A DNA stretch of 64,000 nt from assembly GCA_951217055.1 (NCBI GenBank), contig OX578276.1, positions 113,553,313 to 113,617,312 of the forward strand, given 5' to 3'. This DNA is from Gerris lacustris. Taxonomy: Eukaryota; Arthropoda; Insecta; Hemiptera; Gerridae. The notes below the pieces were generated by a model. The model made no database searches and was not told the origin of the DNA. It saw only the letters and a list, made by a program, of their open reading frames with translations. Position 1 is the stretch's first letter. Each line of letters starts with the position of its first letter. The position numbers and the translations under genes were made by a program. Below, piece after piece: positions 1 through 64,000 of this stretch.

Positions 1-511
1 TAAACCCCACCAAAATAAAATAGTTCGGAGCAAGCGAAGAAGAAATTAAAGTGAAAGGTGTGATGACTTAAAAGTTTCTCTGGAAAGGACAAGAATCAAT
101 GCAAGAAGTGTATGTCGTAGACATCAATGAACCGTTATTGGGACGACCAACATTGAAATCTCTAAAGCTTGTATAACTTTGGTGCAAACTTTAACAGTAG
201 ATGAATCAGACAAACAAAAATTAAAGGTAGTAGAAGGGAAGTACCCGAAACTTTTTCAGGTTTGGGACGGGTTCAATATAAATTTAAAATAAGGCTGAAA
301 AATTCTACTATGCTTTGGGCAACGGCAACACCAAGGTGAATACCTTATGCCCTTAAAATTCAGGTTAAAGCAGAACTAGGAGAAATGGAAAATAAAGTAA
401 TTTCACCAATCGAAGAGCCGATACAGTGATATGGTGTAGATACGGTGTTCCCCATTAACAATTGTACCTAAGCCAAATGAAAAAACAAAAATTGTTTCGA
501 CTATACCAGAG
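1..511 (+). pseudogene. Ty3/gypsy retrotransposon pol remnant, protease end and RT start
   Basis: Conceptual translation in shifting frames gives VYVVDINEPLLGRP, the usual end of the gypsy protease, followed by the linker and the RT entry motif ending in IVPKPNEKTK. Several frameshifts and stops show that it is dead. The sequence breaks off at the GC-rich palindrome at 512. The rest of pol resumes at about 2651 in the same orientation, so this is one element split by later insertions and an internal loss of RT sequence. Confidence 0.8.
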
Positions 512-563
512 CGGGATCAAGTGCTGCACGGGGCGCTTGCTCCCCGTGCAGCACTTGATCCCG
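512..563. repeat. Perfect 22-bp GC-rich inverted repeat
   Basis: The arms at 512-533 (cgggatcaagtgctgcacgg...) and 542-563 are exact reverse complements around an 8-nt loop. It is far more GC-rich than its surroundings and sits exactly where the gypsy pol reading breaks off. Confidence 0.9.
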
Positions 564-834
564 AGGCTTGCTTGCACGCCCGAGGGCTTGCTTAACTTAA
601 CTTATTATTTTTGGCGTTATGAGGTGAAAAAATAATGCTTTATAATACGTATTATAACTAAAGTTATCTTGTCTAATCTGACCCCCCCCCCCCCCCCCCC
701 CCACCCTTAACTTCGATTTCCCTACTATACTTCTTTTTTTTTATTTAGTCTCTTAACTCTTTTCTTGCTTGGCCAATATTTTTTCTACCTTTTGCGTAAC
801 CAAATTTCAATGTTTATTCTTGTATCTGATAGCA

Positions 835-1535
835 TGAGCCGAACTCTTGAAAGAAATTAATAGAGTGAATAAAGAAATCCAAAAGAACGATGTTAATCTT
901 TCAAAGTCACTTGATATGTTAAAAGGTTTGACACATACAATTGAACGCTTTAGGAATGCACCAAATCAGTGGTTAAAAACTGCTAAAGAAATGCAGGAGG
1001 TATCGGCGTGGAGCCAAATTTGACATCCCACAGGACACCTAAAAAGAAGAGATTACCAGGAAAAAATTATGGAAGATGACGTATGAACATTGTATCTTGA
1101 GGAAAGATTTCTCAACTCTATGACGGAAGTTAAAGATATAATAACGACTGAGTTAAACATCAGGATGGAAAGGGCTACAAAGCTCAACGACAGTTTTTTC
1201 GTTTCTGAGCAGGAGAAGCCTGAATGATCTTAGTGACAAAGACAACACTCAAGCTAAAAATTTAGCCATTTACTATCCAGAAGATTTAAGCCAAGATAAA
1301 TTTCTTTCCGACTGTGATATTGGTTTTTTGAGATCACTTAACCGATTATGACTCCTCAGAACTAAATGCACTTGACCATCTTAATTATATCCACAAAAGA
1401 GGTCTTTTTTGACATTTCCCAATGTTAGTGGTTGCATTGATGATCTATTGTACCCTTCCAACAACATCTGGTGGATGTGAAAGCAGCAAATTGAAGTTGA
1501 TAAAAAATTATTTAAGAAGTTTGATGTGTCAAGAA
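835..1535 (+). pseudogene. ZMYM1-like hAT transposase remnant
   Basis: The first part reads as a coiled segment, EINRVNKEIQKNDVNLSKSL. Near 1260 comes YYPEDLSQDKF. Near 1420-1535, frame-shifted, is the hAT dimerisation signature LPTTSGGCESSKLKLIKNYL, which corresponds to the LPV..A..ERSFSKLKLIKNYLRS motif of the DUF4371/ZMYM1-like hAT class. Stops and frameshifts are frequent and no terminal repeats were found. It lies inside the split gypsy element. Confidence 0.7.
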
Positions 1536-1548
1536 AGACTTTAAGCTT

Positions 1549-1580
1549 AAAGCCTTTCTTTAAGTTTAAAGAAAGGCTTT
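1549..1580. repeat. Perfect 15-bp inverted repeat
   Basis: The arms aaagcctttctttaa and its exact reverse complement are separated by two bases. It directly follows the hAT remnant. Confidence 0.85.
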
Positions 1581-2229
1581 AAAAGCCCAATAATAAAATT
1601 ATATACTGAAACAAGTTACAGTATATACTTCAAATCAAATTTTTATATATTTCAAATACAGTTTTTCCCCCTTAATTTTTATTTCTGATTTCACATTTAT
1701 AGTACGTTGTTGTGTTGTTAATATATACATTATACATACATTTCATAAATTTTACGTCTCACACTCTATTAAAATTTACCATTGAACTAGGCTTAGGCTA
1801 TATTTTTGAAAGTGAAAATCATAAGTAATTAATATTGTGTATCTTTCAATGGCAGGTAGATGAAATATACTCAACACCGATATTTTAAAAAATAATATAA
1901 ATAAATAAACTAATATAAAACTATCGCCGATATAAAACAAATTAATATATTACAAACAACATAATAAAATAAATGTTAACATAAAAAATGGAAATTCAAA
2001 ATTGGATTAATATATAAACTAAAATTCTTTCCTCTTGTAAATCGACAATATGCCGTGGCAGCTTATAATATACGAGCCATTAGGCCCGTGGTAAATGGCT
2101 TAATTTTATATTTGGAAAAAAAGAAAAATAAAGTAAATTAATTTAGATAATTTATTATATCTATTTGAAGACCATACAATCAAATCAAAACAACCCTTTA
2201 TTTTTATTGGAATAAATGTGGTTGCCTTA

Positions 2230-2650
2230 GCTTAGCAAAAGGAAAACCAGATGGCTGCTAGGACTGAGCAGGACCAACCTGAGAAATCTGGTTGGTGTGC
2301 TAACTGGACACTGCAGGCTCAGAAGACATCTGGCATTACTAAAAGTAGAAAAGGACCTCACATGTCCAGTGTGTGGTAAAGAGGAGGAGACAGCTTACCA
2401 TTTTCTAGGAGTGTGTGAAGGATATGGGAGATTACGCTTTCATATCTTAGGGAATGGAGAAATTAGAGAGGAGGAACTTGAAACTCTTAAGTGGCAAGAT
2501 ATCCTCTCCTTTATTATCAAAACTAAAAGGTTTGAGGATGAGGTGGAGGTGGTTTGTGGGGTGTAGGTTCGTCTGGGGTTGGCAAAAAGGATCCAAAGAT
2601 AGTCTGTTTGCCAGGCTAGGCCTCCCAGCCCTTACTACTACTATTACTTA
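2230..2650 (+). pseudogene. 3' end of an RNase H-type non-LTR retrotransposon (I/R1-like)
   Basis: An open frame reads LSRTNLRNLVGVLTGHC, then the C-terminal zinc motif CPVCGKEEETAYHFLGVC. This is the layout found after the RNase H domain in I, R1 and related non-LTR elements. After a frame change the sequence ends in WQKGSKDSLFARLGLPA and a (TAC)n-like tail at about 2632-2650, a typical simple-repeat 3' terminus. The 5' part is missing. It is inserted in the gypsy element. Confidence 0.75.
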
Positions 2651-4586
2651 GAAAACTAAGAAGGAACATGTAACCATATTGATGATATACTGATCTGCGG
2701 TAGGATGAAACAAGAACACGATGTCCGGTTACACAGAGTACTAAAGAAGTTGAGTCAATTGGTGTTACTTTAAACAAGAAAAAGTGTTGTTATGGTGTGC
2801 AAGAGGTTACTTGGACATGTTGTAACAAATGAAGGAATTAAATCCGATCCAGGAAAGATAACAGCAATAAAATCATTTAACCCCATTTACTAACAGTTTC
2901 AATACCACTTCGGGAGCTTTTAACCAAACGAAATTATTGGACTTGGAATCAGATGCACGAGGATGCCTTTAAGAAAAATAAGGATTTGTTAACTTATCCA
3001 CCAATTTTAAGTCATTACAATCCAAATTTGAAAACTAAAGTCAGTGCAGAAAGTTCATCATATAGGCTAGGAGCAATACTGGAGCAGGAGAACAAAGACG
3101 GAACATGGAACCCAGTTTGTTATGCTTCCCGAGCATTAAAAAAGGATGAAAGTAAGGGGTGCAAATAGAAAAAGAAGCACTTGCGCTAACATGTCCATGT
3201 ACCCGCTTCGATTCATACGTATACGGATTGAAAGTGATGTTAAACAAGGACCACAGACCTCTAGTAAGCATACTTAAGTTTAAATCACTAAGTGAACTAA
3301 CACAGAGACTCCAGAAAATACGTATGGTTCTGATGCGATATGACTACGAAATTCAGTATGTCCTAGGAAAAGAATTAACAGTACCAGACGCTTTATCTCT
3401 AAAGAAGGAAAGGAAGATACAACTGTTGAACAGAAGGTTCAACAATTTGTTAATGTTATCCAGGAAAATTTTCCAGTATCAGATGAGAGGTTAAACGATG
3501 TCCGAGAAGCTCAGGGGAAATGCGAAGACTATAATATCTTGCTACCGAGATGGGTAATGGAAGAATGGCCCTCGAGCATCTATATTCAAAAACATTTAGA
3601 AGGGTTCTTTATTCATTGAAATGAAATATCTCTTGTGGACGGCATACTGGTAAAAGAGGAAACAATATTAATACCAAGATTACTAAGGGGAGACATACTC
3701 TGCAAAAGGGACACCTTGGAGTAACTAAGTGCCAGAGAAAAGCTTCAGCTTCAAATTCAGGACTGTAGGCAGTGTATTCAGTAAAGAAACAACTCAGTGG
3801 AACCGTTGATATCCTCGGAATTATTTGAGGGACCATGGCATAAAGTTGCTGCCGATATTTTCACCCTCGAGATGAAAAACTCTTGTAGTCAGGATTATTA
3901 TTATATAGGTTCCCTGAAGTGGTTTCATTGGACAGAATGTCGTCGGCACACAATGTCATGAAGGTAAAAGGAATTTTTGCGAGATTTGGGATTCCTTATA
4001 TATTTCGGTGTGACCAAGGGACTCCATTTGCGAGTCGCGAGTTGAGTGATTTTCCAATGAGTTATGGATTTAAAGTGGTGACTAGTAGTCCTAAATATCT
4101 TAAGGGCAACGGGTTAGCGGAGAGTGGAGTCAAGTCTACGAAGAGAATTATGAAGAAGAGCAAACAGAAATACATCTTTATGGGACTGCTAAATTACAGA
4201 AGTACTCCCTTGGAATAGGGGTACAGTCCGGCTGAACAGCTTTTCGGGCGACAATTACTTACTCGAGTACCAATAATCCCTGAAAAACTAAAACTGAAGT
4301 GCCAGAACATAGACAAGTGGCAAGCAGGGATATGGAAATAAAGTATAGGCAGAAAAGTAACCACGATAGAAGACAAGAAGCGAGGAACTTAAGAGAACTG
4401 CAGGAAGGAGAAAAGGTGGTTGAGGGAAAGAAGAGGATTTGGAAAGATAGAGAGAAGAGCCGATTAGCCGAAGTCATATTGGGTGAGGACCGATTCTACT
4501 GGACTTCTAAAAAGGAACCGGTAATATCTTATACCGACCCACAACCCTCGGTGATAGAAAGAGAGATGTATGATATAATATGTTAA
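2651..4586 (+). pseudogene. Ty3/gypsy pol remnant: RT end, RNase H, integrase
   Basis: The RT catalytic region appears as HIDDILICG (near 2676). The connection and RNase H follow across frames (MHEDAFKKNKDLLTYPPIL; SSYRLGAILEQENKDG; ASRALKKDE). The integrase core near 3919-4218 keeps FARFGIPYIFRCDQG, SSPKYLKGNGLAE and LLNYRSTPLE. The C-terminal region (SPAEQLFGR) extends to the stop at 4584. At least five frameshifts separate the pieces, so the element cannot make a protein. Order and strand match the 1-511 fragment. No LTR was identified. Confidence 0.88.
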
Positions 4587-5185
4587 ATAATGTTTGTTTT
4601 GTTTTGTCATTTTGATGTAATGTCACAGTTTAATAAATATAGTTTGTAAACTCAAGCCTACTCATTTAGCATGGCTTTACAAAATATATGTGAATATAAC
4701 AAAATGAACTAAGAAAGTTAACTAAATAATATTTAACAAAAGAAGAAGTTTTTTGTTCATCACAGATAAAGTTCCAGCTAACTGGCTCTTTTTCTCGTTC
4801 CTGATTGTGACACATTCAAAAAACAATTTTGTTATTACTGCAGGATGAAGGCGACTCATCCTTAAGGTTATGCTACTAATCAATTATTTAAGTTTCCTCT
4901 CTAATTTATTTAAAGGTCCGGCGTAGCCAAGTAATTAGCGTACTAACATTCTCCTGACACTAATAGTCCAGGCAAATTAGTAAAAAAAACAGAAAATGGA
5001 GGAAATAATTTATAAAGTTTTGAAACTTTGTGAAAACACTTTTAAGGGGTTTAGTAGTAAGAAACAGTAAAGTTCCCCCCTCTTGAGGGGGCGCATCCCC
5101 CCCTCCCCCCTCCTTAAAGTCCAAAATTTATTTATTTTTCACTTTTTACGCAAAACGGTTTATTTTTTGAAGAGAAGTGTTATTA
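4587..5185. other. AT-rich segment, possible 3' flank of the gypsy remnant
   Basis: No coding signal. It includes an AATAAA and a C-rich tract (5075-5112). A gypsy 3' LTR could lie here, but no matching copy exists in the window. Confidence 0.4.
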
Positions 5186-5600
5186 CCAAAATTATTCCTC
5201 ACATAATTCTGCACAGAAAATGTCCTATGCATGTTTGAAGTGGAACATACCGTTTTCGAGATATTGTAGTTGGATAGAGATAAAACGTATTTTTGCGAAC
5301 CAAGATATCTAACAAACAACACATCCGATTTTAATGAAATTGGGATGGTAGGTTATACTTAGCCCATTGTTGATCCCATATATGTTTCAACCTTCTGCGC
5401 CCATTATTTTATCCTCCACATGCGCACAAACATACATTTATTTAGACCTATATCTTTAAAAGTTCTCAACTGATTATTATGAAATTTTGATGGTGTGTCG
5501 AAAGTAGCCCGCAGATAGCCTCACATTAATATAAAACAAGAAGGACCAATAAAAGTTACGAAATTTGCTCAAAAGGGCCCAGATACTAAGTTCATTACTG
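5186..5600 (+). repeat. Dispersed repeat A, copy 1
   Basis: This segment shares long stretches with the left arm of the foldback at 57.6-58.0 kb, for example acatacatttattta, and atgaaattttgatggt against atgaaattttaatggt. Wording and order of blocks are the same, so this is an old copy of one arm of that family. Confidence 0.75.
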
Positions 5601-6190
5601 ACTGTCAAGAACATAAAATTATCCCTAATGTGTCATGAGTCATGGGTATGGAAGTTTGAATTTTAGGGTTTCATTTAGTTACTTAGATTTTTAATTTATT
5701 CAATGAATAATCTTAATATGATTAATCTTATCAATATAAATGCATTACCTAATTATTTTGATTTGTTTTCTCTTTCTCAATACATATTTTAGCAAACAAT
5801 TTATATGTTTTATTTTATATTATGTATTTTACAGTGTAAAAAAAGGTTTTTAATGATACTTTCCAGCTACAAAACTACACAATTATTTAGTTTTATAAGC
5901 CCATCTTAGTTAACACATAAATTCGTCCCCACCAAACATATTTTACTCTAAGGACAAACCACGGTCTAAACCGATTTGCATAGTATATTTTTATATTTAT
6001 ATGGTAGGTATTTAATGTATTTAACTCACAAGTCATGCAATAAATGGTATTATTATTATTATAGTCAGTTTTTAATGAAATATAGGCACAAAAATAAAAC
6101 ACTAGAAATTCACTAATATACTATTAATTATTTAATTTATATTAGTGTTTATTTACGTAGTTCATTTTATTAATTGCCATGGAGTTTGCA
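5601..6190. other. AT-rich segment with no recognised feature
   Basis: No coding signal, repeat copy or terminal structure could be assigned. The 69-codon minus frame near 5893-6102 has no family resemblance. Confidence 0.5.
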
Positions 6191-6194
6191 TGAT

Positions 6195-6710
6195 GTTTAT
6201 CTCTAACTGGTCGTAGAAATTTTACTTTTTCTTTCAGGCGCCAAAGTAAGTTTGGAATATCTGTTTTGTCTTCAGACATTTCCTGTAATAGATCAGCTGG
6301 TAGTTGGATGTTTTCACCGCATAGGTTAACTCAGCAGCGGTTGTCGAATGATCCGGGATATAACGTAGGATCTTAGCCCTAATATGACTAGAGGTAAGTT
6401 GATAACCAATCGTTAGTCATCTGAGCTTTAAGTGTTGGTGCCATCTTTCAATTTTACCTAAATGTTGGTGCCATCTTTCAATTTTACCATTTGCGGCTGG
6501 ATTTATCGATTATAGGAATATGGTGAATTCCAAAGCTAAGAGTAAGGTATGTGAATAATTTGTAGTCCCCGAATAATTGTCAGCCACCGTCTGCAGTTAT
6601 AAATTTCGGAATACCGAGTTTTGCGCAATCCAAGTTGATATCAGCCTATAGCTTTCCCAACAGTATCTGCTGAAATATCGACTATTTTGAATATGCGAGT
6701 CTGTGGTTAG
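6195..6710 (-). pseudogene. Ty3/gypsy integrase remnant
   Basis: On the minus strand the translation gives ISADTVGKAI, then LGIPKFITADGG, then LFGDYKLFTYLTLSFGIHHI, then KIERWHQHLK. These correspond to the integrase catalytic core with its D, D and ER positions. Further along come LPADLLQEMSEDKTDIPNLL and KVKFLRPV, the usual region after the core. Stops and frameshifts are present, and 30 bp encoding the region around WHQHLK are duplicated in tandem. Confidence 0.75.
6433..6488. repeat. 30-bp tandem duplication within the integrase remnant
   Basis: Two copies of a 26-bp identical block beginning tgttggtgccatctttcaat, starting 30 bp apart (6433 and 6463). Confidence 0.9.
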
Positions 6711-7229
6711 TTAAACATCGTTTTGGTGGAATTTTAGTATTATATGGGTCTTCTTATGCGTTTTATAATAAAAACGTGCTAAACCATTTTGGAGCAACTA
6801 AATTTATGTATTGACATTTTGCAAATATTTATAATTGAATTAATTAAAATATAATAAATAAAAATATAACTAAGAAAAATAAAATTATAAATTATCTAGG
6901 TACAACTGAATATATTGATATAATTAACGATTTTTTTCTTTTTTCGTCGATATTGTGTAATTTTGATTTTATTTGAGCTAGGCAATATCCATTTGTTTTT
7001 TGTTTGATGCTAAATTTAGTTAGTAAATTAAGTGCTAAATTAGTTCAATTTTAAATTATGTAGAAAAAAGAAACTTAATTCTTTATGGTGATAAAGAATC
7101 AAGCTATAGCTGAAGTAAGTAATTCGTAAAGAGCACCTATGGTTAAATTTAATGAGAGTAAAAATAATATTTTAATTCAATTTTTAAGTTTTTGGTAGTT
7201 TTCATACTACGGAAAGTTAAATTTTAATT

Positions 7230-7570
7230 TAAATCAAATTATAATTATTATTAACTACGGGAAACAGACAGTGAAAAATACACTCCTGTGCCGGGATTTG
7301 AACCACGGGCCTCTATATTTCCAGTATAGCGCTCTTCCATCTAAGCTACGCAGGAGAATGATTTTTCACTACCGTAATCGATAACTAGTCCCGAATCCAA
7401 GCTTTCAATATTCATATACATTTAGACAGTCAAATTTTATGACATTAGAACTAAATCAAGAATTAACGCTTATAATTATATATATAGAGGCCCGTGGTTC
7501 AAATCCCGGCACAGGAGTGTATTTTTCACTGTCTGTTTCCCGTAGTTAATAATAATTATAATTTGATTTA
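7230..7570. repeat. Foldback element with perfect 88-bp arms carrying tRNA-like sequence
   Basis: Positions 7230-7317 and 7483-7570 are exact reverse complements over 88 bp. The arms carry the 3' half of a tRNA-like sequence. The left copy continues into the 5' half inside the loop. The outer part of the arm (gggaaacagacagtg and the AT-rich block beyond) is related to sequence near 22741-22845, which points to a dispersed family. Confidence 0.92.
7283..7355 (-). tRNA. tRNA-like sequence, degenerate (loop reads anticodon GGA)
   Basis: A 73-nt cloverleaf can be drawn. The acceptor TCCTGCG pairs 6 of 7 with CACAGGA. The D arm is GCTT..GAGC, the anticodon stem CTATA/TATAG is perfect around CTGGAAA, and the variable loop has five bases. 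The T loop is TTCAAAT, but its stem has two mismatches. A-box (TAGCTTAGATGG) and B-box (GGTTCAAATCC) sequences are good. GGA would be a serine anticodon, but the long variable arm of tRNA-Ser is absent. It is better read as a tRNA pseudogene or SINE head than a working gene. Confidence 0.5.
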
Positions 7571-9592
7571 AAAAAATAAATAATATTTTATATACTAAGC
7601 CTAGCCGGTACGTTTGTGTAGATCTTAGGTGCACCAGTCTACTTCAGTTCTCAAATACAGTGCGTGAGACAAATAAAAGAAAATATCATTAGTAGGTACT
7701 TTGTAATCATCTGATTTAAATTGAATACTATTACATATGATTAGAATGTAAGTACCTATCTATACTCGAGATAAATTACATCATTTATAAAGCATTAGCT
7801 CTTTTGTAATGGTTCAAAGTTGATGTTTTTATTGATTTACGAACGTTTTATACATATAATTACAGAACTTAATTTATTATGTTTAATTGTATGTCTGTAT
7901 TTTTTTAAATTTTATTTTTAGTTGACTTTTTGACCACCAGATTGCAGCAGCTGGAAAGCTACTGCTATAATAATCGAAGGAGGGTAATGGGAGGCCACAC
8001 CCACTTAGCTCCGCCATCTTTGCATACCTTCCCAGGATGCAACTAACCAGCTAAATAACTTGTGGCTTCGAACTCCTTATAACTTAAAGAAACATTTTAT
8101 TTTACTTATCGAAGAAATGATTATTTGTTTTTTTTAAACATTCTAAAACAATATATTATAACTAGGTATAACAAATCTTTTGTAAGGCTAGTGAAATACT
8201 GAATTTGACAGACAAAATACCTATCTTTTATAATACACAACTTTTAAAATTTGCGCATACGTCTACTGAAGAGTTAAATTTTTATTAAGATTATTTTCAA
8301 ATTGTATATAAATTAAAAATAAATCCAGGTAAAATATCTAAAATACAAACAATTTTAAAAAAATATATTAAGTGGATATTGGAATTGTGGGATTTACCAA
8401 GGTTTAAATTTGACAGAGATACTCAACAACCATTTCTCAATCACATCGGCACTTAAGATGACCAATACTGGTAGAAAGTCGGCATTGTCCAATTAAGTTT
8501 AACTTATTTAAGTTGAGTGGTCTATTTTATTCCTAATGATTCATTTATGTGCTTCTAATTTTTAAACAACGTTATACTAAACGCTGGCCATTAACTTTAG
8601 TCGTTCTGACCCAGTTCCCAGTTCACTTAAATTTGATAATCATGTTCAACCGTTGAGGAGCTATTTTCTCCTATTTGACCATTAATACTTGGTTGATTAT
8701 TACTCAACGGAGAAAAACTTGAGCTCTTATATAGAAACTGCAGAACTTATGTAAATCACTTTAACAAATTTTGTTAACATTTACGATGTAAAAAGAGCTG
8801 GTGAATTTAAAGAAATTTATCAAAATTTCTGCACTTTTTATTTGTTATTTTTATAATCAGATGTAGATGTAGGTCTGTCTTAAGTCTGTTTAATTTGTTA
8901 TAATCAAGAATGATTATATTAGTGATATATAAAATTACAAAATTTTTTTTAGGAAGATTTTTTTGACGTGAAATAACTGAAAAAGAAGATATTATTCATT
9001 TAAAACTTTGGCAATAAAGCAGGTTAAAAAAAAATTATTCTTTACTACTACAATGAAATCAACAGACAAATACTATTTTCATCTTATAATACCTTTGAAC
9101 ATCTAACCAAATGAAGTACTAAGGTACCTATTCTGTATTTAACTAGGTATATCTCTTTTTCCAGCAACGGTAAGCTATATCCCCGATTGTAAGCTCATTA
9201 AACTTCTGACCGAAAACTTGTAATATTGATAAGTTTATAAACTTTATGAAGGAAACATAAAATATGTTTTAAAAGTACTAACTCTAAAATATATTCATAT
9301 GTGCACTTCGATAATTCGACATTATTATGCGATTGGATGGAGGAATAGGTGGATTTTACTGATCATTATAGTGATTTATTAGCTTCTCCCGATGAATGAA
9401 CGAATAAAAAGGATTTGTAAATTTGTTAGGAAAGTTTAGTAAATATTATATTTTTTTTTCCAAGATTGAAGTTATTAAATTAGACAATTTGAAGGCTTAA
9501 AAGTTAATTTTGTCAACGATTAATACGAAATATAAACATTATATCTCTGTTTAGATGCGTTGAAAATGATTCTTTTCGTAGCTGTATTCATT
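7571..9592. other. AT-rich noncoding segment
   Basis: No coding signal on either strand. Short inverted motifs occur near 8660-8720 (CCGTTGAGG.. against ..CTCAACGG), but no bounded element could be defined. Confidence 0.5.
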
Positions 9593-9603
9593 GCGCATGC
9601 GCG
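9592..9603. promoter_or_regulatory. Palindromic NRF1/Ewg-type motif
   Basis: The sequence tgcgcatgcgcg matches the NRF1 consensus YGCGCAYGCGCR and is rare in DNA this AT-rich. It is followed by a short CpG-containing stretch (ccgccctagtgcgg) and, beyond an inserted MITE, by a small ATG frame at 10268. This may be the relic of a CpG promoter. Evidence is motif only. Confidence 0.3.
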
Positions 9604-9735
9604 TTCATAATTCTTCTTTTTTTCCGCCCTAGTGCGGAAAATAAGAGGAATTCTTTACCTTAACGCACGATTAGCGAGTTTGTTTTTGTTTACATTTAAA
9701 AAAACTAATTTCCTGTTTGTTCAATTGAAGAAATA

Positions 9736-10230
9736 GTCAGGGTGCATAGGCAAAAAAGTCAATTATACATACTCTTTCCAAACCTCTTTGTATGGCTTGT
9801 TTAGGCCAAACCTGACACCTTTTTCCTCTGTGATTTTATTTAGTTTTGGGGCTTTTTCATTATTTGAACCCTATAACTTTGACGCGCCAAACTGGAAAAT
9901 CGGGAAAAGTTCTGCGTCAGCCAATATTAAAATGTTGACTTTATAGGGTTCAAATTATGATCTTGAGAAAATCAGCTGGATATTAATCATTAATTAATAA
10001 TAATAAATATTAATATTAATTACTATTAATTAATATCCAGTTGATTTTCTAAAGACACATTATTTGAACCCTATAAGTCAACATTTTAATATTGTCCCAA
10101 CAATTTAATATTTTATAATTATTGTATTAACTTGTTATTTTATAATTGTGTCAGACGGCCTAAACAAGCCATACAAGGAGGTTTGGAAAGAGTATGTATA
10201 ATTGACTTTTTTGCCTATGGGCACCCTGAC
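9736..10230. mobile_element. 495-bp foldback MITE with TA target duplication
   Basis: The termini read GTCAGGGTGCATAGGC and, reverse-complemented, GTCAGGGTGCCCATAGGC. The outer arms are complementary over about 80 bp, and inner arms (9855-9990 against 10010-10090) pair again. TA dinucleotides flank both ends (9734-9735, 10231-10232), as expected of Tc1/mariner-type insertion. There is no internal reading frame. Confidence 0.85.
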
Positions 10231-10267
10231 TATAACTGCGTTTATATCGAGTTTTTAGTGAAGAACA

Positions 10268-10345
10268 ATGAGTGATTTAAGTGATTATGACGAAAATGAG
10301 GAGAATAATACTCCTCCCGAAATAATTAATTCGGGAGGAGAATAA
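10268..10345 (+). CDS. Short acidic ATG frame (25 codons), possible broken first exon
   Basis: The frame reads MSDLSDYDENEENNTPPEIIN, then stops inside a 37-bp tandem duplication (10298-10334 and 10335-10371, one mismatch). Without the duplication the frame would run about 20 codons further. Acidic N-termini of this kind occur in transposases and nuclear proteins, but I do not recognise it. It may equally be chance. Confidence 0.2.
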   Translation: MSDLSDYDENEENNTPPEIINSGGE

Positions 10346-10371
10346 TACTCCTTCCGAAATAATTAATTCGG
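10298..10371. repeat. 37-bp tandem duplication
   Basis: Two adjacent 37-bp units beginning gaggagaataatactcct, with one difference. Each holds a GGAG/CTCC palindrome. Confidence 0.92.
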
Positions 10372-10489
10372 CCAAAATACAACTAATGAATCAATGTCAT
10401 CTTTATCAAAAGAGAAATAATAACTTACATACGGGAATTTATTAATTTTTTTCTGTATTTATTATTAAATTCCAACAATCGTAGATAAA

Positions 10490-10670
10490 GTACGGCTCGT
10501 GTTCTTTTAGTACCCTCGCTGTCGCTCGGGTGCTAACTTCACACTCGCATGCGAAGTGCTACTTTCCGCATGAGACGCGTAATGTACTATTATATAGCTG
10601 ATGGACACAATAACACCGTCTCATCCGTTTTTATAACCTCTTTGGCATGAGGTCTATGAGGACTGTTGTG
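10490..10670. other. CpG-containing block of unknown origin
   Basis: This stretch (ccctcgctgtcgctcggg, then cactcgcatgcgaagtg and gagacgcg) is richer in CpG than its surroundings and carries a near-palindrome around gcatgc. No frame and no second copy were found. Confidence 0.4.
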
Positions 10671-11344
10671 CTACGCAGTTAGTTAGTAAATGAATCTTTA
10701 CAATTATATATTGGAAATATTTTCAGAGCAGTTGCTTTTATATTTCATATAGATATGTATTATGAAGATAGGTGCTTTTATGAAAAAAAAAAAAAATTGC
10801 TACTAACTTGGTATAGATTTCTACCTGGTTTAATATGTATGTTGTCTATAGTAGGTGGCTCGCAGGTGGTGCAGAAGACAAGGGTTGAAGATCAATGTGA
10901 CGGGGGAGAGTCCTCACTATCTTCGCGTGACTTTACCTTACAAGACCCATAATATCCAGGGAAATTATAATAATAGTATATTCTTCTTCCCAAACTATTC
11001 TAGATATGATCCCAACCAGTCCTCCGGCAATACAACGAAGCGCATTAGTAAACCAGACTATGCATTTATGGACAGTAGTAAAAAAAAATCCCCCAGGCAA
11101 ATTTAGAAGGTAATTTCTTACCTGACTTTTAGGAGGTTTTATGACAGCGTTTTCAAGTTTGATGTACACTAACTATATGAATATCTAATCTTTAAATGTC
11201 TTAGCCACATGTCTGTCAAATAGATAAATTATTAGTTTATTCGTAGAACTTTTCCATTTAGTCTGTTCTTTGATACATAAAGGAAATAATTTTATTACAA
11301 TACGTTTTGTTTGTAGTGATTTTTTGGCTTTTGTAATCAAAGTA
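10671..11344. other. Noncoding segment with no recognised feature
   Basis: Small overlapping frames of 65-83 codons on both strands have no family resemblance, and the composition is that of the background. Confidence 0.45.
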
Positions 11345-11749
11345 CAGTAGGACCCTATTAATCCTGAACCCTCGCTAATCCGGACGATCCTTCACGGAGA
11401 ATGCATGCCACACCAATAACAATTATATCGCAAATCCCATCTCACTATAATTCTAGCGGACCTTGAAGACAATGAAAACTTGGAAAATGCACCGAAAAAT
11501 GTAAATTTTATAAAATGTGTTCAGTATAGCTAACTGTTGGAAACTATATATATGTGTAATTTACATACATATTATGTAATTGCATATTAAATTCATGCTG
11601 TACATTTAATTTATCCTTACTTATAATAATTCAAATACGGTACCTAAACATACAATTTTTTATAAAGTGTTTTACGTTATTTCTTTAAAAATCTCGCTAA
11701 TCCGGACGACTCTGTGCCTGAATTCGTCCGGATTAACGGGGTTCTACTG
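11345..11749. mobile_element. Non-autonomous pogo/Tigger element
   Basis: The 405-bp element is bounded by TA on both sides. Its termini, CAGTAGGACCCTATTAATCC and (reverse-complemented) CAGTAGAACCCCGTTAATCC, are the pogo/Tigger terminal repeat. Subterminal CTCGCTAATCCGGACGA motifs are also repeated in inverted orientation. The interior has no reading frame. Confidence 0.92.
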
Positions 11750-12223
11750 TAAGTTGTATATGGCCAAATAAAAATCACTGAAACATTGCAGAACTCTACC
11801 ATCAAACATTATGAAATCCAATGTATTATTCTTTAGCAGTTATCAGTCTCCGATGTTGTAATGTACAACATGAACGCAGGAAAGCTTATCGCAATAAAGA
11901 GGGTTATGTTTCAAAGGCTAGGTAGGTATATAATATATGAGCAACGATGTCCCTCGTACATAATATTAAGAAAGCACTGTGTGAACACTGCAAATTAAAA
12001 AATACCATTACTTATTGATCATTTAGATTAGTGACAACAAACCAGGGTTCCGTGGAACCCAAGGGTTCACATAGTCAAATTTTGGGTTCGACAAAAATCT
12101 GGAGAGAAAATATTTGAATATATTATATTCTTAGTAGAGCTTCTACAAATATAACATTGATAAAACCCTGCTATCGATAACTTATAAACGTGAGTGGAAT
12201 TAAGAGTAGCCACTGTAGAGTAA

Positions 12224-12459
12224 GGCCGCTCCCTGACTTGTCGGTACGGTATCGGTAAGCTAGTATGCCGATGCGGTAAGATTCTTCGGTCAGATTTTCT
12301 TTCGCGGTAAGGAATCGGTATACCGATTCCTTAACGCGCGGTAAAAAATCTGTACCGAATCGGTAAAACATATAGGCGCTCGGTAAAGTATCTTACCGCA
12401 TCGGCATACTAGCTTACCGATACCGCACCGATACCGTACCGACAAGTTAGGGAGCTGCC
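12224..12459. mobile_element. Harbinger-like palindromic MITE
   Basis: The 236-bp element has termini GGCCGCTCCCTGACTTGTCG and (reverse-complemented) GGCAGCTCCCTAACTTGTCG. It is flanked by a TAA direct repeat (12221-12223, 12460-12462), the PIF/Harbinger target size. The arms are complementary almost to the centre, where ggaatcggtataccgattcc is a perfect palindrome. Confidence 0.88.
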
Positions 12460-12462
12460 TAA

Positions 12463-13332
12463 AATGTCTCGAAAGTAACTCTGATTATAGCTTATTCACA
12501 GTATACATAATATGAACATATCTATTCATTAATTAATTGTTGTATATTACCTACTTCAATATAAATAAATATTTTTTTAAAAATAATATTGGTATATACC
12601 TGTCAAACATTGTACTAGGTATTACCATCGTAAACTTACATTCAATATTTTCTATAAGATCAGCTCAGTGGAAATAAAGTCAATAAATAATGTATGATAC
12701 CCAATGTCTGACTGAAACTAATACATACAAAGATTAGATCGGAGGTTCCTATATAATTATTATTGTTACTCTTGATTGTCTTATTATTTTAATAAATCAG
12801 ACGATCATTTCGATTTGCTCTACCAAACATCTTCCGTCTATTTTCAAATTATATTTTGAATAAATGAATGAATTAATGTAGGAGACGGAGGGGGCTCCTT
12901 GAAATTACAAGCTGTCTATTTCAGTCGGACTCACATCTTCACACTGTATCACAAGACCCAAGCTACTTTAAAACGCCATAATTGGCCGTATGACGTCACC
13001 TGCAACCGCATATGTCTGATCTCAGCCGCAATTATGGACCCTATATTAAAGATTATTATATAAAACGAACAGGACCCACATCATTTTAATGGCGGCCCAC
13101 ACTGTATTATTCAGGTTTACAAGCCAAACAGCCTCTATAGACAGAGATAAAAATATATATAATTCGGATAGAGCCGTAGGACTCAAAAATATGTGTTTGA
13201 AAGTTAAGAATTATTATAACTTCAGCTTACATTTAAACAAATAAACATCAACCTCGACACAAAGAGTCGGTAACCTAGGTTACTTTACTTTCTTGTACCT
13301 ATACGTAAGTAGTCATATAGGCCTGAAGAAAC
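12463..13332. other. Noncoding segment
   Basis: No coding exon could be supported. A stretch near 12890-13120 is less AT-rich but has stops in all frames. Confidence 0.45.
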
Positions 13333-13336
13333 AATT

Positions 13337-13652
13337 ACTATGTTTCCCTGAGTTTTCAAAACTGTTTTGGTATTCAAACCTCCATGGAAACAGCGATTTC
13401 AAAACGTTTTGAGTTCAAGGTCTGAACAGCAAATTTTTGGTTTTGTATTGAAACTGTTTTGAAATAATAGTATGGAAATGAGCAATGAATTGAAAATAGA
13501 ATTGAGTCGTACGCAGTTGGTATGACAACCTGACAACTATAACTAGTCTGAGAGTTTATAGTTTTAAAAATTGTAGTGAAAACTCCTCATGGACTTTTAG
13601 TTTGAAACGAAACAGTTTTCAAAACGGCTTTGAAAACTCATGGAAACGTAGT
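13337..13652. mobile_element. Foldback MITE with AATT flanks
   Basis: The termini ACTATGTTTCCCTGAGTTTT and (reverse-complemented) ACTACGTTTCCATGAGTTTT bound 316 bp. AATT occurs on both outer sides, but because it is palindromic it is weak evidence for a target duplication. The motif ATGGAAACAGCGATTT recurs inside. Confidence 0.75.
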
Positions 13653-14204
13653 AATTATCATGTTGTTAAAATTTCAGATTTTAAGATTGAGAAACTGAGC
13701 CCAAAAAAATGGATTCTACAATTGTCGTCTATAGTATATGTAGACAAAGGGAGCCTAAACTAATTCTCATTTAAAAACAAAAAATACAGATTTTGATGAA
13801 ATTCCTCATCTTAAAAGTTCAGTAAAAAATCATATTTCGATACGAAATCAAGAGCTTATATTATATCTCTATATTTAGAGCCGCGGCCCTCTTTATTGTT
13901 AGAAGTTATTTTAAACACATATAACCTGCTAAGAAGACAATACAAATATGTTTGGAGATTACTTACTATTGTTTTTAAACATTATAAATCGAGTTATATT
14001 ATATAATTAATTAAAGACAGTCTGTTATTTTATCAATTTACAAAATTTTATTATTATTTATTCTTCGCGAGTATTATTCGAACGCCTTCCCATCTTCCCG
14101 AAACTTTTGGTTTTGGCTCGTACAATTTCAATATACCTATTTTTTTTCTCAATACATTTTTATAACCATTTTTTGATGCAGTCCCCTTTAATTTTCAATT
14201 AAGT

Positions 14205-14596
14205 TTTCTATTTTTGGTCTTCAGGGGTATAATAAAAACCAACTACGTTTTTTGCGATATTTGTCCCTACTTTGGGACATTATCAAGCAATATACTTATT
14301 TCCATTGTGCATGAATTAAAATTTATTTGTCATCTCATCAATTAAAAAGTGATATTTCATACATCCCACTTCTTAATTTCGTCAATAAGAAATTCCATAA
14401 TGTAAAATAAAATTAAAATTCATATCTCACACACAAAGATACATGAGTCATGTACAGAGATTGAACTTTGACTCATAGTCATAGTACAATTATCATGGAA
14501 ATAAGTATATTGCTTGATAATGTCCCAAAGTAGGGACGAAATATCGCAAAAAACGTAGTTGGTTTTTATTATACCCCTGAAGATCAAAAATAGAAA
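14205..14596. repeat. Foldback with about 100-bp near-perfect arms
   Basis: Arm 14205-14305 is complementary to 14495-14596 with one indel and very few mismatches. The arms contain aaaaaccaactacgtttttt and tccctactttgggacat. The loop is about 190 bp. No coding sequence and no clear target duplication. Confidence 0.9.
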
Positions 14597-14829
14597 TACA
14601 TTTTTATAACGTATAACAGTGCTGAAATTATTGTGAATAAATTAACTCGTGGTTTAATTCTAAAATAATAAATAAACAAGTAGATAAGGTAAAAATTATA
14701 TTATTTATTAAAATATTTTTTACAATATTATTTATTATTTTAGTTTTCTTACTCTATGATTAAAAATCCTTATATTTATATTAAATACGCTTTAAATAGG
14801 ACAATAAGTTTAGTTCTTCTAATTTAAAC

Positions 14830-14835
14830 TTTATT
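14830..14835 (-). terminator. Candidate polyadenylation signal of the nine-exon gene
   Basis: AATAAA on the minus strand, about 390 nt after the stop codon at 15227. It would give a 3' UTR of roughly 410 nt. Other AATAAA hexamers lie further downstream (for example near 14704), so this is only the first reasonable choice. Confidence 0.4.
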
Positions 14836-15226
14836 TAATATGTTAAACATAGATATTCAATATTTGTTCTGAAAACCGTATCAGAAATACCCTAAATTAT
14901 ATAACTATTGATAAAGACGAACAAGTACTGGTATAATTTCAGTCTTTAAAGGATCCGTATGTAAAAATTTACAAAAGCACACGAAGAACATCACAAAACA
15001 ACTGCTGTGAAAAGTATAATGACATGAATTGAACTTATTTCACTGTAATCATTTTTGTTTGGTATTGAATATCAAGTTTCTTGCAAGCAACATTACTTTC
15101 TTATGTCAAAAGTTAAGCCATAAACCTGGCATTTGTGTTTACCAATGAAAAATTGGTAGCTGGAGTTCATGTGAATCCAGATTTGTTCCTGGAAACCTTG
15201 AATGTTAACAAATAGTTCTGTTTGGA

Positions 15227-15326
15227 TCAGAGGTCGTCGTCTGTTGGAATGTAGGTAGTCCCTGTTTCATCAAGGGAAAGCAGGGAATCGCTTGTTGGCA
15301 ATGTTGAGTAAGTAAGTTGAGCCATC
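15227..15326 (-). CDS. Exon 9: C-terminal tail and stop (residues 537-569)
   Basis: The acceptor is gcttttttatag. The exon encodes MAQLTYSTLPTSDSLLSLD, then a short acidic end (TDDDL) and TGA. Codon 537 (TC|G) is completed across the junction. Low complexity, regular codon use and phase agreement argue for a real terminal exon. The intron before it is about 400 bp and contains a dispersed repeat (15530-15720). Confidence 0.78.
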
Positions 15327-16562
15327 CTATAAAAAAGCAAAACATTTACTTTTAAAACGATTAAAAATAAAAAGTAAGGCAGACATGCTAAAGTTTAGAC
15401 CAAAGGTAAACACATCAAATAGAAGTTAAAAATATTGGTCCGATAAATCGAACTATAAACTTTCTCTGTATTACGAGTAAATCCCATTTAATTGATTTAT
15501 TTTTATACATATATTTAAAAAGTGTTTAACAGGTGGTTGTTTAACATTTGTATTGGGTTCTCAACAAAATCAGATTCATTTTGATCAATATCTCGGGAAA
15601 TAGATTTGTCCCGGGGAAAACTACATAATATGGTTAGATTCGTATTTAAATGGACTACATTTTGGAATTTTAATTAAAATCGTCGGAACCGTTTTCATAA
15701 ATAATTTTTTGAACAAAACGAAACCTACGATTTAGAGAAAGAAGAGGCTCCGACCATTCTCTTAGCTCGTTTATCCCGCGAGACATCTTTTCTTTTCCTT
15801 GCTTCAAACATCTTCTGAAGATTCAAATTATTTCTCCATAAGTTGGTAACGTTAGTAGCTTCACTAGGCTTGTGTGGAGTTTTAGAAGTGTCAGCGTAAG
15901 TGCTTCCGTCGTTTCTTAAAAGTCTGCTACTATTCCGCAGACGTTCTTCCAGCAGGAGTGGCTCCAATTCATTTGGAGTTTGATCTTTCGACCGACCCAA
16001 GTAATGTTCATTTCCTTGAGGAGACATCGAACGAGTTGTGTTGTAGTCTTCTGTTTGGTAATGCGGCAATGTTTCAGTGTAAAAATCAATAGACGTGGAT
16101 GGCTGTTCTATTGAAATAGGAACATTGTCACGATGCTTCTGGCATAGGCTTGATATATTTCGACTAACACTAAAATCATGATACCCAGTAGATGATGAAA
16201 AATTACGTCTTTCAGATAAATATATACTATTGATACTTATATCGCTAATAGCATGCTTAAAGTCACATTCATCTACTTCCGTTTGCTTCACTTCATCTTT
16301 ATTATCATGAGGTTCTTTAGGTTTCGAGGTATTTATGTCTAGAGATGTATAGCTGCTTTCATTTTTGTACATACAGTTGTAAATAGTGCTTAAGAAAACA
16401 CTTAGCAATGCCATTGAACCAAGCACTGCTGCTGGAAGCCACTGTTTTAAAATTTAAGGAAATTACTAGTTAAATTCTCACTAAAAATAAATTTATTTTT
16501 TTCCTATTTTTTAGGAAATGCTTATATTTCAGAGAAATATAAGCATATTTGTCTGAGAAGCG

Positions 16563-16640
<78 letters not shown>

Positions 16641-19600
16641 CTATTCGATCTATGGAATCTATTTATTATTAAAGTTGATACCACCTAATTATTAATTTAA
16701 GTTTTTAATTGGATACTAGATTTTAAGTTTATTATCTTTCTATACTCTGTATTATAAATATTGTAAGTTCAGACTTTACTGCTAAAGGTTTTCAGCGTAC
16801 GCCTTGAAAGCAAAACTTTTTATTATCCACAAAAACTGGTAATTTACATACGAATCGGATATATCACCAATACACTGAAAGTTTTATGCATATATATTAT
16901 TATAATTTCAATTATGAATCAGAATAATGCGCAAAAAACATATAATGTTCTTTATGGTCAATGATTTCTTTAGTGTAATGATTTTAAAACTTAAAAGTCT
17001 GTCCGAAACACTCGGACATACTTTTCTCTTATAATATGTTTAAGTGTCATATTTAAAACGTTTCTAATCATTATAAAATGGCGGAAAACAAGAATAATAC
17101 AAAATATTAGGTAAAATCCGTAAATAAAAACAAATAAATAAAATCAACTAATTTACTATGATACAAATTTATAGCCATTAATATACTGCTTTAAAAGGAT
17201 ACGGTAAATGGTAATAGACAAATCACGGATTCTCTAAAGCTAGGTGTAACATCGCGAATAGTATAAACCACTTCTTCGATGGTTTCTTCAAATGAAGTTG
17301 TTGGCCCGAATCGAGACACCGTGCACAAATGAATCTTGAGAGCTGTAGGGCGAATATGATTGGTTGTAGAAGACCAGCCTTCGTTGCAAATGCATCTTCC
17401 AGTGAAAATACTCTTATTACCGTTGTGACATACTATAAAGTCAAACTCCTGAAATAATTATTAAACTTAAATGTATCTATTTAGTGGTGAAAAAAAATTG
17501 TAGGGGTTGTTTGCTAAGGTAATCCAGTTTGAATATATTGAATACAATATTGAACTTGTTTCTTTAAATTGTTTAAATTCTAAAAAAACACATATTTTCC
17601 TTTAACCTGGTAAGTGTTCTACAACACCGTAAAAAAAAAACAATAAAATAAGTTCTGTCCCAATTTTAGTGTTAATACATTTTAGAAGCTGGTATATTAT
17701 ACATATTTATTTGTTTATAAATTTTTGTATTCAAGCAATATCAACACTATATTTTTATTATTTATTTGTTGATAGAACTTTAATTGTAACTGTTCATTTT
17801 AAAGGAACTTTTTATTCCTATCTAGCATCCAGTATAAGGATAATCTGATATTTTAATTGTCTGTTTTAATTAATTTAATTTTCAACTATCCCCTCATTAG
17901 TAAATTAATTTAATTTTAATTACCCTCTAATTAGTAAATTAATTTAATTTTAATTACCCTCTAATTAGTAAATTAATTTAACTATAACATGGGTATGTTT
18001 TAGATCTGGGGTACGGAAGAATTTTCTTTCACACAAAACACGATATGAAAAATGTGATGCTCTTAAATATCGTGCCAGGAAATTAGAATATGATAGGAGG
18101 TAGACTGGTTTTCACTTTTATTCATGAAGTACCACATTTCGCAGATAGAAGTTCTAAATTTTATATAAAATGATATCAGAGCTCCTAGCAGACCAAATGG
18201 TAATTAAAATGGAATAATGTTTCATTTTTAACTCCTTAAAAATTAGCCCCCCATATGTATCAAATACCTTACCAACTATCAATAAGAAAATACACATTTC
18301 CTAACATACTCAATCACAAAAATAGAACTAAATTCTGCTTTAAAAAAAGCAACACGTCACCAGGACATGACACAATACATTATGACATGCTAAATCATCA
18401 AAATATTTACTTCTATATTTAATCAAATTTGGATATCTCAAAACATACCGGAATCATGGAAAATTTTAATAATTATCCCTATTAAAAAAACAAATAAACC
18501 CTCTCTTCAAGCTTCATCATACAGACCAATTTCTTTATCTTCATGTGTTTTAAAAACATTTGAAAAAATCATCAAAAATAGACTTGAATGGTGGTTGGAA
18601 TCACAAGACAAATTACCAAAATCTCAAAAAGGTTTTAGAAAAGGAAAATCAGTTTTAGAAAATCAATGTAAATTAGTAACAGATATCCAAACGGCTTTTA
18701 CCACAAAAAAACAGTCTTTGCTGTATTAATTGATATTGTAGGAGCTTACGACAATGTAGATTTAAATATATTACACAAAAAAATTGCTTAAACATCCCTA
18801 CCTCTCTGGCAAATTTAATGATAAAATTGATATCACATCGAACATTACATTTACGATTAAATGGAGAAATAATCAATACAAGAATTGCACAAAAAGGAAT
18901 ACCTCAGGGATCAATTTTGAGTCCATTAGAATATATTATCTATACTTTCGATTTAGCAAATATTATTTTACCTAATACATCTATTCTCCAATTTGCTGAC
19001 GATGTAATTCTCTATAACACAGGAAAATCTCTTAACAGATTAACAAATAAAATATCTAAATCCTTAAAATTAGTTCAAAAATTTACAAAAGGTAATGGTT
19101 TGGAAATATCTGAAGATAAATCCGAATGCTGTGTCTTTTCAAGAAAAATAAATATAGAATTACACAACGAAATTAATTTTCAAAATTTAACATTAAAAAG
19201 AAAATCTGTAGTAAGATTTCTCGGACTCTATATAGATCAGAAACTATCATGGAAGCAACACATAATGATTACAGTACAAAAATGTGAAAATTATTTAAAT
19301 ATTATGTAATACATTTGCAACTTATCATGGGGATCTTACCCAAAAACAATGATCACCTTTTATAGAGCCACAATAAGAGCATGCATAGATTTTGGTGCAC
19401 CAATGTATGGTAATGCAAGAAACTATCTAATAAATATACTTGATAAAATACAATTTAAAGCAATTAGATTAAGTATGAGTTATTTGAAAACAACACCAAT
19501 TGACATTATTCTAGCCGAATCATGTTAACCACCATTAAATCTTAGAAGACAATACCTATAGCTGATTCTCTATTCTTAAAATAATTCTCCTTAGATTCAG

Positions 19601-22600
19601 AAATAATACCTCAAATAATCGAATTATCCAACAAATATAACTCAGGACATAACTTTTGGAGATCTAAAACAGCACCATTAATAACAACAAGTTATAACAA
19701 ACTTCATCCAAAATTAATTAACATTCATCAAAATAAAATTTTACCACTTTACCAAACCAATTTTTCGGCCCTTAATCAAACCATCAAAGTTTACCTCACA
19801 GATACTAAAGACTATTTAATTAACCCAGAATTAATCCTTACAGAAAAACTTGATTCAATACATCCCAAAGGAACATATTGCATATTCACAGATGGATCTA
19901 AAAAACCAAATAAAACTGGTTGCTCTTATTATGATCCATAATTATAAAATATGGAGAAGGGTACAATTGTCCAGATATCATGGGATATTTGGTGCTGAAT
20001 ATACAGGCATTTTAAAAGCAATCGAATATATTGATTCGCTAAATAACGACGATACAAATTACACCATTATCTGTGATAATCAAAGTAGTATTTTAAAATA
20101 GATGATATCTCTATATAAATCAAAGAAAATAGATCATGTAAGCATGCAAATTTTAAATAAACTATAAAATATATCACAACATAAAACAATCGATTTTATA
20201 TGGATATCTTACCAAGGCATTTCTGGAAATGAAATAGCCGACAAATTAGCTAAAGAACCTACAAAAATAGAACTTGACAAGAAAATTTTAAATACTGATA
20301 TAAAATCTTTTCTCAAATGCGACATGAAAAATAAATGGTATAATTACTATAAAGAAAATAATAAAGGTTCTAATCATAAAAAATACAACCCTAACATAAT
20401 TAAAACACCATGGTTTTGGAAATATAATATAAATCGATGTGATATCATTAAAATCAATAGAATGAGGAGTTTTCACTGTAGATGTATACAATATAACTAT
20501 ATGATTGGATTAAGCGATTCACCTATTTGTTTCAGCTGTCTAACAAAAGAAGAAAATATCCAGCACATTCTCACTGAATGTACCGGAAATATAGAAAAAA
20601 GAAAAAGCTTTATTCAGAATTTAACATAGAAGAATGCTTCCATAACAAAAAAAATTTTAGAAATATTATTTTAAAAAAAAATTAAAGATTTAAAGAAGAC
20701 TATAAAATTCACAGAAGACATTAATTATAAACCATAACCATATACTGCACCTAATAAGTAAAAATTTATAAATGCCAAATGTGAGGTTTCTATACCTCAC
20801 ATCTGGAAAGCCAACCTGATTTGAGTTTTCTGCGGTTTCCTCAATCAACAAAGCAAATGCTGAGTTGACTCCACAAAAGTCGGCCGCAGCCGCATTAGGA
20901 ACAAAATGACCTTGACAATTGTTACTACCCACGTTATCCAATTAAAATCATTATTTAAAATGGCTGCAGTTACCCTTACTATTGTTAACTTTTGCCAAAA
21001 AAAAACAACTTCTTAAGATCCATTTACTATATCAATTAGACAAATGTAAATACTGGTTGTCCCCCTTCACGGAAAATCATTGAAATGTCGATATAATCCA
21101 ATACAATGCCAAAACCTTGTATCCATGATTCAATGTTTTTACATAGTATAGAGAAAATAAGTATTTTTTAAACTAATTGCATTTAAATTGTGTGGTATGA
21201 GTATTCGGCAACTTCACAACGGAGCAAAGCCTTTTTGGTTAACTCATTTATTTTATGAATTATAGATTATGTTTTAAGGTAAAAAGTTATACAGGATTTT
21301 ATTAAAAGTTATAAAAGAAAATTGAATACGTTAGATGGATGTAAATCTTGATCAACACCTCGCCCAGAATTCAATGTTCTGATGTCGTCTTCGTTGATGA
21401 TCGGTTCCAAATTATCACACCTATTTCCCTCTGGCGCATAAACCTTCATGGAACCGATAAAGGAATTTGTAAATTAAATTTTTGTAATTCTTATGATATA
21501 CATATACCGAAAAATGAGAATGAATAACTCAATGTACGATATAATTGTATGATTCATGTAAAACAGTTTTATTAGAATTAAATTTAAAACATACATGAAT
21601 GTAAAAGAACTTAACTTAATTATTATAGGTTTATGAACTGCATTTATTTATGAAGTTAACATGGATTACTGAAAAAAAATATTGTATGTTATTGAATATT
21701 TATGAATTATTGTAGTGTTCTTCATATTATTTTAAAGAATCGGTCCAATAAATCGAATAAAAAGTTTTCATATATACCTAGATATCATATTTAAATTCCA
21801 AAATAACTCATTTACTTGATTGACTTTCAAAATTGTCGTAACCGTTTGCGAGTAGTAGTTTATTTCACGTTTGTTTTATTTATGGAGTTTTATGGGGTAA
21901 ATAGAAGGTAACAAAAATTCGTCAATTTCTACCTCAAGGTATGATATTTCTGAAACTGTATGCTAAATTTCATCAAATATCAGTCTGTAGCCTTTTTTTA
22001 TTAAAAAAAAAACCGACATTTTTTAAAATCCTCTTTTTTGGACTCTGGGGACCTCAAAACGTATAAATCCAAAATCAAATTTTCACCCCATCACAATACT
22101 TTCTTTATATAAATATATAGTATACTTCTAACGTAGAAAGTAAAGATCATACATGAAAAAATAAACTTTATAAATTACTTATTACTATTACTATTAACAT
22201 TTTAAGTTGTGTTAGATAACGTGATCATGTCGATTAGACTTTTCTAATTATCTAATCTAAAAATGTAACACATTTATATGACTTAAAAATAAAAGTATTA
22301 TATTTTATCTGACTCACTAGGTGGGGTAGGTCTGTTTTCTGGTTTTTTGATTTGGTCTCATTACATTTAGGTGCAGCAAGACATCTACGATCGGAGTTAC
22401 TATAGAAAAGCATCTGACCATTATATTTTCTACTGCAGTCCACTGGTCTGCATTTATCTAATGGATCCTCGTCAATGTAAGCGCATTTCCTCACCCTCGT
22501 AGTCTCAGAATCATAATATGCTGCAATTATTTCATAAGGGTAAAACTTGTATTTGAAGAGAGGAGGAATGGAAATTACATTTCAGAAATAGCGTTTCTAA

Positions 22601-25600
22601 AATGAATAAAGATTATTTTAAAATTTTGTCCAAAATAAAGACTATGTAGCAATTCAAATAAGAATTAGTGGAAAATGCCTGGCTCTTTATCACGTGGTAT
22701 TTTACAGGGTATTTTTAACCAACAATTTCTATTTAAATAACTTGGGACTGTCTGTCTGTTTCCCTTTGTTAATTATAATTTTATTTAAATTTAAATTTAA
22801 ACTTTCCGCAGTATGAATGCTACCTAAAAACTTAAAAATAACTTGGGACGTGAAGAAAGTCTTAGAATCGAACATACGTGCCTTCATCAATGTGATGTCA
22901 ACAAAATGTGTGCTTTAATACAGACTAGCTCCTCCACTTTAATTGCCCATAATTTGAGAACTTATATCAATATTGAACAAAACTTTAGAGTATTTGTTAA
23001 TGCAATAATGATAATTAGAAACTTAATCTTATTACTAAAATAAGACTTTCTCTCGGCTGGTTTGAATAGAAATTTGCTTTTGCTGAGTATAACCTGTTCA
23101 GGACTGCCTGAACTCTAGTCTTTATAGTATAGTCAAATAATAAATGTAAATAATTTAGTTATATTTAATGTAGTACTTATATTGCTACATTCTCAATACG
23201 AGATCTGCATCGCATCGCGCCCTAAAACCCAGGTTCATTCTTCCACTAATAGGAGCATAGTGACTGGAAGAGAGTTTAAGATTTTTTTTTTACTTACTTG
23301 GGTGTTAAACCAGCTTTTATTTTAGTTATTTCACTTTTTAACCTGACATTCAGCTAGTTTATTGGTTATATATCCAGAAAAATGTATGTAATATATATAA
23401 CTCTGCCTGGTCCTGGCATTCATCAGTGGAGTTATACTCAAGCTTTGGAATCTTCCAATATTCCAATCTTCTCCAATTGAGTGGTATATCAAATGTCTAT
23501 TTTATATATATAATGACAAATACAGTTCATTTGCTTATGGTTCTTTTCTTTATTTAATTAGATTTCATGGAGAACCGGGTCCTAGCATTTAAAGTCCTTC
23601 CTAATGAATACCTATATATTTTTACCATGACAGTATAGGTTTTAGGGAGATCTGATTTCAGCTTGGAAACATTAAATAAAAATTATATAGTCATAAAGGA
23701 GCAAACCTTGTCACGAGTGATAGAGATATTGCTCTAAATAGTCACTCGATTTCTTCTTCGAATTATTCACACACCATCCAACCAATAAACCATTATATAG
23801 TTTATGTCCTATGCAAATGATTTGCCAGGTAAAATTATACAAATATTTATGTTACAAACTACCAGTAGTTCCATAAACTGTTTTTTTTTAAAATAAAGCA
23901 AGCAGTAAATATATATTGCTTATTCAATACCCCCCCCCCCCCCCCCCGATGAGCAGAACCTTCCTAATGGCTAAGGTTGGCGCCTTATTCAAGAAGCCAA
24001 TCCGCCCCTGTCTAAACCTGGCCTGTATAAAAGTACTATTGAAAATTGCAGGGTTTTTTCAGTTTCAGTTCATTTACTACACTTAATAATGTAAATGTAT
24101 AATAACGAAGATGATGTAAATGTAATTACGAAGATGGTGTGCAACGCAGTTATTAAATCAACCGATATAATTGTGTCTTGTTTGAAACTATGTGCAATTT
24201 AATTTCTAATGCATATTAAGATAAGACCTATTATTATAATAATGTATGTAACACATTAGCTTTTTTATAATAATAATATATTATAAAATGCGAAACGATA
24301 CGATACTTGTAATAGATGGCGCGATGTGACGTGGTGTCAAGGTGGTATCAAAGCTAATTTTAGTTCTGAGTTCCTTTACTTTACCATCTGGATCTCTGAA
24401 CCAGATACCAACCAAGCATTCTCCTATCCTATTATATACGTACTGAAACAAACAGATGTTTTTAAAAATATGTATAAAGTAAAGAATGATAAGTCTTAAA
24501 CTAATTAAATTAAATTATTTTATATTAAACACATAATGCAAGTTTAAACACATAATTATATAAGGTTTCCTCCCAAATTTTGATCCCTATGTGTTTGATT
24601 CACTTATTCAATTCATTATATATTCTCCATACCATGTCACCTTGTTGTACCAAATATATTTGTTACATCACCAACATCAATTTTTTTACAAAATCTTCCG
24701 ACGAGCAAATAAATAAACAAAGGTCATCAAATTGAATTTGGCGACCACAGGACGATGCGCCTGGGTAGAGCTGTCTGCTCTAGCAATAGTTCCTTGCTTC
24801 CATCGAGTCTCCTCATAGTAGGAACATAAGATAAGAGACGCGAGAGCGAGAGAACGAACTCTCCCCCCATTTTAACCCCCTCCCCTTCTTTTACTCTCTC
24901 CTTCCTAATAATATCTTTATTGCATTGCAATACACGTCCTCCGCCTCTGTCACAATTACTATGAAAAGCTTTTTATTGTCTGACCCATTTGATTGCGGAT
25001 GACAGGGTGTTTTATGTTGCGCATACTGCGATACTTGGCAGGATCAGTCTGAAAATACTTCCAGTGAATTGGTTCCATTATCCGCAACCAAAGTTTGAGG
25101 GATTCCAAACGTTGTAATTATTTTCCAGGCCTTTTGACAGCCTATGCCAACAAAGTCGACTTCTCTTTAGAGGCTTTTTGGCCCGAGTCAAAGGGGACGG
25201 GAGGATCATTGAGTCATGGCAATGAGATGCTCGCCTCGAAGGGCGAGAGTGTGGATGCGACTACTTCGCCTCGGGTATTCTCGTCGAGTATAATCGGCGA
25301 GGATACTCCACCAGAGTGTGGAGGGGCCTTTAGAGTTATTCAGTCAAATTCTAATGAGAGTCTTCCAGACTGAGATCGAGAGAGACCATATATCGTAGAG
25401 AATAAAGACTGTTGCTTAATACTTTACTTTTATTTATCTAAAATGAACTTATGTACCTAAATCCATTCAGACGCACTTATATCTTTTATTCAAGAGATCA
25501 AGAACGCCTCATCGTTTATTTCTTTATTACGTGTAATTAAAGTAGCCCAATTGAAAAATAGTTTTTTGAAGATCTGATTATCTAGCTGCAATAGCAAAAT

Positions 25601-28600
25601 ATCTTAAAGCATGTTCTAGAAATGATTCAAAACGTTGCATTGCTGAATCTATGTTTCATTCCTCTCTAACTAATTACGTTGAAACGTTTTAGGAAAAATT
25701 GCATCGATATTAAGTGTGATTGATAATAGTTACAATTTATGAACACTAGGACTAACTATTTTAGGCTATGTCTTATAATCCAATGATTTTTTTTAGAAAA
25801 CTTTTTTTTAATTAGTTATCAACTGAAAATGAATTAACAGTCTGTTCCATTTTATACAATTTTGCAATCACTTCTTTCTCTGAGTAAAAAATTTAGAGGT
25901 AGTTTATAAAATGTATATAACTGTAAATAGACAGTTTGTCAAGATCTCTAGGGGTTGAGAAACGTGAAAAAAGAGTCAATGAGAGATTTAAGACATTCAA
26001 ATCTGACCCTCTAAATGAAGCTAAATTAATCCTCTTTGAACAATAATGTTTCTTCTGGAAAAAAAACTCTTTCTTCATTTCAAGTCTCTATCATTTTTTT
26101 TAAGACGTCAAAGCTAAGTTAAGTTAATATTGTCAAAAGAAACATCCAAGGTTTTAGGTTCTGTTTAAAGTATGTCTAGTCCATCCAGTTCTCATTAATA
26201 GAAGGTTACTTTCCGGTCACTCCGGATGAGAGGGGAGAGTAGCCGTATAATAACAGGCCAATTTTTGAGTAATATTAAGTTAGTGAGTGGTATGAAGGCG
26301 TGTCCCAGTACAACAGGCCGAAGAGTCATTACTGACCGCAGCGACCGCGGCCTAACCGCGTCCTCTAATAACACCCCTCATTTCAGCCTTCTCCCGCTAC
26401 AATTCCTTCAACATTAGAACTCCAGGTTAACTCACACTTACTCTACTTTTTTTTTTTAAATAATTACTTTGTACGGTTGTTTGTTAAGAAAAAGAAACGT
26501 AACACCTTCTGCTATTTCAGGTGTTTCTAGTCAATTTTCAACAACAACAAGGCCAAATGCTATAACAGTTCAGTTATTAACCACTTTGATTTTATTTATG
26601 AATATGTATCAGAAACGTTATTAAGAATTATAATAGAAATAATCTTTTGTAGCCGCACAGAGTATATGAAAACAGATAAGGAATTTTATTTATTATTCCA
26701 TCGATCAGATGATATACGAAATTGTTGATCTAATAGAGTAAACTTGATTCTTATTATTAGACAATTTGAAAAGTTGTTCTCTTAAAGAGAAATAAAGTTA
26801 AGGTTTTTTCTTAATATATGTACTGAAGAAGGCGCCGGTGATGAATGGAAATTACAGGAATGAATGAAGGCCGTACAAGCTCGATGAGTTGACCACTGCT
26901 TGTCGTTAATAATCGTCTCGACATTATAAAGACAATTGTTTCTTTAAAAAGCCCATCGCGTGAAGAGTTTTGGACGACCATATTTCCTCTTGTAAATTTC
27001 ACGCATCCCTAACTACAATTATTATTTATTTACTTGTATTATAACAAACGATGCCATCAAAACAATTCCCAACAGTTAGCAACATTTTTTATGTATTCTT
27101 GTATATTATTTCTTGAAGGCGTTTTTGATTTTTTCCCATTCCTTCATTATTCTACTCTTATTATCATGATTTTAATGTTAGAAAATTATTTTTGAGTTAG
27201 TTCACAGGATTTAGATTGTAAAGATAAATCCACACTGGATATTACTTGTGAATATTTCTTAACAAGATTACTATACAGAAGTAGTGTTAAGTAATGCAAA
27301 TATGTCTTGAAGTAATAACAGTAATTTAGCAATAATAACCAAATATTAAAACAATACTAATTGTCTGACATTGAGATATTTATCAACCTTTTGTCTACAT
27401 CATGTTTTCGCTTTTAAAGCCAAATTCTGTTTATTGCTTTTAACACCCAATAAAGCATTGAATCTCGAAGGATATACCGTCAAAGCGTGAACGTGTTACG
27501 CTGAAAACTTTTAGGGAATAGTTCCAATAGATAATAAGTCTTAATTTCAATTTAAGTATTTTATTTGTAGGATATTTTTTTTTGTTTGTAAAGTGAACTA
27601 GATTAGGAGATACAAGAAGGTATCTAGAAGATAAAAGGAGGTACAGTCCTCTTATTTTAAATCTTATTTCCCCAATAAATAATCGCGTTCCTTTTCTCCT
27701 ATTTTCAGACAAACTTCTGCTGTATCTTGGAGTAGTGAATTCTCAATCGTTATGAGAATGCCACAAGGAATAACAATTTAAATCAGACTTATTTCTCCAA
27801 GTTTGATCAAAATCTAAAAATTAACTTTACTCATTATAATACTGTTTACTGTTTTACCTATTTAATTGAGAGTCAAAGCTAGCTGAAATAGACTCCTAAA
27901 AAATAGATAATTTACAAACGTCTGTAATAAAAGTTATTTGCATAAACATTATCGATAACTTTCTAAATAATAATATAATTTACATTTCTACTCATTTATC
28001 TGTTTTTCTTTTTATAAAACTTATTTTCTTTTATTTTTCTCCTAATCTAAATAAGAAATAAACATGATAATAATTTTTGAAATTATTTAAAAAGTTTAGA
28101 AATAATTTTCTTGAGTAAAACTTTTGTATTAATAGAAATTAAACCAAGAGACCGCACGAAATGTTTTTGGACAGCATTGAAACACAATGGATTCCTAAGA
28201 TTTGGTGAATATCGACTGTAAAATAATTAAATAAAATAAGTTTACTCTATGAAAACTATATATAATAGTCCTGGATACAGCATAAATAAACGATGACTGC
28301 ATAGTTACCAACTATGCATTTATTTTTTAGATCAATCAACAGATTGAAATGAGTAAGAAGGTCAGCTATGACAGAGGTTTCCACATCAACGATTGCGTGA
28401 AAGGCTGTATAAATTGTTTTCCTAGTCCTAAATTCAGATGAAGTAACATTTTACTGTGTGTTTTTGGGATATTGGTATGATTGAGGAACCGTTCGCTGCA
28501 AATAACTGAAGTTCTGATTGTTGATATTTGTCCTTAATTGATAGAGGTATGACTGATATACCTATCCCCGCATCAATTAGGTAGCTTACACAATTTTGAT

Positions 28601-31600
28601 AATATACGGAGAGACTGCTTTAATTAAAGGCCTTGTTATATGCCACCATCAGTGATATATAGCTGTGGCGACAGCCAAAACGATTCTTTAGCCTTATGTT
28701 TCTTACGTCAATGTTACTGTTTACTTTAGATATGGCAAAAGTCGAAATATAATATAGTCTAGTTTTGTTAAAGACATTTACTTATTATACTATTATACAT
28801 ATAACTTATTATAGCTGCAGCAAGAGTGTAGCTAATATAGCCTATCTCGTTTCTCGTCGCCTTCTTATACGAACATGGCTGAGTACATTCCATGAATTTA
28901 CAATAGTATGTTAAGTGTCATATTTTAGCATAGAGTGAAATCACGAACACAGCTTGTAGCTGACATTTGACCGAGAAAACGAGAACGACTGTAAAGCACA
29001 CACATTATGTGTGTAACTTCGGTGACTAAAATTTGATAGAGATCCCATGAGACGCTTAATTGCATTTAAGTCGGGGGTGGGAAATCCGAGCAGTATACTG
29101 GCCAAACAAAAAGTGGATGGTGTTTCGATTTCCATAATTTTATCAGTTATAGATGCGAGACTGTCAAGGGCATCAGAACTGGCTCCTAAAATAGAGCTTA
29201 CAGCAAAGTAAGTATTTGCATGAAAATATAGTTATTAAAAAATCATCCTGAACCAGGAAATACATTTGGCATAGTAAAAATAACTGTTGATTGTCGCCTA
29301 ACTTATGCTCGTGGTTAACAGGTTGTTTTGAGATTTAAATTGTTCTGTCAGCGTGATGTTTACGTAATAACCTAAAAACCAATAAAAAAAAACAAATATT
29401 ATCTTACGTAACAATAATATGTCCTTTATTTAAATGAAGAAATTCTGTTATCACTGAAGTTGGACTTTTTTTATCTTACTTCAACTGGTAAAAAGCTTAT
29501 AGCGGGGAAAGATATAGGTACTTCTTTAATATTTCATGTATATCGGATAAAAATTAAAAATATCTATATTGATAAAATATACACTCTTTAAAAGGGGTTT
29601 TAATTTTAAAAAATAAATTATTATCATCAAATATCTAAAAGTGAAGTATGCGATTTTAACTCGCCATCTCACGAATTCGAATCTAACTTGCTATACGTAA
29701 TATTTATCCAAAAATAACCCTTATAACGTTGGGAATATAAATTCGATTTACACGTTGAATTTTCAATTCGACTCTTCTTTATTATAGTAGTTTAATGTGG
29801 TTATAGTAATACCACTCAACCGACATCACTTAAAATGTTTTTATAATTGAAAAAAGTTTAAATTTCAGCAAATCACTATTTAGTTTAAGGTAATAATAGG
29901 TTAAAAGATAATTGCAAGTAGTTATATAAAATTTGAAATAAATTGAGTCAAACAAATGACGTGAGGTTAACACGTGCGTTCCAGTCATTACTGGAACCCA
30001 TAAGAAGTACTTATTATAAGAAACACTCGGTACGATAAACTCGAACAAAATTTTCTCATATATTCTTATAAGTTATAAGAATATATGGGAAAATTTATAA
30101 GTAATTTATAAGTATTATATAAGTATAACAATTTAACAAATTATTTTATTCCATGCATTTATATTTATTTCCGAAATCTGAGAAGCTCCATTTTATTAAG
30201 AAGTTTGTATTATTATAATTTTATAATGAGAACGGAGAAAATGGTGGCCACGTTGTAATACCAAATATTGTATTTCGAATTTTCTTATTTATCAAAGTAA
30301 AACGGTAATGTATTGATTCCATACTATATTTATATCGTCTTTTATTGTTATTGAATAAGCTCGGTATAATTGCCCGATATCTCAACAAAGGGCCGCCCGA
30401 AACTGATAGGGCATCCTACAGCAGGTAGTACCACAACATTAAGCAGCGAAGCCGCAAGCCAGCGGCTACCTTCCGGGGGGTTGACGAGCGAAGCGAGTAG
30501 GGGACAGAGCTGTCTGGTCTGAGCGAAATAATAAAAACACAAACATAAATAATAGTATGAACCGTCCAGCAGACGACCGACAAGACATGCTGATTATTGA
30601 TTTTAAATGTTTTGTTTTTTCTTATTATAATAATGTTATAGCTTAAATAAACATATGTATTTAATTATTATTTATTTTGCTCAAAGAATGTATGTATAGA
30701 CAAATAAACTAACTATTATTATTAAATGACCCTTAATTTGGTACTTTCTATTGCAATAAAAAACTCCTCGGTGTGCCTCTGGTGCTGCTATAGATAGGCA
30801 CTGAGATTTTGCACAAAATATTTAACATTGAATGAAGAAAATTAAAAATAAGGTGACACATAATATTTCACTGATCAACCCAGAAATAGAATAATAAAAG
30901 AAACTATATATTTTTGGGTAACTTGAATAGATAGAAAACAAATATTATAAATATATAATGGAAAATATTATGCTATGATAAAAAAAAATTGCTTTTTTTA
31001 ATCAAATTATTTCTGTATAAAGTCTATAATATGAGTCATTCATTATTTTATCATTTTTAATTAAGAATGACATATTTAACGCCAACCGCCAACCTATAAT
31101 TTACTTGACGAGTTTTAACCTCTTCGCCCACCATATTCCTGGTAATCCTAAGGTCGCCATAAGAGGAAATTACCCGAGAATTCATTGGAGATAATGACAT
31201 TTTTAATTATGTAATAAAATATAAGTATTTTATGTGAATAGTTTTATTTTTATTAGTGACTCAATGCTTTTTCTTTTCTCTCTGTATAACAAATGTCACA
31301 CTATAATTAGGGTTAATAATTGTAAGTAAAATATTCTATATTCTATAGTAATCTCCCGAACCGTTTAAGCTAAATAATTGAAATTTGAAATACTATAGGA
31401 AAAATACAGAGAAAATAAAAATTGAATATGTGCCTGCACAATTGGCAAACATGTAGTAAACTCAAAATCTAAACTATAAATATCGCATATAGATATAAAC
31501 ACTTAGTTTTTATTTATACCCTGAAGACCTGGAGCAGACAGCACACTTATTGAAAATATATATGTATATATTTTTTTGAGAGGGGTATCAAATGAAAGCT

Positions 31601-31951
31601 ACTGATAGATACCTATACTAGATTTATGTAATTGGTTATTTTATTTTATTTTGTATATATCAACAGAAATATGTTTTAAAAATAATACTATTAGGAGTAA
31701 AGACTGTTTCTTGTAAAACTAGTTTAAAAATTCAATTATTCTCATAAATTATAAAGTTGATAGATACAATTAAGCAAGTATAAAATTAAAACCAATTTAT
31801 TATTATTTAAGCAAAAATGATAATTTTTACAGAATATCCTAGCCATGTCGAAATGTTTCTTGTTCTTTACTATAATTATTTAACTAAAGCTTTTTTCTCG
31901 AGAATATTATTATAACAGTTTTGAAAATATCGTAATTTTATTCGTAAAAAG

Positions 31952-32042
<91 letters not shown>

Positions 32043-35000
32043 AGAGAGGGAGAAAACAGAATGCAAGCAAGAGGAATGGAGATTAGTTAAGCTTAATTAT
32101 AGTGAACAAATGAAACTCCGGTTTTAAATTGCCCAAGGTCTTTCAAAATAGTGGAAGCCTCAGTTAGTCAAGATGGCGTCTATAATACTGCATTTCTATT
32201 GGCCCCTCTAGAGTTACGCCCACTAGGTCCCTCCGTTAACTCACTCTTTTATTATTATTATGTTTTATTTCTGTCTATTTTTTTTTTCTTTTTTTTCTTT
32301 GATGTTTATCTCATCTCGTCCAAATTGGCTACTGGTACACCCTCAGACCAGACGACAGCCATTCTCAAAAAATAAATAAATATATACATAAAAAAATACT
32401 ATTACCACTTCGTATCTGATTAGAGGTAGGAATAACAGAGAAGAAAAAATAATCTCCCAACAATTTTCTCGATCCCATCATGATAAAAAAAGGTCAGACA
32501 GAGGGTAAAAAATATAAGCTTAGAATAAAGTTAAATAAAAAATATGGTTATTATAAAAGGGAAAAAATTAAGGTAGCTAATTCTTTTTTTATATATATAC
32601 CTATATACAATTGAAAGGGGCTAGAGAAAGATATTTTATATCATTGATCAAGTTAATATTCCTTAGGAATTAACATTTAGAAAATCCTTTCTTGGCAGAC
32701 ATTAATATTATTTTAAAAATAATCATACCAAGTATGTACCTACAATAATTTTATTTAAGCATTAAGCGTTTAAAAGAAGTGGTTATAATCATAGTAAGGG
32801 GTATCAATTACATATATATGACCGTCATTTTGAATCGACATGGACGATTTGAAAATCCTTTCTCAAAAGTAGTTTTATATGTCATAAAAGAAAGCCAATT
32901 TTAAAATTTCAAGGTTCTAGTGCAATTGGTTCCGGAAATATCGTCATGTCAAATTCTGCATATAGATGACTGCCATCTTGAATCAAGATGGTGGACGGTA
33001 AAAATATTTCTTAGCGAGCACCTAGGGGGTAATAAGAACCTACCTACAAAATTCAATGGATATAGCTCCAGTGGTTTCAGATCATGATGAGTTAGTGAGT
33101 TTAAAGGTATTTGTATTTCGTATATAAAGATATACATATATAATGGAAAACTAAATTTGATATGATTTATTTGTTTTAAATTGCTTTACACAACAACGAC
33201 CTAAGGACACTTCAATGCCTACGGAATAAGAGCACACAGAAATTTACCGAAAACTAATATCTATCTTTATTATTAGATCTAAACCCTTATCTTTATTTCC
33301 CCTGATTTAGGAACGCAGCAGCGTTCCGCCCCGCCAAGTCAAAAAGTCAAAATTTCACAAAAGCTGCCAGTGTATATGTAAGTGTCAGGTGACAAACAGG
33401 GGCGGACTGGCCCGCCGGTCCACCGCCCCCGGGCCGGTGCGCCCTCATCGGAAAATGTTGTACTTTGAGGCCATACCAAAAAGTTTTTTTTTCATATATC
33501 TTTTGTAATTACAGGTTTATCGTAAATGACAACAACCATTGGGCCTCGCGGCATTCTTAATCCCTTCTTTTAGTTGAACTTCAATTGACGTCTTCTTCAT
33601 TTATAAATTGTCTGTACCATTTACAAACCTCTTTTACAATGTTACAGTTTGATGAAAAGACATTTTTAAATTAACTTTAACGTATTAGATTTTTAATTTA
33701 TTTTTTTAATTTTATTTATTACTCGATTAGTTAGTGTTGTGAAACTACAGATATTAGTACCGAAAATTCTAACACAATCAAAATTTTAAATTATTTGTGG
33801 AAGGAAAGTACCTACAACGTACGTACGTCAGAGTGAAATTTTTTTTATATTTTTATTTCAAGTTTACCCTCTGCCTGGTTCATCGGCAATGGCGTAGCTA
33901 GGTCTGATAGCGCCCGCCTGCAAGATAAACAAATTCCCCCCTTACTTAATGAGCGCCCTTTACTTAATCCATTTACTTAATAATGTAAATTGATATTATT
34001 ATCGAGTAACAGTGAGTATCAAATAAGTAGCTTAGACAATCTTAGGGAAATTCTTAAAAATGTTAGATATAGATTTAATAAATATAATAATAATTAATAA
34101 TTTAATAATACTATTTTAAGAATACTAAATAAATAAAATTATATAATACAATTGAAAGAAAAAAAATTAATGTTTCTAATTAGACACAATTTCTTTAAAG
34201 GAACTTATTAGCACATAACAAGCACGTAACATAAATATCATTATGGTTTAACAAAAATATTAGGAAACTAATTTTTATTAAAGGAACGAGTAATGAAATT
34301 AAAATAAAATAGGTCAAAATAGAACACGTTAAAATAAAGCATTAAGTTTAAGATTATACTTAATAACTAAAAAATCGGTAAGTATAATTAACAAACTTCA
34401 CAAAAATTAAATGAAGCTAAAATATACATAAAAAAATTATAAATTGTATAAAAAATAAACGGCCTTTAAAGTTTTTTTTACGCGCTTTAATATGTGCAAA
34501 ATTATCAATTATATTGTTAAAATCCAATGTCCATGCCATTTCAACCTCGATACTTAAAATTGCAAGTCTAGTAAAACGTTCCTGTGACATTTAGCTTCAT
34601 AGCCAAGTTTATAATAATTTAAGCTTTGAAAAAGATCATTCAGCCGATGCTGTAGTAACAGGTAAAGTAAGAAATTAAATAAATGCTGAACATACTTCAG
34701 AAATATTAGAAAACTAGAGTTGAATCGTCGCAAATCACTATTTTAGCCAAATCTCTAATATTTATTTTGCGCGTGTTCAATGTGATTGTTTATTATTGAT
34801 CTAAAACTTATTATTTCTTGAGGGAATGTGTCCGTCAAATCATTTTTGTGTACATCACTTAACTCTTTTGATTTACTAAACAGGTCCGTTATTTATGTTA
34901 CTAATACAGGGTGTTACCCACCTAAATTATTAACTGAACACCGAAATAACAGTTCAAACGTTCAAAAATTGGAAAAAAATAAAATTTCTGAAATTCTTTG

Positions 35001-37702
35001 ACCGCTCACTATTTTCCTAGAAGAACTCTTGAAGACTAAAATCTCACAAAAACTTCCTCATCTAATACTCTTTCGAACGGTATAAATAACATAGTGATTC
35101 CGTATCGATTTCATGGAGAAATTAAAGTTTGAATGCAAAAAAACGTCATCTACAAAACTTTTAGCAGGTACGGTATGTACCAAAATGCTTGGATGGAACG
35201 AGAAAAATCCACAGCAATTTTTTCAAATGAAAATTTATTTCATAAATCATTTCAATAGAAAACCACTTTTGGATACGAACAATTAGATTGACATTTAGAT
35301 CATAAATTCTAAAAAAAAAACACTCTCGGATACGAAAAGTTAAGATCAAAGATTATGTTTTAAATTGAGTGCTCAAAGTGGTTTTCTCCGAAAAAATAAT
35401 TATCCATATGCTTTAAAATTTTATTAAATTGTCTAAATAAAGAAACTTGTTTCATTTACATACAATTTTCCGTTTAGAAGTTACAAGGGTTTAACCTCGA
35501 GGGTCTAGAATTATTTTATAGACAGTAATAATTGGAATTTCATTGGGTTTTTTTATAATTGTTCCTTAACTTTTTCCGGTTTCAACGATATTTGTTATAG
35601 CGTGAAGAAGCCCCAACGTGGGAGGGTGAAATATAGCCAGTATAAAAGAAAAAGTTTAGTATTTTTATATTGAAACTTGTTATTTATATAGGCCTACAAA
35701 CAGAAAATACTTTATCAAAATTATATATAAAGGGTTCAAATCACACATTACAGAACAAAAACCTAAAGTTTCACTCCAAACTGTCAAAGTTTCAAAATTA
35801 AAAAATTAAAAACTTCAAAATGGTGGCCAATGCCAAACTGAAATTTTGAGGGCTTGTTTGTCATACAGAGAGGTACATTCGTGCGCCAAATTCAACTCGA
35901 TCAGGACCATTTTCGATTTATTACGATTTTTTTTAAATGTTTGCTGACTCAGCAAACTAAGTTCAAGATGGCAGAAAAAGTTGATTTTCCGGGCGGCACC
36001 ACTACAGGTTAGGACTGATTTTTCTGTCAAGTTTCAACTCTCTAGAATAAATACCTTGGGCGCTACGATGATAACACACATACATACACACATACATGCA
36101 TACAGACGTCATGCTGAAAACCACTCAGGAGGTCTTAAAAACACCTAAAACGGATAATTCCGTTGAAATCTCGTTGAATCCATTCTAAAACGGATAATTC
36201 GTTGAAATTTTTTTGGTGAAAACAATACTTTTCCTACTATAGGTATAGGTAGTGAGGAAAAGTAAAAAGGACAAACTTTTAAAATTATACAACAAAATTA
36301 AAAAGAACTTGAAATAATAAAAATAAAAAAATACTGGGAAACCAATTAGGAAAATTCAGAAAAAGTTATGTGCCTAGATATAGAAAAATAATAGAGCAAG
36401 GAATTCAGGAAAGGAACAAGGAACGAAATGATGGTATGCCGTCCTCAGAACTATGTTCTTTAAAATGGTGGGTCCTTCATGTTATAACTGAGTAATGATC
36501 TATAAGAATAAGCTAAGCTATGTACTAAAGTAAAACAGGAAAAATAAAGAAATTCGTTCATTTCTGAAGTGATCATAAAATCTTATCAATAAACTTCTTA
36601 TTCTGTAAAAATTGTAGGTATGTATTTTATAATGTTATATGAACGTATTATCAGCGATGCTGATTGAGTGGGTTTACAAATTATTAGTAAATATTATCCT
36701 AACCTCGATTAAATAAACTTTAAATCCTTCATCAGACAATTTTTTGTAATCCCTTACACGTATCTTTTAGTGACAATTATACGTAACACTATTTTATTTT
36801 ATTTTGTGGCGTGTTAAAATTCGATTTTATACGTCAAGCCTTATTTAAAAATTACCTCAAGTAATAAATAAAATCAAATAATGATGCTGATAAAGACTCA
36901 CCAGATTAGGGTAAAAGAGTGTAACATTGCTTGCATGCCCTGCACAGATAATTCCTTTATAACCTCCCAACAAGTGAATGTGCTGAAACATATCAGGAAA
37001 AAACATTATCAGTCAGTAGCATTCTTTTTGCAATACTTATAGATTATCGTAATTAAACTATAAAAAAAGAAGATTTTAATACACATAATTCAATATGTTT
37101 CGGAACGGCAGGATCAAGTTTTACAAAAAAATGTTTAAAATATAATTGTAAGGGTTTAAAAACTCTATTTGGTAGTAACAACAACAACTTGCCTTTGAAA
37201 TGTCCCCGAAAAGCTCAGTGAAGGCCAACATTAAAATCTTAAATGAGAACCCCCATTTGTTCATGTCAAGAATCGTATTAGTGGAAGTGGAGGTCAAAAA
37301 CTTGTCATACAAATAAGGAAGATAAATTATTGTCAAAAAGTTACAGGCTTTAAAGTTCAAATATTACCGGAATCAGCAGCACCCAAGGATGAGGGAAATG
37401 GTCCAATAACACCACTAGTTTCACAGTTTTGTGCTAAATTCAATTTTTTTAAATCTATGCTATCTGATTTTAAACATTTATTAGCCAACTCTTATGGATA
37501 GCATTTTATGAATAATTTAGTTATTGTATCAATTGCAAGGTTGGAGTGTAAACCTATTCATATTTTTTTTATTTTGGAACTTGTGGTGCCTTTGGACAAT
37601 TTTACCCCTCCTTGAGAAACACAAATTCCAGTGAATTTCAAGCTTGAAAAGCCGAACAACTCGGGACATGGCACAGAATTAACGGGACAATTTATTTTAT
37701 AT

Positions 37703-37734
<32 letters not shown>

Positions 37735-40700
37735 TGATTGATTCTGACAAACAAAGTGGGATGTTAACATTTAATATTACAAAGTTCTCCTTACTATTTA
37801 ATAGATTTTTTGAAACAATTTTACTTTTAATTAAACAATTTGTAATACAAATTAACCCTAGTGAGATAATTGACCGTTTCGGAACATTTTGGACTCCCTG
37901 CATGTATAATCCAAATGCCAGATTGATTAAGACAAATCACGTTTTATCTGGAACCATTGTGCCCATGAAATTCAGTTGGCATGATCCACTTTTTAAAACA
38001 TAAAAATCATACTAGTATTTCCTTAGTTTTGGGAACATATTTTAGGCAAAAAAGTATTTCTTTATTCACAAAAGCATTTCCGGAACGGAGTTCCGGCTCT
38101 GGTACACCCCTGATAGATGAATAGAATAACTAATAAATAATAAAAACTCTAGATTAGTTTAGATATATAGTTAACAAAAAGCCTATGGTTTCTTGATTAG
38201 TCAAAATTATAAAATATGTCAAATAAATGTACTAAAAAATAAACTTATTCGTCCGTCAGATGTAAAAAATATCAATTGTAGAGGAAGACGTCCGGGATAT
38301 TAACTAACAAGAGAGTTTAAATAGATAAATGCCTGATTCCTGGCCTAGTGTAACAAATGGTTACTATATGTGCTTCCACTAAGGTTAGCATAAAAAGAGG
38401 AGAAAAGTAATCAAACATACTTTTAACGTAATTAGGTATTTACTTCTCTCTTCAACTTCCAAAAAGTAAAATTTTACTTTCTAGAACAAATACTGCTTAT
38501 ATCGAAATAGTCCGGCACGGCAGGGTAGACGATTTTTAAGTATTTTGATTTTTTCATCCATTTTGACAATAATTAAGGACTCATTATCACAAACGCTAAA
38601 ATAATTACAAAATATTCGGCTTTAATAATCCAACAACTAACTTTTAAACAAATAAATCTTACCGAGCAATCTACCTCTCCTTCGTCAAAGGTTTCACAGC
38701 ATTCCCACATTCTTGTAGCCACGTCCAAATTAACTGGTAAATTGTTCACTAAATGAATATCTGCAACAGTTAATATTTAAAGCTATAATCAACATCTAGT
38801 TTAACTATATACGAATTTATAGCTATGTTTTATATACGTTTTTTGGCAAAATATCTGCTAAAACCTTCAAAATGCTAATATAAATCTGTTTCAATAATTA
38901 AACTAAGATAAATATTTAATACAGACTGCGGTTTCTAAAATATCTTTAGCTTAAAAAAAATATAGCCATGTATATTTACAACTTAAATTCAAACAATAAC
39001 TAAAATGTTAATCAACAGTGAATGTAATAAAATTAGAATTCACTGGATTAATCAAAAGTAAGCATAATTGCACCCATTATACCTCTCTATAAGATAAAAT
39101 TTATAACAAAATATCTGCCATCGTTGTGTTATTATTTGGTAAGAAATGTTCCGAGACGTGTTCCATTTTTAGGGTTTCGAGGTCATCCTAGAAGCCCTTC
39201 TGCGTTTGGTAGTTCGTCCGTCCGTCCGTCGCATCTTAGAGTATATCTCCTGACCTACTGTAGCTAGAGATTTGAAATTTGGTATACAAGTTAAACTTTT
39301 TTTCCCCAAAACAGAAAAACTATTTCGGACTTGAACACTCAAAATTTCTACGATCAGCGATCAATTGCGATTTGATCGCGAAATTCATTATTTTTTTGTA
39401 ATTATTATGTTGGGATTCATTTTAAAGGTATTAAAATTTGGCTTACAAATATATATCGCATTTTTAAAATAGCGACCATTTTAGCCCTGCAAAAAATTAA
39501 AACAAACCGCTAAAAAAAATATCAGCGCTACCCCATTAGGAAAGGTCCTAAAATAAGGCAAACATACAAAAATATACATCTCTGTGGTCCAATGATTTTC
39601 CGGGAGTTGATATAAAAAAGTCAAATTTTAGGGGGTCGTAACTATGGAGCCCCAAAATTTTTAATTTTCGAAAATTTGAAGTTGGGTATCATTTTAAAGG
39701 TATTGAAATTAGGTTCACAAAGATATACCACGTTTTAAAAATGGCGGCCATTTCACCCCTAAAAGAACCAAATAAGTGTATATCTAAGACACTAAAGGAT
39801 AATATATGCACACCTTGCTTCTTAAAATTGCAACTTTTTATACATACTTCAGTTAAAAAAAAAATGTTCTATTAATGAAGTTTTATGACCGAAGAAACCC
39901 TTTTGGTAACTTGCTGGCAAGTACTTGACGGGATTTTTGAAAATCTCATATGAAAATCTTGATAAGAATATTTATTGTTGTTTCTTATATTTTTTTATTT
40001 ATCGTTTCTTTATACCTACATGATAATTGGAAGCCTAGCCACTGAATCCAAGAATGAGCCCCATGTGCAGCGTTGAGTGAAGTATACTATATAATATATA
40101 GATATAAGAATAAGAGCCAAATACCATTCACTAACTCATTCATCGTATGTATCCCTAATCTGACCAATAACCACTTGTATGGTAAAAAACACCCCGCCAA
40201 GTCTGTGGTCCAAAAAAGTTGTGAAATCAACTTTCTGTCCCGCTAAGTGATGTTGGCACTTTCTCCTGACCCAACACTGTCAACTTAGATACCTACTTAT
40301 CAGGTTCTTCTCCTTGGCGGTGTGCCTGCAGTACTACCCAAAGTTAACTGGTTGTATTCCACGCATCCTCTGTAATGAAAGTAGTAGTTGTATGGGGTCA
40401 TTCCTTGAAAGCTTAATTTGTTTATTACTTATTTCTATTTTATTTGCTTTTTGATAATGGGAAAGATTTACAGCAATAATCATTGTGGCATCGAGAAGAG
40501 CCTTCAACACCACTGTTAAAAGTCTTTCCTCTCCAATATGCGCCTGCATATTTTAGAACTAGTTGTCTAGAACTAAGACTATGAGGTGAACAACTATCTT
40601 TCCACACAAACCTCATGTGGCAAACGTGAAGGTGAAACAAGAAATTGTATTGGTGTTTGAAGAATATTAAAATTCCAGTATCAGGAAATGGCAAGGCACA

Positions 40701-43700
40701 CCGCCAAGGAGAAGAAGCTGATAAGTATCTAAGTTGACAGTGTTGAGTCAGGAGAAAGTGCCAACATCACTTGGCGGGACAGAAAGTTGATTTCACAACT
40801 TTTTTGGACCACAGACTTGGCGGGGTGTTTTTTTACCACACAAGTGGTTTTTGGTCAGATATATGCCTGTCAGCTATAAGGCCGCGGGCTGGACCGGCCG
40901 AGATCGGCTGGTTATATGTAAAATATATATATAAAAAAAACCCCATCCGTGAAAAAAGGACCAAGTTCCAGAGCCTCTCCCAAATTAGTAAGCCTATATC
41001 AAAGTAGCGATATATACTTTTTGGCCAAGTCGGTTTTTTTTTTAGTATATAACCTCGATTAATTCCTACTTTAATGAGCAAGTCTGATTTCTTTTTATTG
41101 CTTAACATTATTAAGGGCTACATATTTTACAGTTTCCTAAGCTACTTAGGCCTAATCTATGTTTCAAAATTCAAGAGCTCATCGAAAGGGATCGTAGAGA
41201 TATGAGGGTGAGAAAAACCGGGTGAATTGGTTCAAGTATAAAGATACACACTGCATGCTTACTGCAACTTGGCCTTGCGCACTGCTCAGATTTCCTCTTA
41301 AGGGATTTGTATGTTAGAAGCACTAAATCGTCTTGAAATATCCAGTTATTTTTTTCATATTCCAAATGTCATTTATTGTGTACAAGTTGATTACTTGACA
41401 CTTTTAACAACTTGTTTGGTCGTGTTTATTGGTATAACTTTTCCATGGGTTTCTATTCCCTGCTATAATAATTTTCTCTTTTATGTACGTATCTTTTTTG
41501 AGTTTAATTCCTCTTTCAGCAATTAAGTTTTACTACTTTAAGATTTTAATAAAAATGTTAGTGAATGTGTGAGCTGACAAGTCATTATAGTATTGAAGCA
41601 TGTAGGTACAATAAAAAAAACTTTCTTTTATTTGTGTTCATTTTATAATCTGATGGTAGCAAAATTGTTTAATGGAATTCTATGGATGCTTAACTTACAC
41701 TACCACTACATGAAAATCTTAAATCGTTAGGTGACATGCATTGCAAATTTTATATCGTGTAAGACATAGAAAGTTATAGAAACAACCTTTCTTAAAGTTG
41801 GCAATTATTTAATTGCCACCAATCAAATTCATATAAATTTTTTTGTTTGGATTTTTTGTGATTTTTTTTTTTTTTATAAAAATACTATTTTAGGAATAAA
41901 GAAAAGAACAGACATGATAATATAAAGAAAAAGAGAGTTCACGTTTGTTGAATTTAAGTTTATTGTATGAGATATAATATGGTGTATACGTTTCGGTCTA
42001 GCTCCATTAGGTTCAAAATTATACCTCACGTCTGACAGCTAGAGTAAATATAAAGCAAGGATACAAAATTTTATGAAATCAATAACGCAATGAATAATTA
42101 TAATAAACGTGACTTGTTATTATTTTTCAAAAATACACCATTTATAATACTTATATGTTGGTTTATTGAAGTAAGAAACTTTACTTAATATAAAATTAAT
42201 TCATAACGGTTTATTTGATTTTATATTAAATGAAGTTGTTTTAATAATGTAACTAACTCTTAAGTCATAAAAGTTGTTGCGCAAAATATATAGTCTTGTT
42301 TTTTTTGTGCAAGTAATATTAAAAAGTTAAATCTACTGAATCTCTATAGGATGTTTGTAGGACTTTTAAAGAAACTAATTACATTTTATAATCGGAAAAA
42401 CCCTGGAGGGGGTATGTTTGTATGGACTCAATCATCGGGCACTTCTTTAGACTGTTATTGCCCTTATAAAAAAGTAGGAAGTAACAATCTAAAGAAGGAG
42501 TACGGAATGCTCTTCTTTAGACTGTTACTCCCCTTATAAAAGCAGAAGTATGGTATTCCTTTGTCCCAAAGTACCTACATTGGACTAAAAATCCCTTCGT
42601 CTATTTAGAAAAATGTCACCCAATTGTTATAACAATGGTATAGGAGATTATTATATGCATCTTATGTACGAAATTATTGTAATTGTTTTAATATAATTTT
42701 TACTTTTCCTCACCTAAAGGTAATATAAGAAAAGTATTGTTTTCACCCAAAAAATCCAAAACTGAGATTTTATCGGAATTATACGTTTTTGGTGTTTTAA
42801 AGACGATTTGATGATTTTTAGCTGCATGTCTGTATGGGTCTCTCACAGTTTTCATGCTAGAGAGTTAAAAATTAGTACAAAAATCTGTCCTTACATGTAG
42901 TTGTGTTGCCCGGACAATCATAAATTTGAGACGTCATTAACCTAATTTAAAACATTCGTAAAAAATCGAATTTTTTTCTGATTGCGCTGAAATTTGTATC
43001 AACTATACCTCTTTATAAGACAGACATTCCCTCAGAATTTTGTTTTGTTATCTGTCGCCATTTTGAAACTATCAACTTTTGAACTTTAAAACTTTGACGC
43101 TAAATAATTTCCGAACTATTTTGCCAACAGAGCTGAAATTTGCACCAATGATACCTTTCTACAAGATAAATATGTCCTTCATATTTTATCTTAATATCTG
43201 CTGCCATTTTAAAAACAAAAAAAAAAAAATTATATAGGAAAGTTTGTTTACATTTTTAAATATCTCACTATAACGGACCTCAATATACCGGACGACATTT
43301 AACGGATCAACAAAATTATAATTCACGTAATAAAAGAATATGTTGTCATTTATAGGTTTATGTTTGGTGAGAACGTTTCGAGACGCCCCGCGACCGATTT
43401 TTTTTTTAATTTAAATGTATTTAGTTTTTTTTTTCAGTTCCAACTTCAATTATAATTTTTTTTAAAAATTTACTTCTTATTCTGTGGCTTGTCTTATGGG
43501 ACTGCTGCCACCTAATATTACTCTTGAGTGGAAACAGGCTATATATACATACACACACACATATTATTATTAATAATTTATATGGCTTAATTTACATAAA
43601 TTTTAATTACTATTAAATCGTATCCCTTCTAAATGTTGTAATGTAGGACCTTTTTTAATATATAATAGCTATCTTTCTTGCGAAGAAGCAAACTTTTTTA

Positions 43701-45862
43701 AATTTTCAATAGCTAATATTTAGAGTAGAAATCAATGTGTAAACTTTTTTCTAACACACATCATAACATTGTATGTAGCTGGATAAAAAATTAACATTTT
43801 TTATAACCACATGACCTCTAAAGCCATATTTAGTTAAGCGCATGCGCTCTTCCAGGTCTTCATCAATGGCGTGTTAGGACACGGATTCCCAGTTAATTCG
43901 AGAAATTTTCCCTTTGCTAAACCTGTTAGATTATTATCGCCTATCAAACTTTCTAATCCTTTCTGGACCACTCCATATCATGGGATTGGAAAGGTGATTT
44001 GTGTTTACTATAAGGATTCGAGGACATGTCTTTTATCATCCAAGTAAAATTGATTACACATCATACCTTCGAGTTTCTCCTCTTCACAGGTCATAGTTTG
44101 CTCCGGTCATTCTAAACGTACCCGCACTCCCAAAAATTCAAGACTAAGAACCGATTGGCTCGACAGAACGGAGAACACTGGACGAATGGTCGAAGGCTTC
44201 CAAAGGCGAGACGGACAAACCGACGATGGTGCCTCGAACACGCACACTTGTTGCATGATACTAGACAATCATAGGTGGGCGACACACGCACGACAGGGGT
44301 ATCACACAAACCTTCCCCCGGATTATCCATGTCGCACCTTCTTGATTGCTAGTCTTATATTATTGATGGAAAAAAGTCTCCCCTTATCGGTTAAAATGGA
44401 CTTGCTGTTAAACAGATTCATGTTTATAAAATTAAGAAAAAGAGAATTATTGGTACTCACAGAATGTAATTCCCATGGTGTCTGGCGTCAAAGCAAAGAT
44501 ACCTGTGTTCTGAAAAAATAAGAAAAAAAAGACATTAGAGAGAGAAAAAGGAGAATAATTTAATGGCGCAATTTTCTCGGAGGTGATCCGGACCGTACAG
44601 GGGTCGGTGTCGCCTCCGGGGGCCCTATTTCCCTGTCAATCTCGAGACGTCAACTTACCCTGTGGTTTGAACCTTTAGGACTCGCCTTGACGAGCCGTCA
44701 CAGCCACCCTCAGGCCACCCTCACTAATAATCAGTCGGAAACCGGCCCTCTCAGATAATACCGCCCGACAAAGTCCAGCCCAACCCAATGAAAAGCGCGC
44801 ATTCAGAAAAAATATCTCTCTTAATAAGCGGTTATTGGTTGTTGGATAAATGTTAAAACTATTAATTTATCATCGATTGGCTGTCTGAATAAAAAGTTCA
44901 ACGGCATTATATTTAAAAATCATAATATATAAGTTCTTTTACGTATTACTAATGTGTCAGAAGCTACTGATATTAAGAATTATGCCTTTCAGATCTGGTT
45001 TGGTATTTATTTCAACAAGAAATTGCAACAATTTGAAAATGAATTAATGACATCCTGATATTTTCGAATACTTTTTAAATTTCTTTAACTGCGCATAACA
45101 GTAAAATATTCTGTACAAAACATTACTTACATTCAAATTTACAATGATAATAATTCGAACATCATTGTAAAATTGTATACAGTCATAGAATACTAAGTAG
45201 AAGTAGTAAATTTAATAATTACAATCATTAATTAAATTTGAGAATCAATAAATGAAAGATAAGATTATTTTGTTAAAATAATATAAGTGTTATTTTAATT
45301 AAGCTTCAATTAAATTTATTATATTTATTTTCTCATGTGCTTAGAGATAGCTAAAGAATTATGTAAAAAAAGTTTTTATATTATAATAAAAGGAAATATT
45401 TATCGTATAATTTGGTTTAATTTTTATTACCTTTCAAAATTATTACTTTTAACTTATCACGTAACGTAACGGAAAAATAAAATATTTTAAGAATTTGTTC
45501 TGGAAAGAAATGTTGTTAATATACAGTGAATGAAAAAAAGGAGAACTCGCAAGTTAATGATCTAATGTGGTTGTCAATCGAAAATTCTTATATAATAAAT
45601 TAAATCTTTAAATAAAAAAAATTCTCTATAACCACTAATTTCATCACCAATTTGGTTATTATTTTTTGTGACAAAGGTCAGACCAATTTAGCACTTTAAC
45701 TTCGATCGCTTTTCACTACCAAGCGTACAATATTTTTTTAAAAAAAAATATTACCACGATAGTGAGTGTTTGAGCTTCAGGTAAATCTTCGGGCGGAGTT
45801 AGTTTCTCAGTGGCTGAGGACCTCATGAGCAGTAGGAGGCCTAAAGCAGGAATAAGGAACAT
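15227..45862 (-). CDS. Nine-exon gene for a predicted type I membrane protein (569 aa), family not recognised
   Basis: The coding exons, in transcript order, are 45862-45755, 44509-44461, 38760-38663, 36982-36902, 24442-24307, 22520-22318, 17448-17227, 16441-15729 and 15326-15227. They sum to 1710 bp, which is 570 codons with the stop. Each intron reads GT..AG, and the junction phases are 0,1,0,0,1,0,0,2, consistent throughout. The predicted product has a signal peptide (residues 1-17) and an ectodomain to about residue 299 with 14 cysteines, two of them in a CxCNEGW motif of the EGF type. Sequons are at Asn104, Asn211 and Asn236. A single transmembrane helix (about 300-320) is followed by a Ser/Thr-rich cytoplasmic tail. 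The tail holds YTSL (330-333), the acidic dileucine ELEPLL (457-462), a polybasic stretch (about 514-527) and an acidic C-terminus ending DDDL. From these I infer a surface receptor or sorting receptor. The 12.5-kb fourth intron could hide a further phase-0 exon. Confidence 0.85.
15530..15720 (+). repeat. Dispersed repeat B, partial copy in intron 8
   Basis: Shares tagattcgtatttaaatgg and aaaatcgtcggaaccgtttt with the copy at 55.3-55.7 kb, and looser similarity with 21.7-22.1 kb. Confidence 0.75.
15729..16441 (-). CDS. Exon 8: transmembrane helix and cytoplasmic tail (residues 300-536 plus 2 nt)
   Basis: The acceptor aattttaaaacag is followed at once by WLPAAVLGSMALLSVFLSTI, the only transmembrane segment. 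The rest is a hydrophilic Ser/Thr/Asn-rich tail. It holds YTSL, ELEPLL and a polybasic segment (ARKRKDVSRDKRAKR). The frame runs to a stop at 15725-15727. A GTAGGT donor lies just before that stop (TC|GTAGGT, phase 2) and joins exon 9 in frame. Use of the in-exon stop instead would give a 537-residue form, an obvious alternative transcript end. Confidence 0.88.
16563..16639. repeat. (TA)n microsatellite in intron 7
   Basis: About 38 uninterrupted TA units, adjoining exon 8 by roughly 120 bp. Confidence 0.97.
17227..17448 (-). CDS. Exon 7: membrane-proximal ectodomain with EGF-like motif (residues 226-299)
   Basis: The acceptor is taattatttcag. The peptide begins EFDFIVCHNGNKS (sequon at Asn236), followed by GRCICNEGW, the most recognisable motif in the protein and typical of EGF-like folds. 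It ends with the acidic stretch SFEETIEEVVY and then DVTPSFRES. The donor chosen is TCC|GTGATT. A second phase-0 donor at ACC|GTATCC (exon end 17203) would add eight residues, so the last residues before the membrane are uncertain. Confidence 0.8.
17871..17985. repeat. Tandem repeat, about 34-bp unit, three copies
   Basis: Units taatttaattttaattaccc...ttagtaaat recur three times with a few changes in the first copy. Confidence 0.88.
18240..20690 (+). pseudogene. 5'-truncated non-LTR retrotransposon with RT and RNase H
   Basis: The RT fingers read SNTSPGHDTIHYDML, then ASSYRPISLSSCVLKTFEKI. The palm follows with VLIDIVGAYDNVDLN, then GIPQGSILSPLEY and FADDVILYNTG (about 18894-19020). A later frame gives CIFTDGSKKPN, an RNase H start (about 19880), and ISGNEIADKLAKEP, the RNase H end. 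The C-terminus keeps CFSCLTKEENIQHILTEC, the zinc motif of I/R1/LOA-like elements. Frameshifts and stops split it into at least six pieces. The endonuclease and first ORF are missing. It lies in intron 6 of the host gene, on the opposite strand. Confidence 0.9.
20691..21690. other. Intron 6 sequence without recognised feature
   Basis: A short inverted repeat (tgtgaggtttctatacctcaca, about 20779-20800) and ordinary AT-rich sequence. A less AT-rich stretch near 20810-20940 has no frame that joins the gene. Confidence 0.45.
21700..22140 (+). repeat. Dispersed repeat B, copy in intron 6
   Basis: Block order matches 55.3-55.7 kb: atcggtccaataaatcg, then tcgtaaccgtttgcgag, then gctaaatttcatcaaatatc, then ggggacctcaaaacgt, then cacaatactttctttatata. 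Confidence 0.8.
22318..22520 (-). CDS. Exon 6: cysteine-rich ectodomain (residues 158-225)
   Basis: The acceptor is ataattgcag and the donor is CTA|GTGAGT. This exon carries five cysteines (170, 181, 186, 204, 210) in about 40 residues and the sequon NET at Asn211. Motifs include KCAYIDED and CRPVDCSRKYNG. The reading frame stays open into the intron, so the GTGAGT donor sets the end. Confidence 0.85.
22741..22845 (-). repeat. Relative of the tRNA foldback arm (repeat G)
   Basis: Reverse-complement of this stretch aligns with 7170-7272: shared aaacagacagt, the AT block and a ctttccg..gtatgaa..gctacc..aaaacttaaaa order. Confidence 0.65.
23930..23947. repeat. Poly(C) tract
   Basis: An uninterrupted run of about 17 C, like the one at 681-702. 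Such runs are prone to sequencing and assembly error. Confidence 0.95.
24307..24442 (-). CDS. Exon 5: ectodomain (residues 113-157 plus 1 nt)
   Basis: The acceptor is gtttgtttcag and the donor is A|GTATCG. The encoded peptide starts YVYNRIGECLVGIWF and includes Cys121 and a charged stretch, DPDGKVKELR. It joins exon 4 in phase 0 and exon 6 in phase 1 (ACA A|CA TAT). The donor is weaker than most others in this gene. Confidence 0.8.
24965..25150 (-). pseudogene. LTR retrotransposon integrase fragment
   Basis: The minus strand reads VDFVGIGCQKAWKIITTFGI, then PQTLVADNGTN. This is the gypsy-type integrase core with the second catalytic Asp in ADNGTN. After frameshifts, a PCHPQSNG-like segment follows. 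It lies in intron 4, on the same strand as the gag remnant at 28.9-29.2 kb. Confidence 0.75.
25151..25420 (+). other. GC-richer block with a 92-codon frame, unrecognised
   Basis: The plus frame ends ECGGAFRVIQSNSNESLPD, followed by TGA, then gaataaagactg about 40 bp on. This could be the end of a retroelement ORF plus LTR-like polyadenylation signal, but no domain is visible, and the first third of the frame is antisense to the integrase fragment. Confidence 0.3.
25421..28930. other. Intron 4 sequence without recognised feature
   Basis: Mostly AT-rich. A less AT-rich stretch (26190-26420) has short frames on both strands without family resemblance. No splice-bounded frame of phase 0 joins exons 4 and 5. 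A short hairpin (tgcatagttaccaactatgca) lies near 28300. Confidence 0.45.
28941..29215 (-). pseudogene. Ty3/gypsy Gag remnant
   Basis: The minus translation AVSSILGASSDALDSLASIT, then DKIMEIETPS, matches the conserved end of insect gypsy Gag (aiLAassdaLDsLA.iaDKImE). It is followed by a Ser/Arg-rich tail. It ends at a stop near 28941. The acceptor-like tattttag before GAGCC is coincidental, since the required phase would not fit the host gene. Confidence 0.7.
30048..30096. repeat. Hairpin, 24-bp arms
   Basis: The arms match at 23 of 24 positions around a single base (arm starts aaattttctcatatattctt). Confidence 0.88.
30370..30530. other. CpG-rich island in intron 4
   Basis: Contains agcagcgaagccgcaagcc, gcggctaccttccgggggg and gagcgaagcgagtagggg. 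The composition is sharply different from flanking DNA. Origin unknown; probably a decayed mobile element or foreign fragment. Confidence 0.45.
31954..32038. repeat. (TA)n microsatellite in intron 4
   Basis: About 42 uninterrupted TA units followed by aagagagaggg. Confidence 0.97.
33395..33470 (+). mobile_element. Single hAT-like terminus
   Basis: The stretch caggggcggactggcccgcc resembles the hAT terminus at 50886 (cagtgtcggactggg), with a GC-rich subterminal part. No partner terminus was found, so the element's extent is unknown. Confidence 0.4.
35755..36262 (+). repeat. Dispersed repeat D, plus-strand copy
   Basis: Shares gtgaaaacaatacttttcct, gaggaaaagta, and aactctctag followed by the acctaaaacgg..aattccg order with the minus copy at 42705-43215. 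Confidence 0.75.
36902..36982 (-). CDS. Exon 4: ectodomain (residues 86-112)
   Basis: This exon is 81 bp, exactly 27 codons, with acceptor atatgtttcag and donor CTG|GTGAGT. It encodes HIHLLGGYKGIICAGHASNV, then TLFYPNL. It contains Cys98 and the N-glycosylation sequon at Asn104. Both junctions are phase 0. The following intron is the longest, about 12.5 kb, and is full of transposon remnants. Confidence 0.85.
37709..37734. repeat. Poly(A) tract
   Basis: About 26 uninterrupted A. It could mark the 3' end of an old retroposed sequence, but the preceding sequence shows no recognisable source. Confidence 0.8.
38088..38115. repeat. Hairpin and possible hAT-like terminus
   Basis: The palindrome ccggaacggagttccgg is followed by ctctggtacacccctg, which would read CAGGGGTGTACCAGAG from the other side, like a hAT end. 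No partner was found. Confidence 0.35.
38663..38760 (-). CDS. Exon 3: ectodomain (residues 53-85)
   Basis: The acceptor is taactgttgcag and the donor is TCG|GTAAGA, close to consensus. The exon carries the first three cysteines, in the motif WECC (Cys73, Cys74) and at Cys84. It begins with IHLVNNLPV; the next exon also begins with an IHL motif, which hints at a short internal repeat. The end phase is 0. Confidence 0.87.
39160..39960 (+). repeat. Dispersed repeat C, plus-strand copy with internal duplication
   Basis: Two related units (about 39415-39490 and 39665-39765) share cattttaaaggtatt and attttaaaaatggcggccatt-like blocks. The whole is the reverse complement of 49.0-49.4 kb, including ccgaagaaacccttttggta and cttgctggcaagtactt. 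Confidence 0.8.
40158..40860. mobile_element. 703-bp foldback element in intron 2
   Basis: The terminal arms 40158-40326 and 40693-40860 are complementary over about 168 bp with few mismatches. Both carry the caccccgccaagtctgtggtcc and cttctccttggcggtgtgcc motifs. No target duplication is clear. The 360-bp centre has no domain. Confidence 0.88.
42430..42605. repeat. Repeat E, copy 1 (foldback motif cluster)
   Basis: The motif cttctttaga(c/t)tgtta occurs at 42442 and 42512, and inverted at 42483-42498. The flank (ttcctttgtcccaaagtac) recurs inverted at 47.3 kb. Confidence 0.8.
42705..43215 (-). repeat. Dispersed repeat D, minus-strand copy
   Basis: Reverse complement of the family at 35755-36262. 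It also contains two degenerate copies of a block ending in tgccattttgaaa / tgccattttaaaa. Part of the same block occurs at 39061-39120. Confidence 0.75.
44100..44340. other. GC-richer block beside exon 2, downstream side
   Basis: Contains cgacagaacggagaacactgg and neighbouring CpGs. Overlapping frames of 72 and 111 codons lie on opposite strands. Neither shows a known domain and neither joins the gene in phase. Confidence 0.35.
44461..44509 (-). CDS. Exon 2: 49-bp short exon (residues 37-52 plus 1 nt)
   Basis: The acceptor is ttattttttcag and the donor is GTGAGT. The exon encodes NTGIFALTPDTMGITF and ends in phase 1. Both neighbouring junctions fit: phase 0 from exon 1, and T|AT to exon 3 giving Tyr53. 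It is embedded in unusually GC-rich DNA. A 111-residue open frame on the other strand covers it and looks like chance. Confidence 0.82.
44570..44790. other. GC-rich block beside exon 2, upstream side
   Basis: One of the most GC-rich 200-bp stretches in the window (gatccggaccgtacaggggt, gcctccgggggcccta). No open frame is maintained. It lies in intron 1 about 60 bp before the exon 2 acceptor. Confidence 0.4.
45755..45862 (-). CDS. Exon 1: start codon and signal peptide (residues 1-36)
   Basis: The exon encodes MFLIPALGLLLLMRSSA, a hydrophobic signal peptide with a plausible cleavage after SSA, then an acidic, proline-containing start of the ectodomain. An in-frame TAA lies 12 nt before the ATG (45872-45874), so translation should begin here. 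The donor is GTG|GTAATA, phase 0. A second ATG at 45882 in another frame opens a 13-codon upstream frame that overlaps this start. A pyrimidine-rich acceptor (ttttttag) just upstream, near 45900, suggests that the 5' leader is itself spliced. The leader exon was not found. Confidence 0.85.
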
Positions 45863-45992
45863 TTGTCTCTTTTACGCTTCATGTCTTCCTCGATCCTACC
45901 TAAAAAAGGCAGCATTAATTGTGAGTTCTTGGTATCTAATGAATCTACAGCTAACTAATGAAAATTATTAACCAAACTATGTAAATTTATCA

Positions 45993-46020
45993 CACCACGG
46001 GGACTTCAGCCCCCGTGGTG
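45993..46020. repeat. GC-rich hairpin, 10-bp arms
   Basis: caccacgggg and ccccgtggtg around an 8-nt loop, about 130 bp upstream of the exon 1 ATG. It resembles the 512-563 hairpin only in being GC-rich. Confidence 0.8.
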
Positions 46021-46069
46021 CACCACTGGTGTTTCATGTCAGATGTTAGTAAAGTTATAGCTTTTATAT

Positions 46070-46510
46070 TGTTAGGCCTCAATCATTTAAACGATGCCAC
46101 AAATTACTTTCTATGACTTCTTAACTATAGGTCTAAACTCACATTAAACAACAAACTAACTACATATCTATAACACTATTATAAAGCCTATCAGGACTCT
46201 GAACCTACGGATTTGAACTGTGAGGAACTACCAAGCCGTCATCTCCTACAAAATCCAATCCCTCCAATCAATTATCCTTCGTAAGGTCATCAACGCCTTG
46301 TCCTTTGTAACCAACCTAGCAATCCTTAATGACCTGAATCTTCCTTTCGTCCAAGATCTTGCATCCTCACTCTACAAATCCTTCCACTCCTAGTTTTCCC
46401 ATCACCCTCATCCAAAATCTATCCTCTCTATCACACTCCCAGATAACCCCCACTGAAGCCTTATAAGCGTAAGTGCGGCCAGTCCGACCAATCGCAATAA
46501 TTTAATATTT
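46070..46510 (+). pseudogene. Jockey-like non-LTR retrotransposon 3' remnant
   Basis: After one stop the plus strand reads TYGFEL, then GTTKPS, IQSLQSIILRKVINALSFVT, NLAILNDLNLPFVQDLASSL. This is the region after the RT of Jockey elements (TYGiqLWG.a..sN...IQ.fQ...LR.i..aP..v.N..l..DL). It ends in a pyrimidine-rich stretch near 46450. Confidence 0.75.
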
Positions 46511-47215
46511 ATTACATTCTATAAAAAATAATTGTATGTGTCACTCATACTTATAATAATTATTATCCTTATGACATTAATTTTGGTTATTATTTTCAAT
46601 TACTGATATTATTATTTATAATTCTAAATATTGCACTCATTTACTTGATAGGAATGTAAAATTGTAGTTGTAACTGAAGAAATAAATAAAATACAAATTT
46701 GAGGAAATTAAACTTTTTGAATAAATCAAGAATGTTTATGGGTTTATTTAAACAATTCTAGGGAACCTCTTTTAATCAGGATGTAAAAAAAAGAATAATA
46801 ATACTAAAATAGTCTGACAACTAGTGTGGCACATGGCACATAGCTACCTCGCATGCTCAATTGATGTTTAGGTTTTACAGTTCATTATTTGCCACTTTCT
46901 TATATTTTTCAAAAGTCTATATTTTTTTAAACGAATAAAAGGATAAATTTAGCAATTTTTTTTTATTCAGAGAAATAAAAAGTGTATGTTCTTCAGAACA
47001 TTCACGTTTCCTTCAGTAAACTCGGAAGCAATAAGCAATACAGATTCATTGACTACGACTGCTACCTGTTCTCAACTGTAATTTTGCAGAATCGTGGTCA
47101 CCTATTTCTAATGGCCTGATTTTCTTTCCTCGGACCTCGGATTAGTTTTTAAAATTGTTTATTTATACTTTTTAAGAACTTTTAACTTCACGATTTTTCG
47201 TTAAAGTGAATAGTT
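46511..47215. other. AT-rich segment with no recognised feature
   Basis: Nothing assignable seen. Confidence 0.5.
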
Positions 47216-47219
47216 TGGG

Positions 47220-47456
47220 TACTTCTTTAGATTGTTACTCCCATATGTTGTTTTAGAATATAAATGGCTTTAACTAAATAACTATTAAGACAAAGGGATG
47301 TTTAGTCCGATGTACTTAGGGACAAAGGAATATCACAGTTTTGTTTTATAAGGGAAGTAACAGTCTTAAGAAGAACATTCCGTACACCTTCTTTAGATTG
47401 TTACTCCCCTCTGTTTTTTTGGTTTTTTATAAGGGGAGTAACAATCTAAAGAAGTG
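47220..47456. mobile_element. Repeat E, copy 2: foldback element
   Basis: It begins acttctttagattgttactc and ends with its reverse complement gagtaacaatctaaagaagt. A further copy of the motif lies at about 47388-47409. The middle is the inverted counterpart of the 42.5-kb copy. No target duplication was found. Confidence 0.8.
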
Positions 47457-47734
47457 ACATAGTTTGTTTTAAATAAATACATATATGAAACATCTTCTTA
47501 CGGGAAATGCTGGAAATAGGGGGTTATGCAGGAGGGAATACGTATGGAGTAGCTAAAACCCTCCGAAATAGATATAACATAATATTATTATGAACTATGT
47601 GTGAATTATTTTTATATTAATCCTACTAACTCCTACATTAAAAAATTACTAAACCATTGAAAAAAAAAGCGGTGTGTAACACGAATTACACCTTCTAAAT
47701 ATAGGTAACTAACAGAATCTTTGCCCCTTTCAGT

Positions 47735-47832
47735 TTACACTTATCAGGAGTCCAAATAGACTATTTAGGTCTATTTTAAAAGCTAATAGACTATTTAGGT
47801 CTATTTCAAGAGTCCAAATATACTATTTAGGT
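47735..47832. repeat. Short tandem repeat, about 34-45 bp unit
   Basis: Block atagactatttaggtctatt occurs twice and a variant atatactatttaggtat once. Confidence 0.8.
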
Positions 47833-48780
47833 ATGTGCTCAACTCAATACAATAAATTAATAACATAAAAATGAACAAAATGACGTTTAAGTTAAATATT
47901 ATTTCGGATTTGATAATCTACTTACTCAACAACAACAATGATTATTCGTCGCAACACGCAAACAACAAAAATTACACACTATGTAAGAGGAGTACGGAAA
48001 GGTAGAAGGCGTCTTCAAGCTTGGTATCTCTGTTTTAATCGGCTTCATTAGCAAAAAACGAAATAAACAAATTTGACAGTTTCCAGTCAAATTAAAAAAA
48101 AATTATAATTGTTAAACTGCCCATTTTTATGCCTTCTTTGAAACTTATTTGGGCTTTTCACCATTACATATCAACACCAAAATATAAAATTTAGCAACCT
48201 TCCTGCCTTCACCAGCTAATTATATCAGTGGTATCAACAATATATAATTGATTTTTCTTAAGTGCCCAAGTAAGGGAACCTCTCTTAAACGTAAACAGCA
48301 GTTCATTAATGTGAAACTTAATGCATATTAAAGTCCATTCAAGTTTATTTACCCATTGTACGACCCTAGTAAAAAGCAACCCTGTTTATCCATGGATGAT
48401 ATTAAAGTATGAATTCAGTTTAATATCTCAATGATAATATCTATATATATGCTATGTGAGATAGAGAATCTCTTCACCGAGTACTCAGCCCTCATTAGAA
48501 CTCAGCTATGCATGAGCTTAGAATCCATCATAAACAATAGAGGCAAGAAGTTACTTTTCAAATCACAACATTCTTCCAGAAGAAAACGTAAAATGTATAT
48601 AGTACGCGTGTGTAGTCATTCTAGACATAAATATGGCTTCCCCTCTGTACCAAAAAAGTCTGTGCTTCATTTTTTTTTATCGCTTCATTTTGACATTCTG
48701 AAACACATATTGAAAATCGGCTACGAGATCGCGTTCGCGTTAGTAAATATTGAAGGCCAAAGGTCAACAAATTCAGGTTT
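47833..48780. other. Noncoding segment
   Basis: A 118-codon plus frame (48431-48787) is the longest here but has no domain, and a competing 84-codon frame overlaps it on the other strand. I treat it as chance. Confidence 0.45.
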
Positions 48781-49445
48781 TTGGTGAATACTCGCTTCCT
48801 ATGGCTCGGAGACCAATCAAGGTGGTTTTCAAAATTGAAGATAACAAAATTTCCCATAAACAAATTCTCAATCATTTCTTACGTACAATGGACGATTTAT
48901 AAAATTTAGGGTGAAGAATATCTATTAATATCTAGTATCCTTCGCCGCAAAACCATTAAACATTTTTACGAATATCTCGCTTCCTATGGCGCGGAGACAT
49001 ATAGGAGATTAAAAAAAATCCTGTTAAGTACTTGCCAGCAAGTTACTAAAAGGGTTTCTTCGGTCATAAAGTCATAAGAATACATGAGTACTTTATTATT
49101 ATTTATTTTGTTTAAACAAAAATATAATTTTTTCTGTATTTTTGCCTTACTTTTAGGACCTGTCCTAATGGGGTAGCGTGGGGGGGGGGGGGGGGGGAAC
49201 AATTTTTTTTCGTTTTGTTTTAAATTTTTGGGGGGTAAAATGGCCGCCATTTTGGAAACAAGTTATATTTTTGTGAACCAAATTTTAATACCTTTAAAAT
49301 GATACCCAACTTTGAATTTTCAAATGACATACATTTTGGGGCTCCATAGTTACGGCCCCCTGAAATTGAGATGCATATTCTTGTATTTTTGCCTTATTTT
49401 TAGGACCTGTCCTAATTAGGTAGCGTGGGGGGGGGGGTGCATTTT
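48780..49445 (-). repeat. Dispersed repeat C, minus-strand copy with two units
   Basis: Reverse complement of 39.2-39.96 kb: ttgctggcaagtact-type block, ccgccattttgg, taatacctttaaaatgatac and taggacctgtcctaat. The last block and the following G tract occur twice. Confidence 0.8.
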
Positions 49446-49654
49446 TTTTAAATCGGCCATATTTACTCAAGTTATCGTCATCGGTCGATTTCGTGACGGT
49501 CGGTTTTATGACGATTTTATTCGGATTCACACCCGAGCTCCACACGGTGTAACGTAACATAAGGAACTTCGTTCCAAAATTAGAAACATTTAAGTTTATC
49601 ACAATTGTGCGAATTGATCAAGCACATTAATTTTTTAACCTCTCTATCTTTTTC

Positions 49655-50700
49655 CTATTAGTCCAGTCACGAGAGGTTCAAAAAAAGGGGTCCACCTTGC
49701 GTTTCGTGCAGGAAACGAATTTATTTTTTTGTCTTCTCAGGCATGATTAGGAGATGTCAAATCCAAGTTTGCGACCTCTAAAACAGGGCGGGCAATTTTT
49801 GGTGGGCTAATAACCACAATTTTTTTGCACATTTTTCGGTTGTTCGCTTATAACTTGAAAACGGCTGCTCAATAAAAAAAAAAAATAAATAAAAAAAAAT
49901 AGGTGTATCTCTGGGTATGTGAGTATGTTTGTATGTATGTATGTAATATGTTATGTACGCGTTGGTATGTAATGCACGCATTACAGGGGATGTCCCTTTA
50001 ACTGGTGTTTAGGTCAATTTTAATGATCCTGCGCTTTCCAATTCATTTACTTCAAATTGCTGCACAACTATAGACCAAAAAGCTATATATCGAATAAATA
50101 AGGAATCACGCAAATAGGTTTAGAATTTAAGTGAGCCTGGCCGGCGCTCACAATATTTTATTAAATACATACATACAAACATACTCACACACACAGAGAT
50201 ACACCTTTTTTTTTTTTTTCTTTTTTTTTTTTCTTTTTACGGATTCCTCCTACTCCCCAAAAATTTGTGAATGAACTGGGTTTTACGCTACCATAATTTA
50301 ATATTCGTTCCGTTACCTAACGCACCCTCCCTCCCCCCTCCCCAGAAACACTCCCTTGCTCTTACCCCACCCTTCTAAAAGCGATTTGGGACTTTTGGAA
50401 AAGTTTAAAAAGCCTAAGACCGACATTACGATTACGACGGACTTCAATGTATAAAAGCTTATAAATATGACATTTTTTCGATTTTGGAAACTTTTTGCAA
50501 TTTTCAATGCTCTGTAGAACCGGTAGAAATACTTTCTACTAGTGCATTTAAAAGGAAATTTTGTGCTCTTTAATATTCAACTGAATCATTTTGTCGACTG
50601 GAACAGCCGTTTAAAAAAAAATGGTTTCCTGTGTTTCCTGCACAAGACGCAAGGTGGACTTCCCCTCGTGACTGGAGACTGGACTATATATGTGGGTCAA
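49655..50700. mobile_element. Complex two-level foldback element
   Basis: The outer arms (49655-49736 and 50622-50700) share ccagtcacgag, gtccaccttgcgt and gtgcaggaaac in inverted orientation. The inner arms (about 49898-49945 and 50160-50210) share aggtgtatctctg and gtgagtatgtttgtatgtat. No coding sequence. Confidence 0.75.
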
Positions 50701-51122
50701 GAAGTTGCGCCAGTTTTAAATTTCAACTTTTTAGCTTAAACAGTTCGGGCAGTGGCGTACACAGGGGGGGGGGAGGGGCCCTGGCCCCCCTCCGAAATGA
50801 TTACATACCTAAGACCCGCCATACATTTAAAAAAAAAAAAAAAACAGATGCATTCGAATTGGCTGTAAATATTTTCCAATAAAAGCAGTGTCGGACTGGG
50901 AGCTTTCTGGGCCCTCGGCAAAATTTTGTCTTGGGCCCCTCCCATTTTTTCCGTATAAGTTTTATACGGAATATACATTATAGTAATTTTGTAGAGGATT
51001 AATTATTAAATATTAATTTTAACGTCATATATACTTACTTAGGCCACAATGTTTATTTTTATTTATTTTTTTTTTTTTAAAGGAATTTTTATATTATTTT
51101 ATTTAATAGAAGAATCTAATTT

Positions 51123-52004
51123 ATTTCGCGGTGCCCTGCACTCAATATACTCAGATCTAATTATTTTTCTAAAGAATCGTTAACGTTCGACGAATATTTG
51201 GAATTATTAAACTGTGATAAAAAGTGGTTAAACTTAACCCAATATCTAAAGCATGCTTGGTCATATAGGCATGAAATCTTAAACAACTGATAATTATAAT
51301 AATAATAATAATATTGGGTATTGGATAGTCATTTTCTAACACTGAATAAATGCATCCTGTAAAAGTATATGCATCCTGTATACCTTTCCCTTATGTTTTC
51401 TTTTTTCTAAAATAATTTTTAAGTAGAGTTTGAATTATTATTATGCACTTGTTAATACAATCTCCTTTTTTATATTGTTTTGAATTATTAATTAACTTTA
51501 GTTGTGCTTGTAATTATTTATTTAGATGTCTATGTAGTTTTTTGTTTTTTCTTTATATTTTGCTACTAAAAAACAAAACGATTTTATTGCATGTAATAAG
51601 AAATGTTATTTAAAAACTTAATGTATAATTTATTTATTTAAATGCATGTTATTTTCAATTATTATTTAAATGCTAGTATGTACGTAAGTGTATGTGTGTG
51701 GATAATATGATATGTCTATAGATATTTATGAGTATGTATGTATGAATGTGTGTGTGCAAGTGTAGGTTTATATATTATATTTTAATTCTCCTTAATATAT
51801 TATGTGGTAAATTAGAACTATTTATTTATTTATTTATTTATTTAACTATTTTATTGTTTTAATTATTGTTAATTTGTTATTAGAGCTGCCTAAAGCCAAC
51901 TCCCTCAGACGGCAAAATGCCATGAGTAATCATGTAAGCTTGATGTAATGTTATTCTTATGTATGTTCTATCAAAATAAAGCATGTTTTTCATTCATTCA
52001 TTCA
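51123..52004 (+). mobile_element. 5'-truncated non-LTR retrotransposon
   Basis: The 882-bp insert is flanked by an exact 16-bp duplication, tagaagaatctaattt (51107-51122 and 52005-52020). It ends in a (TTCA)n tail after aaaataaagcatg. Near its 5' end a frame reads SKESLTFDEYLELLNCDKKW, then LKHAWSYRHEILNN and a stop, probably the last residues of a reverse transcriptase ORF. The clade cannot be fixed from so little protein. Confidence 0.85.
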
Positions 52005-52063
52005 TAGAAGAATCTAATTTTAAAACATTATTTTTCAAATAATCTATATATATAAAAGTCAAC

Positions 52064-52069
<6 letters not shown>

Positions 52070-52104
<35 letters not shown>
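52070..52104. repeat. (GT)n microsatellite
   Basis: About 17 GT units close to the Helitron 5' end. The later repeat units keep only short remnants such as tatgtgtgtat. Confidence 0.95.
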
Positions 52105-52108
<4 letters not shown>

Positions 52109-53830
52109 TTCTTTATACAAATCTACAGTTTTAGTCCGATCTCGATGAAAATTTGCACACTTGACCTTCAAAGCAAGGAAACAATCAAGGTCTACATGAA
52201 TTTTCGAAATTTCAATTTTGGTACACAGGGGTACGGGGTACAAGTAATAAATACGGGGTCAAAGTAATGAATACCCTTCATGATGCATATCGTTGAAAAG
52301 CTCTTTATGGGTACAGTAATTGTTGTTATGTACACTTTTGTCATATTTTCATTTAGGAGGGGGGTAAAATAGAAAAATATAGCTATATCTTATTTGTTCT
52401 TTATACAAATCTACAGTTTTAGTCCGATCTCGATGAAAATTTGCACACTTGACCTTCAAAGCAAGGGGAAAATCAAGGTCTACATGAATTTTCGAAATTT
52501 AAATTTTTGTACACAGGGGTACGGGGTACAAGTAATGAATACGGGATCAAAATAATGACTACCCTTCGTGATGCATATCGTTAAAAAGCTCTTTAAGGGT
52601 ACAGTAATTGTTGTTATGTATAGTTTTGTCATATTTTCATTTAGGAGGGGGGTAAAATGGAAAATATAACTATATCTATATATAAAAAGAAGAGTATAAG
52701 AGAATGTCTTTTATACAAATCTACAGTTTTATCCCAATTTGATGAATATTTACACTCTTCTTCTTCCAAACAAGGTGAAGGTCACTGCCTACATTATTTT
52801 CCGAAATTAAAATTTTGGTACACAGAGGTACGGGGTACAAATGTCAAAGTAATGGATACCCTTCATGATGCATATCGTTGAAAAGCTCTTTAAGAGTACA
52901 TTAATTGTTGTTAAATACGTTTTTGTCATATTTTTATTTAGGAGGGGGGTAAAATGGAAATGTATATCTATATCTATAAAAGTCAACGTATGTGTCAGTG
53001 TGTTTATGTTCTTTATACAAATCAACAGTTTTAATTCGATCTCGATGAAAATTTGCTCACTTGACCTTCAAAGCAAGGGGAAGATCTCTGTCTACATAAA
53101 TGTTCGAAATTTAAGTTTTGGTACACAGGGGTACGGGGTACAAATGTCAAAGTTGAAATCCCTTCATGATGCATAGTGTTGAAAAGCTCTTTAAGAGTAC
53201 AATAATTGTTTTTACGTGCATTTAGGGGGTAAATGGAAAAATATATCTAAAAGTCAACGTATGTGTGTATGTTCTTTATACAAATCCATAGTTTTTGTCC
53301 GATCTCGATCAAAAAATGCACACTTGACCTTCAAAGGAAGAATAAATCAGTGTCTACATGAATTTTCGAAATTTAAATTTTGGTACACAGGAAACAGGGT
53401 ACAATAATGAATACGGGGTCAAAGGACTGAATACCCTTTATGATGCATATCGTTGAAAAGCTCTTTAAGATTACATTAATTGTTGTTATGTACAGTTTTG
53501 TCATATGTGTTTTCATTTAGGAGGGGGTAAAATGGAAAAATAGCTATATCTTATAAAAAAAGATGAGTGTCTGTATGAGGGTATGTCTTTTATTCAAATC
53601 TACAGTTTTAGTTCGATGTCGATAAAAATTTGCCCACTTAAACTTCAAAGCAAGGGGAAAATGACAGCCTACATGAATTTTGGAAATTTAAATTCAGTAC
53701 ACAGGTATGGTAAAAGTAATGAATACGGGGTAAATGTAATGAATACCATTAATGATGCAAAAGCTCTTTAAGAGTAGAATAATAGTTTTTATGTATTGTT
53801 TTGTCATATTTTACTTTAGGGGGGGGGGGG
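52105..53830. repeat. Six tandem units of about 300 bp inside the Helitron
   Basis: Each unit contains ctttatacaaatctacagtt, tccgatctcgatgaaaattt, cacttgaccttcaaagcaag and ggggtaaaatgg blocks, starting near 52110, 52390, 52705, 53010, 53270 and 53588. Most units are preceded by a copy of the Helitron start (tatatctataaaagtcaacg). Confidence 0.9.
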
Positions 53831-54326
53831 GAATTTAGGATCTTTAAAATTAGCTTATCAAAGAGGAGGGGGTATAGAAATAGGTGGGAGAGATATAGAA
53901 TCTAGATATTCTTGCATAGTAAAATATTTTATATGTTTCATTATGGTTGTTTATTAATTTATCTAATTATAATAACACTCCGTAGCGAAGCACGGGTACC
54001 CAGCTAGTAATAAACGAAAAATCAAACTTGATTTAAAGATAATTACTTTGAATAGGCATAATAAAGTAGGCTAGCAATAACAATGAAACTGTGGTTAAAG
54101 TGTTTTTTTTTTAAATTTCTTAATGTTTTTGAACGGAATAACCAAAATCACATCATTAATTTTTTCCTAAGTTCGTCCCTTGAAGTTAATATGTTGGGTT
54201 TAAAAGTTTCAGTTCATCAGCATTAAATAACTTAAAAATTCTTGGCCGAGAGAATACCTTAGGCTGACTGAAAAACAGATCATACAAATATTTGATGGGC
54301 TTCATCTTGCAAAATACTGGGTAGAA

Positions 54327-54423
54327 AAAAATGTTTGACAACATTTTTTTATTTGAAAAATCTATTTTCCAACAAAAAAATGTTTGACAACATTTTTTTA
54401 TTTGAAAAATCTATTTTCCAACC
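54327..54423. repeat. 49-bp tandem duplication
   Basis: Two nearly identical units starting aaaaaatgtttgacaacatt. The unit itself contains a tgacaacattttttt stretch. Confidence 0.92.
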
Positions 54424-55259
54424 ATATACGGTACATATGGGATCATAGACTGAAAAATCTGACGGTTAAAAGCTGAAAAATCTTGCCACTAATTTATGGC
54501 CCGAAGGTCACCAAATTTTAAAGCCGTTATTTGACACTAACAGAAGGATTTCGGAAAAAAATATTCCGTTTAAACAATCCAAATTCAGTGACTTCCAGTT
54601 ACTTTAGATTTCCCTAAATATTTGGGTTACTCCCAAACGTGATTATATTTTTTGTCGTGTGGGAAACCGTAATAAATATGTGTGTGCGAAAAATTATGTT
54701 GCTAAACCTTATAGTTAGGGAGAAAAAATAATAAAGTTCGAAGAATTACGTCTGCTAAAATTGAAAAACCTGGTTTTCAGGGCAACCATAATACCCCCGT
54801 AAATTTTTTTTGGGTGGTTGGAGTAAATAAAAATTTCTTTCGTTTCATCCCGTTAGTTGGGGTCCACGTAAAAGTGCTTTTGGTACGGACCTCCGTTTCC
54901 GAAATCAGCAGGAAAAGGGATTTCATGATTTTTCCCCTTTTTTAAAAAAAGCCTTGGCAAAACCGTGAACGGGCAACTTACATACACTTAATATTTTTCT
55001 CAGGCTATTCGAAAATTAAATTTTCGTAATTTTTTCTTTCGGCAAGTAAGTCGTAAAAACACGGTTGGCACAAGGACAATAGTTTTCGGACACGTCCTCA
55101 AAAAAAAACAAAAAAAAACGGTCCGAGACAACTCAGACAAACTTTCTCATATATACGAGATCATAATTACTTATCCTAGTGTTGTCCATTTATTATTTTT
55201 CGAAGGTACATTTAATTATTATTGAACATTTCATCAAAATTTAACATGAAAATAACTTC

Positions 55260-55740
55260 TCCTGATGGGCGGGGAATCGAACCTCTCTCTGTCCACATTT
55301 TAAGCTATTTTCTCAGGAACTAGATTTTTCCCGGGAAAACGGCTTATATCATTACTAATGATATAAGCCGTTTTCCTTCTATGATCTAATGATTCACTAG
55401 ATTCGTATTTAAATGGAGTATTTACATTTTAGATTTTTTAAATCAAAATCGTCGGAACCGTTTTCGAGAAATAATTTTATTTGAGTTTTTGGGGGTAGCA
55501 CCCCTAAATTTGGAGGTAAAATTAATTTCTTGATTTCGGGGTATGTTTTTCTGAACATGTATGCCACATTTCGTCAAAATCGGCCCAGTAGTTCAGGCTC
55601 CAGGCGTCTGCACAGACAGACATTTTTTAAAAACCACTTTCTTGGACTCAGGGGACCTCAAAACGTGTAAATCCATCAAAATATCAAAATCGAATTTTCG
55701 TTCTATCATAATACTTTCTCTTTATATAAGAAAGTAACAC
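55260..55740 (+). repeat. Dispersed repeat B, most complete copy
   Basis: Contains tagattcgtatttaaatgg, tcgtcggaaccgttttcgag, ccacatttcgtcaaaatcgg, ctgcacagacagacatt, ggggacctcaaaacgt and ends ctttatataagaaagta. The same blocks occur in introns 6 and 8 of the host gene. Confidence 0.85.
55334..55376. repeat. Perfect 20-bp hairpin inside repeat B
   Basis: The arms ggaaaacggcttatatcatt and its exact reverse complement are separated by act. The related copy at 15.6 kb lacks the second arm, so the hairpin arose in this copy. Confidence 0.92.
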
Positions 55741-56230
55741 ATCAGCGGGACCTCCGGGACAGGCGGGCCGGAGGCAGCGGTCGAAATCACGCGATTTATT
55801 TGATATTTTAAGCCGATCTCGGTGCATTTCTGAGGGGCGCTACTTTTCTAAACTCAAGAATTCCAATCGCACCTAGAATATAAAAGTACCTGGTCTATAA
55901 AAGTACCTGGTCTATAAAAGTACCTAAGATATACAAGTACCTGTCACACACAAAGCGCCGGCGCCGGCCAAGAGACCAGATAGTATTTATGATTATCGAT
56001 CATTTATTTCAATTAAATAAATCTTACGGCATTAGAAAAAATTGAATTGAATTGCATTGGATAAACATATTTAAAAACAATGATTTTTTTTTAACTTCGT
56101 GGGCCCTAGCTTGGGCCCCTTGAGCCCGTGGGCCCTCGGCAAATGCCGACTTGCCAACCTGGCCAGTCCGACACTGCATAAAAGGAATTAATTATTATCT
56201 TATGGTGTGTATACACTTAATCACCCCAAA

Positions 56231-57080
56231 TAAGCTCGGCCCGGATTTGCCGATAGAATTAAATTCATTCAACACTATACCGGCCCGATTGTCGGCTGGG
56301 CCCGGATTTTGCCGATGGAATTGAATTTATTAAACACTATACCGGCCCGACTGTCGGCTGGGCCCGGATTTTGCCGATGGAATTAAATTTATTAAACACT
56401 ATACCGGCCCAAGTGTCGGCTGGGCCCGGATTTTGCCGATGGAATTAAATTTATTAAACACTATACCGGCCCAAGTGTCGGCTGGGCCCGGATTTTGCCG
56501 ATGGAATTAAATATATTAAACACTATACCGGCCCGATTTTGGCTGGACCGAGATTTTTGCTGATGGAATTAGATTCATTGAATTAAATTAGGACGCATGA
56601 AATAAATCGGTTCATTTGCCGACTAGGCCTTGATTTTTGCCAGTGGAACTAAAAACATTAAACTTGATCGACCCGATTTCGGCTGGGCCCGATTTTTCGC
56701 CAATTGAATTCAATGATTTTTTTGTGGTTTTAGTCCAGTTCAATAGCATAGGTTGCATTATAGGACAGCTTCAATTCATTACGAATCCTAATGCAATGAA
56801 TTGAATTTGGATTCGTAAAAATAGACTGCTCCGATTGACAGCTAGGCCCAGATTTTTTGCTATAGAATTAAGTGGATTGAATTGATTAGGATGAGTACAA
56901 TGAATCGGCCTGATTGCTAGTAGGCCCGATTTTGTCGATGGAAATTATGCATCAAAATAAATTGGGATGCGTTCAATAATAGACCCGATTTCCGGCTCGG
57001 CCTAGGTGTTAGGCACATTAAATTAAATGAGGCCCGAGTCAACTCGAACTTTTGCTGATGGAATTAAATTAATTGAATTA
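56231..57080. repeat. 62-bp minisatellite, clean then degenerate units
   Basis: cactataccggccc starts recur exactly every 62 bp at 56273, 56335, 56397, 56459 and 56521. The unit includes gtcggctgggcccggatttt, then gccgatggaatt. Diverged units continue to about 57080. Confidence 0.95.
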
Positions 57081-57559
57081 AAATATGCACACTAGACTGG
57101 CTTAAACGTCAAAATGATGGTTGTGGATTTCAGTAGCAAATTTTTGTTTTGGACCAGGATTGTGTGTAGAACGCTACGTGGGTCCTCTTGTCTATGCGGC
57201 ATTCCCCTCTTGCTGACTCAGGTCGGACTAGTGTTCGTCGACATGTAGTGGGAAAACAGAGGCAATATAAATAAATCGGTTTATCATTTTGTGAAAAAAC
57301 TGATTCATATTACATAGTACATAGTAATAGTAAATTTAAATCTAAAAACTCGAAAAGCGTTCAGAAAACATTTGATGTTAAATGTCCCATGTAATTACCC
57401 AGCGAATGAGCGAATGATTCTTTTGTTTTGCAATAGGTATTTAATTTTCTTAGAGAAGAATTCTCTTCTAGATAAAAATTTGAAATTCGTATGTGCTCCA
57501 AATCCACGTTTGCTTTTGCAGTATGGATCACGTTTTGCTTCTGAGCTTACCAAAGGAAA

Positions 57560-58465
57560 CGGAAGATATGTGACAGTTCTGAAGAACGAACAATTTTTAT
57601 GTCTCCGATTTCAAAAATTCCAAGACAGAAATCTGTTCAACATCAGGGTACAGTTTGGGTCCCGTGTCCGCCTGTCCTTCAATTTTTGCGAACTAACATA
57701 TCTTAAAAGCTATTCGTCCAATTTTATTGAAATTTTGATTGTAGGTCATAATTAGCCAGGTTATAACATTGCTGATCCCGTATAAGTTTCAATCTTCTGC
57801 ACCTATTTATGTCTCTTCCACATTCGCACAGACATACATTTATTTACACCTATATCTTCAAAAGTACTCATCTGATTTTTATGAAATTTTAATGGTTTGT
57901 TTAAAGTAACCCGCAGATAACCCAAGAATAATTTCAACCGTCTGCGCTCTTAAAATATTGCTATATTGATACTTTATTCATGTTAAATTTACTCAATTTT
58001 CCCTCCTTTCTTAAATTAGTCAAAATTGGTTTGATTTTTACATGATTTAAAGTATCAATTTACCAAAATTTAAACAGCGCAGACAGTTAAAATTAATCTG
58101 TGAGCTTCTATCAGATAAGTTTTATAAAATCAGATGAATATTTTTGAAGATAAGGTGTAAATAAATGTATGTGTGTGCACATGTGGAAGAGAAATGGTGG
58201 CAGGTGGAGAAATGTGGTGGAGGGAAATGGGACCAGAAGATTGGACCTTATATAGGACCAACAATGGACTTTTTATATGCTAATTAACTGTCATCCTAAT
58301 TTCATTAAAATCGAAAGAGTAGTTTTTAAGAATTGTTCGCAATGATTGAGCGAGAGACAGACTAACAGCATGAAACGGGATCAAAAATGTCTGATAACTG
58401 GAACAGATTTCTGTCTTGGAATTATTGGAATCGGAGACATAATCGTTCTTTCGAACGATCACATC
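57560..58465. repeat. Dispersed repeat A: 0.9-kb foldback
   Basis: The left arm (57560-57985) and right arm (58035-58465) are inverted relatives along their whole length. Both contain aagacagaaatctgttc, ttatgtctccgatt and acatacatttattta, as such or reverse-complemented. The arms are clearly diverged, so the element is old. A 127-codon frame runs into the left arm. Confidence 0.85.
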
Positions 58466-58654
58466 ACATAGTGAGGTGTTACCTCATAGGATTTTAATTT
58501 AATTAAATATGAGGTTAGAAATTAAAATTAGAGTGTTGAAAAGGGGGAGAAATTACAATTATAATAAATTATGGGGTATGCTAAACCCGTATATAAGTTA
58601 AATTAGGTTGGGCCCTCCCTGAAAAAATTTTCTGTGTACGCTACTGAGTTCGGG

Positions 58655-59105
58655 TGATCCTTTACTGGAACCAAATCAAGACATTTTGGATCCCCCTCTA
58701 TTATCGTATTAAAGATACTTAAATATTTAAAATTAATTTAATTTAATTAATTAAGTTTAAGTTAGAGTTCATTATAAACTGAACCATAAATAAAAATTTC
58801 ACACCTCTACCTATATTAGTTCATAAGATATGTGAGCCTGTCACTGATCTATTGACTCATCATAATTCTAAGTCATATTAGCAATTCTAGAAATTTAAAA
58901 TTTTGTTTATAGGTTGAGTTTAATGTACAAATAAAGGAAAAATTACAAAATCCGAAAAAATCTGGTTCTTTGGCCATCTCAACTGAAAGAAAAATCAGCT
59001 TAGCAAAATAAATAAAATTATAACTCACGCTACTAGCGCTTTCTAGTAGAGATTTTCGAAACTAAAGTATAATTTCACTCTCATTAATGAAATTTTATAT
59101 TTGAA
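58655..59105. other. AT-rich segment with no recognised feature
   Basis: Nothing assignable seen between the hAT right flank and the second Helitron. Confidence 0.5.
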
Positions 59106-59786
59106 CTAGCCGGATTGGCGCGCTTCATGTGCCTTATCCGTCTAGAAGTTGGCGCTGTGTGTGAAAAATAATTAAAACAATATAATAATATATTATTATT
59201 GTTACATAATTTCGTATTTTAGTAAATGTAGGTATATTATTTTTTTATGCTTATTTTTAAACATTTTATCTCAAATAAATATATGACTAAATCAATTAAA
59301 AATTATTGTAATGGCTGGCCGATTCCAAGATGGTGGATATTAATCAAAACAGCATTAGCTTTAATTATCTGATTCAGGAACCATCATTCTATGAACTCTA
59401 ACTTAAACTAGGGTAGCCAGGGGAAGGGGAAGAGACAAACTATAAGGCAGTGCAGCCATCTAAGGAAAAAAAAAAATTCCCTTGGCCGCTAGGCGCTTGG
59501 AGACCTTAATTCTAGGACACGCCTCCTACCAAATGTCAGATCTCTAGGTCCACTGGAAGCAGAGATAATAGAGTGTTATTAAATCCAAGATGGCGGCTAT
59601 AATTCAATATGGTGGCCATATATCGAAATCAAAATGGCCGCACTATTCTATTTATGGAACACTCTATCTATGTACAAAATTTCAAATCTCTATGTCAATG
59701 GGAAGTAGGAGAATTAGAGATCAGTCAGTCAGTCAATCACTGCCACTCTTAGTTTTATATCTATATATATAAAATTAATATATAGA
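59106..59786 (-). mobile_element. Non-autonomous Helitron, minus strand
   Basis: Read on the minus strand it starts TCTATATATTAATTTT (59786) and ends gcgcgccaatccggCTAG (59106), with A before and T after. The 681 bp contain repeated short words (cagtcagtcagtc; caagatggtgg / caagatggcgg) and no protein. Confidence 0.8.
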
Positions 59787-60365
59787 TAAGAGTGATTGAT
59801 CTTTATTGAGTATTGAACTTGAAGATTGTAAACATCACTTCGTACACCAGATACTTGTGTTTAGTTAAATTAGAACACCCCATGCATTACATACTTTGCC
59901 ACTTAGTCTTTTCGTTGCAAACTACTTTTTCTAAATTATGATAATTAATTCCTGTTACTATATTTATTTCCTATTATGTCCTTTCCTAATCTCTTCTTAT
60001 ATTATATGTACAGTACATACCATGTGTTCAAAAATAACAAGAGGCTAAGAAACAAAAATGACTTACAAAACTTAATGAAATCCCAACAAAAACACTGGTA
60101 TAAAAAAAATAAACCAAGTCTCACGTAAAACGTTGTGAGATCATCCAAGTCAGCCAAGTCTCCCCTATCCAAGTAAGTTCTACTAGGTCTAATACATCCA
60201 GTACAAGTAAGGGATGTTGTTTGTCTGTCCCCCCTCTTCTATTCTCTGTCCCTTACAAACTTTTCTTCCCCAAATCACTCTACACGGTTAAATTTAAAAA
60301 TATTTTCTGACTTGGCAATTACCAGCACAGCAATTACCACTCAGGAACGCCAAAAGTACATTAAA
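59787..60365. other. Noncoding segment
   Basis: No recognisable feature. Moderately C-rich around 60180-60280. Confidence 0.5.
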
Positions 60366-61558
60366 GGGGTGTTTTCCTATAACGTGCCAGACGCGTGAAC
60401 TGCTTTAGTACAAATCAATAGGGGTGTTTTCCTAGAGTGCGTCTGACGTGTACGGCTCACAGCCGTCAATGCGTCAGACGCGAACTACTCCTCCAAGAGG
60501 TATAGCCGCAAACCCTCATGCGGCTCTGACATACTAAAAATAAAATCTGTTTCTAGTTGTTTTTTTGTTTTTAGTATTTTTCAATAATGGCGGGGATAAT
60601 TTATTTATTGTTTATTTATCTCATTAATTATTTCATTGGTTTATTTTCTTAATTTAATTTCATTCTGCTTTTAAGAGAGATTTTTGATTTTAACATGATA
60701 TATTTATATTAGGTACTTATTTTTATTTTTTTATTATTCTTTTAGTATGTAAGCGTATGTAATGATGTCAAAATGTTATATTAAGTTATATCTGCCACCA
60801 TGCCTTTTTGATGTTTTCATTATTATTATTTGTTTATTTTGTTATTATTAAATTACTATGATATAAATACCATAAGTAATAATACTGAATGTATGCATGT
60901 CTGCGTAAGGTTATATGTACGTTGTACGTGTTTGTGTGTGAGTATTGTGTCAATGAAATAATGTATTGTTAAAGTATGATCATAATTATTCATTTATTGT
61001 ATCTTATCATTTATCTCTCTAGATCATTTGTAACAATTTTATTTTAATCAATTGTAATTTAGATACATTTTTAAGAGTTATTTACGTGTTTAGCAAGTGC
61101 TTTAAATGTTACACAGGGCATTACTATTTTAATTTATTTTGTATGTAAGCGTATTAATGATGATATTGTATTATGTTATATCTGCCTCCAACACCAGCTG
61201 ATAGCCAAGCTTTTTGTTTTGTTTTCATAATTTAATTTTTTTGTTGTTTAGAAATCACTGCAATAAACAACCATTATTATATTATACACCTAAACTTTTC
61301 CTCATCACCCAGGAAGGTGCCTTCTGATAGGTATATTATACCCGCCTTCTGCCATTTGATTTGAGTGTAATGGCCGATGGGTGTTCCTCTTTCGAGAGAT
61401 CGCACATTGATATAAGTAGTTCTTCGTCTGCTGCTTCCTCTACAAGCAATATGTACTTAAACAATTTTTCTTTAATGTCAACGAAGTAGCCATGACGAAC
61501 GATGGAATCAGACTGAAGAGAAAGAGATTGCGCCAGCCGCGTTTTAGGAAAACACCCC
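60366..61558. mobile_element. Candidate DNA transposon with GGGGTGTTTTCCTA termini
   Basis: The terminus ggggtgttttccta occurs at 60366 and again at 60421. It is inverted at 61545-61558 (taggaaaacacccc). A GC-rich block with hairpins follows the left copies (60439-60481, gcgtctgacg..cgtcagacgc; 60505-60524, gccgca..tgcggc). No target duplication could be shown, and the superfamily is unclear. Confidence 0.55.
60720..61220. repeat. Two related AT-rich blocks within the candidate transposon
   Basis: gtatgtaagcgtat followed by aatgatg, then gttatatctgcc and a ttttgttttcat-like end, occurs near 60748 and again near 61140. Confidence 0.6.
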
Positions 61559-61560
61559 AT
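61336..61560 (-). CDS. 74-codon frame starting in the right terminus of the candidate transposon
   Basis: The frame opens with MGCFPKTRLAQ inside the inverted terminus and contains VDIKEKLFKYILLVEEAADE, then ISMCDLSKEEHPS and a stop. The middle is acidic and protein-like, as in the start of a transposase, but I find no domain. A terminus that encodes a start codon is odd, and the true ATG may lie further in or elsewhere. Confidence 0.3.
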   Translation of the reverse strand: MGCFPKTRLAQSLSLQSDSIVRHGYFVDIKEKLFKYILLVEEAADEELLISMCDLSKEEHPSAITLKSNGRRRV

Positions 61561-61689
61561 TCACGTCAGATGTACGTGTCAGCCGCTAATGAACACACCT
61601 TAAAAGGCCTTGGGTTCAGCTCATCCCCTATCAACCGCTGCAAGAAAACCAGTGTTGTGGCATTGGAAAAATCTCCCGCCACTTAAAAT

Positions 61690-64000
61690 CTCCCTGCCAC
61701 ATCCAGAGTAGGGTCACATTTATATAATGCCATGGTAATTACATTTTTTTAAAGGACAAACTTTAACTTGAAGTTACGTTTAGTAATAATTTATTATTTT
61801 TAATAACTAACACATATTTCAATTCTGGTAGGATCCTACTTCAAAATTATCCAATAAGCTTTTGAACAAAATTATTAATGTATGAGCTAGAGTGAAGTGA
61901 ATAAGAACAACTGACTTAAGGGCAGCCACCGTTGTTACGAAATCACTTTTTGAAAATTTTTGTAGCGATTAAAATTAGGCAGCGCATTATTTTTTTGCTT
62001 GGTTGTAGTTCTCTAAGCTTAACTGAGTTACCATGAAGAAAAATCCTGTCAATTATGTGAAAAACGCTCCAGTTATTCATCTAGGACATGAAAATTGAAC
62101 TTTAAATTAGAATCACCCATATAATATGTACAGTACAATGTTCGTTTTCTCAACTCTTGTTCATTTTACATTTTCCATTGGCTCCTAAATAAATAAAACA
62201 CCTGGCAATTAAAAACAGTCATTTGAATTTTTCTTGAGGTCCCTAAGATTATAATTTATCGGGAGTAGATTGTGCAGAGTGGTACTGAATTTAAATTCCA
62301 TATTATCTATTTAAAATGCAACAATATTTAATTTATAATTAAACTTTTTCAAAAAGTGTTCATTAAGTGATAGTTTACATTTTGCGTTCAATTTTTTACC
62401 CCTCTAGTAAAAAATGGTTATTTTAAGTCTAAAATAAACAATTATTTACTTAACAGGAGTGTTTTAAGATATTATTTTCACAATGAAATTGGTCGCATTT
62501 TTATGTACATCTCTTAGAGAGTTATGCCCAAAAGGAGGAATTCAAATTGTGCCTTGGGGAGGGTTCATTTTTAATCAGTAATATTTTAAATTTAAAATCC
62601 TAAAACATAGTGTAGCAAATAGCTTTGTTGAAGCCTATCATTGGACAAATAATCAGAATATAAAATAATATGACACCACTAGGTATTGAAAGTGTGGTTG
62701 TTCAGATCTGTGTTGATTTACAGCAATAATAATGTTTAAAGCCCGAATATGGTTATCAGAGTTACAATTCTCTCTATGTTATCTGTGCTGGGATGGGAGT
62801 AATAACCCTCAGGTAAGGTTTGAGATTTAGGCACTGATGAGATCTTCAATCAGTAAATTTAGGTAATAATTCACACAATGAGGCGGAATGCCTACGTTTG
62901 TGAAAACAGTAAACTATTTAATTGACAATTTGCCTCCACAAATACTTTTATGACATTATTTTATACATAAAATTCTTCATTAACTAGGCAAAAGTAACAG
63001 ACCTTTGGCGAGTATAAATTAAGTTTTGGTTAAACTGGCTTTGCACAATGCGAGGTCTTACTACTTTCGAAAATTCCTTAGATTTTATCTTACTGTATTC
63101 TCTCTTACATTGACGTTGACTACAAGTGAAGAAAGCTGGTTTTACTTTGATAAAGTTTGAAGTGACATTTCTATTCTTTATTAGTTAGATAATAATATAA
63201 CATATGACATTCAAAAATAATTTTTAAATGCAAAAGCATTTCGGTTAGAAAATGCTGTAATCTTTATACAGTATTTACATATTTCCCTCTTTTCAACAAA
63301 TAAACTACTAAATTTGAATTTTATTTTTAATATGCAATTTATATTAACTTTGCTTGCATAGTGTTGAAAAAAATACATCTTTAAAATTATTTTCAAGTTG
63401 TAAAATTATTGTTGGTCCCAAATTCCATCGTAAGTATTTTAATAAGTGGGTAAAAGGAAGAAATAACGAAAAAATAATAAAAAATAAAATTTGTATATAT
63501 CATTTGAGTAAAACATATAAATATGTATAATATATCATTAAAATTAAAAAAAAAAAAAACTTCAGTTAGGGTTACCACCTAACATCTTGTTTTAAATCCA
63601 AGGCAAGAATGATTACTAAAAAATAGTATTTGATTGATGCATTCTAAATTATATTTAGAGGCCCAAATAATTTAATAATTACAATAACATAATTGTTTAA
63701 AAACCGGTTTAAACATAAAAAGCCTTAGATTGAAACTAGTATACAATGGTAACGTCAAATAATATTACTGGATAAATCCAGACTCTATCCACACTCAAAA
63801 TTAATCTGAACTAACTGATTTTGTAAGTATGATAAAGTAAAAATAATAATAATAAAATAAATTTCAGATTTTTTATAAATAATTAATATTTAAGTTGTAA
63901 ACATGAAAAAGTATTTAAAACCATACACAATAAACTCAATAATTGAATAATACTATTAAAATATATAAACTTTAAAAACTAAGAAATAAATTACAACCTA
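61690..64000. other. AT-rich segment with no recognised feature
   Basis: No coding signal, terminal repeat or second copy was seen on either strand. Confidence 0.5.

Follow-up and report, generated by a model that had tools for sequence, protein, structure and literature searches.

Type I receptors that are internalized through dileucine-type motifs are composed of a signal peptide, a cysteine-rich ectodomain, a single transmembrane helix and a long cytoplasmic tail carrying ExxxLL. The sequence rule for this endocytic signal is [DE]xxxL[LI]. EGF-like proteins (hEGF, PF12661; EGF_2, PF07974) display a CxCxxGW motif with cysteines on either side, which can be located close to the membrane, and the cysteine loops of a normal EGF domain are shorter than 20-21 residues. 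Insect membrane proteins of such architecture that are encoded by single-copy genes mostly have orthologues that are annotated, though often uncharacterized.

The locus described here encodes a predicted protein with features of both systems. It has the four parts of a type I dileucine receptor in common with the former, and with the latter a membrane-proximal CxCxxGW motif flanked by cysteines. It differs from the dileucine receptors in that no ligand-binding or signaling domain is recognized in it, and from an EGF domain in its longer loops between the second and third (21 residues) and the fifth and sixth cysteines (20 residues).

This work concerns a stretch of 64,000 nucleotides (C1:113553313-113617312, hereafter the window) from an insect genome of 937 Mb in 69 contigs. 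Our best explanation, to which we assign a probability of roughly 0.7, is that its minus strand carries a real insect gene, split into about nine exons, whose product is a type I membrane protein. This product may be a cell-surface binding or adhesion receptor with dileucine-type uptake.

Materials and methods

Exons were sought by reading frame, splice sites and phase, starting from the outer coordinates, the only ones given by an earlier, sequence-only reading of the window. Splice sites were scored on a simple home-made scale. For exon 2, six lengths between exons 1 and 3 were enumerated with the other exons fixed and exon 4 always included.

Codon usage was assessed twice, with exon 8 as training set in one test and 28 kinase stretches from the same genome in the other. 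These stretches were what remained of 30 loci after L016 (same score as L015) and L030 (containing a stop) had been left out. A chaining script using generic splice and amino-acid frequencies was run on positions 15000-46100, a region set by the earlier finding.

The protein search, in a database of unspecified arthropod content, needs several shared exact 5-residue words. One of its queries was a 471-residue partial model that lacked exons 1, 2 and 4.

Results

A nine-exon chain and its competing versions

A gene is very likely present on the minus strand between 15227 and 45862, and the nine-exon model is probably right in outline. In the version we prefer, the features are as follows.

Exon 1: 45755..45862, minus strand; ATG, signal peptide MFLIPALGLLLLMRSSA / TEKL..., ends in phase 0, donor GTAATA
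Exon 2, tentative: 44461..44509, minus strand; 49 nt, phase 0 to 1, donor GTGAGT (2.1)
Alternative exon 2, less likely: 44246..44348, minus strand; gives 569 residues, adds four Cys, purine-rich
Exon 3: 38663..38760, minus strand; phase 1 to 0, donor GTAAGA (3.8)
Exon 4, tentatively held by its splice sites: 36902..36982, minus strand; phase 0 to 0, acceptor 2.6, donor GTGAGT (4.6)
Exon 5: 24385..24442, minus strand; 58 nt, phase 0 to 1
Exon 6: 22318..22520, minus strand; rich in cysteines (five), phase 1 to 0, donor GTGAGT (2.9)
Exon 7: 17227..17448, minus strand; EGF-like stretch with CxCxxGW, and stalk; phase 0 to 0
Exon 8: 15729..16441, minus strand; 237 codons for the transmembrane helix and the greater part of the cytoplasmic tail, closing in phase 2 at GTAGGT
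Exon 9: 15227..15326, minus strand; last 32 residues and stop, acceptor 2.7, acidic tail end TDDDL

The sequence-only reading had proposed nine phase-consistent minus-strand exons encoding 569 residues, and such a chain could be rebuilt (1710 nt, ATG at 45862, stop codon ending at 15227, exon phases 0,1,0,0,1,0,0,2). It makes use of 44348-44246 as exon 2 and 17448-17203 as exon 7, with the remaining exons as listed. The in-frame stop that had been reported upstream of the ATG is present as well, and an upstream out-of-frame ATG opens a short frame overlapping the ATG of the gene. That each exon has a usable acceptor and donor was not confirmed for this chain, in which the acceptor at 44348 scores -0.1 and the donor at 17203 scores -1.2. 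In the version listed above, internal acceptors score 1.4-3.9 and donors 1.7-4.6 on the same home-made scale, save the exon-7 donor at 17227 (0.4).

Three AG/GT-bounded solutions for exon 2 (44348-44246, 44632-44461 and 44348-44177) each give 569 residues in combination with one end of exon 7, so that the exons originally meant are not fixed by length. We lean toward a 543-residue variant with exon 2 at 44509-44461 and exon 7 ending at 17227, some scores favoring other choices. The splice sites favor this exon 2, which is preceded by a long pyrimidine tract and has the strongest acceptor among the accepted exons (3.9), with an unremarkable codon score (P 0.11-0.15; full score P 0.111). The codon scores favor 44348-44246 (full score P 0.025; donor 1.4). 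Three in-frame donors, none of them strong, are available to exon 7 at 17320 (1.4), 17227 (0.4) and 17203 (-1.2). The ends at 17320 and 17227 keep the phase, and the eight extra codons that the 569-residue version gains between 17226 and 17203 score as non-coding (P 0.83-0.91). Exons 2 and 7 have doubtful borders in every version.

Open frames compared with chance

At 242 codons from stop to stop, the frame of exon 8 exceeds every other closed open frame in the window, whereas the longest open frame in 150 simulated Markov-1 windows of 64 kb had a mean of 126 and a maximum of 178 codons. When each exon was simulated 20000 times from its own dinucleotides, exon 8 was never open, and exons 6 and 7 were open in 0.35% and 1.9% of cases, respectively, uncorrected for the choice of frame. 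Exons 1-5 and 9 were open in 8-56% of such simulations and are therefore individually weak. As 2624 frame-specific candidate exons pass loose cutoffs on both strands, phase consistency alone is not beyond chance, and nine exons chaining in phase in AT-rich DNA are weak evidence by themselves. What does exceed chance is the length of exon 8, the openness of exons 6 and 7 and the chain score described below; the strong evidence sits in exons 6-8.

This distribution of the evidence bears on a rather unlikely alternative, in which the gene is real and only its 3' part (exons 6-9, perhaps also 5) is right, exons 1-4 being chance frames and the true 5' exons lying elsewhere, inside or upstream of the window. 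The shortness of exons 1-4, each easily open by chance, and the several competing solutions for exon 2, none of which is best on every measure, speak for it. Exon 1 points the other way, with its good signal peptide, its raised G+C content and a codon score unmatched among the exons scored, as do the in-phase chaining and good donors of exons 3 and 4.

Base composition and codon usage

The measured exons, both exon-2 candidates excepted, have a G+C content of 0.38-0.48 against 0.16-0.35 in their flanks. Values for individual exons are 0.48 for exon 1 (flanks 0.35/0.27), 0.40 for exon 3 (0.23/0.30), 0.41 for exon 4 (0.30/0.25), 0.40 for exon 5 (0.25/0.28) and 0.47 for exon 9 (0.28/0.32).

The codon test is low in power, since leave-one-out codon bias in the kinase set is weak (0.06 +/- 0.08 bits per codon, synonymous part). 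The score of exon 1 is equalled by 0.6-1.9% of random open segments and that of exon 9 is likewise low in P (full score 0.023). Exons 2-7 (P 0.06-0.53), among which exon 4 is average, score no better than many open segments; exon 8 stands outside this test.

Within the 50 kb read upstream, a gene for a Ctr copper transporter was recognized on the same strand (about C1:113620634-113637872), with some 21 kb between its near end and exon 1, and served as comparison. Its last exon matches Pfam Ctr at E 1.1e-16, and two of its exon pieces, when joined, do so at E 1.5e-9. Its N-terminal exon is His/Met-rich. The G+C content of its three measured exons (0.37-0.48 against flanks of 0.16-0.35) is like that of the membrane-protein exons, and their codon scores (P 0.00-0.20) are little better. 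As the Ctr exons score similarly weakly, weak codon scores count little against the membrane-protein gene.

Exon-chaining score

The minus strand reached chain scores of 109.6/79.0/62.7 at penalties 9/12/15, exceeding all 400 local-composition shuffles (200 for each of two block sizes; maxima 77.9/61.0/52.1) and all 200 order-4 Markov sequences (maxima 41.0/24.8/19.8). The plus strand, which contains a reverse transcriptase, scored 68.4/55.3/46.3. When exon 8 was disabled by stops, the minus-strand score dropped to 79.1/49.5/34.6, which is just over every shuffle at one penalty and within the shuffle range at two. The other exons thus give only modest support, and this result also favors the alternative in which only the 3' part is right.

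At penalties 6 and 9 the script selected exons 1, 2 (in the 49-nt form), 3, 4 and 6 with both preferred borders, as well as the acceptor of exon 8, together with twelve and ten exons, respectively, outside the accepted model; the selection of exons 1-4 argues against that same alternative. Three and two of exons 1, 2, 3, 4 and 6 were retained at penalties 12 and 15. Exon 3 was picked at three of the four penalties and exons 4 and 6 at all four. For exon 5, a 44-nt variant was used at one penalty and the exon was omitted at three, and exons 7 and 9 were picked at none. Exon 8 was entered at its acceptor and then read through, unspliced, to the stop at 15725.

Predicted protein

The order of parts that had been described earlier was borne out, with a signal peptide at the ATG, a cysteine-rich stretch, one helix and a tail. 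The signal peptide, with a cleavage site judged by eye, has a hydropathy of 1.33 over residues 1-19. In the 543-residue model the ectodomain comprises 14 cysteines and is followed by a transmembrane helix at about residues 274-297. The hydropathy maximum (1.94 over 19 residues) starts at residue 275, and the other listed peaks start at residues 1 (1.33) and 39 (1.16). An N-terminal signal peptide with one transmembrane helix after the ectodomain is the layout of a type I single-pass protein. All exons share one strand and follow each other as expected for such a protein, which also argues that exons 1-4 belong to the gene.

The ectodomain contains three N-glycosylation motifs, at residues 104, 185 and 210. 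The six cysteines of the EGF-like stretch, CxC included, are at 178, 184, 206, 218, 220 and 241. EGF profiles scored far under their curated cutoffs on this stretch (hEGF 9.0-12.3 bits against 29.3; EGF_2 9.8 bits against 22.1; E 0.24-2.8). In the cytoplasmic tail, exon 8 encodes the dileucine-type motif NELEPLL, which fits [DE]xxxL[LI].

Searches for relatives and further copies

Searches of Pfam-A with exon 8, with pieces of the ectodomain and with the complete 543-residue model returned sub-threshold rows only, and NCBIfam gave no match for the first 300 residues. The best sub-threshold Pfam rows, DUF4682 for the tail (PF15733; 13.9-15.6 bits against a cutoff of 27) and the cytolethal distending toxin A/C domain for the ectodomain (PF03498; 10.9-12.8 bits against 22), are both at chance level. 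PDB-sequence matches of ectodomain pieces to ribosomal eL13 and factor IX were likewise attributed to chance. The protein database yielded no match at E 10 or better for the 471-residue partial model, its residues 16-162 or exon 8 alone.

Neither the viral nor the prokaryotic genome contigs gave a match to the ectodomain. Exon 8 matched viral contig L001 at 36% over 61 residues, in a low-complexity frame of 647 codons that resembles a phage tail protein. This match was rejected as chance, because it starts at the common word NDGSTYAD, itself a scan pattern. A Bacteroidales contig with 45% identity over exon-8 query residues 148-189, a range that includes the same word, was also taken as chance. 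These empty searches say little about arthropods, as the libraries hold described domains, the contigs are viral or prokaryotic and the protein search is word-based, and they do not establish the undescribed receptor or sorting protein that the earlier reading had thought possible.

Within the genome, the sole match listed for exon 8 was its own locus (E 8e-156), and the seven rows listed for the 273-residue ectodomain corresponded to exons 1-7 of the locus itself (E 0.28 for exon 2 and 1e-5 for exon 5). No paralogue was present among the best-scored genome candidates for these two queries, exon 9 having been left out. The earlier proposal, a split gene within DNA strewn with transposons that codes for a single-pass membrane protein of type I, is thus supported, with no second copy scored in the genome.

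One of the contigs, contig 69, carries mitochondrial genes, and its COX1 contains 12 TGA codons, which the invertebrate mitochondrial code translates as Trp. The encoded protein appears to resemble COX1 of auchenorrhynchan hemipterans (hoppers and their relatives). A chromosomal COX1 copy (G000:C1:5210962-5212302) equals C69:3452-4792 in score and in its count of 12 TGA codons and is either a recent insertion into the nuclear genome or an artifact of assembly.

Repeats and other features of the window

Apart from the exons, the window contains the following features.

18394-19306, plus strand: broken reverse transcriptase in the intron between exons 6 and 7 (RVT_1 E 1.7e-9 and 2.6e-14, in two frames), judged to be of non-LTR type
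19585-19938 and 20168-20626: open frames without a Pfam match
2231-4215, plus strand: fragments of two element types, one with a reverse-transcriptase zinc-binding tail (zf-RVT E 0.0019, under cutoff), the other with RNase H (E 1e-7) and, after it, an integrase-core piece (E 7e-7, under cutoff)
40158-40327 / 40860-40694: inverted repeat of 171 bases, 94% identical, the arms separated by about 370 bp; resembles a small inverted-repeat element
7282-7356, minus strand: tRNA-Ser; no other tRNA gene was detected in the window
7228-7318 / 7572-7482: perfect inverted duplication of 91 bases, taking in part of tRNA-Ser
52105-53827 and 56234-56579: two tandem arrays, the first with a period of about 290 bases and the second of about 62

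When the exons and short flanks were compared by blastn with about 228 kb of other loci from this genome and with the window itself, no repeat match was found inside any exon, and the single 30-bp match joined a position elsewhere in the window to a site just outside exon 8. That the locus is decayed or never coded, with transposon fragments and chance frames chaining by accident, is very improbable. Transposon debris such as the reverse transcriptase at 18394-19306 does occur in the region, and AT-rich sequence lets many exons chain, yet the long open frame of exon 8, the lack of any scored second genome copy of that exon or of the ectodomain exons and the absence of repeat matches inside the exons in those 228 kb all speak against such an origin.

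Discussion

The locus is most likely an ordinary gene for a type I membrane protein. It would be a real insect gene of about nine exons, extending over 30.6 kb of the minus strand with transposon debris in its long introns, and its transcript is expected to encode a single-pass protein of about 540-570 residues. After cleavage of the signal peptide, the ectodomain would comprise about 255 residues, with its 14 cysteines forming disulfides. It would include a degenerate EGF-like stretch next to the membrane and would be followed by a single helix and a tail some 245 residues long.

At the cell surface, such a protein may act as a binding or adhesion receptor, and clathrin adaptors could take it in via the dileucine-type motif ELEPLL. 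Architecture and short sequence motifs tentatively suggest this role, in which adaptors would drive the uptake of a receptor or adhesion protein from the surface.

Given that annotated orthologues are usual for insect proteins of this kind, we rate the gene as an ordinary one without an assigned family. That it encodes an orphan surface receptor restricted to hoppers or hemipterans, with a cysteine layout outside the described families, is unlikely. If expressed, the gene would add one more surface protein to the annotation of a non-model insect, and it would carry greater weight only if its ectodomain were to represent a family without relatives outside hemipterans.
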